Below, piece after piece: positions 1 to 38,124 of a stretch of 38,124 nt of DNA. The position numbers were made by a program, and so were the translations under genes. This stretch comes from Alphaproteobacteria bacterium HGW-Alphaproteobacteria-14 (GTDB lineage: Bacteria > Pseudomonadota > Alphaproteobacteria > Sphingomonadales > Sphingomonadaceae), in the NCBI GenBank assembly GCA_002842925.1, contig PHEL01000023.1, positions 1 through 38,124 on the forward strand, written 5' to 3'. Positions within the stretch are counted from its first letter, which is position 1, and each line of letters opens with the position of its first letter. Under the pieces are notes generated by a model. It had not been told where the DNA came from and searched no databases. It saw nothing but the letters and a program-made list of their open reading frames with translations.

Positions 1-166
1 GCCGCACTTACAGGCCTGACAGAAGACCGCACTCGATCACTCGCGCAACGGATCAGAAACCTCTTGCTTCACGGGCGGCAACCACAGAAGACTCTAAGAC
101 GGAGACGCTCCAGTACGATCCGCTTGTACTTCTCTTCAGCAATTTCAATAAGTGAAGGAATCGATT
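1..166. other. AT-richer leader without a recognisable gene
   Basis: This stretch at the window edge holds no convincing coding region. A short frame from 64 runs across the start of the lectin gene in another phase and has no family features. Base composition is lower in GC than the rest of the window and continues into the lectin gene, so this is probably part of the same acquired segment. It presumably carries the lectin promoter, but I could not pick clear -35 and -10 boxes. Confidence 0.4.
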
Positions 167-724
167 ATGAACGGGAAGCTCAGAAAGATAAGTGCACATA
201 TTTTTATTGCCATCATTGCAGTTTTTTCAGTCAAAGCTGCAGCCCAGATTTTCTTCGTTCAAACACCCGTTGTTGCACCGGCAGGCTCTTCTATAGTGCT
301 CCGTAACGGAGGCGGTTTTCAGTCCGGAGATACTCGGTTCCAACTTCGAATTCAATTGCAATCAGGTGGAATACAGCCAAATGGTCCTTTGAGGCTTTTC
401 TTAGGCAATCAAGTTCTTTGGACCGCGCCTAATACCAGCCCCCGATTTCAATCAGTCCCTAATGCCACCTTTGTGACCGAAGCTTGTATCTTGAGGTTTC
501 AGTCTGACGGAAATCTAGTGGTTTTGGGGGCTCAGGGTGTATTGGAGGCTCCGGTTTCTGGTTGTGATAACCCCAACAACACGGAACAAAACATGTCGGT
601 GATGTGGGCCAGCAATACAAGCGGGAATCCCGGTGCAATTCTTGATGTGCAAAACGATGGGAATGTAGTCATTAAAACCGCAAATAATCGAGTGATTTGG
701 TCAACAAATACATGTTGCAGATAG
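167..724 (+). CDS. Secreted bulb-type (B-lectin) domain protein
   Basis: A 185-residue exported protein. Residues 1-26 form a signal peptide (basic start, hydrophobic stretch IFIAIIAVF, probable cleavage after KAAA). The C-terminal half has two repeats typical of monocot mannose-binding lectins: QSDGNLVVL (about 112-120) and QNDGNVVIK (about 162-170), with the VMWASNT and VIWSTNT strands of the beta-prism. The carbohydrate motif QxDxNxVxY keeps Q, D, N and V but has L or K where Y is usual, so sugar binding is uncertain. Four cysteines lie in the mature part. ATG at 167 is preferred over an in-frame GTG at 152 because GAAGGA lies 7 nt before it. The gene is clearly AT-richer than its neighbours, suggesting horizontal transfer. 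In bacteria such domains occur in lectin-like bacteriocins and adhesins; neither role is shown here. Confidence 0.75.
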   Translation: MNGKLRKISAHIFIAIIAVFSVKAAAQIFFVQTPVVAPAGSSIVLRNGGGFQSGDTRFQLRIQLQSGGIQPNGPLRLFLGNQVLWTAPNTSPRFQSVPNATFVTEACILRFQSDGNLVVLGAQGVLEAPVSGCDNPNNTEQNMSVMWASNTSGNPGAILDVQNDGNVVIKTANNRVIWSTNTCCR

Positions 725-772
725 GTTGCTTTGCGAGACGTAATGATTGATTGAATTGGCGGTTGTGTATTT

Positions 773-1519
773 ATGGGTTTTTTCAATTTATATTTTCGGA
801 AGCGCCATCAAAGTCATTCTGTTAAAGATTATCGGAGGATCGTGCTGCGCAAGTTGCGCAGGATGCCGAACGATCGAGCACTGGCGCTCGCCCAAGCCAT
901 CGGTTCGGATACGATGGAGGGTTTCGTCACGCAAGGCGATGCCCAAGTGTCTGTACTGCGCCACCATGGCCTAACCGACGGAATGACCGTCTACGATCTC
1001 GGCTGTGGCTGCGGGCGCACGGCGCAGGCGTTGCAGCGGTCCGGATGGCAGGGCCGCTATACCGGCGCAGACGTGGTTCGTGAATTGCTCGACGAGTTGA
1101 AGCTTCAGTGCCCGGGATATGAGACAGTGTTAAACACCAGCCCGAAGATCGTTGCGTCCGATGCTTCCGTCGATGTGGTGTTTCACTGGTCTGTGTTTAC
1201 GCACCTCTATCCGGCAGAGTCCTATCTTTACGTCCTCGATAGCTTTCGCGCCTTGAGGCCCGGGGGCAAATTGGTGTTTTCCTTCCTTGAGATGGAGGAT
1301 CCAGCGCATGACCGGGTGTGGCAGAACAACCTAGCACATCTGCGACGGGGCGATGCAGCGCAGCAGCTCGACGCTTTTCTGCATCGCGACTGGATAGCCC
1401 GCTTTGCTCGCGATGCCGGGTTCCTGCCGCCGCAGTTTACCAATGGGTCGGACGACAGCAATCATCCAGCAGTCTGGCAAGCCGTTGCCGTGCTGCAAAA
1501 ACCTGTCGTGAACAGTTGA
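773..1519 (+). CDS. Class I SAM-dependent methyltransferase
   Basis: A 248-residue protein with a Rossmann-type methyltransferase core. Motif I is VYDLGCGCGRTA (about 73-84). An acidic turn follows (GADVV), then a motif IV-like VDVVFHWSVFTHL and a post-motif segment ALRPGGKLVFSFLEM. This pattern fits the methyltransf_11/25 group, cytosolic enzymes that methylate small molecules, lipids or glycans; no substrate can be read from the sequence. The first ~23 codons are AT-rich and basic, and GC rises sharply near 840. A GTG at 842 (just behind GGAGG) and an ATG at 863 are possible internal starts. It has no operon partner: the lectin gene ends 48 bp upstream and the next gene is convergent. Confidence 0.8.
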   Translation: MGFFNLYFRKRHQSHSVKDYRRIVLRKLRRMPNDRALALAQAIGSDTMEGFVTQGDAQVSVLRHHGLTDGMTVYDLGCGCGRTAQALQRSGWQGRYTGADVVRELLDELKLQCPGYETVLNTSPKIVASDASVDVVFHWSVFTHLYPAESYLYVLDSFRALRPGGKLVFSFLEMEDPAHDRVWQNNLAHLRRGDAAQQLDAFLHRDWIARFARDAGFLPPQFTNGSDDSNHPAVWQAVAVLQKPVVNS

Positions 1520-1644
1520 ATCACTCTTAATCCGCCCAGCATCGCTGAATGTGTTGATGGCGGGAATGGAGTCGATTTCGAACGGCAGCTTTTTTCTCCG
1601 AGCGCGCCAAAGCGGACACCCCGGCCATCCTCCTCGCGCGCGCC

Positions 1645-2460
1645 TCACGGCCTGAGCGACGCCTCCAGCGCGGGCCAGCGGCGCAATGCCGCTTCGATCT
1701 CGCCCGCAGCCGCGCGCAGCAGAGGCAGGCGGGTGCGCACCAGTTCATCCTGCGAGATGCGGGTGGTCGAGGTCGAGCAGTTGATCGAGGCGATCACCCG
1801 CTTGTCCCGCCCGAAGATCGGCACCGCGACCGAGACGATCCCGTAATCGAGCTCGTCCAGCGCCGAATCATAGCCGCGCTCGGTTATCAGTTGGAACCGC
1901 TCGCCCAGCGTCGGGAGGTCGGTGATGGTGCGCTCGGTAAAGCGCTGGAACGGCCCGCGCGACAGCAGCGCATCGCATTCGCCGGGCGGCAGGTAGGCCG
2001 CAATCGCCTTGCCCAGCGATGTCGCATGGAAGGGAAAGCGCGTGCCCACCCCGGCCGCGACGCGGAACCGCCGGTCGGTCGAGACGTGCGCCACATAGAG
2101 GATATCCGCGCCTGACAGCACAGCCAGGCTGGCGCTATCGCCGGTCTGATCGCGCAAGCCTTGCAATGGCGGCAGCACCACGTGTTCGATCTGCATTGAC
2201 GCCAGAAACGCCGAACCAATCGTCAGCACCGCCGGACGCAGCAGGAACTTGCGCTCGTGCTGGCCCACGTAACCCAGCTCCACCAGCGTTATCAGGCAGC
2301 GCCGCGCCACTGCCGGGGGCAGCGCGGTCTTGGTCGCCACCTCGCTCAAGGTCATTTCCGGGTGGTCTTCGTCAAACGCCTTCAATACGCGCAGACCGCG
2401 CTCCAGCGTGGAAAGGTATTCGGGGTTTTTGGCTGTCAGGTCAGCCTCTGCGGATCCCAT
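1645..2460 (-). CDS. IclR-family transcriptional regulator (PcaR/PobR-like)
   Basis: About 271 residues from the chosen ATG at 2460, which has AAAGG 8 nt upstream and overlaps the preceding CoA-transferase by 20 bp. The N-terminal winged helix begins at YLSTLERGLRVLKAFDEDHPEMTLSEVA and includes the recognition helix PPAVARRCLITLVELGYV. The C-terminal IclR effector domain follows, with HATSLGKAIAAYLP and a closing segment VSVAVPIFGRDKRVIASINCS. The overall look is that of the PcaR/PcaU/PobR branch, which sense aromatic or dicarboxylic acids. Co-transcription with the CoA-transferase and the paired TTCG-N5-CGAA palindromes between the divergent promoters suggest that it controls both arms. The effector is unknown. 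Confidence 0.88.
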   Translation of the reverse strand: MGSAEADLTAKNPEYLSTLERGLRVLKAFDEDHPEMTLSEVATKTALPPAVARRCLITLVELGYVGQHERKFLLRPAVLTIGSAFLASMQIEHVVLPPLQGLRDQTGDSASLAVLSGADILYVAHVSTDRRFRVAAGVGTRFPFHATSLGKAIAAYLPPGECDALLSRGPFQRFTERTITDLPTLGERFQLITERGYDSALDELDYGIVSVAVPIFGRDKRVIASINCSTSTTRISQDELVRTRLPLLRAAAGEIEAALRRWPALEASLRP

Positions 2461-3625
2461 GTTCTGGCCTTTCGATGCTGCGGCGGACAACCGCATCATC
2501 CGCGCCCAATACCGGGGGTGCGGTGACGCTGTCCATCCGTTCACCATCAAAGGTTAGCGGAAAACGGATTGTGCGAAACGCTCCGTGGGGGCCATCGGGA
2601 TCGCTGACCTCGATGCCAAGCGCCATGGCCTGCTCGCTCGCCAGCACCTCGGTGCTGTCAAGCACGGCGGAATTGGGCACTTCCAGGCGGGTCAGGGCCG
2701 CTGTCCAGTCATCGCGGCTGCGGGTGGCGAAGATCGGGGTGAGGAAGGCGACCACGTCTTCGTAATGCGCAATCCGCGCCTCGCGGGTGGCGAAGGCGGG
2801 GCGCGCCAGCATATCGGGCTGACCCACGGCGGTGGCCAGATTCTCCCAGAACTTGGGCGGGGATGACATGTGCAGCGCCAGCCACTTGCCATCGGCGCAC
2901 TGGAACACGTAGCTTTGCGATACGTGCGGGCGGCTATACGGCCCCATCACCTGATCGGCAGAAAGCAGGTGCGTGAAATCATCAAGATTGAAGTGGCACA
3001 TCGCCTCGAACATCGAGGTTTCGACCACCCGGCCCTTGCCCGTGGCGTGGCGTTCATTGAGCGCGGCGAGGATACCCAATGCGGTGTAGAACCCGGTCAT
3101 GGCATCGGCGATGGCGGGGCCGACCACGCGGGGGTGCTGCGGGTTGACGAGCAGCCGCAAAAACCCGCTCGCCGCCTGTGCAACAGTATCGAATGCTGGC
3201 CGATCCCGATCCGGCCCTTCGCTGCCAAAGCCCGAGATCGAGGCATAGACCAGCGCGGGATTGATCGCTTGCAGCCGCGCCGCATCAACATTCAGCCGAT
3301 CCGCCACGCCGGGGCGGAAGTTCTGGATGAACACATCGGCGGTTTCGATCAGCTGGTCGAGCACGGCAAGATCATCGGATTGTCTAGGGTCAATGGTGAT
3401 CGACCGCTTGTTGCGGTTATAGGTCTGGAAATGCGGCGAATAGAGCCCGCCTTTGAACGAGCGGAACGGATCGCCGGTGCCGGGCTGTTCCACCTTGATG
3501 ACATCCGCGCCCATGTCAGCCAGCAGCATCCCGGCGGCAGGGCCAGTGATGAAGGTGCCCATTTCGAGCACGGTGACGCCCGCCAACGGCCCCCTTTTCT
3601 TGCGAAGTTTTTCCTGGGCTGTCAT
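2441..3625 (-). CDS. CaiB/BaiF class III CoA-transferase
   Basis: A 394-residue member of the CaiB/BaiF (formyl-CoA transferase) family, which moves CoA between carboxylic acids through aspartyl-CoA thioester and anhydride intermediates. Family marks are LAGVTVLEMGTFITGPAAGMLLADMGADVIKVE at the N-terminus, NRNKRSITIDP, and VGPAIADAMTGFYTALGILAAL, in which D174 is in the place of the catalytic aspartate. TGKGRVVETSMFEAM follows. Length is normal. It is the first gene of a two-gene unit with the IclR regulator and is divergent from the citryl-CoA-lyase-like gene. The arrangement suggests that it activates an acid which the lyase then cleaves. The acid cannot be named from sequence. Confidence 0.88.
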   Translation of the reverse strand: MTAQEKLRKKRGPLAGVTVLEMGTFITGPAAGMLLADMGADVIKVEQPGTGDPFRSFKGGLYSPHFQTYNRNKRSITIDPRQSDDLAVLDQLIETADVFIQNFRPGVADRLNVDAARLQAINPALVYASISGFGSEGPDRDRPAFDTVAQAASGFLRLLVNPQHPRVVGPAIADAMTGFYTALGILAALNERHATGKGRVVETSMFEAMCHFNLDDFTHLLSADQVMGPYSRPHVSQSYVFQCADGKWLALHMSSPPKFWENLATAVGQPDMLARPAFATREARIAHYEDVVAFLTPIFATRSRDDWTAALTRLEVPNSAVLDSTEVLASEQAMALGIEVSDPDGPHGAFRTIRFPLTFDGERMDSVTAPPVLGADDAVVRRSIERPEHGIRRG

Positions 3626-3663
3626 CCGCCTGATCCCACCTTGTGTCTTGACAATAGAGTGTT

Positions 3664-3704
3664 AGTATATTCTTCGCATAACGAAATCAACTTCGAATAT
3701 CGAA
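3664..3704. promoter_or_regulatory. Divergent promoter region with two IclR-type operators
   Basis: Two 13-bp near-palindromes of the form TTCG-N5-CGAA lie at 3673-3685 (TTCGCATAACGAA) and 3692-3704 (TTCGAATATCGAA), centre to centre 19 bp, about two helical turns. The form resembles operators of the PcaU/PcaR branch of IclR regulators. On the minus strand TTGATT (3685-3690) and TATACT (3664-3669) could be the -35 and -10 boxes of the CoA-transferase promoter, with the first palindrome in the spacer. The second palindrome runs into the Shine-Dalgarno AAGGAA of the plus-strand gene. The neighbouring IclR protein is the obvious candidate ligand. Confidence 0.65.
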
Positions 3705-3716
3705 AAGGAACGCCTT

Positions 3717-4505
3717 ATGCGCATCGGCAAGCAAGATAACGCCGTCACTTCGATCTGCACATCGGACGCGACCAGCATCACCGTTCGCGGACTGGATCTG
3801 TGCAACGACGTCATCGGCAAAGTCGATTTCACCAGCTATTTCTGGCTGCTCGTCACCGGCACCATGCCAGATCCCCGTCAGAAAACACTGGCCGATGCGG
3901 TGTTGTGCGCGATTGCCGAACATGGATTGGTGCCAAGCGTGGTCGCAACCCGCATGACCTATGCCTCCGCGCCTGAGGCGTTCCACGGCGCGGTGGCTGC
4001 CGGGCTGCTCGGCTGCGGATCGGTAGTGCTGGGCAGCGCCGAGGTGGCAGGCAAGTTCTACGCCGCCTGCGTCGCCCGCGCAGTGGCGGAAGGGATCGAG
4101 CCGGCGGAAGCGGCCACAGCAGCGATCATGGAACTGCGCGCTGAAAAGAAGGCGATTCCCGGCTTTGGCCACCCGCAACATTCCGGCGGCGATCCGCGCG
4201 CGCATCGGCTGTTGGCGCTTGCCGGGGAACTCGGTGTCAACGGCGCGCATATTGCGATGCTGCACACCATCCAGAACGTACTGCCGACGGCGATTGGCCG
4301 CCCGTTACCGATCAACGTCAACGGCGCGATTCCCGCCGTGATGCTCGATGCCGGGTTCCCGCTCGCGGCGCTCAAGGGTATTTCGCTGCTTGCCCGCACC
4401 GCCAGCCTGATCGCGCATCTGCAGGAAGAAACAGAACGTCCCATTGGCTTTATCATGAGCGGCGCAGCAGCGCAGCGGATTGGGTTTGACGACGGCATCG
4501 ATTGA
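3717..4505 (+). CDS. Citryl-CoA-lyase-like protein (citrate synthase fold)
   Basis: A 262-residue protein related to the C-terminal, catalytic part of citrate synthase, the size of free-standing citryl-CoA lyases. These split a 3-hydroxy-acyl-CoA into acetyl-CoA (or another acyl-CoA) and a 2-oxo acid. Marks are GFGHPQHSGGDPRAHRL (149-165), matching the CoA/oxaloacetate-binding histidine loop, and PINVNGAIPAVMLDAGFP (198-215) followed by ARTASLIAHLQEE. Where citrate synthases carry a catalytic Asp in the NVD motif this protein has Asn202, and the earlier HGG histidine is replaced by a VVLGSAE stretch. ATG at 3717 has AAGGAA 6 nt upstream. It is probably co-regulated with the divergent CoA-transferase. 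Substrate unknown, and loss of lyase activity is possible. Confidence 0.75.
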   Translation: MRIGKQDNAVTSICTSDATSITVRGLDLCNDVIGKVDFTSYFWLLVTGTMPDPRQKTLADAVLCAIAEHGLVPSVVATRMTYASAPEAFHGAVAAGLLGCGSVVLGSAEVAGKFYAACVARAVAEGIEPAEAATAAIMELRAEKKAIPGFGHPQHSGGDPRAHRLLALAGELGVNGAHIAMLHTIQNVLPTAIGRPLPINVNGAIPAVMLDAGFPLAALKGISLLARTASLIAHLQEETERPIGFIMSGAAAQRIGFDDGID

Positions 4506-4580
4506 CAGGGCCCGGCCCGCACCCTTGCCAGCATCGGCCTGTCGCGCCATTGAGGGGGTAGAGACAGGAGACCCCAATCC

Positions 4581-6074
4581 ATGCGCCAGATCGATCATTT
4601 CATTGTCGGCACCAGCCCCGCTGTTACCCGCAAACACCAAATCTGGAACCCATCCATCGGCGAGGTTCAGGCCGAGGTTGCGCTGGGCGATGCGGCTCTG
4701 CTCGACCGCGCGGTCGAGACCGCCAAGCGCGTGCAGCCCGGCTGGGCCGCCACCAACCCGCAGCGCCGCGCGCGGGTGATGTTCGCCTTCAAGCAGTTGA
4801 TCGAAGCGAATATGCAGAGCCTTGCCGAACTGCTCTCGTCAGAACACGGCAAGGTGATCGACGATGCCAAGGGCGATATCCAGCGCGGGCTGGAAGTGAT
4901 CGAATATGCCTGCGGGATCCCGCAAGTGCTCAAGGGTGAATATACCCACGGCGCCGGGCCGGGGATTGATGTCTATTCGATCCGCCAGCCGCTGGGCATT
5001 GGCGCAGGGATTACCCCGTTCAATTTCCCGGCGATGATCCCGATGTGGATGTTCGGCATGGCGTGTGCGGCAGGCAATGCCTTTATCCTAAAGCCGTCGG
5101 AACGCGATCCTTCGGTGCCGGTGCGCCTCGCCGAATTGTTCCTTGAAGCGGGCGCACCTGAAGGCCTGTTGCAAGTCGTCCACGGCGACAAGGAAATGGT
5201 CGATGCGATTCTGGATCACCCCGATATCGCCGCGATCAGCTTCGTCGGTTCATCCGACATCGCACAATATATCTACGCGCGCGGCACCGCGTTGGGCAAG
5301 CGCGTGCAGGCGTTCGGCGGGGCCAAGAACCACGGGATCGTGATGCCCGATGCTGATCTGGATCAGGTGGTCAACGATCTGGCGGGCGCGGCGTTTGGTT
5401 CGGCGGGCGAACGCTGCATGGCGCTGCCCGTGGTGGTGCCGGTGGGCGATGATACCGCCAATGCCTTGCGCGAAAAGCTGATCCCCGCGATCGCCGCCCT
5501 GCGCATCGGCGTTTCCAACGACCCCGATGCGCATTACGGCCCGGTGGTCACGCCCGAACACAAGGCGCGGGTGGAACAGTGGATCACCACCGCCGAAGAT
5601 GAAGGCGCCGAAATCGTGATCGACGGGCGCGGATTCACGCTTCAGGGGCATGAAAAGGGCTTCTTCGTCGGCCCCACGCTGATCGACCACGTGACACCGC
5701 AGATGACATCTTACCAGCAGGAAATCTTCGGCCCCGTTCTGCAAATCGTGCGCGCCGATGATTTCGAACACGCGCTGCGCCTGCCGTCCGAACATCAATA
5801 TGGCAACGGCGTCGCGATCTTCACCCGCAACGGTCACGCCGCGCGCGAATTCGCCGCGCGGGTCAATGTCGGGATGGTCGGGATCAACGTGCCGATCCCG
5901 GTGCCGGTCGCCTATCACTCGTTCGGCGGGTGGAAACGATCAGGCTTTGGCGATATCGACCAATACGGCACCGAAGGCCTGCGGTTCTGGACCAAAAGCA
6001 AAAAGATCACCCAGCGCTGGCCCGATGGCGGCGGAGATGGCAGCAACGCCTTCGTTATTCCGACGATGGGGTGA
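4581..6074 (+). CDS. mmsA: CoA-acylating methylmalonate-semialdehyde dehydrogenase
   Basis: A 497-residue aldehyde dehydrogenase of the MmsA group, which oxidises malonate or methylmalonate semialdehyde with NAD+ and CoA to acetyl- or propionyl-CoA and CO2 in valine, beta-alanine and inositol breakdown. Visible features are TPFNFPAMIPMWMF with the oxyanion Asn148, Lys171 in LKPSERDPSVP, the FVGSSDIAQYIY nucleotide-binding turn, FGGAKNH in place of the ELGGK glutamate of hydrolytic ALDHs (an MmsA hallmark), and the catalytic Cys279 in GSAGERCMA. AGGAG lies upstream of ATG 4581. It follows the lyase-like gene by 75 bp in the same direction and is closed by a hairpin terminator, so a shared transcript is likely. 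Confidence 0.93.
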   Translation: MRQIDHFIVGTSPAVTRKHQIWNPSIGEVQAEVALGDAALLDRAVETAKRVQPGWAATNPQRRARVMFAFKQLIEANMQSLAELLSSEHGKVIDDAKGDIQRGLEVIEYACGIPQVLKGEYTHGAGPGIDVYSIRQPLGIGAGITPFNFPAMIPMWMFGMACAAGNAFILKPSERDPSVPVRLAELFLEAGAPEGLLQVVHGDKEMVDAILDHPDIAAISFVGSSDIAQYIYARGTALGKRVQAFGGAKNHGIVMPDADLDQVVNDLAGAAFGSAGERCMALPVVVPVGDDTANALREKLIPAIAALRIGVSNDPDAHYGPVVTPEHKARVEQWITTAEDEGAEIVIDGRGFTLQGHEKGFFVGPTLIDHVTPQMTSYQQEIFGPVLQIVRADDFEHALRLPSEHQYGNGVAIFTRNGHAAREFAARVNVGMVGINVPIPVPVAYHSFGGWKRSGFGDIDQYGTEGLRFWTKSKKITQRWPDGGGDGSNAFVIPTMG

Positions 6075-6102
6075 ACTGACGGGCGCACGCGCGGCAGCAC
6101 TG

Positions 6103-6121
6103 GCGCAATCGTGCGCTTTTT
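6103..6121 (+). terminator. Rho-independent terminator after mmsA
   Basis: The perfect stem GCGCA-ATCG-TGCGC (6103-6116) is followed directly by five T residues (6117-6121), 29 bp after the mmsA stop. This is a short but standard intrinsic terminator and separates the acid-catabolism genes from the flippase gene. Confidence 0.65.
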
Positions 6122-6231
6122 CTCGCTTGGCTTGCTGCGCGTTTTGCGGGTATGGCCCGCGCGCCATGACAAATCCGCATCCTTTCCCACCTTGCGCCAA
6201 GGCCGCAGGCTAAGCCGAGCGAAGGATCACA

Positions 6232-7542
6232 ATGAAGCGGGTATTCGCCAATATGGGATGGCTGCTGGGCGGGCGCGGGTTCAACGCGGTGCTCAGCCTT
6301 GTCTATCTTGCGATAGCCGCGCGCACTTTGGGCACCGAAGGTTTCGGCCATTTCGCGCTGATCATCGCGCTGGGGCAGGCAATCATGGGATTTGCCAGCT
6401 TCCAGACCTGGCAGTTCATCGTGCGCTGGGGTGTCAATGATACCGCACCCGGCGTAAATCTTGCGCGTGCGCAGGAGGCAACCGGGTTTGCAGTCGCGCT
6501 TGACCTGTTGTCTGTCGTGGGCGGCACGCTGGCCTCGGTCATTGTCGTGCTGACTGCGCCATTGTGGCTCGATGTGCCGCCTGACCTGCTGTGGCTCACG
6601 TTTTTCTATTGCGTGATTTCGCTGATCTCGATCCGCGCCACACCAACCGGAATGCTGCGGCTGCATTTCCAGTATGCCAAAGCGACCGCCGCTGAAGCGG
6701 TGCAGCCGCTGACCCGCACGGTGGGGGCAGTGCTGGCGCTGTTTCTGATGCCCGATGTGACCGGTTTCATCCTCGCCTATGCCGTTTCCGAAGTGGCAAC
6801 GGCGCTGGCGCTGTGGGTGGCTGCGGCGCGGGTGCAGCCGGTCAGCCTGGCCTCTGTCAACCTGCGAACCATCCCCGCACAGCACAAGGATGCGTGGCGG
6901 TTTGTGTGGTCAACCAACATGTCGGGCAGCCTGACGGTGGCGGGCAAGCAGGTGATGATCCTGCTGGTCGGAACATTTGGCGGAGCCCAGTTGGCGGGTG
7001 GCTTCCGCATCGCCAGCCAATTGGGGCAGGCGTTGATCGCGCTGGCGCAAACCGTTTCCAAGGCGATCCTGCCCGAACTGGTGCACGCGCGTGACAATGC
7101 GCTGGAAATCGCCCGGCGCATGGCCAACATCGCCGCGATTGCCGGGGTGGCGGCGGTGGTCACCGCGATCCTGTTCGGGCGCGAAGGGCTGGATCTGGTC
7201 GCGGGCGACGACTTCCGCAGATTTTACTGGGTGATGATCATCCTTTCGATCGCCGGGGCGGTCGAACTGGTCGGCGCAAGCCTTGAATCGCTGCTGGTAT
7301 CGGCGGGCAAGGCGCACGTCGCCTTCATCGTGCGAGCCGTGCCGACCGTTCTTGCGCTGGTGCTGCTGGAAACCGCGATCAACTGGAACGGTGCCAAGGG
7401 CGCAGCCTTTGCGATACTGGGATCGAGCGCGCTGGCGGTGGTCGGGTTCTTCGTCGCGATCATGAACCTCAGGCAGTTCCGGCTGGTGGTTACGCCGGAA
7501 GATCAAGAGGCGGCGCCGCCGCATCTTCCCCCGGAACGATAA
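6232..7542 (+). CDS. Polysaccharide/oligosaccharide flippase (MOP superfamily)
   Basis: A 436-residue integral membrane protein with about 12 hydrophobic segments. The N-terminal pattern NMGWLLGGRGFNAVLSLVYLAIAARTLGTEGFGHFALI is typical of Wzx/RfbX-like flippases, which move undecaprenyl-linked sugars across the inner membrane for O-antigen, capsule or exopolysaccharide synthesis. The C-terminus ends in a short acidic cytosolic tail. It stands alone, with no glycosyltransferases nearby, so the glycan cannot be inferred. It converges with gcvPB, leaving only 3 bp between the stop codons. Confidence 0.82.
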   Translation: MKRVFANMGWLLGGRGFNAVLSLVYLAIAARTLGTEGFGHFALIIALGQAIMGFASFQTWQFIVRWGVNDTAPGVNLARAQEATGFAVALDLLSVVGGTLASVIVVLTAPLWLDVPPDLLWLTFFYCVISLISIRATPTGMLRLHFQYAKATAAEAVQPLTRTVGAVLALFLMPDVTGFILAYAVSEVATALALWVAAARVQPVSLASVNLRTIPAQHKDAWRFVWSTNMSGSLTVAGKQVMILLVGTFGGAQLAGGFRIASQLGQALIALAQTVSKAILPELVHARDNALEIARRMANIAAIAGVAAVVTAILFGREGLDLVAGDDFRRFYWVMIILSIAGAVELVGASLESLLVSAGKAHVAFIVRAVPTVLALVLLETAINWNGAKGAAFAILGSSALAVVGFFVAIMNLRQFRLVVTPEDQEAAPPHLPPER

Positions 7543-7545
7543 TAG

Positions 7546-9120
7546 CTACCCCTCAAACACCAGCCTGGGCTTCCTTGCCGCTGCTGTTTCATCAAGCCGC
7601 CGCCGGGGCGCGTAATAGGGCGCTTGTTTCAGCGCCTCGTCCCCTGCCAGCGCGCGCTCTACCACGGCGCGGAAAGCGGTGATGAACTGGTCGATCGCCG
7701 CCTTGCTTTCCGTCTCGGTCGGTTCGACCAGCATTGCGCCGTGGACGACCAGCGGGAAATACACCGTCATCGGGTGATATCCTTCGTCGATAAGGCCTTT
7801 CGCCACATCCAGCGTCGAAAGCCCGCCGGTGAAGTCCTTGTCGCCAAACAACGCCTCGTGCATGCACGGGCCGCTGGCGGCGAAGGGCGCGTGGAGAATG
7901 TCTTCCATCGACCGCAGGATAAAATTGGCGTTGAGCACCGCATCCTCGGCCACCTGCTTCAGCCCGTCCGCGCCGTGGCTGAGCATATAGGTGAGCGCGC
8001 GGGTGAACATCCCCATCTGGCCGTGAAACGCGGTCATCCGGCCAAAGCTTGGCCCGCGTTCTTCGCGGTGTTCTTCCTCGACGAGGTAGAAGGCGCCATC
8101 GGCCTGCCTGCGAACGAACGGCAGCGGCGCGAATGGCGCGAGCGCGTCGGACAAGACCACCGGGCCAGACCCCGGCCCGCCACCGCCATGCGGGGTGGAA
8201 AAGGTCTTGTGCAGGTTGATATGCATCGCATCAACGCCAAGGTCGCCGGGGCGCACCTTGCCGACGATGGCGTTGAAATTCGCCCCGTCGCAATAGACAT
8301 ATCCGCCCGCCGCGTGGACGGCATCAGCGATTTCGCGGAAATCTTTCTCGAACAATCCGCAGGTGTTGGGGTTGGTAATCATTACCGCCGCCACGTCACA
8401 TTTGTCCGGCCCGCCCACCTCCAGCCGCGCCTTCAATGCCGCCACATCGACCCGGCCTTCAGGGGTCGCGGGAATATCCTCGACCCGGTAATTGGCAAAG
8501 GCGGCAGTGGCGGGGTTGGTGCCGTGGGCGCTTTCGGGCACCAGCACCACTTCACGCGCATCACCGCGTGCTTCGTGCGCGGCACGGATCGCCAGTATCC
8601 CGCACAACTCGCCATGCGCGCCGGCCTTGGGGCTCATCGCGACGGCGGGCATACCGGTGAGCTTGCACAGCCATTCGCCCAGCTGGCTGATCACTTCCAA
8701 TGCGCCCTGCACCGTGGCTTGCGGGGCAAGCGGGTGAACATCGGCAAAGCCGGGCAGCCGCGCGACTTTCTCGTTGAGGCGCGGGTTGTGCTTCATGGTG
8801 CACGAACCCAGTGGGAAAAAGCCCAGATCGATGCCGTAATTCTGGCGCGACAGGCGCGTGTAGTGACGCACGGTTTCCGGCTCGGTCAGGCCGACCAGTC
8901 CGATCGCGGCGTTGCGCTCCAGCCCGGCGAGGCGGTTGGGGGCGCTGGCATCAACCACAGGCAGATCAACTCCGGTCACATCCGCACGACCGATTTCAAA
9001 CAGCAGCGGTTCTTCCAGCATCAGCGCGCGGTTGCCAGTGGTGGTGGCGGGGCCACCCAGAAGGCCGTTTTCCGCAACCTGCATTTCGGGCCTCCAGCCG
9101 GACTGGTTCGGTGCGGTCAT
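7546..9120 (-). CDS. gcvPB: Glycine dehydrogenase (decarboxylating) subunit 2
   Basis: The C-terminal half of the P protein of the glycine cleavage system, which decarboxylates glycine and passes the aminomethyl group to the lipoyl arm of GcvH. The PLP-binding lysine is in HINLHKTFSTPHGGGGPGSGP (K306 counted from an in-frame GTG at 9123), followed by the glycine-rich loop. GSCTMKHNPRLNE and VPESAHGTNPATA are also family marks. ATG at 9120 is preferred over the GTG at 9123 because AAGGAG lies 8 nt before it; the ATG overlaps the gcvPA stop as TGATG. Length (about 524) is normal for the two-subunit form. It is the last gene of the gcv operon. Confidence 0.96.
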   Translation of the reverse strand: MTAPNQSGWRPEMQVAENGLLGGPATTTGNRALMLEEPLLFEIGRADVTGVDLPVVDASAPNRLAGLERNAAIGLVGLTEPETVRHYTRLSRQNYGIDLGFFPLGSCTMKHNPRLNEKVARLPGFADVHPLAPQATVQGALEVISQLGEWLCKLTGMPAVAMSPKAGAHGELCGILAIRAAHEARGDAREVVLVPESAHGTNPATAAFANYRVEDIPATPEGRVDVAALKARLEVGGPDKCDVAAVMITNPNTCGLFEKDFREIADAVHAAGGYVYCDGANFNAIVGKVRPGDLGVDAMHINLHKTFSTPHGGGGPGSGPVVLSDALAPFAPLPFVRRQADGAFYLVEEEHREERGPSFGRMTAFHGQMGMFTRALTYMLSHGADGLKQVAEDAVLNANFILRSMEDILHAPFAASGPCMHEALFGDKDFTGGLSTLDVAKGLIDEGYHPMTVYFPLVVHGAMLVEPTETESKAAIDQFITAFRAVVERALAGDEALKQAPYYAPRRRLDETAAARKPRLVFEG

Positions 9121-10493
9121 CACACGGTCTCCTTGACGCTGGCTTCAAGTTCGCGGGCCAGCTGCTCGATATCGTCTTCGGTGGTGGTTTCAGTCACCGC
9201 CACCAGCAACGCGTGGTCGAGCGCCGTGACCCCGCCGTAAAGCCGCCCCAATGACACCCCGCCCAGCACGCCGCGATCCGCAAGATCGCGGATGATTTCG
9301 CGAGCAGGCTTGCCGTCCAGCAACAGGGTAAATTCGTTGAAGAACGCCGTGTTGAGCACGCGCACCCCCGGCACCCGTGCCAGCCGGTCTGCGGCGAGGC
9401 AGGCGAGGCGGTGGTTTTCCGCCGCCAGTTGCCGCAACCCCGCTTCCCCCAGCAGCGTCATGTGGACAGAAAAGGCCAGCGCACACAGGCCCGAATTGGT
9501 GCAGATGTTGCTGGTGGCCTTTTCGCGGCGGATGTGTTGTTCGCGGGTCGAGAGCGTCAGCACAAACCCGCGCTTGCCTTCGGCATCTTCAGTTTCGCCG
9601 CACAGCCGCCCTGGCATCTGGCGCACATGCCTGGGATCACGCACCGCGAACAGGCCAAGATACGGCCCGCCGAATTGCAGCCCGACGCCAAGCGATTGCC
9701 CCTCGCCCACCACGATATCCGCGCCCATTTCGCCCGGCGATTTGCACGCGCCCAAGGCCACCGGTTCGGTATTGACTACCACCAGCAGCGCGCCCCTGGC
9801 GTGGGCGGCTTCGGCAACGGCAGTGAGATCGCTGATCCGCCCAAGTATATCGGGATATTGCACCACCACGCAGGCGGTCTGGTCATCGATGCGGGCGATC
9901 AGACCGGCAAGATCGGGTTCCGGGGTGATCGCGGGCATGGCATCGGCGATGGTGTCGCCGGTGAACTGCGCCATGGTCTTGACCACACCGGCATAATGCG
10001 GATGCAGTGCGCCCGACAGCACTGCGCGGCTGCGGCGGGTCACGCGGGTCGCCATCGCCACCGCTTCCCAACACGCAGTCGAGCCATCATACATCGAGGC
10101 ATTGGCCACCGCACAACCATACAGGCGCGCAACCTGCGTCTGGAACTCGAACAGCATCTGCAAGGTGCCTTGCGCGATTTCCGGCTGGTACGGGGTATAG
10201 GCAGTCAGGAACTCGCCGCGCTGGATGATGGCATCGACGCTGGCGGGGACATGGTGGCGATAGGCCCCTGCCCCCAGGAAGAACGGCACATCGCCCGCCA
10301 CCAGGTTTTTTGCCGCCAGCGCCTTCATGTGGCGTTCCACCGCCATTTCGCTGGCGTGCAGCGGCAGGTCGTGGATCGGACCATCGAGCCGCGCGACTTC
10401 GGGCACGTCGACGAACAGGTCATCGACCGTGGCCGCCCCGATTTTGGCGAGCATCGCCGCGCGGTCTGTATCGGTGAGAGGAAGGTAGCGCAT
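9120..10493 (-). CDS. gcvPA: Glycine dehydrogenase (decarboxylating) subunit 1
   Basis: A 457-residue N-terminal half of the P protein, working as a heterodimer or tetramer with GcvPB. It starts with the typical [20 protein letters not shown] and contains [41 protein letters not shown] and [14 protein letters not shown], all usual for this subunit. It lies 48 bp downstream of gcvH and overlaps gcvPB. The split P protein is common in alphaproteobacteria and many other bacteria, unlike the single long GcvP of E. coli. Confidence 0.96.
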
Positions 10494-10541
10494 GGGGGGT
10501 TCCGTGGCTGGGGGGGTGTCAGGCGGCGGGCGGCGTGCCGG

Positions 10542-10913
10542 TCACAGCGCTTCGACGAAGGCCTTGTAGCTGTCTTCGTCCATCAACCTATCGAGCTCGC
10601 CTTCGTCAGCGATGGTCATCTTGAAGAACCAGCCGTCATCTTCGGGCGCGGAATTGACCAGCGCGGGATCGCCTTCCAGCGCGGGGTTCACTTCGGTGAT
10701 TTCGCCGGTGATCGGGGCGTAGACATCGCTCGCCGCCTTGACGCTTTCGACCACGGCGGCATCCTTGCCCTGTTCGATCAGCGCGCCGACTTCGGGCAGT
10801 TCGACGAACACGATGTCGCCCAATTGCCCCTGCGCATAATCGGTGATGCCGACGGTGGCGATACCATCTTCAACGTCGATCCATTCGTGTTCATCGGTGA
10901 AATAACGGGTCAT
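10542..10913 (-). CDS. gcvH: Glycine cleavage system H protein
   Basis: A 123-residue lipoyl carrier. The lipoylated lysine is K59 in [14 protein letters not shown], and the surrounding hybrid barbed-sandwich sequence is complete, from [14 protein letters not shown] to the C-terminal [12 protein letters not shown]. It shuttles the aminomethyl group from GcvP to GcvT and its dihydrolipoyl arm is reoxidised by lipoamide dehydrogenase, which is not in this window. It sits 3 bp after gcvT and is therefore translated from the riboswitch-controlled message. Confidence 0.97.
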
Positions 10914-10916
10914 GGT

Positions 10917-12080
10917 TCAGCTCCCTCTGAAATAGCGGTGGGGGACAAAAGGTGTCGGGGAAACGGTGGCGGAAAGGCGTTTGCCGCGGACTTCGACCTC
11001 AATCGCAGTGCCGGGCGCGGCGTAGCTGCTGACGACATAGGCCATCGCGATGGGCGCGCCGAGCGTGGGCGAGAAGCCGCCGCTGGTGACGGTTCCGATC
11101 TTGTCCGCACCTGAGAACACTTCGGCCCCTTCGCGCGCGGGCAATCGGCCTTCAATCCTGAGGCCGACCCAGCGCCGCGCTGTGCCTTCACCCAACTCGC
11201 GGATGATCCTGTCTGCGCCGGGAAAGCCGCCTTCAATCCTGCGGCGCTTGTTAATGCCGAAGTTCAGGCCCGCTTCGATGGGCGAGGTTTCAGGCGACAT
11301 GTCGTGGCCGTAGAGCGGCAGGCCTGCCTCCAGCCGCAATGAATCGCGCGCGCCAAGGCCGATCGGTTGCACTTCGGGTTCGCCGCAGAGCAGCGTCGCG
11401 ATATCTTCGGCAGCAGCGGCGGGGAGCGAGATTTCGAACCCGTCCTCACCCGTGTAACCGGCGCGCGCGATGGTGACATCGTGTCCCGCGATGGTGAAGC
11501 GGCCAAACCGCATGAAGGTGAGCGCAGACAGCGGATATTCGCCAGTGGCATGGCGCGCCAGCGCGTCGGCGGCCTTCGGTCCCTGCAACGCCAGCAGCGC
11601 GTGGTCATCCAGATGGTTCAGCGTGATGTCATCGGGCAGCGCTTCGCGCAGGGTGCCGATATCGTCCCACTTGGTCGCGCCGTTGACCACCAGATACAGC
11701 GCATCAGGCCAGCGCGACACCATCAGATCATCAAGCACCCCGCCATCGTCATCAAGCAGCAGCGAATAGCGTTGCTGCCCGAGTTTGAGCGTTGAAAGGT
11801 CAATCGGCAGCACCGCTTCAACCGCCGCATCCAGATCGGGGCCGGACAGCAGCAGTTGGCCCATGTGGCTGACATCGAACAGGCCCGCATTCTCGCGCGT
11901 CCAATTATGTTCGGCGACGATACCACCGGACGGCCCGGCATAGTGGATCGGCATATCATAGCCCGCAAACGGCACCATCCGCGCGCCCTTAGCCCGGTGC
12001 CACGCATCCAGTGGCAGCGGATCGAGCGGCAGGTCTTCAAGGTGGTCGTCAAAATCTTCTTGGGTGTCGTGGTCGGTCAC
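10917..12080 (-). CDS. gcvT: Glycine cleavage system T protein (aminomethyltransferase)
   Basis: About 387 residues. It transfers the one-carbon unit from aminomethyl-GcvH to tetrahydrofolate, releasing ammonia. Motifs seen are PLDAWHRAKGARMVPFAGYDMPIHYAG at the N-terminus, NAGLFDVSHMGQLLLSGPD, LDDDGGVLDDLMVSRW, GYTGEDGFEISLP and the C-terminal KIGTVTSGGFSPTLGAPIAMAYV. The frame is open to 12191, but the upstream part crosses the riboswitch, so the start is placed at GTG 12080 with GGAAG 8 nt before it. A short extra acidic leader (QEDFDDHLEDLPLDPLP) precedes the conserved domain. First gene of the operon. Confidence 0.95.
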   Translation of the reverse strand: MTDHDTQEDFDDHLEDLPLDPLPLDAWHRAKGARMVPFAGYDMPIHYAGPSGGIVAEHNWTRENAGLFDVSHMGQLLLSGPDLDAAVEAVLPIDLSTLKLGQQRYSLLLDDDGGVLDDLMVSRWPDALYLVVNGATKWDDIGTLREALPDDITLNHLDDHALLALQGPKAADALARHATGEYPLSALTFMRFGRFTIAGHDVTIARAGYTGEDGFEISLPAAAAEDIATLLCGEPEVQPIGLGARDSLRLEAGLPLYGHDMSPETSPIEAGLNFGINKRRRIEGGFPGADRIIRELGEGTARRWVGLRIEGRLPAREGAEVFSGADKIGTVTSGGFSPTLGAPIAMAYVVSSYAAPGTAIEVEVRGKRLSATVSPTPFVPHRYFRGS

Positions 12081-12109
12081 TTGAGGTCTTCCCGGCAGAA
12101 TACGGCAGT

Positions 12110-12125
12110 CCGACGGGCCTGTCGG
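12110..12125 (-). promoter_or_regulatory. Small hairpin between glycine riboswitch and gcvT
   Basis: The inverted repeat CCGAC-N6-GTCGG lies between the second glycine aptamer and the gcvT start, about 30 nt ahead of the start codon. It may belong to the expression platform of the riboswitch, but no T-tract follows it, so control at translation or by competing pairing is more likely than simple termination. No pairing partner could be established by eye. Confidence 0.35.
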
Positions 12126-12133
12126 CACCGCCA

Positions 12134-12345
12134 CGATCCTGCCCCCTCTGTCGGGTGACCTGAGAGACTGACCCTGCGCAAACGCGCGCAAGGCTTACCC
12201 CTTCGGTGGCCACGGATATTCATCCGAGGCGCTTTCCAGAGTGTCACGCAGCCGAGCGGTCCATTGGCCTGAGAGTTTCCGGGGCGGTTGCTCCTTCGGC
12301 GCCGCGCCCCGTTTGACCGGAGCAACGGGCTCTCCCGCTCGCCTG
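12134..12345 (-). promoter_or_regulatory. Tandem glycine riboswitch
   Basis: Read on the minus strand, the leader of gcvT holds two consecutive glycine aptamers. The first begins with GCGGGAGAGCCCG (near 12339), continues with GCCGAAGGAGCAACC, GGAAACTCTCAGGCCAATGG and CACTCTGGAAAGC. The second has CCACCGAAGGGGTAAGCC, GTCAGTCTCTCAGGTCACCCGACAGAGGGG and ends near 12134. The CCGAAGG and CTCTCAGG signatures present in each copy are the conserved glycine-binding core. Such RNAs turn on gcv expression when glycine is plentiful. The segment has no coding role, although a frame is open through it. Boundaries are estimated by eye. Confidence 0.93.
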
Positions 12346-12486
12346 CCCGCATAAGAATCGCTTCCCATGCGGATGACTCCCTGCGCTTGCGCGATTTGCT
12401 GCATTGCGTCAATCGGGGACGGCACAGTTAGCCCCGCGACAATCGCATTTGCCTGCGGGTAAGCTGCCGACTAAAGACGCAAGCGC

Positions 12487-13686
12487 ATGAACCTCACCGA
12501 AATCTACCTGATCGCGCTCGCCATCATCTTCGCCGTGCCGTGGCTGATATGGCGGATATTGCGCATCGATTACTGGGCCCCGCTGGTGGTGGTGCAGATC
12601 GTCGGCGGGATATTGCTGGGGCCCGGCGTGCTGGGCGCGGCCTTTCCCGAATACTACACCTTCGTGTTCCGGCCCGATGTGATCACCGCGCTCAACGGGA
12701 TCGCGTGGTGGGCGGTGATGCTGTTCGTGTGGATCGCGGGGATCGAACTTGACCTGTCGCAGGCGTGGAAACACCGGCGCGAAACCGGGCTGACTGCGGG
12801 GCTGGCGCTGGGTGTGCCGTTGATCGCGGGCACCATCGCGGCTGCCATCATCCTGCAATTTCCTGGCTGGCGCGGGGTGAATGGGCATTATTGGCAAGTG
12901 CTTTTGGGGGTGGGCATGGCCTGCGCCGTCACCGCGCTGCCGATTCTGGTGCTGTTCATGGAAAAGCTGGCAATTCTGCGCCAGCCGCTCGGCCAGCGCA
13001 TTCTGCGCTACGCCAGCCTGGATGATATCGCGATCTGGGGCGTGCTGGCGCTGATCCTGCTCGATTGGGAGCGGATCGGGCGCCAAGCGCTGTTCCTCGC
13101 CGGGTTTGCGGTCGCGGCGTTGGCGGTGCGATGGTTGATGAAGCGGCTACCGGAAAGCGACCGTTGGCCGGTGGGGCTGATCTGGCTGGCGCTATGCGGG
13201 CTGGCAGGCGATTGGTCGGGGCTGCACTTCATGGTCGGCGCGTTTCTGGCGGGCGTGGTGCTCGACGCGAAATGGTTCGGACATGAGGCGATGGACCGCT
13301 TCCGCAACGTGGTGCTTTTGACGGTGATGCCGGTGTTCTTTCTGTCGACTGGCCTGCGCACCGAATGGCAGGGCGGCGGGCTGGCGGTATTCGGCGCGGC
13401 GGCGCTGCTGCTGTTGGCGGCAGTGGGGGGCAAACTGGCGGGCGTGCACATTGCCGGACGGCTGCTCGGCTGGCGCCGTGCCGAGGCGAGCCTGATCGGC
13501 TGGCTGCTACAGACCAAGGCGCTGATCATGATCATTTTCGCCAACATCCTGCTCGACAAGGCGATCATTACGCCCACCACCTTCACCGCGCTGCTGCTGA
13601 TGGCGGTGGCGAGCACGATGCTGACCACGCCTTTGGCGACGCCGTTGCTCAAACGTCTGGGCAAGAGGGTGCGGGCCGCAGCATAA
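12487..13686 (+). CDS. CPA2-type cation:proton antiporter (Na+/H+ exchanger domain)
   Basis: A 399-residue membrane protein with about 12-13 hydrophobic segments. VQIVGGILLGPGVLG near the N-terminus, VMLFVWIAGIELDL, MACAVTALPILVLFMEKL and YASLDDIAIWGVLALILL (the aspartate pair region) are typical of the Na_H_Exchanger domain of KefB/NapA-like transporters. The C-terminal TrkA-N and TrkA-C domains of Kef proteins are missing, so this is a bare antiporter of about 400 residues. It probably exchanges Na+ or K+ for protons at the inner membrane. It is a single gene, divergent from the glycine riboswitch and convergent with metH. Confidence 0.85.
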   Translation: MNLTEIYLIALAIIFAVPWLIWRILRIDYWAPLVVVQIVGGILLGPGVLGAAFPEYYTFVFRPDVITALNGIAWWAVMLFVWIAGIELDLSQAWKHRRETGLTAGLALGVPLIAGTIAAAIILQFPGWRGVNGHYWQVLLGVGMACAVTALPILVLFMEKLAILRQPLGQRILRYASLDDIAIWGVLALILLDWERIGRQALFLAGFAVAALAVRWLMKRLPESDRWPVGLIWLALCGLAGDWSGLHFMVGAFLAGVVLDAKWFGHEAMDRFRNVVLLTVMPVFFLSTGLRTEWQGGGLAVFGAAALLLLAAVGGKLAGVHIAGRLLGWRRAEASLIGWLLQTKALIMIIFANILLDKAIITPTTFTALLLMAVASTMLTTPLATPLLKRLGKRVRAAA

Positions 13687-13692
13687 GTCCGA

Positions 13693-16323
13693 TCAGTCGA
13701 GATTCGGCCGCAGCCAGCGTTCCGCCGTCGCCAGATCAATCCCGCGCCGTGCGGCGTAATCCTCCACCTGATCGCGACCCACGCGGGCGACACCGAAATA
13801 CTGCGATTCGGGGTGGCCGAAATAAAAGCCGCTGACCGCCGCGGTCGGCCACATCGCAAAGCTTTCGGTCAGCGTCAGACCGGTATTGGCGGGCGCATCA
13901 AGCAGGTCGAACAGGATCGGCTTGAGGCTGTGATCGGGGCAAGCAGGGTAACCCGGCGCGGGGCGGATACCGCGATATTGTTCCTTGATCAGCGCTTCAC
14001 AGGTCAGCTGTTCCCCCGGCGCATAGCCCCACAAAGTGGTTCGCACGTGCTGGTGCAGCGCCTCGGCAAAAGCCTCAGCGAACCGGTCCGCCAGTGATTT
14101 CAGCAGGATGTCGGAATAATCATCCTTGTCGGCCTGAAACCGCGCGCTGTGCGGTTCGATACCGTGGATGCCAACCGCAAAGCCGCCGATCCAGTCGCCA
14201 TTGGGGTCGATGAAATCGGCAAGGCACATATTGGCCCGGTCACGGCTTTTCTTCACCTGTTGTCGCAGGAACGGCAGGCGCACGTGCTGTTCCTGTTCGG
14301 CGAGGTGGATCGTCACATCATCCCCATCGCGCGCGCAGGGCCACAGCCCCGCAACGCCGCGTGCGGTCAGCCACTTTTCCGCGATGATACGGTCAAGCAT
14401 CGCATTGGCATCGGCGAATAATTGCGTCGCGGTTTCGCCCACCACATCGTCGGTCAGGATCGCAGGGTAATTGCCGTGCAGTTCCCAGGCGCGGAAAAAC
14501 GGCGTCCAGTCGATAAAGGTGCGAAGGTGCGCCAATGACCAATCGGGGAACGCGTGCACCCCCGGCTGCTCGGGCGGAGCGGGTTTATCCGACAGGAACG
14601 CATCGTAGAAATTGGCGCGCGCTTCATCCAGGCTCAGCAACACACTCGGCGATTTTCCCGCGCGGGCATCGCGTACGTGGATGTATTCATCTGCAACCTG
14701 CGCGACATAATCATCGCGCTGGGTGTCAGACAGCAGCTTGGACGCCACCCCGACCGCGCGGCTCGCGTCGAGCACGTGGATCACCGGGCCGTCGTAAGCC
14801 GGGTCGATCCGCAATGCAGTGTGCACCTTGCTGGTGGTCGCCCCGCCGATCAGCAGCGGCATGGTCATGCCCGCACGCTGCATTTCGTCAGCCACAGTCA
14901 CCATCTCGTCGAGCGAAGGCGTAATCAGGCCCGATAGCCCGATCATATCGGCCTTGTTGTCATGGGCGGATGCAAGGATTGTCGGCCACGGCACCATCAC
15001 TCCAAGGTCGATCACGTCATAGCCATTGCACTGGAGAACAACGCCGACGATATTCTTGCCGATGTCATGAACATCGCCCTTGACCGTGGCCATGATGATC
15101 TTGCCCTTGGCCTTGCGTTCTTCCTCGGGCAGCAGGTCTTTTTCAGCCTCGATGAAGGGGATCAGGTGCGCGACCGCCTTCTTCATCACGCGCGCGGATT
15201 TGACCACTTGGGGCAGGAACATCTTGCCAGAACCGAACAGGTCTCCGACCACGTTCATCCCGTCCATCAACGGGCCTTCGATCACTTCGATCGGGCGCCC
15301 GCCATTGGCCGCGCGCGCGGCGCGCGCTTCTTCGGTATCTTCGACCACATGGGCGTCGATCCCCTTGACCAGCGCGTGTTCGAGCCTGCGTTCAACCGGC
15401 CAGCCGCGCCATTCCTCGGCGGCTTTCTCGTCAGCAACGCTCTTGCCCTTGTAGCTTTCGGCAAGATCGATCAGGCGCTCGGTCGCATCCGAACGGCGGG
15501 CGAGGATCACGTCCTCGCAGGCCTCGCGCAGGGCCGGGTCGATCTGGTCGTAAACGTCAAGCTGGCCCGCATTGACAATCGCCATGTCGAGGCCCGCTGG
15601 GATCGCGTGATACAGGAACACCGAATGCATCGCGCGGCGCACGGTTTCATTGCCGCGAAAGCTGAAGGAGAGGTTGGAAAGCCCGCCGCTCGTCTTGGCG
15701 TGGGGGCACAATGCCTTGATTTCCTTCACCGCCTCAAGGAAATCTAGGCCGTAGCGGTCATGTTCTTCTATGCCCGTCGCCACGGCGAAAATATTGGGGT
15801 CGAAGATGATGTCTTCGGGCGGGAAGCCTTCGCCCACCAGCAGATCATAGGCGCGTTTGCAGATGTCGATCTTGCGCTGCCGGGTGTCCGCCTGCCCCAC
15901 CTCGTCGAACGCCATCACGACCGCCGCCGCGCCGTAATCCATGCAGATGCGCGCGTGATCAAGGAAGGCCGCCTCGCCCTCCTTCATGCTGATCGAATTG
16001 ACTATCGGCTTGCCCGAAACGCATTTCAGCCCGGCCTCGATCACGTGGAACTTGGACGAATCGATCATTACCGGCACGCGCGCGATATCGGGTTCGGCGG
16101 CGATCAGTTTGAGGAAGGTGGTCATCGCATGGACCGCATCAAGCAGCCCTTCGTCCATGTTGACATCGATCACCTGCGCGCCGTTTTCGACCTGCTGGCG
16201 CGCGACTTCGACAGCAGCGGCGTAATCGTCTGCCATGATCAGCTTCTTGAACGCGGCCGAACCGGTGACATTGGTGCGTTCGCCAATGTTGATGAAGCGG
16301 GCGGAGGAGAAAGGCTGGGTCAT
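13693..16323 (-). CDS. metH: Cobalamin-dependent methionine synthase, folate/B12/activation part
   Basis: An 876-residue protein equal to domains 2-4 of MetH. It begins with the pterin-binding domain ([20 protein letters not shown]), followed by the cap and the B12 domain with [14 protein letters not shown], whose H419 is the lower cobalt ligand. The C-terminal activation domain has [22 protein letters not shown] for SAM binding during reductive reactivation. It methylates cob(I)alamin from 5-methyltetrahydrofolate and passes the methyl group to homocysteine bound on the partner protein. Its ATG overlaps the stop codon of the N-terminal partner by 4 bp (16320-16323), so the two are translationally coupled. 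The split form is familiar in this group and is not a frameshift. Confidence 0.96.
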
Positions 16324-17363
16324 GTTGTCACAAACGCTTCAAGTCCCGCCAGCCGCATGGCAGGATCTGGATGCGGCACTTTGCGCGGCTGCGCCTTCGC
16401 CACCGCCTTTGCGATCGCGGCGATATGGTCAGGCGTCGATCCGCAGCACCCGCCAAGGATGTTGACCTGTTCGTGATCGGCCCAATCCGCCACCAGCCCA
16501 GCGGTCGTCTCCGGCGCTTCGTCATATTCGCCCAGCTCGTTCGGCAGGCCCGCGTTGGGATAGATCAGCAACAGCGTATCAGCGATCTGCGACAGCACTT
16601 TGACGTGCGGACGCAATTGCTCCGCTCCAAAGCTGCAATTCAGACCGATGGTCAGCGGCCTGGCGTGGCGCACCGCATACCAGAACGCTTCGACCGTGTG
16701 GCCCGACAGGTTTCGACCCGAAAGATCGGTCAGCGTCATCGAGATCATCAGCGGAATGTCGCACCCGGTGTCGCGTTCCAATTGCTTGACCGCCATGATT
16801 CCGGCCTTGGCGTTAAGCGTATCGAACACCGTCTCGATCAGGATGAAGTCCACCCCGCCAGCAATCAGCGCGGCGGCCTGCCCCTTATAAACCGCGACCA
16901 ATTCATCGAAGGTGATTTCGCGGAAACCAGGGTCTTCGACATCGGGGCTTAACGACAGCGTCTTGTTGGTCGGCCCGATCGCGCCAGCGACAAAGCGGGG
17001 CTTGCCGTCCTTCGCCGCATATTCATCCGCCAGCTCGCGCGCGATCTGGCCGCTGGCGATGTTGATATCTGCGACGAGATGTTCGGCCTTGTAATCGGCC
17101 TGGCTGATCGCGTTGGCCGAAAAGGTGTTGGTCGAGACAATGTCCGCCCCCGCATCCAGATAGGCCCGCGTGATATCCGCGATCACATCGGGGCGGGTCA
17201 GCGCGAGTATATCATTATTGCCCTTCTGATCGGCGGGCAGGCCCAGATCACCGGCATAATCCGCCTCGCTCAACTTGCGATTCTGGATCTGCGTGCCAAA
17301 TGCGCCGTCAAAGATCAGCACACGGTTGCTGGCGGCGTCGAGCAGGCGTTCACGCGCGCTCAT
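16320..17363 (-). CDS. metH: Methionine synthase homocysteine-binding part
   Basis: A 347-residue homocysteine S-methyltransferase domain, the first module of MetH encoded separately. It holds [22 protein letters not shown] at the N-terminus and the three zinc-binding cysteines: C243 in [12 protein letters not shown] and C306/C307 in [18 protein letters not shown]. The frame is open further upstream to 17480, but ATG 17363 is chosen because it overlaps the metF stop codon in an ATGA junction and matches the usual family start. It works with the following gene product, which carries the folate, cobalamin and activation domains. Confidence 0.95.
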
Positions 17364-18289
17364 GCGGCTTCTCCAACAGGGCGTTTGCCGAGCAGGTGGC
17401 AGATCGCATAGGCCAGTTCGGGCCGGTTGAGAGTGTAGAAGTGAAAATCGCGCACTCCGCCCGCATATAGCCTGCGGCACAGCTCGGCCGCGACCGTCGC
17501 GGCGACCAGCTGGCGCGCGGCGGGCTTTTCATCCAGCCCTTCGAACAATCCGCCCATCCACGCCGGGATCGCCGCCCCGCAAGAGCCCGCAAACTTGCGC
17601 GCCTGCGCGACATTGGTGACGGGGAGGATGCCCGGAAGGATCGGTGCATCGATGGCCGCAGCCGCGCATTGATCGCGGAACCGAAAGAATGTTTCGGCAG
17701 AGAAGAAGAACTGACTGATCGCGCGGCTCGCCCCTGCGTCCAGTTTGCGTTTGAGATTATCGATGTCTGCCGCGGACGAGACGGCATCAGGGTGAGTTTC
17801 AGGATAGGCCGCAACCGAGATGTCGAAATCGGCGATCGCTTTCAGCCCCGTCACCAGTTCCGCCGCGCTGGCATAGCCTTTCGGGTGCGGGGTGAAGGGC
17901 GCGCCGGGTTCGCCCGCATCGCCGCGCAGCGCGACGATATGGCGCACGCCCGCGTCCCAATATTGTTCCGCCACTTCGCGGATTTCGGCCTTCGACGCGG
18001 CAACGCAGGTGAGGTGCGCGGCGGCGGGCAATCCGGCTTCGGCAATGATCCGCGCTACCGTGGCATGGGTGCGTTCGCGGGTCGATCCGCCCGCGCCGTA
18101 AGTGACCGAGACAAAGCTGGGGGCAAGCGGCTTCAGCTGCGTCACCGCGTCCCACAATTGCGCTTCCATCTTTTCGCTTTTGGGCGGGAAGAATTCAAAA
18201 CTCACCGCGACATCGCCCGGAAGGCCGGAAAACAGCGGCGCGTCGGTGGCGGTGCGATATTCGTGAAGCTGGTCGAGGGTCGGGGTCAT
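17360..18289 (-). CDS. metF: 5,10-methylenetetrahydrofolate reductase
   Basis: A 309-residue FAD enzyme that reduces methylene-THF to methyl-THF, the methyl donor for the MetH pair downstream. Family marks are VAVSFEFFPPKSEKMEAQLWDAV, SVTYGAGGSTRERTHATV, HLTCVAASKAEI and IVALRGDAGEPG. The length is normal. It overlaps the upstream ArsR-methyltransferase gene by 4 bp and the downstream metH by 4 bp, so all four genes form one transcription unit for remethylation of homocysteine. Confidence 0.96.
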   Translation of the reverse strand: MTPTLDQLHEYRTATDAPLFSGLPGDVAVSFEFFPPKSEKMEAQLWDAVTQLKPLAPSFVSVTYGAGGSTRERTHATVARIIAEAGLPAAAHLTCVAASKAEIREVAEQYWDAGVRHIVALRGDAGEPGAPFTPHPKGYASAAELVTGLKAIADFDISVAAYPETHPDAVSSAADIDNLKRKLDAGASRAISQFFFSAETFFRFRDQCAAAAIDAPILPGILPVTNVAQARKFAGSCGAAIPAWMGGLFEGLDEKPAARQLVAATVAAELCRRLYAGGVRDFHFYTLNRPELAYAICHLLGKRPVGEAA

Positions 18290-19287
18290 CGGACGGTTTC
18301 CGTTGCGGCGGTTCTGGAAGCGGCGACAGGACGGCGCTTGCCGATCCAGATCTTGACGATCAACTCGCCCCCTTCGAGCGCGATTGGCGCGGCTGCGGTA
18401 AATCCGGCGGCGCGCAGCAGGTCAGCCATCTGGCGATCGCCAAAGCCCAGCCGTGCGTGTTGATGGCGGGTGCGCAGTTCCTCGTGGTCGTGGCTGGCGA
18501 AATCGACGATTCCGATGCGCCCGCCCGCGCGCAGCACCCGCGCCGCCTCGGCCAGGGCCGGGCCGGGATCAGTGGCGAAATGCAGTACCTGATGCAGCAG
18601 CACCGTATCAAAACTGGCATCGCCATGCGGCAGATCGGCAAAATCGCCCTGCACCAGTTCGATCTGCGCGGTCGGCAGGTGTTGCAGTTTCGCCCGCGCG
18701 ACCCGCAGCATTTCGAGGTTCTTGTCGAGCGCGACGATGCGCTCGGCCTTGCCGGCGAACAGTTCCGCCATGCGCCCGGTGCCGGTGCCGATATCAAGCA
18801 CCGCGCCCAGCGGCGCATCGGCCAGCGCATGGGAAAGCGCCTGCTCTACTTCGGCATCGGGACTGTGGAGTGCGCGCAGATCATCCCATTCGCTGGCGTG
18901 ACGCGCGAAATAGACCCCGGCGGCGGCCTCACGTGCGGCGCGGATCGCGGCGAGTTTGCGCCGGTCGACGTCGCACAATTCGGCAAAGGCAGGCTCTGCG
19001 GATTCGGCAATCGCGAGCAGCGCCTGCGCGGCTTCGATGATCGGCGCGGCGGCGCCTTCGGCATCGGCTTGCCGCAGAAACACCCAACTGCCTTCACGGC
19101 GGCGTTCGGCCAGCCCCGCATCACAAAGGATGCCGACGTGGCGCGATACGCGCGGCTGGCTTTGCCCCAGCACCTGCGCCAATTCGCCCACGGCCAGCTC
19201 CATCGTGCCCAGCAGCCGCGCAATACGCAGCCTGGTCGGATCGCCCAGCGCCTTGAAGATATCCTCGATCACCATTGCAGGGATCAT
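18286..19287 (-). CDS. ArsR-family regulator fused to SAM methyltransferase domain
   Basis: A 333-residue fusion. Residues 5-75 are an ArsR winged helix (IFKALGDPTRLRIARLLGTMELAVGELAQVLGQSQPRVSRHVGILCDAGLAERRREGSWVFLR). A class I methyltransferase domain follows, with motif I VLDIGTGTGRMAE (163-175), LRAGGRIGIVDFASHDHE and a C-terminal HARLGFGDRQMADLLRAAGF. Cysteine metal sites of arsenic or metal sensors are not evident. The fusion heads the metF-metH operon. ArsR-type proteins of the SahR kind control methionine-cycle genes in proteobacteria in response to S-adenosylhomocysteine; the fused domain could be the SAM/SAH sensor. ATG 19287 lies inside an AT-rich palindrome; ATG 19275 is an alternative start. 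Whether it methylates anything is unknown. Confidence 0.85.
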   Translation of the reverse strand: MIPAMVIEDIFKALGDPTRLRIARLLGTMELAVGELAQVLGQSQPRVSRHVGILCDAGLAERRREGSWVFLRQADAEGAAAPIIEAAQALLAIAESAEPAFAELCDVDRRKLAAIRAAREAAAGVYFARHASEWDDLRALHSPDAEVEQALSHALADAPLGAVLDIGTGTGRMAELFAGKAERIVALDKNLEMLRVARAKLQHLPTAQIELVQGDFADLPHGDASFDTVLLHQVLHFATDPGPALAEAARVLRAGGRIGIVDFASHDHEELRTRHQHARLGFGDRQMADLLRAAGFTAAAPIALEGGELIVKIWIGKRRPVAASRTAATETVR

Positions 19288-19306
19288 ATAAAGATATTTT
19301 TATATG
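19285..19306. promoter_or_regulatory. Palindromic operator at the ArsR-methyltransferase start
   Basis: A perfect 8-bp inverted repeat, CATATAAA and TTTATATG around a 6-nt spacer (GATATT), covers the presumed start and -10 area of the methionine-cycle operon. On the minus strand it contains a TATAAA that could serve as -10. It is strikingly AT-rich in a high-GC genome. Position and symmetry fit autoregulation by the ArsR-domain protein encoded just downstream. The core AAAGATAT resembles, from memory, the SahR-type motif. Confidence 0.6.
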
Positions 19307-19314
19307 TGTAAATC

Positions 19315-19328
19315 ATCCTCGCGAGGAT
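19315..19328. repeat. 14-bp perfect palindrome ATCCTCGCGAGGAT
   Basis: A fully symmetrical 14-bp sequence lies 9 bp upstream of the AT-rich operator of the ArsR-methyltransferase operon, between a TTGACG box (minus strand) and the operator. It could be a second protein-binding site or part of a weak terminator for the sorB transcript; it has no T-tract. Confidence 0.35.
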
Positions 19329-19350
19329 TCGCGTCAAAAGCGCGACGATC

Positions 19351-19384
19351 AATGCCAGGGATCAGGCAATGCCAGGGGTCAGGC
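19351..19384. repeat. Tandem 17-bp direct repeat at the end of the sorB gene
   Basis: AATGCCAGGGATCAGGC (19351-19367) is followed at once by AATGCCAGGGGTCAGGC (19368-19384), 16 of 17 bases identical. The second copy contains the stop codon of the cytochrome gene (19379-19381). It looks like a recent local duplication at the 3' end of the operon. No function is apparent. Confidence 0.6.
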
Positions 19385-19714
19385 CCCGCCGGGGTTGGCA
19401 ACCTGCGCAGCCTGCACCGCGACGAAATAATCGACGATTTCCGGGATCGCCTGTTCATCCACCGGCGCCTTGTAGGTCTCGATCATCTTGCTCACCATCG
19501 ATTCCCACTTCGCGCGCGGAACCTGCGGCTGTTGCAGCATGGTTGATGGCGAATGGCAGGCCGTGCAATTTTCCACTACCGCCTGCAAGCCGGGGCCGGG
19601 CGGCAATTCGGCAGGATCATCGGGCAAGGTAATCGCCGCATTGACAAACACCACGTCCGGCCTGCTGTCACAGCCTGCCAGCAGGACTGCAAGGATGATC
19701 GCCCAGTGCTTCAT
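19379..19714 (-). CDS. sorB: Lipoprotein c-type cytochrome, likely sulfite dehydrogenase subunit
   Basis: A 111-residue cytochrome c. A signal peptide with lipobox LLAGC (C15) suggests a lipid-anchored periplasmic protein. The single haem site is CTACH (C50, C53, H54), and Met residues in the segment WESMVSKMIETY can supply the distal ligand. ATG 19714 overlaps the stop of the molybdenum subunit gene as ATGA and is preferred over a longer upstream reading. By analogy with SorB it should accept electrons from the Mo subunit and pass them to the respiratory chain. In this locus its job is disposal of the sulfite released from sulfoquinovose. The symbol rests on context as much as on sequence. 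Confidence 0.8.
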   Translation of the reverse strand: MKHWAIILAVLLAGCDSRPDVVFVNAAITLPDDPAELPPGPGLQAVVENCTACHSPSTMLQQPQVPRAKWESMVSKMIETYKAPVDEQAIPEIVDYFVAVQAAQVANPGGA

Positions 19715-20955
19715 TGTGCCCTCAGGTTGATGCGTTCGATGACGTTGCGGGCATAGCCGCTCGGGTTCCACGCCTGTTCGGCGGGCTGCGTGATCCCGTT
19801 GGCATTGGTGGCGCGCACGCCGATCTGCGCCAGGTCCCCGGTCACTTCGGGGATGCGCAGCGTCCAGCGCCTGAAGCCATATGTGCCTTCATCCGGGCCA
19901 AGTTTGCAGGGCAATTCCAGCCCCGCGCCCACCAGATCAACTCTGGCGAGCGCCGCGTCGCCGCCCATCGCAATCCCGCGCAGTTCCAGCGGCTGACCCA
20001 GCGCGATGATCGCACCATCGGCATGGCTGGTGATGAAGGAGCGCGGCGGCATGACGCTGACCGGAACCGTTTCGAAGCCCTTGTCCTGCGGCGTTACCGG
20101 AGCAGTGGGAACCCGGTAGGTCTTGGCGACGTAGTAGCTGTCATCATCGCCGGTCAGCACTTCGATGGTGCTCAGCATCTTGACCCAATAGGTCGAAAAC
20201 CACCCCGGCACGACGATCCGCAGCGGGTATCCGTGCAGCAGCGGCAGCGGTTCACCGTTCATGCCCCATGCCACCAGCACATCATCACGCATGGCGATAT
20301 CGATCGGGATCGACTTGATGAATTGCGGCGCACCGTCCACCATCGGCACGTCCAGTCCGGCAAAGCGCACGCGTGCGGCACCATCGGCCACGCCTGCCTT
20401 GGCCAGCACATCCTTCAACCGCACACCGGTCCAGCGCGCGCATCCCATCGCGCCATTGCCCCATTGGCCTCCGGTCACGCGCGGCTGAGAAAACCCGCGA
20501 CCATTGCCAGCGCATTGGTTGATCGCGACCACATCGACATGATCGCCCGCATTGGCGACATCATCGAGCGTCAGCGACACCGGCTGTCGCACCGCTCCAC
20601 CCACCGCCACGCGGTGCGCAGCGGCGTTGATCTGGGTCGGCATGTCCCAGTTCCAGCGCACGAAAAAGCGGTCATTGGGAGTGATCGTGCCGTGATCGAA
20701 CACCGCCATCGGGGTTTCAAGCACCGGGGGACGGACGCGATGGACAATCATTTCGCCCTTGCCGGGAAAGCGCGGGGTGAGCGGACGCTCGCTCGGCCCG
20801 CCGGGCAGGCCGAGGTCGATCATGCCGTCACCGATCAGGCGCTGCGCCAGCACCGGCGCAGCCAGCACACCGCCGCCCGCTCCGGCCAGCAACGCACGGC
20901 GGGTAAACCGGGATCGCGTCTTGCCGTTTGCGCTATTGCCATCCGCCATCTTCAC
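19711..20955 (-). CDS. sorA: Molybdopterin sulfite dehydrogenase, catalytic subunit
   Basis: A 414-residue periplasmic enzyme of the sulfite oxidase family. Residues 17-38 form a twin-arginine signal (SRFTRRALLAGAGGGVLAAPVLA). The Mo-cofactor domain has FFVRWNWDMP, then AINQCAGNGRGF with C148 in the place of the molybdenum-ligating cysteine, and HGYPLRIVVPGWFSTYWVKML. The C-terminal dimerisation domain ends with GVRATNANGITQPAEQAWNPSGY. It oxidises sulfite to sulfate and reduces the cytochrome encoded next to it. The GTG start at 20955 overlaps the preceding stop; ATG 20949 is an alternative. An SoxCD-type sulfur dehydrogenase is a less likely reading, because no Sox genes are present. Confidence 0.9.
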   Translation of the reverse strand: MKMADGNSANGKTRSRFTRRALLAGAGGGVLAAPVLAQRLIGDGMIDLGLPGGPSERPLTPRFPGKGEMIVHRVRPPVLETPMAVFDHGTITPNDRFFVRWNWDMPTQINAAAHRVAVGGAVRQPVSLTLDDVANAGDHVDVVAINQCAGNGRGFSQPRVTGGQWGNGAMGCARWTGVRLKDVLAKAGVADGAARVRFAGLDVPMVDGAPQFIKSIPIDIAMRDDVLVAWGMNGEPLPLLHGYPLRIVVPGWFSTYWVKMLSTIEVLTGDDDSYYVAKTYRVPTAPVTPQDKGFETVPVSVMPPRSFITSHADGAIIALGQPLELRGIAMGGDAALARVDLVGAGLELPCKLGPDEGTYGFRRWTLRIPEVTGDLAQIGVRATNANGITQPAEQAWNPSGYARNVIERINLRAQ

Positions 20956-21527
20956 GCCCTTTCTGCGCCCGCGCTTTCGATCCGCGCGAGCAAGGTGCCA
21001 ATATCGGCCACCGCCAGCCCGTGATCGCGCAGCAGATCGCCAATATCATCAATCCGCGCCATTTCGCCATCATCGCGCATGATCGAACAGATCACCGCAG
21101 CATCGCCAGCACCTGCCAGCCGCGCAAGATCGATCGAAGCCTCGCACGCCGAAGGGCGCGCCAGCACGCCGCCTGATTGCGCAATCAGCGGAAACACGTG
21201 GCCGGGCGAATGAATATCGGCCGCACTTGATCCCGGCGCAATCGCGACTGTGACCGTGTGTGCGCGGTCGGCGGCGGAAATGCCGGTTGAAACCCCGCTT
21301 GCCGCTTCGATCGATCGGGCAAAGGGCCGCCCGGTTTGGCGATGCGTTCCGGTATTGATCAGACTCAGGCCCAACCGCTTGGCCAGCTCTGGCGTGATCG
21401 CCAGACAGATCAGCCCGCGGCCGTGAGTGGCCATGAAATTGATTGCTGACGGTGTGACGTGGCGGGCAGCGATCATCAGATCAAGATCCCCGCCGCGCAG
21501 CCGGTCACCCGCCAGCACCACGATCAA
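20952..21527 (-). CDS. Divergent RibB-like (DHBP synthase) protein, start uncertain
   Basis: About 191 residues from TTG 21527. It clearly belongs to the 3,4-dihydroxy-2-butanone 4-phosphate synthase family: HVTPSAINFMATHGRGLICLAITPELAKRLGL, GVSTGISAADRAHTV, SPGHVFPLIAQSGGVLARPSACEASIDLARLAG. True RibB makes the four-carbon precursor of riboflavin. Here the N-terminal helix (~20 residues) is missing, and the acidic DDEDRENEGD metal/substrate loop reads VLAGDRLRGGD, so three acidic positions are lost. A GTG at 21544 overlaps the previous stop, as at other junctions here, but meets a TGA after six codons; one inserted base would join it to the RibB frame. It is either a frameshifted gene, a pseudogene, or a derived protein started at TTG. 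It may support flavin supply or have a new role. Confidence 0.7.
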   Translation of the reverse strand: MIVVLAGDRLRGGDLDLMIAARHVTPSAINFMATHGRGLICLAITPELAKRLGLSLINTGTHRQTGRPFARSIEAASGVSTGISAADRAHTVTVAIAPGSSAADIHSPGHVFPLIAQSGGVLARPSACEASIDLARLAGAGDAAVICSIMRDDGEMARIDDIGDLLRDHGLAVADIGTLLARIESAGAERA

Positions 21528-21540
21528 GCAGTATCGGTGT

Positions 21541-22113
21541 TCACCGCAACTCCCTCCCCGCGGCAAAGCTGCGGGCGCCCAGCACCACCTGCTTGCCGAC
21601 CAACTCCAATTGCCCGCGCGCGCGTTCATCAAGGCATTCGCCATCGGGAGAAAACAGCCCGCGATAGGTGCGGATGGTAGCGCCCATCGGGGTCGGCCAG
21701 CCGCGCAGAGCATGGGTGATCGCGCGCATCGTCAACAGCGTGCTCATCGATGCCTGATCGCCGAACGCGGTCGCGATCAGCCCGACCGCGCGCCCATCCA
21801 GATAGGGGCGTTCATCGCGGGCGAGATCTTCAAGGTAATCGAGCGCGTTCTTGACCACACCGGAAATCGTGCCGTGATAGCCGGGCGCAGCGATCAGCAA
21901 GCCATCGGCCTCACGCACGGCGGCGACCATCTCCGCCCCGCACGAAGGATCATGCGTCGGGCCGAGATAGTGCGGCAGCGCGGTGAGATATTCGCCGCCG
22001 AACACCTGCACCGTCGCCCCTTCGCCAGCGGCAATGCCGGCGGCAAGTCGCAACACCTGTTCGGTCGTGCTGCCGGGATTGACCGTGCCGCCAAGGGCCA
22101 CGATGGTGGTCAT
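21541..22113 (-). CDS. NAD(P)H-dependent FMN reductase (flavodoxin fold)
   Basis: A 190-residue member of the SsuE/NADPH-dependent FMN reductase family. The FMN phosphate loop is ALGGTVNPGSTTEQVL (6-21), and the isoalloxazine contact region is AAPGYHGTISGVVKNALDYLEDL (75-97). It supplies reduced FMN to two-component monooxygenases. ATG 22113 overlaps the glpD stop as ATGA. In this locus it is the evident partner of the SsuD-like sulfoquinovose monooxygenase encoded at 32511, i.e. it takes the SmoA role, although it sits in the other operon about 10 kb away. I have not assigned the smoA symbol because the family may differ from that of the Agrobacterium protein. Confidence 0.85.
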   Translation of the reverse strand: MTTIVALGGTVNPGSTTEQVLRLAAGIAAGEGATVQVFGGEYLTALPHYLGPTHDPSCGAEMVAAVREADGLLIAAPGYHGTISGVVKNALDYLEDLARDERPYLDGRAVGLIATAFGDQASMSTLLTMRAITHALRGWPTPMGATIRTYRGLFSPDGECLDERARGQLELVGKQVVLGARSFAAGRELR

Positions 22114-23597
22114 GAGAGTGCCGTCCTTTCGGTGATATATTGGGCCAGCCGCGCGGCTTGTTCCGCCGTGAAATGGAGGCCAAGCTTGGTGCGCCGCCAC
22201 AACACGTCCTCGGCGGTGCGCGCCCATTCGGTATCGATCAGATAATCGACTTCAGCAGCGGTCAACCCATGGCCGAAATCCTCGCCCAGATCGGCGGAGC
22301 GGGTGGCCGCGCCAAGGATCGCCCATGCGCGAGTGCCGTATAGCCGGATCAGCCGCACCGCCTTTTGCGGGCCGATAAAAGGGTAGGCTGCGGCCAGTTC
22401 ACGCGCTTTGGCCGGGGCTTCATCACGCCCGAAATCACCGCCGGGCAGCGGCGCGCCGTGGGTCCATTCCGCTCCATCAAGCGCGGGGCACAGTGGTGCG
22501 AGGCGTTCAATCGCTTCGGTGGCGAGGTGGCGGTAGGTGGTGATCTTGCCGCCGAACACCGACAGCAGCGGTGCCTCACCCGTGCCGCCATCCAGTTCAA
22601 AGCGATAACCGCGGGTCGCGGCCTCGGGCCTGCCCGAACCATCATCGACCAGCGGGCGCACGCCCGAATAGGTCCACACCACATCATCCGGCGTGATCGG
22701 GGTGCGGAAATATTCGGAGGCGCCCGCACACAGATAAGCGATTTCATCAGGGCTGGCGCGCACCTCATCCAGCCCGGCGGTGTGATCGACATCAGTGGTG
22801 CCGATCAGGGTGAAATCCTGTTCATAGGGAATGGCGAAGAAGATGCGCCCATCGGGGAGCTGGAAGAAATAGGCGAAATCGTGCTCAAATACCTTGCGCA
22901 CCACGATATGCGATCCACGCACCAGCCGCATCCGCTGGCTGGTCGGCTCACCCGCCTGGCCCAGCACGTCCAGCACGCGCGGCCCGGCGGCGTTAACCAC
23001 ACAGCGCGCCCGGAACTGTTCGCCCCCGGCGGTGATCAGCCAGCTATCACCCTGCCGGGCAAGCGCCGTCACCTCGCAGCGGGTACGGATGTCCGCGCCG
23101 CGATCCGCCGCATCGCGCGCATTCAGCACCACCAGCCGCGCATCATCGACCCAGCCATCCGAATAGGCAAAGGCGCGGGTATATTCGGGCTTGAGCGGCA
23201 CGCCTGCCGGGTGGTTTGCCAACTTCACCGACTGCGTGGGCGGCAAGTGCTTGCGCCCGCCGATGTGGTCATACAGAAACAGCCCCAGCCGCAGCAGCCA
23301 GCGCGGACGCAGGCCGGGGCGGTGTGGCAGGATAAAGCGCATTGGCCAGATGATATGCGGAGCGATGCCCCACAGCACCTCGCGCTCGCTCAATGATTCG
23401 CGCACCAGTGCAAATTCATAATGCTCCAGATAACGCAGTCCGCCGTGGATCAGCTTGGTCGAGGATGACGAGGTGCCTTGCGCCAGATCGCCGCGTTCGA
23501 GCAGCAGCACCCGCGCCCCGCGCCCGGCGGCATCGCGGGCAATCCCCGCGCCGTTCACCCCGCCGCCGATTACCGCAAGATCATAGGTCGCTTCCAT
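22110..23597 (-). CDS. glpD: FAD-dependent glycerol-3-phosphate dehydrogenase
   Basis: About 495 residues. The FAD motif is DLAVIGGGVNGAGIARDAAGRG, followed by the GlpD signature TSSSSTKLIHGGLRYLEHYEFALVRESLSER. A C-terminal DAO_C domain contains EVDYLIDTEWARTAEDVLWRRTKLGL. GlpD oxidises glycerol 3-phosphate to dihydroxyacetone phosphate at the membrane, feeding quinone. ATG 23597 gives a TGATG overlap with the exporter gene; an in-frame ATG at 23609 is possible. No glpK or glpF is nearby. Its place between a sulfate exporter and an FMN reductase suggests that it handles glycerol released from sulfoquinovosyl glycerol. An alternative is oxidation of a C3 sulfonate that mimics glycerol 3-phosphate; this is speculative. 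Confidence 0.92.
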   Translation of the reverse strand: MEATYDLAVIGGGVNGAGIARDAAGRGARVLLLERGDLAQGTSSSSTKLIHGGLRYLEHYEFALVRESLSEREVLWGIAPHIIWPMRFILPHRPGLRPRWLLRLGLFLYDHIGGRKHLPPTQSVKLANHPAGVPLKPEYTRAFAYSDGWVDDARLVVLNARDAADRGADIRTRCEVTALARQGDSWLITAGGEQFRARCVVNAAGPRVLDVLGQAGEPTSQRMRLVRGSHIVVRKVFEHDFAYFFQLPDGRIFFAIPYEQDFTLIGTTDVDHTAGLDEVRASPDEIAYLCAGASEYFRTPITPDDVVWTYSGVRPLVDDGSGRPEAATRGYRFELDGGTGEAPLLSVFGGKITTYRHLATEAIERLAPLCPALDGAEWTHGAPLPGGDFGRDEAPAKARELAAAYPFIGPQKAVRLIRLYGTRAWAILGAATRSADLGEDFGHGLTAAEVDYLIDTEWARTAEDVLWRRTKLGLHFTAEQAARLAQYITERTALS

Positions 23598-24688
23598 CAG
23601 ACTGCCCATTTTGCAAATGCGAGCGCCACGCCAAGCGAAGCGATGGTCGCCGCCAGCACCGGCATAACCGAGCGCCAGCCCAGTTGCAGCAGCAGATCGG
23701 TGCGAGTGCGCATCGCGGTCGCGGTCACCGCCAGCAACAACAGGGTCTTGGACGCAAGCAGCGCATTGTCCGCGACCACGATTGGCAAGCCGAGCAACGA
23801 ATTGACCCCGACCAGCGCAAGGAAAGCGAGAATGAAGCCGGGCAGCATCGGCACCCGCGCACCTGTGCCCGCATCAGCAACCGGATAAGCGCGCGCAATC
23901 CATAGCGCCGCCAGCGTCACCAGCGGGGCCAGCAATGCCACCCGGGTCAGTTTGACCACGGTCGCCTGCGCCCCGGCGGAATCGGACACGGCAAAGCCAG
24001 CACCAATTGCCTGGGCTACATCATGGATCGATGCGCCGACCAGAAACCCCGCCTGCGCATCGTTGAAACCCAGCATCTGGGTCAGCGCCGGATAGGTGGT
24101 CAGCGCGATGGCCGATGCCGCAGCCAGAATTACCAGCGTCAGTGTAAACTGCGCCTGATCGATCCGTTCGCGCCCGATCACGCCATACAGCGCCAGCGCC
24201 GCAGATGCGCCGCAGATCGCCGTCGCGCCGCCCGCCAGCAGCCCGACCGATGCGCTTTGCCTCGTGGCCCGCGCCGCCAGCAGTGCCGCGACCACCGCCG
24301 CCGACATCACCAGCGCAAGGCCGAGAAACGGCACCGCCCCCATCGCGACCACCTGCATCACCGTCACCTGAAAGCCGAGCAGCACGATCCCCACCCTGAG
24401 ACCGTGGCGCGAGGCAGCATCCAGCCCCGCATGGGTGCGCGCATCGCCAGCGGCGAAATTGAGCGCGAGTCCGATCAACAGGCCAGCAAGGATGACCGGG
24501 ACACCGTAATTCTGGCTGAGCCATGCAGCAGCGGCGCTGGCAATAATGCAGATCGCCAGACCGGGCACGAACCGGGAAAGCGGCTCGCGCGCCGCCGCCC
24601 GGTTCGCCGCAGCCGTATCGGCCAGCATGATTTCCCCGAACAGATCGCCGGCATAGGCATCAAAGTCAGTCCGCCGCTTGTCCATCAT
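23597..24688 (-). CDS. YeiH/UPF0324 family putative sulfate exporter
   Basis: A 363-residue inner-membrane protein with about 10 hydrophobic segments. Family marks are VPVILAGLLIGLALNF, GLRVGIVLLGFQVT, GLLAGGATAICGASAALALYGVIGR and FLVGASIHDVAQAIGAGFAVS. COG2855 proteins of this kind (SuyZ and relatives) are found beside sulfonate-degrading genes and are thought to export sulfate. It is the first gene of the six-gene minus-strand operon that ends in the sulfite dehydrogenase, so the natural reading is export of sulfate made by SorAB or of cytosolic sulfite. ATG 24688 (MMDKRR) is chosen; an N-terminal cytosolic tail of about 40 residues precedes the first membrane span. Confidence 0.85.
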   Translation of the reverse strand: MMDKRRTDFDAYAGDLFGEIMLADTAAANRAAAREPLSRFVPGLAICIIASAAAAWLSQNYGVPVILAGLLIGLALNFAAGDARTHAGLDAASRHGLRVGIVLLGFQVTVMQVVAMGAVPFLGLALVMSAAVVAALLAARATRQSASVGLLAGGATAICGASAALALYGVIGRERIDQAQFTLTLVILAAASAIALTTYPALTQMLGFNDAQAGFLVGASIHDVAQAIGAGFAVSDSAGAQATVVKLTRVALLAPLVTLAALWIARAYPVADAGTGARVPMLPGFILAFLALVGVNSLLGLPIVVADNALLASKTLLLLAVTATAMRTRTDLLLQLGWRSVMPVLAATIASLGVALAFAKWAV

Positions 24689-24793
24689 CTCGAACTGACC
24701 ATGCGCATCGTGTTCCGGAAAGTCTCGCCCATGTTTTCTGTCCTACGGTGTCACACCACTAGACCGCACACCATCTGAATGCAACCGCACCGC
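24689..24793 (-). promoter_or_regulatory. Spacer ahead of the sulfate-exporter operon with inverted repeat
   Basis: The 105-bp gap between the MFS gene and the exporter operon contains GGTGTCACACC (24748-24758), a perfect 5+1+5 inverted repeat. The extended half CGGTGTCA recurs in the divergent spacer upstream of the sulfoquinovosidase (28542-28549). A shared site for the locus LacI-type regulator is possible, but the symmetry does not match a classic LacI operator with a central CG. No strong -35/-10 pair was identified. Confidence 0.35.
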
Positions 24794-26059
24794 TCATACA
24801 GCAGCGCTCAACGCACCTTCATCGCGGCGGATGGTTGGCAATAGCCACTGGAACCACGCCAACGCAATCAGATAGGAGCTGGCGGCGAACACGAACAGCG
24901 GCACGAACCCGAATCCGGCATCCAGCACCCGGCCTGCGATCAGGCTGATCGCTACCCCGCCCATATTGCCCATAAACGCGCCAAACGCCGTTACCCGGCC
25001 CACCTTGGCGTTGGGCACAACGTCGGTGATGGTCGAAAAGATCGACAGCGAAAAGCCCTGATGCCCAGCCATCACTACGCCGATCATGCAGGCCACCGGC
25101 CAGAACGAATTAAGCTCCAGCACCAATGGCAGCGGCGCCACCATCAGCGCCGATATCAGCATCACCCCCTTGCGCACCCGGTTGACCCCCCAGCCACGTT
25201 CGAGCAGCCGGGTCGACCCCCAACCCGCCAGCAACGCGCCCAGCCCCGATCCGGCAAAGGCAATCGCCAGCGGCACGCCCAATTCGATCGTCGAAAGGCC
25301 GAATTCCTTGCGGTAGTAATCCGCCAGCCAGAAGTTGATGAACCACCATGTCATGTCGGATAGCGCCTTGGCCCCGACGATGGCCCAGGTTTTGCGGTTG
25401 GTCAGGATCGGGCCGTATCCGGCGGAGTCGCTGCCGCTTTCGGCTGGCGCTTCGTCAACGGTGCGTTCGCGCAGCTGCGCCAGCCCGCGCGCAAGCCAGA
25501 TCCATGCCAGCAACGATATAAACCCGCCGATCCCGCCCGCGACCAGCGCGCCGCGCCAGCCCACTGTCAGCGCCAGTGCCGGGATCACAAACGGCATCGC
25601 AATCGTGCCAGCACCCGCCAGCATCGTCGCAAACCCGAACGCGAAGGATCGCTGGTTCGGCGGAAACAGCGTCGCCACCGTCTTGATGGTCAGCGGGGTC
25701 TGCACCGCCTCTGTCAGCCCCAGTCCGATCCGCGCTGTTACCACCTGCCACGTGGTTATCGCCCAGCCATGGGCGATGGCGGCCAGGCTCCACGCCGATG
25801 CGCCGACCTGCATCGAACGGTTCACGCCCAGCCGATCAACCAGCCAGCCGGTAAACAGAAACGCAAAGGCTGCGGAAAATTGCGTGACCGCCGCCAGATC
25901 ACCGAAATCACTGTCGCTCCAGCCGAAATCGGCCATCATGTCGGGTTTGAGAATGGCGATGATCGGGCGATCCATCGCGTTGAACACCCCGGCGATGCAC
26001 AACACCGTGAACAGCGACCAGCGCAGGCGGCTGGACAGGGGTGAAGATTGTGCGGCCAT
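24794..26059 (-). CDS. MFS permease, likely sulfoquinovose or SQ-glycoside uptake
   Basis: A 421-residue major facilitator superfamily transporter with 12 predicted spans. The first loop carries motif A (GWLVDRLGVNRSM), and FNAMDRPIIAILKPDMMADFGWSDSDFG at the N-terminus is in the style of the anion:cation symporter (hexuronate, glucarate) group. ATG 26059 follows AGGAG by 6 nt. It lies between the TonB-dependent receptor and the exporter operon, all on the minus strand. By position it should bring sulfoquinovose or sulfoquinovosyl glycerol across the inner membrane, replacing the ABC importer of the Agrobacterium pathway. The substrate assignment is inference from context. Confidence 0.85.
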   Translation of the reverse strand: MAAQSSPLSSRLRWSLFTVLCIAGVFNAMDRPIIAILKPDMMADFGWSDSDFGDLAAVTQFSAAFAFLFTGWLVDRLGVNRSMQVGASAWSLAAIAHGWAITTWQVVTARIGLGLTEAVQTPLTIKTVATLFPPNQRSFAFGFATMLAGAGTIAMPFVIPALALTVGWRGALVAGGIGGFISLLAWIWLARGLAQLRERTVDEAPAESGSDSAGYGPILTNRKTWAIVGAKALSDMTWWFINFWLADYYRKEFGLSTIELGVPLAIAFAGSGLGALLAGWGSTRLLERGWGVNRVRKGVMLISALMVAPLPLVLELNSFWPVACMIGVVMAGHQGFSLSIFSTITDVVPNAKVGRVTAFGAFMGNMGGVAISLIAGRVLDAGFGFVPLFVFAASSYLIALAWFQWLLPTIRRDEGALSAAV

Positions 26060-26113
26060 CACAGGCTCCTAGCGATCGGAAAAGGGGCGGGACAAGTTTG
26101 GCCGGACAAGACA

Positions 26114-26141
26114 AGGGCCGCCAGATCGCTCTGGCGGCCCT
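26114..26141 (-). terminator. Strong hairpin terminator after the TonB-dependent receptor gene
   Basis: A perfect 12-bp stem, AGGGCCGCCAGA with TCTGGCGGCCCT and a 4-nt loop (26126-26129), lies 30 bp beyond the receptor stop. On the minus strand it is followed by TGTCTTGTCC, a broken T-tract. It should end or weaken the receptor transcript before the MFS gene, so the receptor can be expressed at a different level from the permease. Confidence 0.75.
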
Positions 26142-26171
26142 GTTCTTATCATGCGACCAGAAGGCGCTCCA

Positions 26172-28430
26172 TCACATCCGGGCGCGCAGGCTGATCCCGA
26201 CATAACGATCCGCCTCACGCGGGATTTGCAGGCGCTGGCCATTGCCAACATTCAGCAGCGCGAAGCTTTCATCGGTGATATTGCGGATATGGAAGGTCAG
26301 GCGATAGCGGTCATCCGGATCGGAAAAGCCGACAGACGCGTTCCAGATGCCGTAGCCATCAAGCGGGCCGCTTTCGCCAAGATCGGAGAATTGCGAACTC
26401 AAGTGGCGAAAATCGGTATCAAGATGCAGCCCAAAGCCACCAAGGTCGGCTTCGTAACTGGCGCCCAGAGTATAGGTGAACTTGGGTGCCAGCGGCAATC
26501 TGGTGCCGTTGCGGGCATCAGGCGCGTTGGTGATCGGATTGGGGTTGAATTCCTTCACCTTGGCATCGGCATAGGCACCACTTGCGCGCAAGGTCAGTCC
26601 GCTGACCGGCACCACGACAAGATCGGCCTCGAAGCCTTCGGTCTTGACTGTGCCCGCATTGGTCAGATTTGTAATGATGGTGCCGTTCAGATTGATGAAG
26701 TTATTGGCTTGGAACCCATCATATTCAACCGTGAACGCGGCCAGGTTCAACTGCACCCGATTGTCGAGGAACTGCGATTTGATCCCCGCTTCGAATGCGT
26801 CGGATGTCTCGGCATCGATCGGCACAGCATTATTGGGCGCGGTGTGATTGAAGAACACGTTGAAGGCCGGACCCTTATACCCCCGCGTGTAGCTGGTGTA
26901 GAGCATGATGTCGTCTGCCGCATAAACCTGCAGAACGGCTTTGCCCGACAGATTGCCGTTGGTGCTGGAACCGGTCGACAGATTGGTGCCATTGCCGCCG
27001 CTGGCGATCGTGCCGCCTGCCGGGCTGCCCGATACGCCCGGCCCGGTTGCAGGCAAGCCATTGGCAGCGTTGACGCCCGGCGCGCGGAAATGGCTGAAAT
27101 CAAGATCGTCCCACGTGTAACGCAGCCCCCCGGTCAGCGCGATCATGTCATTGAAACGATAGGTGCCCTGACCGAACACCGCAAAGTTCTTCGATGTCAC
27201 GTCGCTGTCTGATGTTGCGGTGGGGAAAATCGTATTGACTGTGTCCGCAAGGTTGCATGGCTGACCGCCCGTCACCGGATCAATCGGCAATGTTGAACTG
27301 GCGCAGGTGATGACTTCGCGCGTGAACTGCTGCTTGTTGTCGGATTGCCAGGCGAATGCTCCGACCTGGTAGAAAAACGGTTCTGAAGCGTCCGAGGCCA
27401 ATCGCACTTCTAGCGAATATTGCTCGGTCTTTACAGTGCCGTCATCGTGCAATTCGGCAGTGCCGACCAGCGCGCGCGGAAGGAAATCGCCTTCACGAAT
27501 TTCGCGGTTCTTCCAGTTGCGATAGCCTGCAACAACGCTCAGCGTGTGGCTGGTGAAAACGTCGAAGTCCGCCGATGCGGTCAGGCTCCACTGTTCGTCG
27601 CGGGTCTGGGTGACCAGATTGTGGTTGACGTAGCGCTGATCAAGCCCCTGCGCCACGCCGCCGGGCAGGCCCAGTTCGGCATCCAGCACCGCACCCCGGC
27701 TGACCGTGGTGATATCGGCACAGCAATCATCATCCGCCTTGAAGTAATCGATATCGTCTTCCTGCCCACCAAAGACGTTGGTGATGTTGCCATCATAGGT
27801 ACCATAAAATCCGGTGATGCGACCGCTGAGGTTTTCGCCCAGCGGGCCGGAGATTGCAGCTCGCAGGCGATATTCATTGCCTTCAAACCATTCGGCGCGC
27901 GCTTCGGCTTCGAGAGTATCAGTGCCGCCCTTGGAAACCATGTTGACGAGGCCCGCCGAAGCGTTTTTGCCGAACAGGGTGCCCTGCGGCCCGCGCAGAA
28001 CTTCGATCCGCTCAAGATCGACAAGGTCCATGAACGCTTGTCCAGAACGCGACAGCACGACACCGTCGACAACGGTGGACACACTGGGTTCAGCGGCAAC
28101 CGAGAAGGTGATCGTGCCCACGCCGCGCATCACAATCGCGCTGTTAGCGCTGGTGGTGCCCTTGCGGAAAGTCACTGATGGAACCAGCCGCGTCAGCCCT
28201 TCAAGGCTGGTGGTGCCGGTTTGCTCAAGCCGATCGGCGGTGATTGCGGTGATTGCAATCGGAACATCTTGAACGTTTTCAGATACTTTTTGCGCGGTAA
28301 CGATGATTTCGGCAATGCCGCCGGTCGATGCAGACTCATCCTGCGCCAGCGTCGGCGCGGCCTGCATCAGCGCCAGGGAACTGACCGAAACGGCAAGCGC
28401 CTTGAACACAATTCGGGTGTTGGTGGACAT
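26172..28430 (-). CDS. TonB-dependent outer-membrane receptor, likely for SQ glycosides
   Basis: A 752-residue TonB-dependent receptor. Residues 1-29 are a signal peptide (ending PTLAQ). A TonB box-like IAEIIVTAQK follows, then the plug domain with VQDVPIAITAITADRLEQTG, VMRGVG and VDLERIEVLRGPQGTLFGKNASAGLVNMVSKGG, and a 22-strand-type barrel. The last residues (YVGISLRARM) lack the usual terminal aromatic residue. AGGGGAG precedes ATG 28430. In sphingomonads such receptors take up sugars and aromatic compounds. Divergent pairing with the sulfoquinovosidase operon argues for sulfoquinovosyl glycerol or a related sulfolipid head group. Without that context it would be a generic receptor. Confidence 0.92.
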   Translation of the reverse strand: MSTNTRIVFKALAVSVSSLALMQAAPTLAQDESASTGGIAEIIVTAQKVSENVQDVPIAITAITADRLEQTGTTSLEGLTRLVPSVTFRKGTTSANSAIVMRGVGTITFSVAAEPSVSTVVDGVVLSRSGQAFMDLVDLERIEVLRGPQGTLFGKNASAGLVNMVSKGGTDTLEAEARAEWFEGNEYRLRAAISGPLGENLSGRITGFYGTYDGNITNVFGGQEDDIDYFKADDDCCADITTVSRGAVLDAELGLPGGVAQGLDQRYVNHNLVTQTRDEQWSLTASADFDVFTSHTLSVVAGYRNWKNREIREGDFLPRALVGTAELHDDGTVKTEQYSLEVRLASDASEPFFYQVGAFAWQSDNKQQFTREVITCASSTLPIDPVTGGQPCNLADTVNTIFPTATSDSDVTSKNFAVFGQGTYRFNDMIALTGGLRYTWDDLDFSHFRAPGVNAANGLPATGPGVSGSPAGGTIASGGNGTNLSTGSSTNGNLSGKAVLQVYAADDIMLYTSYTRGYKGPAFNVFFNHTAPNNAVPIDAETSDAFEAGIKSQFLDNRVQLNLAAFTVEYDGFQANNFINLNGTIITNLTNAGTVKTEGFEADLVVVPVSGLTLRASGAYADAKVKEFNPNPITNAPDARNGTRLPLAPKFTYTLGASYEADLGGFGLHLDTDFRHLSSQFSDLGESGPLDGYGIWNASVGFSDPDDRYRLTFHIRNITDESFALLNVGNGQRLQIPREADRYVGISLRARM

Positions 28431-28578
28431 CGTAACTCTCTCCCCTCAAACCTGATCAACTCATTTGACGATCTTCAGATCATCGCCCGTGCGGTCGATC
28501 TTTGGACGCTTGAATTGCGCTTTCTGTCGCTATATGTCAAGCGGTGTCAGATAGCACCGGTGAGGGGAGTTAAGGGCG
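28431..28578. promoter_or_regulatory. Divergent promoter region of the sulfoquinovose locus
   Basis: This 148-bp spacer serves the receptor (minus) and the sulfoquinovosidase operon (plus). On the minus strand TGTCAA at 28535-28540 gives a consensus -35 TTGACA for the receptor, with only a weak -10 17 nt on. On the plus strand TTGAAT (28510) and TATATG (28531) are a poor -35/-10 pair. Symmetric elements are CGGTG-N8-CACCG (28542-28559) and GATCT-TC-AGATC (28470-28481), and TGTCA occurs twice 10 bp apart (28535 and 28545). One of these is probably the operator for the LacI-type protein encoded in the operon. GGGGAG at 28564-28569 is the ribosome site of the TTG-started sulfoquinovosidase. Confidence 0.5.
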
Positions 28579-30594
28579 TTGACGTCGCAGTTGGCTGCAC
28601 TTCAGGATGGATTCGCCCTGTTGCTGGGCGGGCATACTATTGTCAGTCACAGTTCTGGTTTGCCTGCCATTGCAATCAGTTCGGGCGCCCCCAAGGTTAC
28701 GATGGTGCGCGGCAATTTCCGGCTAAACGATAAGCTGCGCCCCGCAGCGCGACTTGACCAGTGCGCCCGCGTCGATGGCGGTTTTGTGCTCTCCAGCCGA
28801 GACGAAACCGCGCAGGTGGCGGTGCGGATCGCGCCTGATGGCGGGCGGTTCAGCCTTACGGCGCTGACTCCGCATGACCGCATCACCATCGATTTCAAAC
28901 CCGGCTCTGATGATGTGCTGTGGGGCGGCGGGGAACAGATGAGCTATCTTGCGCTCAACGGCCGCAAGTTTCCGATCTGGACGAGCGAGCCAGGGGTCGG
29001 GCGCGAGCCCGGCACTGCGCTGACCGATCAGGCCAGCGCCGACGGCTCGTTTGCAGGCGGCGATTACTGGACCACCAATTACCCTGAACCGACGGTGCTG
29101 TGTTCGGCGGGCTGGGCGCTGTCGCTGGCCAATGCCGACTATTGCGAGCTGGATGCGACCCACCCCGGACGGCTGCGCATTCACGTCTGGTCGGGCGAGG
29201 TGGCGATTGATCTGTTTTCGGGCGAACCGGCCGATTTGGTGCGCCAGCTCGGCGCGCGGTTCGGCCCGCGTCAGCCGCTACCCGAATGGGCGCTGGGCGG
29301 CGCGATAGTGGGGCTTAAGGACGGGGCGAACAGCTTTGATCGGCTCGAACGCATGATCGATGCAGGCGCGGCCATATCGGGGCTATGGTGCGAAGACTGG
29401 GTGGGCTTGCGCGAAACCAGCTTTGGTCGCCGCCTGTTCTGGGACTGGCAGTGGAACGCGGCACGCTATCCCGCCCTGCCCGATCGCATCGCGGCGCTGA
29501 AAGCGCGCGGCATCCGGTTTATGGGCTATGTTAACCCCTATCTGGCGGTTGATGGCCCGCTTTACGCTGAAGCCGCGGCAAAGGGATTTTGCGCGCGCCA
29601 GCTGGATCGTGACGCCCCCTATCTGGTCGACTTCGGCGAGTTCGACGCGGGCGTGGTCGATTTCACCAACCCGGCCGCGGCCGAATGGTTTGCCGAGGAG
29701 GTGATCGGCAAGCGGATGCTCGATTTCGGGCTGGATGGGTGGATGGCCGATTTCGGCGAATATCTACCGATTGATCTCAGGCTTCACGATGGCGATCCGA
29801 TGCAGGAGCACAACCGTTGGCCGGTGCGCTGGGCCGAGGTGAACGCGCGTGCGGTCGCATCGCGCGGGCGGACCGGCGATGTGCTGTGGTTCATGCGCGC
29901 AGGGCACACGGGCGTGCAGGCGCATTGCCCCTTGCTGTGGGCGGGCGATCAATCGGTCGATTTCAGCCGCCATGACGGCATCGGCACGGTGATCACCGCC
30001 GCGCTGTCATCGGGGCTGATCGGCAATGCCTTCAGCCATTCGGACGTGGGCGGCTATACCAGCCTGTTCGGCAATATCCGCAGCGCCGAACTGCTGTTGC
30101 GCTGGTATGAACTGGGCGCGTTCAGCCCGGTAATGCGCACGCATGAAGGAAACCGGCCCGACGACAACCTGCAGATCGACTCAAGCCCCGAACTGATCGA
30201 AGGCTTCGTGCGCTGGAGCCGTGTCCACGCCGCGCTCGCACCCTATGCGGCGCAACTGTTGACCGAGGCACAGGCCAGCGGCCTGCCCGCCATGCGCGCG
30301 CTGTTTCTGCACTATCCGCAAGACCGCCAAACTTTCACTATTCAGGATCAATTCCTGTATGGGGCCGACATAATGGTGGCACCGGTAATCGAAAGGGGGG
30401 CGGTCATGCGGCGGGTCTATCTACCAAGTGATAGCGGACAGGAATGGAACCATCTGTGGACGGGTGAGCCCTTCGCCCCCGGCTGGCATGACGTGTCTGC
30501 GCCGCTAGGTCAGCCGCCAGTGTTCACCCGCCCGAACAGCGGGTTCGCGGGGTTGTTTGCGCGGCTGCGCAATATCGGAGGCGATCGAGCATGA
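28579..30594 (+). CDS. smoI: GH31 sulfoquinovosidase
   Basis: A 671-residue glycoside hydrolase of family 31, close in length and sequence to E. coli YihQ (678). It hydrolyses alpha-sulfoquinovosides such as sulfoquinovosyl glycerol to free sulfoquinovose. The nucleophile is D391 in GWMADFGEYLP and the acid/base D457 in WAGDQSVD. The sulfonate pocket is complete: K247 (GLKDG), E272 (WCEDW), R285 and W288 (SFGRRLFWDW), and Y493 (GGYTSLF), the KERWY set known from the Agrobacterium enzyme, with the same spacing as I recall it. That rules out an ordinary alpha-glucosidase. The start is TTG 28579 with GGGGAG 9 nt upstream. No signal peptide is seen, so hydrolysis is cytosolic. It overlaps the LacI gene by 4 bp. 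Confidence 0.95.
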   Translation: MTSQLAALQDGFALLLGGHTIVSHSSGLPAIAISSGAPKVTMVRGNFRLNDKLRPAARLDQCARVDGGFVLSSRDETAQVAVRIAPDGGRFSLTALTPHDRITIDFKPGSDDVLWGGGEQMSYLALNGRKFPIWTSEPGVGREPGTALTDQASADGSFAGGDYWTTNYPEPTVLCSAGWALSLANADYCELDATHPGRLRIHVWSGEVAIDLFSGEPADLVRQLGARFGPRQPLPEWALGGAIVGLKDGANSFDRLERMIDAGAAISGLWCEDWVGLRETSFGRRLFWDWQWNAARYPALPDRIAALKARGIRFMGYVNPYLAVDGPLYAEAAAKGFCARQLDRDAPYLVDFGEFDAGVVDFTNPAAAEWFAEEVIGKRMLDFGLDGWMADFGEYLPIDLRLHDGDPMQEHNRWPVRWAEVNARAVASRGRTGDVLWFMRAGHTGVQAHCPLLWAGDQSVDFSRHDGIGTVITAALSSGLIGNAFSHSDVGGYTSLFGNIRSAELLLRWYELGAFSPVMRTHEGNRPDDNLQIDSSPELIEGFVRWSRVHAALAPYAAQLLTEAQASGLPAMRALFLHYPQDRQTFTIQDQFLYGADIMVAPVIERGAVMRRVYLPSDSGQEWNHLWTGEPFAPGWHDVSAPLGQPPVFTRPNSGFAGLFARLRNIGGDRA

Positions 30595-31604
30595 GCAGAG
30601 CCAATATCCGCGATGTCGCCGCGCGCGCCGGAGTGGCGGTGAAAACTGTCAGCCGGGTGCTCAACGGCCATCCTTATGTCAGCGATACCCTGCGCGGAAA
30701 GGTTGAGCAGGCGATGGCTGACCTGGACTTTCGTCCAAGCGTCGCCGCGCGCATCCTGTCGGGAGCCAAGTCCAACCAGGTAGCGCTGATTTACGACAAT
30801 CACAGCCCCTATTACATGTTCCAGATCCAGAAGGGCTGCTGGGATGTGTGCCACGAAAACGGCATCCGTTTGTTGGCCCAGCCAGTGGACGTGGCGGATC
30901 CGCGCGTGGGCGATCAGGTGCGCGGACTGGTCAGCGAAACCCACGTCGATGGGATCATCCTGTCATCCCCCGTGACCGATTGCGATCCGGTGCTGCGCGC
31001 GCTTGAATTGATGGACGTGCCGTTCGTGCGGATATCGCCGGGCACCAATCACGCGCTGACCAGTTCGGTGTTCATGGACGACGCGCAGGCCGCCGATGAC
31101 ATGACCACGCACCTGATCAACGCCGGCCACCGACGCATCGGCTTCATCAAAGGGCACACCAACCACATGGCATCGGATGATCGCCTGTTCGGCTATCGCC
31201 GCGCGCTTGACCGGGTCGGAATCCCGTTCGAACCGCATCTGGTTGTCGATGGCGAATTTGATTTTGACTCGGGTGTGCGAAGCGCGCGCGCCTTGCTCGA
31301 TCTGCCTGATCGGCCCACCGCGATCTTTGCCTCGAATGACGATATGGCGGCAGGCGTTCTGGCAGTGGCGCATGATCGCGGAATCAACGTGCCCGCCGAA
31401 CTATCGGTCGCGGGGTTCGATGATACCACGCTGGCCCGCACGGTCTGGCCGCCGCTCACCACCATCCGCCAACCGATGGCCGAACTGGCGCGCACCGCCA
31501 CTGAAATTCTGATTGCGGGTGGTGATATCAACCATCGCCGCCTGCCCCACACTCTGGTGGAGCGCGCCTCTGTCGCTCCGCCCAAAGGATCATCTCATGA
31601 GTGA
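30591..31604 (+). CDS. LacI-family regulator of the sulfoquinovose locus
   Basis: A 337-residue LacI/GalR regulator. The N-terminal helix-turn-helix and hinge read NIRDVAARAGVAVKTVSRVLNGHPYVSDTLRGKVEQAMADLDFRPSVAARIL. The periplasmic-binding-like domain follows, with VDGIILSSPVTD, GHRRIGFIKGH, PTAIFASNDDMAAGVLAVAHDRGINVPAELSVAGFDDT. It lies inside the operon, overlapping the sulfoquinovosidase by 4 bp and the reductase by 8 bp. It should repress the locus and be released by sulfoquinovose or a derived sugar; the inducer is inferred from context. The analogous regulator in Agrobacterium is SmoD. Confidence 0.92.
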   Translation: MSRANIRDVAARAGVAVKTVSRVLNGHPYVSDTLRGKVEQAMADLDFRPSVAARILSGAKSNQVALIYDNHSPYYMFQIQKGCWDVCHENGIRLLAQPVDVADPRVGDQVRGLVSETHVDGIILSSPVTDCDPVLRALELMDVPFVRISPGTNHALTSSVFMDDAQAADDMTTHLINAGHRRIGFIKGHTNHMASDDRLFGYRRALDRVGIPFEPHLVVDGEFDFDSGVRSARALLDLPDRPTAIFASNDDMAAGVLAVAHDRGINVPAELSVAGFDDTTLARTVWPPLTTIRQPMAELARTATEILIAGGDINHRRLPHTLVERASVAPPKGSSHE

Positions 31605-32511
31605 ACTGCCCCTCCCCCCTGTCACCCGCACGCTTGGCCATAGCGGCATTGCGGTGTCACCGATCGCGTGGGGCATGTGGCGTCTTGCTGAAAACGGGCG
31701 CACCGCAGGTGATGCAGCGCGGCTGGTGCACGCCGCGATCGATGCCGGGATCAGCTTTCTCGACACCGCCGATATCTACGGGTTTGACGGGTCAGGCGGC
31801 TTTGGTGATGCCGAGGCGCTGCTGGGCGAAGTGCTCGCCGCAGAGCCGGCCCTGCGCGCCCGTATGGTGCTCGCCACCAAGGGCGGGATCCTGCCCCCGC
31901 TGCCCTATGATCAGAGTGCGGATTATCTGCGCAAGGCGATCAACGCCTCGCTTACCCGGCTGAAGGTAGATCACGTTGACCTGTGGCAGATCCACCGCCC
32001 CGATATTCTCGCCCACCCGCAAGAGGTTGCCCGGGTGCTCGATGATGCGATCACATCGGGCAAGGTGCGCTGCCTGGGCGTGTCGAACTTCACGGCTGCG
32101 CAAATCGCGGCGCTGAACCATTTCCTGGGGCACAAGCTGGTTTCGACCCAGCCCGAAATCAGCCCGCTGCGCATCACCTGCTTTGAAAATGGCGAACTGG
32201 ATCAGGCGATGATGCTCGGCCTCACCCCGATGGCGTGGTCGCCGCTGGGTGGTGGGCTGCTGACTGCGCCTGAAAGTGCGCGTGACAAGGCGGTGGCCGC
32301 CGCGCTTGACGCGGTGGCGAGCGCGCAGGGCGTCTCGCGCACGGTCGCAGCCTATAGCTGGCTGATGGCGCATCCGGCCGGGATCATCCCGATCATCGGA
32401 TCGCAGAACCCCGAACGGATTGCCGAGGGTGCCGCTGCGCTGACAGTGCGCTGGACGCGGCAGGATTGGTATGCGGTGCTGGTCGCCGCGCGTGGAGAGA
32501 GGCTTCCGTGA
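31597..32511 (+). CDS. smoB: Aldo-keto reductase, probable 6-oxo-glucose reductase
   Basis: A 304-residue aldo-keto reductase with TIM-barrel fold. The catalytic tetrad is visible: D56 and Y61 in FLDTADIYG, K95 in VLATKGG, and H133 in VDLWQIHRPD. The NADP-binding end has IIPIIGSQNPERIAEG. AAAGGA lies 7 nt before ATG 31597. In the sulfo-SMO pathway SmoB reduces 6-oxo-glucose, the product of oxidative desulfonation of sulfoquinovose, to glucose with NADPH. Placement directly ahead of the monooxygenase gene (1-bp TGATG overlap) supports that job. By sequence alone it would only be a general aldo-keto reductase. Confidence 0.85.
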   Translation: MSELPLPPVTRTLGHSGIAVSPIAWGMWRLAENGRTAGDAARLVHAAIDAGISFLDTADIYGFDGSGGFGDAEALLGEVLAAEPALRARMVLATKGGILPPLPYDQSADYLRKAINASLTRLKVDHVDLWQIHRPDILAHPQEVARVLDDAITSGKVRCLGVSNFTAAQIAALNHFLGHKLVSTQPEISPLRITCFENGELDQAMMLGLTPMAWSPLGGGLLTAPESARDKAVAAALDAVASAQGVSRTVAAYSWLMAHPAGIIPIIGSQNPERIAEGAAALTVRWTRQDWYAVLVAARGERLP

Positions 32512-33614
32512 TGACTGAGACACAAACCCCCAAGCAACAATGCGAAATCGCGTGGTTTTCCGCGCTGTGCGATGATGATTACGAATTTCTCGGCGTGCCC
32601 GACAAATATCTGCAATCGAGCTGGGAGCATTGCCGTAACATCGTGCTGCGCGCCGAAGAGGGCGGGTTCGACAATATCCTGCTGCCTTCGGGCTATCAGC
32701 TAGGGCTCGATACCACGATCTTCGCCGCTGCTGTGGCAACGCAGGTGCAGCGGATCAAGCTGCTGTGGGCGACCCGGATGGGCGAAGACTGGCCGCCGCA
32801 ACTGGCGCGCCGGATTGCAACGCTTGATCGCATCCTTGGCCCCAACGCGGCTGGTACGGGCGGGCGGTTAAACGTCAATATCATCTCGTCCGACATGCCA
32901 GGCGAAAGGGTCGAGAGCGGCCCCCGCTACCGCCGCGGCACAGAAATCATGAAGATCGTGCGCACGCTGCTCAATGGCGAGCATCTCGATTTTCAGGGCG
33001 AGTTTTACCAGATGAAGCTCGATCCGCCGCGCATCACCACGCTGTCGGGCAAGTGCCCGCCGTTCTATTTCGGCGGTCTTAGCCATGAAGCGCGCGAATG
33101 CGCCGCCGAAGCCTGCGATGTCTATCTGATGTGGCCCGACACCATGGACAAGGTGCGCGAAAATATCGCCGACCTGAAAGCCCGCGCCGCCAATTACGGA
33201 CGCACGCTGAAGTTTGGCTACCGCGCCCACGTGATCGTACGCGAAACCGAGGATGAAGCGCGCGCCTATGCCGACCGGCTGCTGTCAAAGCTGGATGATG
33301 AAGCCGGGCGGGCAATCCGCGAAAAGTCGCTCGATGCCAAGAACTACGGCGTCCAGCGCCAGCAGGAATTGCGCGGGGCCGCCGATGGCGACGGGTTTGT
33401 CGAGGAAAACCTGTGGACCGGGATCGGCCGCGCGCGGTCGGGCTGCGGAGCGGCAATCGTTGGCACACCCGATCAGGTACTGGCCAAGCTGCGCGCCTAT
33501 CAGGACGAGGGGATCGAGGCGTTCATCCTGTCAGGCTATCCGCACGCGCAGGAGGCCGACATGTTCGCCCGCCACGTACTGCCGCACATCCAGCACGGCC
33601 CGTTGAACCTGTAA
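32511..33614 (+). CDS. smoC: FMNH2-dependent sulfoquinovose monooxygenase (SsuD-like)
   Basis: A 367-residue luciferase-like monooxygenase close to alkanesulfonate monooxygenase SsuD. Residues lining the SsuD active site are kept: W208 (VYLMW), R238 and H240 (YRAHVIVRET), R309 (GRARSGCGAAIVG), Y343 (ILSGYPH). The SsuD Cys54 position is L64. Using reduced FMN and O2 it should split the C-S bond of sulfoquinovose, giving 6-oxo-glucose and sulfite. Its reductase partner is probably the FMN reductase at 21541. It is the last gene of the operon. An alkanesulfonate substrate is possible by sequence, but the neighbouring sulfoquinovosidase makes sulfoquinovose far more likely. ATG 32511 is chosen, with GGAGAGAGG 8 nt upstream. 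Confidence 0.88.
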   Translation: MTETQTPKQQCEIAWFSALCDDDYEFLGVPDKYLQSSWEHCRNIVLRAEEGGFDNILLPSGYQLGLDTTIFAAAVATQVQRIKLLWATRMGEDWPPQLARRIATLDRILGPNAAGTGGRLNVNIISSDMPGERVESGPRYRRGTEIMKIVRTLLNGEHLDFQGEFYQMKLDPPRITTLSGKCPPFYFGGLSHEARECAAEACDVYLMWPDTMDKVRENIADLKARAANYGRTLKFGYRAHVIVRETEDEARAYADRLLSKLDDEAGRAIREKSLDAKNYGVQRQQELRGAADGDGFVEENLWTGIGRARSGCGAAIVGTPDQVLAKLRAYQDEGIEAFILSGYPHAQEADMFARHVLPHIQHGPLNL

Positions 33615-33637
33615 GCCAGAGGACTACGGCAAAAGTA

Positions 33638-33663
33638 CCCCCAGAAACGCTGAATTTTGGGGG
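33638..33663. terminator. Weak hairpin between the monooxygenase gene and tRNA-Thr
   Basis: CCCCCA (33638-33643) can pair with TGGGGG (33658-33663) around a 14-nt loop. It sits between the convergent monooxygenase gene and the tRNA genes. On the plus strand no T-tract follows; on the minus strand TACTTTTG follows. It may act in either direction, but the evidence is thin. Confidence 0.35.
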
Positions 33664-33757
33664 CACCAGCAGAAACACATCGCGCCGTTGAGAGCCGATA
33701 TATCCCGCAAAAATGAGGGATTTTCAAGGCTTCCAGCGATGTCAGGAAACAAGGAAA

Positions 33758-33833
33758 TGGTGCCGCTTACGTGACTCGAACACGTGACCCCATCATTACG
33801 AATGATGTGCTCTACCAACTGAGCTAAAGCGGC
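33758..33833 (-). tRNA. tRNA-Thr (anticodon CGU)
   Basis: A 76-nt tRNA with encoded CCA. The acceptor stem GCCGCTT pairs with AAGCGGC, the discriminator is A, the D arm reads AGCTCAGTTGGTAGAGC, the anticodon stem CATCA/TGATG encloses TTCGTAA with CGT, and the T arm ACGTG-TTCGAGT-CACGT is regular. It reads ACG codons. It lies 50 bp downstream of tRNA-Cys on the same strand. Confidence 0.95.
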
Positions 33834-33883
33834 ATCTGCGCGTGTTGCCCTAATTGCGGGGGGCAATGCGTGCAATGCAAAGG

Positions 33884-33957
33884 TGGAGGCCCGAGCCGGA
33901 ATCGAACCGGCGTGCAAGGATTTGCAGTCCTCTGCGTAACCACTCCGCCATCGGGCC
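33884..33957 (-). tRNA. tRNA-Cys (anticodon GCA)
   Basis: A 74-nt tRNA with encoded CCA. The acceptor GGCCCGA pairs with TCGGGCC, the discriminator is U (usual for Cys), the anticodon loop CTGCAAA carries GCA inside the AGGA/TCCT stem, and the T arm GCCGG-TTCGATT-CCGGC is regular. It is the upstream member of the two-tRNA cluster. Confidence 0.96.
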
Positions 33958-34045
33958 GAGCCATCCGGGGCATGCGTCCCGAACAGAGCGCGCGCACTAG
34001 CGATTCGCTGCGGGCTTGGCAATCTGTGTTTCTCAGGAGGCAGAC

Positions 34046-34060
34046 TTGACGCAACGTCAA
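34046..34060. promoter_or_regulatory. Inverted repeat TTGACG-N3-CGTCAA upstream of thioesterase
   Basis: A perfect 6+3+6 inverted repeat lies 38 bp before the thioesterase start, in the spacer shared with the divergent tRNA-Cys gene. Each arm also looks like a -35 hexamer (TTGACG), so it could be either paired divergent -35 boxes or an operator overlapping one. No regulator gene is adjacent. Confidence 0.4.
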
Positions 34061-34098
34061 TCTGGACGCCGCGCAAACCGCACGGCAAAGCAGCGCAC

Positions 34099-34878
34099 AT
34101 GACCATTGCCAGCCTGCTTGAACCAATCACCGGCCAGCCCGGCCCTGCCCGCCTTGCCCATGCCAATGACTGGATGCAGGGGCGCACGCTGTATGGCGGA
34201 GCATCGGCGCTGGTGGCCTATACGATGGCGGTGCGCGCCTTCCCCGGCCTGCCGCCGCTGCGCGGCGCGCAGGTCGCGTTTGTTGCACCGGTGGGCGAAG
34301 AAGTTGCACTTACCGCCGAGATTATCCGGCAGGGGCGCAACGTTACACAGGTGCGCAGCGAGATCCACAGCGACGGCAAAGTCGCATTGAGCGCCTTCTG
34401 GCTGTTTGGCGAAGGCCGCGAGGCCAATGCACTGCGCCCCGCCGATCCGCCCGAAAACTGGCCCGGAGCGCCTGACGCCAATGAAGTGGTGATGGGCGGG
34501 CTGGGGCCGGCCTTCATTCAGCACAATTTCGAACTGCGCTATGGTCAGGTCAAAGGCGCAGATCACGGCGCGACCATGCGGCGCTGGGCGCGGTTGACAG
34601 AACAGCACGATCTCGATCCGGTGTCCAAACTTGTGCTGATGGGCGACGTCATGCCGCCAGGCGCGATGCGGGTGATGCAACGGCTTGGCGCGATCAGCTC
34701 GATCAACTGGTCGTTCAATGTGCTCGACCCCGAAACCCGTTCGCCGGGCGGGTGGTATCTGGCCGAAAATGCCAGCCAGCACGCCGATAGCGGCTATTCA
34801 TCCGAACGGCTGCGGATGTGGGATGCGGACGGGCGGCAGGTGCTCGACGGGGTTCAGTGCGTGGCGGTGTTCGGGTAG
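34099..34878 (+). CDS. Acyl-CoA thioesterase-like double hot-dog protein
   Basis: A 259-residue protein of the thioesterase-like (4HBT_3) group. The N-terminal hot dog includes HANDWMQGRTLYGGASALVAYTMAV, where YGG is the usual turn before the central helix, and QVAFVAPVGEEVALTAEIIRQGRNVTQVRSEI. The C-terminal hot dog includes SSINWSFNVL and GWYLAENASQHADSGYSSERLRMWDADGRQVLDGVQCVAVF. Such enzymes release free acids from acyl-CoA in the cytosol. It is convergent with a crotonase 11 bp away, which hints at shared acyl-CoA metabolism but not at one operon. Substrate chain length unknown. Confidence 0.85.
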   Translation: MTIASLLEPITGQPGPARLAHANDWMQGRTLYGGASALVAYTMAVRAFPGLPPLRGAQVAFVAPVGEEVALTAEIIRQGRNVTQVRSEIHSDGKVALSAFWLFGEGREANALRPADPPENWPGAPDANEVVMGGLGPAFIQHNFELRYGQVKGADHGATMRRWARLTEQHDLDPVSKLVLMGDVMPPGAMRVMQRLGAISSINWSFNVLDPETRSPGGWYLAENASQHADSGYSSERLRMWDADGRQVLDGVQCVAVFG

Positions 34879-34889
34879 GCGCGCGCCGC

Positions 34890-35708
34890 TTACAAATCCT
34901 CGAAATCCGGCTTGCGCTTCTGCATTGCCGCCATCACCGCTTCGACCTGGTTGCGGCTACGCATGATGCCGTGCTGTTCGATGCTTTCTTCAAGCAGAAT
35001 CGCATTGGTATCGCGATCGATCATGCCCGCGTGCAGCCGCTTGGCCGCGCGGATTGCGTGGGGATTGCGATTGGCGATCTCGCCCGCAATTGCAATCGCG
35101 CGGTCGAGCGGGTTGTCATCGACATGGGTCGCAAGGCCGAGCGCCTGCGCCTCCGCCCCCGAAAATTCGCGATTGGTGTAAATCAGTTCGCGCAGCACAT
35201 CATCGCGCACCAGCCCGCGCCACAGCGCGAAACCGCCCATGTCGGGCACCAGACCCCATTTCATCTCCATGATTGACATGCGCGTTTCGGGATGGACAAT
35301 GCGAATATCCGCGCCGCTGGCAATCGCCAGCCCGCCGCCGAAGCATACGCCGTGCACCGCCGCGATTACCGGCACCGGAAGTTTGCGCCACTGCATCGAC
35401 ACCTGCTGGAACTTGTTGGCATTGCCATATGTCCGTTCGGTCAGCGACGGTTCGTCCTCGCTTGGCGAGCGGGTGAAGCTGGCAAGGTCAAGCCCGGCGC
35501 AGAACGCCCGGCCTTCACCGCAAAGCACCACCACGCGCAGGCCCTTCATGCGCTGCAATGTGCTGCCCGCTTCGATGATGCGTGCGAACATTTCGGGGTC
35601 AAGCGCGTTCATCTTGTCAGGGCGGTTGAGACGCACCAGCGCAACGCCGTCCTCTCCCAGTGCGATGGAAACCCTGTCATTGGCGGTCATTGAGGCGGTG
35701 GCGGGCAT
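34890..35708 (-). CDS. Enoyl-CoA hydratase/isomerase (crotonase) family protein
   Basis: About 272 residues from ATG 35708, which has AAGGAA 9-10 nt upstream; the frame is open further up but without family sequence. Crotonase marks are VALVRLNRPDKMNALDPEMFARI, the first oxyanion loop EGRAFCAGLDLASF and the second one AAVHGVCFGGGLAIASGADIRIV, with a catalytic-region RMSIMEMKWGLVPDMGG. This DMGG form is common in sphingomonad proteins annotated as crotonase family rather than FadB-type hydratases, so hydratase, isomerase or another crotonase reaction remains open. A palindrome AAAACA-C-TGTTTT lies 17 bp upstream. Confidence 0.88.
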   Translation of the reverse strand: MPATASMTANDRVSIALGEDGVALVRLNRPDKMNALDPEMFARIIEAGSTLQRMKGLRVVVLCGEGRAFCAGLDLASFTRSPSEDEPSLTERTYGNANKFQQVSMQWRKLPVPVIAAVHGVCFGGGLAIASGADIRIVHPETRMSIMEMKWGLVPDMGGFALWRGLVRDDVLRELIYTNREFSGAEAQALGLATHVDDNPLDRAIAIAGEIANRNPHAIRAAKRLHAGMIDRDTNAILLEESIEQHGIMRSRNQVEAVMAAMQKRKPDFEDL

Positions 35709-35724
35709 TGGTTGGGGCTTCCTT

Positions 35725-35737
35725 AAAACACTGTTTT
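35725..35737. promoter_or_regulatory. Palindrome AAAACACTGTTTT upstream of crotonase gene
   Basis: A perfect 6+1+6 inverted repeat stands 17 bp ahead of the chosen crotonase start, in a short AT-rich patch. Its position over the expected promoter or leader fits an operator, for example for a TetR- or GntR-type regulator of acyl-CoA genes. No such regulator lies next to it. Confidence 0.4.
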
Positions 35738-35804
35738 GCAGATGGCAGATTGACCGATCCGCTGTCCCAAGTCCAGACTTGCCCCGGTTAAGGGCCGCCG
35801 CCAT

Positions 35805-36164
35805 TCAAATGGCGGAAGCATCGAGAAAATAGCCACCATCGAGGTGCGTGGCGATCAGCCGCGCAAGACCAAAGGGTTCAAGCTTCGCGCGCACCCGCGC
35901 CACGTGCACGGCGACGCTGTTGGCTGCGGGTTCGAAATTGATGCGCCATACCTCGGCCAGCAATTGCCGCTGGGTCATGCATTCCCCCGGATGTTCGGCC
36001 AGCCGCCAGATCAGCGCAAATTCGCGCGGGTGCAGGCCGAGCCAGCGATCATCCACCCGCCCGTCACGGTGGAACAGGTCAAGCATCACGTCCCCTGCTT
36101 CGCGGAACCGCGGGATCATCTCGTCGCTGTCGGTGAACCGGCCGGCAGACAGGATGGCGTTCAC
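35805..36164 (-). CDS. Stand-alone OmpR/PhoB-type winged-helix protein
   Basis: A 119-residue protein that is essentially one trans_reg_C DNA-binding domain: RWLGLHPREFALIWRLAEHPGECMTQRQLLAEVWRINFEPAANSVAVHVARVRAKLEPFGLARLIATHLDGGYFLD. The receiver domain of a response regulator is missing; only about 35 unrelated residues precede the domain. Its ATG overlaps the stop of the RadC-like gene as ATGA, so the two are co-translated. Its trigger is unknown, and phosphorylation by a kinase is not expected. Confidence 0.85.
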   Translation of the reverse strand: MNAILSAGRFTDSDEMIPRFREAGDVMLDLFHRDGRVDDRWLGLHPREFALIWRLAEHPGECMTQRQLLAEVWRINFEPAANSVAVHVARVRAKLEPFGLARLIATHLDGGYFLDASAI

Positions 36165-36583
36165 AGCAGGCCTCCTGCGCGCATCGAATAGACTGCTCTG
36201 GTGGTGAAAATCAGATGATCGATCAGCGTGATATCGAGCGCGCGGGCGACATCCTGCAATTGCCGTGTGGCGGTCAGATCACAGTCGCTTGGCTGGCAGT
36301 GTCCCGAAGGGTGATTATGGGCGAGGATGATGCCCGATGCGCCCAGCCGCAATGCCTCGCCAAACAGCGCCCGCATCCGCAGTTGCAATGTGCCGAGGCT
36401 GCCCATGCCAAAGGCCGCATCGCCCAGAAAGACGCGCCGTGCATCCACGAAGATCGCATGGCCGCGTTCGTGCAGAGCGGGCGGCGACAGCACCACATTG
36501 CGCAGGTAGTCGATCATCGCCAAGGTGCGCTGCTCATGCGATGATGCCTGTTCGGGCACAGGTGAAGGCGCCAGCATCACCAT
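36161..36583 (-). CDS. Short RadC-like JAB/MPN domain protein
   Basis: A 140-residue protein consisting of the RadC (MPN) domain. The JAMM metal motif is HNHPSGHCQPSDCDL, with a preceding Glu in LFGEALRLGASGIILA, and TLIDHLIFTTRAVYSMRAGGLL ends the domain. Full RadC proteins have about 220 residues with an N-terminal helix-hairpin-helix region, which is missing here. Biochemical function of RadC is unsettled; short forms often sit in mobile or regulatory contexts. It is coupled to the orphan winged-helix gene. Confidence 0.85.
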   Translation of the reverse strand: MVMLAPSPVPEQASSHEQRTLAMIDYLRNVVLSPPALHERGHAIFVDARRVFLGDAAFGMGSLGTLQLRMRALFGEALRLGASGIILAHNHPSGHCQPSDCDLTATRQLQDVARALDITLIDHLIFTTRAVYSMRAGGLL

Positions 36584-36641
36584 GGTGCGCGCAGTTCAGC
36601 CAGCACGGCGAAAGGGTCTGGCATCGGCATGCCTGCCGGCA

Positions 36642-37139
36642 TCACAGGCTTGGCCATTGCACGCCGGGCGCCGATGACCGCCAATCGCGATAAGGCCCGA
36701 ACTGGCGCGTTCGGGTGACATGGCGGGCGAACCCGGCAAATATCAGCGCCAGCTGGCAATAGGATGGGCCGCTGGCAAGAATAAGGTAAGCGATCGGAGA
36801 CACCGTATCGACCATTCCTTTGACTGCATGTGCGCTAATCGCGACCAGCTGGAAGCCCGCAATCCACAATGGGTAATTGCGGTTCGCTTTCAGCGCCACC
36901 GCCACGAACCCGGCACCCGCCAGCAGGTCGATCGCGACATAGATTGCGGCGTTTGGGCCGAGCGCCGGATTGCCAAGACCCAGCAGGCTAAAGAGATAGA
37001 CCGGAACAACCATTGTTGCGACGAATAGTGCGATCAGCCAGCGTTCGGGCGCCGCGCCCCAGCGCCATATCGCCAGTGCCAGCAAGGCACTGGCGATATG
37101 CTGCGCATCGCCTCGGTATGTGTTGAACAGTTCGAGCAT
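36642..37139 (-). CDS. Small integral membrane protein, function unknown
   Basis: A 165-residue protein with four or five hydrophobic segments: HIASALLALAIWRW, WLIALFVATMVVPVYLFSLLGL, AAIYVAIDLLAGAGFVAVALKA, LWIAGFQLVAISAHAV and SPIAYLILASGPSYCQLALIFAGF. The C-terminal 30 residues are polar. I do not recognise the family; similar short membrane proteins are common and unannotated in sphingomonads. It is encoded between the helical protein and the RadC-like gene, all on the minus strand. Confidence 0.7.
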   Translation of the reverse strand: MLELFNTYRGDAQHIASALLALAIWRWGAAPERWLIALFVATMVVPVYLFSLLGLGNPALGPNAAIYVAIDLLAGAGFVAVALKANRNYPLWIAGFQLVAISAHAVKGMVDTVSPIAYLILASGPSYCQLALIFAGFARHVTRTRQFGPYRDWRSSAPGVQWPSL

Positions 37140-37153
37140 CGGCTAAGGTTCGA

Positions 37154-37498
37154 TCAGGCCATGGCCCGTTCCGGTTTTGCAACCGTAGCCATCATCGCTT
37201 CTGCCGGGATAATTGTTTCAGTGCCGGTCTCGCCGCCAGCGTGAACCTGGGCGACCTTGCTCAATTCAGCATGCACGCGCAGCAGGCTGGTGGACATCGC
37301 CATGGCCTGACTTTCAGCCTCGGTCAGCCGCAAAAGCGCGCGCTGGCCAGTGTGGACTTCGACTTCGGGGTTCTGGCGGGCAGCCAGCATCGCCTGCTTC
37401 AAACGGGCCATGGCAATGATCGATTCGTCGGCAATCGCTTCGGCTTCGCGAACCAGTTTCTTCAATTGGTGGGCGTCGGACAGGATACGTTCGTTCAT
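37154..37498 (-). CDS. Small helical protein, function unknown
   Basis: About 114 residues from ATG 37498 (MNERILSDAHQLKKLVREAEAIADESIIAMARLKQAMLAARQ). The sequence is rich in Ala, Glu, Leu and Met and should be largely alpha-helical, possibly coiled coil over residues 5-85, with a loose C-terminus. No signal peptide or membrane segment. It sits 15 bp upstream of the membrane protein gene and 25 bp downstream of the LuxR-type HTH gene, so a three-gene unit is plausible. I do not recognise the family. Confidence 0.65.
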   Translation of the reverse strand: MNERILSDAHQLKKLVREAEAIADESIIAMARLKQAMLAARQNPEVEVHTGQRALLRLTEAESQAMAMSTSLLRVHAELSKVAQVHAGGETGTETIIPAEAMMATVAKPERAMA

Positions 37499-37523
37499 CG
37501 TGATACTCCGCAGTCGCCGGTGC

Positions 37524-38123
37524 TCAGCCGGCAACTTGAGAATTTTCCACAGAGACGGCCGCCTTGCCGTTCATCGCGTCACTCAGGGCCACGGCTGCGG
37601 TAACAGTCAGCACCACGGCGGCCAGGATCCCTGATGCGATCCCGACAATGGCTCCCAGGCGAAGCAGAACGGCATGCTCACCGTCGAGCACTCCGGGGAC
37701 CACCCTCGGTTCGCCCGGTCTGAGCCACGGCACCTGTTCAATCAGGGGCATCGCGTCGCTCAGAACTAGTTGACCCGGGTCATCCCGACCGCCCAAATCA
37801 GGTAAATCCGTCGCCGCGTTAATCTGAGTTTTTGTGTATGCAGGTTCGCTCAAGGGGGGACGCAAAACTGCATCCGGGCTGCCCCCTAGGTCGTTTTCCT
37901 TAGCCTCTGGCGACAATGCCGGTGCGCGCGTGGCACGATAATTTTCGACCAGTTCACCCAGACTGCCCGCCTCGTAAACGTCCTTAAGCACACGGATATG
38001 CTGGTTTATCCGGGTTTCGGATACACCAAGCTCCTGCGCGATAACCTTGATTGGCACGCGGCGATCAATGCGCTCTATCACTGCGCGCTGCCTGTCGGTC
38101 AGCCGCCGTGCGGCTCCGGACAA
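37524..38123 (-). CDS. Membrane-anchored LuxR-type HTH protein, possibly cut by window edge
   Basis: At least 199 residues. Residues 7-50 form a GerE/LuxR-type helix-turn-helix (RLTDRQRAVIERIDRRVPIKVIAQELGVSETRINQHIRVLKDVY). A long polar, proline-rich linker follows (about 65-150), then one transmembrane helix (about 154-180, LRLGAIVGIASGILAAVVLTVTAAVAL) and a short C-terminal tail. The first codon in the window is TTG 38123 at the very edge, so the true start may lie outside. The layout, DNA-binding domain in the cytosol tethered by a C-terminal span, resembles one-component membrane-bound regulators. The target is unknown. Confidence 0.75.
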   Translation of the reverse strand: MSGAARRLTDRQRAVIERIDRRVPIKVIAQELGVSETRINQHIRVLKDVYEAGSLGELVENYRATRAPALSPEAKENDLGGSPDAVLRPPLSEPAYTKTQINAATDLPDLGGRDDPGQLVLSDAMPLIEQVPWLRPGEPRVVPGVLDGEHAVLLRLGAIVGIASGILAAVVLTVTAAVALSDAMNGKAAVSVENSQVAG

Positions 38124-38124
38124 C

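Follow-up and report, generated by a model that had tools for sequence, protein, structure and literature searches.

The block of genes at 19379-33614 of the 38,124-nucleotide window (the whole stretch of DNA analysed) raises the question of how far a single sphingomonad locus could take sulfoquinovose (SQ), the sugar that heads plant sulfolipid and is among the largest organic sulfur pools. The sequence argues that this is very probably a sulfo-SMO locus that serves the use of sulfoquinovosyl glycerol (SQGro) and whose two divergent gene sets are controlled from a single LacI-type operator lying between them. With such a locus, sphingomonads could mineralise SQ on their own, a single regulated unit giving rise to glucose, glycerol and sulfate.

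Layout of the locus and its core enzymes

All nine components that a preliminary description had listed as a complete sulfo-SMO locus were recovered, arranged in two divergent gene sets that flank one conserved site. The list had overlooked two further genes, GlpD and a RibB-like gene. Read from the DNA, the features are as follows.

19379..19714, minus strand: SorB-like monohaem c-type cytochrome lipoprotein (CTACH, a CxxCH site; LAGC lipobox; ORF open from 19771)
19711..20955, minus strand: SorA-like molybdenum sulfite dehydrogenase with a twin-arginine-like signal (PF00174, 178 bits)
20952..21544, minus strand: RibB-like gene, derived from DHBP synthase (PF00926, 191 bits; 5' end frame-shifted in this genome)
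21541..22113, minus strand: NAD(P)H-dependent FMN reductase of the SsuE/MsuE superfamily (PF03358, 79.6 bits)
22110..23609, minus strand: GlpD, FAD glycerol-3-phosphate dehydrogenase (NF009906, 747 bits; cut-off 352)
23597..24688, minus strand: YeiH-family membrane protein, proposed sulfite exporter
24794..26062, minus strand: MFS permease, proposed inner-membrane importer of SQ-glycerol or SQ (PF07690, 171 bits)
26114..26141, either strand: terminator-like stem-loop of 12 pairs between the TonB and MFS genes
26172..28430, minus strand: TonB-dependent outer-membrane receptor, proposed for SQ-glycerol uptake (PF00593, PF07715)
28535..28549, plus strand: conserved site TGTCAAGCGGTGTCA, the putative LacI-family operator of the two divergent sets (from intergenic conservation)
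28579..30594, plus strand: GH31 sulfoquinovosidase (SQase; PF01055; K247/E272/R285/W288/Y493 and D391/D457)
30591..31604, plus strand: LacI-family regulator (PF00356, PF13377)
31597..32511, plus strand: aldo-keto reductase (AKR), 6-oxo-glucose reductase of the SmoB/SquF type (PF00248)
32511..33614, plus strand: FMNH2-dependent SQ monooxygenase (SMO) of the SmoC/SquD type, LLM (PF00296)

The same genome bears photosynthetic reaction-centre genes.

By their coordinates, start and stop codons overlap in the GH31-LacI, LacI-AKR and AKR-SMO gene pairs, the AKR stop codon overlapping the SMO start codon. The gene order was found again in same-genus genomes, where 15 of 19 loci hold all 12 genes; because this order recurs, the grouping is not due to chance. 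Erythrobacter colymbi and E. tepidarius are among the named records that carry the locus (L105 and L125), and their SMO genes are identical to those of L028 and L030. A conserved metF/ArsR flank was rejected, since among 100 of the 158 relatives' loci only L093 and L142 show it, many stretches ending too early to reveal it. A single copy of TGTCAAGCGNTGTCA is present in the 2.75-Mb genome. In TonB-GH31 intergenic regions this site is exact in 43 of 46, carries one mismatch in two and is absent from one. This footprint is consistent with the idea that one putative LacI-type operator governs both divergent gene sets.

Each of the three core enzymes has as its top solved-structure match a chain that we take to be an Agrobacterium sulfo-SMO enzyme. 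The GH31 protein matched 5ohy with 775 bits and 5ohs with 773, compared with 139.5 for the best-scoring chain that is not YihQ-like. Aligned with these two chains, it carries the catalytic Asp pair and a sulfonate-binding fingerprint of the KERWY type; the residues listed above do not vary in any of 50 aligned sequences, which bears out the sulfoquinovosidase fingerprint reported earlier. Among 78 SMO stretches, 28 had no GH31 match at the threshold used. The monooxygenase scored 370 bits against 7olf and 366 against 7oh2, the best SsuD-type chain reaching 206, which places it with the SmoC/SquD type. For the aldo-keto reductase, 7bbz scored 183 bits versus 149 for the next family, a modest margin above other AKRs, and its position in the cluster fits the SmoB/SquF type. 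On the uptake side, none of the best 25 NCBIfam models for the TonB receptor reached its own cut-off, and the model nearest to the MFS permease, TIGR00893, scored 117 bits, under its cut-off of 395.

From these genes we infer the substrates, the directions of transport and the regulation. SQGro would pass the outer membrane through the TonB receptor, then the inner membrane through the MFS permease, and a cytoplasmic GH31 SQase would split it into SQ and glycerol. SMO, using FMNH2 supplied by the FMN reductase of the same locus, would cleave SQ, releasing sulfite and leaving 6-oxo-glucose for the aldo-keto reductase to convert into glucose. At the level of sequence, the earlier proposal is backed in its sulfo-SMO chemistry and in the claim that the locus brings its own importers, flavin reductase and means of oxidising sulfite.

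Sulfite, glycerol and flavin genes

SorA scored 437.5 bits against the NCBIfam SorA model, under its cut-off of 600, with 2blf (a SorA; 319 bits) as its best PDB chain. SorB scored 78.5 bits against the NCBIfam SorB model, under its cut-off of 93, and had no Pfam match; its CTACH and LAGC motifs were read by eye. The equivalog cut-offs are not reached, yet the best PDB chain is a SorA, and the pair appears SorAB-like. YeiH lies well within its Pfam family (PF03601, 149.6 bits; cut-off 24.5) and under the cut-off of TIGR00698 (81 bits; 232.6). The preliminary description had made YeiH a sulfate exporter, with sulfite oxidised in the cytoplasm, and TIGR00698 is indeed described as a putative sulfate exporter. 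However, SorA carries its twin-arginine-like signal and resembles the 2blf enzyme, which is presumably periplasmic, and the translation of SorB shows a lipobox and a haem site; these signals indicate that sulfite should exit the cytoplasm before oxidation, and a sulfate-exporting role is unlikely. Because SorAB looks periplasmic, YeiH more likely exports sulfite. In the preferred sulfo-SMO reading, sulfite would exit the cytoplasm, probably through YeiH, and periplasmic SorAB would oxidise it to sulfate, passing electrons to cytochrome c. Three TauE-family proteins scoring over the cut-off elsewhere in the host genome could be the sulfite exporters instead. SorA was found in 20 of 78 relatives' stretches and SorB in 16; since SorAB is absent from most, such loci do not depend on oxidising sulfite.

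GlpD in the locus, together with the glycerol kinase found in the loci of certain relatives, points to SQGro as the likely substrate. Of the 158 loci from relatives, which comprise 144 distinct SMO genes, 25 contain a GlpK match, and in 23 of these the identity is at least 55%. The GlpK of the host lies outside the locus, on contig C1 (615 bits; cut-off 590), and would phosphorylate the glycerol, which the GlpD of the locus would then oxidise.

A flavin reductase is common, but not obligatory, in sulfo-SMO clusters, and this one holds a candidate that falls under both the SsuE and the MsuE model cut-offs and is an equivalog of neither. Nor is the FMN reductase confined to SMO loci. Matches to it at E<=1e-30 were found in 90 of the 298 genomes of the family, and scores of at least 258 bits in four genomes that are SMO-negative (G164, G184, G185, G322).

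The half of the locus spanning GlpD, FMN reductase, the RibB-like gene and SorAB might instead be an unrelated adjacent operon for membrane-lipid glycerol or flavin metabolism. GlpD-FMN reductase pairs do occur in SMO-negative genomes, in three of the six extra stretches fetched (L206, L207, L208), and the 12-pair stem-loop parts the TonB gene from the MFS gene, in a scan whose 15 terminator-like sites are no excess over shuffles (mean 12.2, sd 3.2). Across genera, however, these genes switch from one side of the SMO operon to the other and remain within the locus; RibB-like genes are found in 24 of 298 family genomes, all 24 of them SMO-positive; and on plasmid pLA3 of Novosphingobium pentaromativorans GlpD and GlpK directly follow SMO. 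A separate operon is accordingly quite improbable. Least probable of all is a generic SsuD/SsuE-like locus scavenging sulfur from alkanesulfonates beside an unrelated alpha-glucosidase: SMO and the FMN reductase do belong to the SsuD/SsuE superfamilies, but the match of SMO to the alkanesulfonate monooxygenase model (249 bits) is far under the 518-bit cut-off, the structure-match scores of SMO reject plain alkanesulfonate scavenging, those of GH31 also speak against the scheme, and SorAB and GlpD indicate carbon use with sulfite disposal rather than sulfur scavenging.

The RibB-like family

The RibB-like gene of the sulfo-SMO locus adjoins the FMN reductase gene, and the two overlap in 28 of 54 rows when only a spacing of -1 is counted; the spacing is +2 in L041 and +4 in L142, and L093 is broken. 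A profile of the family matched PDB 6mnz with 201 bits. We compared 37 RibB-like relatives with 19 canonical DHBP synthases at the catalytic and metal positions, whose numbering and roles we take to be those of E. coli E38, H153 and E174. The canonical enzymes keep the loop Glu, metal-site His and conserved Glu in 19/19, 18/19 and 19/19 cases and the RibB-like proteins in 1/37, 0/37 and 0/37, the residues being replaced in 36, 37 and 37 of them; by these residues the RibB-like protein is not a DHBP synthase. With a median dN/dS of 0.13, the family nevertheless shows purifying selection. In the window, the gene has a 34-base gap relative to its relatives and a frame-shift at its 5' end.

Several candidates were set aside. 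Ordinary flavin supply was rejected as the role of the gene, since the host has a canonical RibBA on contig C173 and the catalytic residues are missing from the cluster family. Plasmid-borne ribB genes, 53% identical to the RibB-like protein, were likewise rejected as additional members: of 46 records below 60%, the three examined (Croceicoccus marinus, Novosphingobium sp. ES2-1, Sphingopyxis sp. FD7) have canonical motifs, as does the L206 match, 48% identical to the RibB-like protein.

The chances are about even that this family is an unrecognised DHBP synthase derivative of sphingomonad sulfo-SMO loci in which metal-binding catalytic residues have been lost and invariant arginines acquired, and which, next to the FMN reductase gene and in many cases overlapping it, has been recruited to SQ desulfonation, either handling reduced flavin for the monooxygenase or acting on the sulfosugar or 6-oxo-glucose, for example as a mutarotase or ring-opener. 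Other SQ pathways carry a mutarotase or ring-opener, and the RibB-like gene may be a new pathway part. In relatives its product would play an accessory part, one that this species has lost or is losing. Among the matches listed in searches of literature titles, including one on sulfoquinovose with SorA or sulfite dehydrogenase, none concerned SQ uptake by TonB receptors, SQ use by Erythrobacter or the RibB-like family. The receptor, the operator and the route proposed for sulfite are all open to test, and the locus also offers a conserved, catalytically altered vitamin-B2 enzyme tied to a putative C-S cleavage locus.

Comparison with known systems

The sulfo-SMO pathway of Agrobacterium tumefaciens, presumably encoded by SmoA-I, likewise has a GH31 SQase, an FMNH2 monooxygenase, an aldo-keto reductase and a LacI-type regulator. 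It uses an ABC transporter, whereas the present locus has a TonB receptor and an MFS permease and adds the PF03358 FMN reductase, GlpD, SorAB, YeiH and the RibB-like gene. Plasmid pLA3 of N. pentaromativorans US6-1 (NZ_CP009292.1) shares the TonB-GH31-LacI-AKR-SMO order, the adjoining GlpD and an identical site; it differs in having its own GlpK in the locus, and queries with FMN reductase, RibB-like, YeiH, SorA and SorB all lacked a match in its 29-kb stretch.

The locus had been thought not to be described in this form, but its core pathway is already reported, as sulfo-ASMO with SquD and SquF, from the sphingomonad Novosphingobium aromaticivorans DSM 12444 (PMC9594981, PMC12890257). By its published description, as far as the accessible portions of these reports go, that cluster has the same core enzymes and reportedly lacks an SsuE-type flavin reductase; the same portions do not mention glycerol, sulfite-oxidation or RibB-like genes and name no mutarotase or ring-opener (PMC9594981, PMC12890257). 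For 13C-SQ-labelled Novosphingobium, the accessible part of a further report predicts sulfo-ASMO use from the closest genomes (PMC13372026).

Canonical DHBP synthase RibB/RibBA is homologous to the RibB-like gene (PF00926) and differs from it in retaining the loop Glu, metal-site His and conserved Glu. The core chemistry of the locus is already known, and the RibB-like family is its novel element.

Gene content and enzyme identities

Twelve genes, arranged in two divergent sets, lie within positions 19379-33614 of the window.

Genes of the locus, with families assigned by profile search
28579-30594, plus strand, GH31 protein
30591-31604, plus strand, LacI regulator
31597-32511, plus strand, aldo-keto reductase (AKR)
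32511-33614, plus strand, LLM monooxygenase
28430-26172, minus strand, TonB receptor
26062-24794, minus strand, MFS permease
24688-23597, minus strand, YeiH
23609-22110, minus strand, GlpD
22113-21541, minus strand, FMN reductase
21544-20952, minus strand, RibB-like gene
20955-19711, minus strand, SorA
19714-19379, minus strand, SorB

By their coordinates, adjacent plus-strand genes are joined by start/stop codon overlaps. All nine components named in the preliminary description were recovered by family assignment; its list lacked GlpD and the RibB-like gene. A stem-loop of 12 perfectly matched pairs (26114-26141) between the TonB and MFS genes could split the receptor off from the remaining minus-strand set.

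We compared the core enzymes with all solved structures. The GH31 protein best matched 5ohy and 5ohs (775 and 773 bits), followed by four other YihQ-like chains (574-625 bits) and then a chain at 139.5 bits. The top structures for the monooxygenase were 7olf (370 bits) and 7oh2 (366 bits), with SsuD-type proteins at 206 bits or less, and those for the AKR were 7bbz and 7bby (183 bits; next, 149 bits). We take these pairs to be the Agrobacterium/Rhizobium sulfoquinovosidase, sulfoquinovose (SQ) monooxygenase (SMO) and SmoB, respectively; their PDB names are "Alpha-glucosidase yihQ", "Methanesulfonate sulfonatase", "Alkanesulfonate monooxygenase" and "Aryl-alcohol dehydrogenase". The GH31 residues of the KERWY sulfonate-binding set and the catalytic Asp pair were unchanged in 50 of 50 sequences (the window and the 49 of 78 loci scoring >600 bits).

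Distribution and regulation

The window is one of 233 contigs (C203) of a 2.75-Mb genome with a completeness of about 95%. This genome has matches to photosynthetic reaction-centre genes (PF00124); pufL and pufM each occupy two frames (contig C63, 49597-51206; L211), reflecting either decayed phototrophy or assembly indels. Elsewhere in the window, tandem glycine riboswitch aptamers (12138-12347, minus strand) lie upstream of gcvT in a glycine cleavage operon.

Among the matches listed for the SMO gene (best 80 of >579), Erythrobacter and Porphyrobacter came first, then Novosphingobium, Blastomonas, Sphingopyxis, Tsuneonella and others; the SMO genes of several same-genus loci are the same as those in named Erythrobacter/Porphyrobacter records. 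The closest locus is L093, which equals L095 (PHEB01000013.1). The monooxygenase was present in 27 of 61 same-genus genomes, where two matches are short fragments (G013, G031) and two are partial (G016, G036), and, at E<=1e-60, in 78 of 298 family genomes and 36 of 96 genera.

Across 78 sphingomonad loci (L033, the host's own RibBA contig, being outside the count) we found AKR in 76, TonB in 72, MFS in 64, LacI in 58, GH31 in 50, YeiH in 45, GlpD in 39, FMN reductase in 38, RibB-like in 35, SorA in 20 and SorB in 16; these are lower bounds, since contig or fetch ends can cut stretches, and the TonB, MFS and LacI counts take in distant homologues. The search for this neighbourhood in other Sphingomonadales, proposed in the preliminary description, returned the complete 12-gene set in 16 of 78 loci; within the genus, 15 of 19 loci have it, the exceptions being L017, L021 and L032, which lack SorAB, and L031, on a short contig. 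Outside the genus, the GlpD-FMN reductase-RibB-like group is frequently found downstream of SMO and not beside YeiH, indicating that the association with SMO survives rearrangement. GH31 was not found at the threshold used in 28 of the 78 SMO stretches (L057-L070 and similar loci), which may use a sulfoquinovosidase of another family, e.g. GH188.

A plasmid search (E<=1e-80) found SMO in 29 of 72,556 records, on large plasmids including N. pentaromativorans pLA3. The 1.06-Mb plasmid of N. humi matched all 12 queries (MFS at only 37% identity) and carries the same palindromic site (below) and a glycerol kinase. A Rhizobium sp. WSM4643 plasmid (L186; NZ_CP104041.1, 66445-91512) encodes a monooxygenase that shares 69% identity with the window SMO and adjoins a sulfo-ED-looking cluster (GH31, SDR, lactonase, aldolase, dehydratase, ABC transporter, LacI); this may be one locus with two SQ routes, or the monooxygenase may have a different job.

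Between the TonB and GH31 genes lies a conserved, imperfect palindrome, TGTCAAGCGNTGTCA. Of 46 such intergenic regions (that of the window and those of the 45 loci in which the TonB and GH31 genes could both be located), 43 have it unchanged, L085 and L086 have it with a single mismatch, and L071 has no copy. Allowing <=3 mismatches, the window has three matches, one exact and two inexact, versus 1.06 expected; the sequence occurs once genome-wide, and a reversed control pattern gave zero hits. One-mismatch copies away from this region were seen in two loci, L070 and L185. Its natural reader would be the LacI-family repressor encoded by the adjacent operon, whose binding we infer.

The RibB-like family

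The host genome has a canonical RibBA on contig C173; the cluster copy, derived from DHBP synthase, is a member of a separate family. Profile A2 (E<=1e-68, >=274 bits) detected RibB-like genes in 24 of 298 family genomes, and 24/24 fall within the 78 SMO-positive genomes (hypergeometric P 5e-16, ignoring relatedness). In 23 genomes, no more than about 13 kb separates the RibB-like gene from SMO; in G175 it is on another contig. Among 385 genomes sampled across the class, the window alone exceeded 222 bits. A phylum-wide sample of 398 (profile A3) yielded three sphingomonads at >300 bits, all SMO-positive, and four others at 231-235 bits with frames of RibBA size (377-432 aa). Among 48 matching plasmid records, two exceeded 60% identity, both from N. 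humi; of the 46 lower-identity matches, the three inspected were canonical.

We compared 37 intact members, all distinct, with 19 canonical sequences. The canonical loop DDEDRENEGD is rewritten, its Glu being replaced in 36/37. Substitutions at two Thr, the His and a further Glu are found in 37/37, whereas Arg-84 and Arg-168 (numbering of the L016 protein) are invariant. Median pairwise dN/dS was 0.13 (17 loci), equal to AKR (0.13), lower than FMN reductase (0.18), GlpD (0.18) and SorA (0.25; 14 loci) and higher than LacI (0.08) and SMO (0.07). Of the 78 loci, each of the 35 with RibB-like also has FMN reductase, and the RibB-like start codon overlaps the reductase stop in 28 of 54 rows. In the relatives, RibB-like is thus under constraint although it lacks the catalytic residues known for the enzyme.

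Other observations count against this reading. RibB-like is missing from more than half of SMO stretches. The window gene has a 34-base gap near its 5' end relative to eight relatives, causing a frameshift and a stop after six codons, and the closest relative (L093/L095) has a different gap, of 61 bases, further into the gene; these two separate losses in sister genomes imply that the protein is dispensable there. Because pufL and pufM also have frame breaks, small indels in the host assembly may be assembly errors, but the 34-base gap is less easily explained in this way. FMN reductase was not exclusive to SMO genomes, being present in SMO-negative ones too. GlpD-FMN reductase pairs occur in SMO-negative L206, L207 and L208, the first also with YeiH; these may be remnants, or the pair may have another function as well.

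Proposed route and relation to known pathways

Gene identities, order, conservation, operator footprint and residue patterns are established by sequence. By analogy with known enzymology, sulfoquinovosyl glycerol would be taken up by the TonB receptor and MFS and hydrolysed, the C-S bond would be cleaved in an FMNH2-dependent step and the product reduced to glucose; glycerol would enter metabolism through GlpK/GlpD, and sulfite would be exported and then oxidised in the periplasm. GlpK matches occur in 25 of 158 relatives' loci (L074 and L083 at only 36-37% identity), and the host encodes its own GlpK on contig C1 (615 bits against a cut-off of 590); locus GlpD and relatives' GlpK fit glycerol release from sulfoquinovosyl glycerol. 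Since a twin-arginine-like signal can be read in the SorA translation, and a lipobox and CxxCH in that of SorB, sulfite oxidation should be periplasmic. YeiH, described preliminarily as a sulfate exporter, therefore becomes the locus candidate for sulfite export. Two observations count against this reading. Three TauE-family proteins, which could export sulfite instead, score over cut-off elsewhere in the genome, and most relatives' stretches lack SorAB.

For RibB-like, we rank flavin handling with the neighbouring FMN reductase as the first candidate role and action on the sulfosugar as the second. The latter is considered because, in the portions of PMC9594981 available, SQ mutarotation is slow (half-life about 300 min), YihR or putative SqvB serve it in other SQ pathways, and no mutarotase is named for sulfo-ASMO, the pathway also termed sulfo-SMO.

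The preliminary description regarded the locus as a self-contained version not known as described. None of the titles listed from the open-licence literature, which leaves the original pathway papers outside, deals with Erythrobacter growing on or using SQ, or with its TonB-dependent uptake in any organism. The core, as far as the available text of the sources goes, was already known: Agrobacterium and Novosphingobium aromaticivorans are established users of sulfo-SMO/ASMO (PMC9594981, PMC12890257), and Novosphingobium assimilates 13C-SQ, with the closest genomes predicted to use the sulfo-SMO route (PMC13372026). The locus is therefore a variant on a known pathway, and its more novel part is the RibB-like family, with its candidate roles; the N. 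aromaticivorans cluster differs in reportedly being without SsuE (PMC9594981, PMC12890257).
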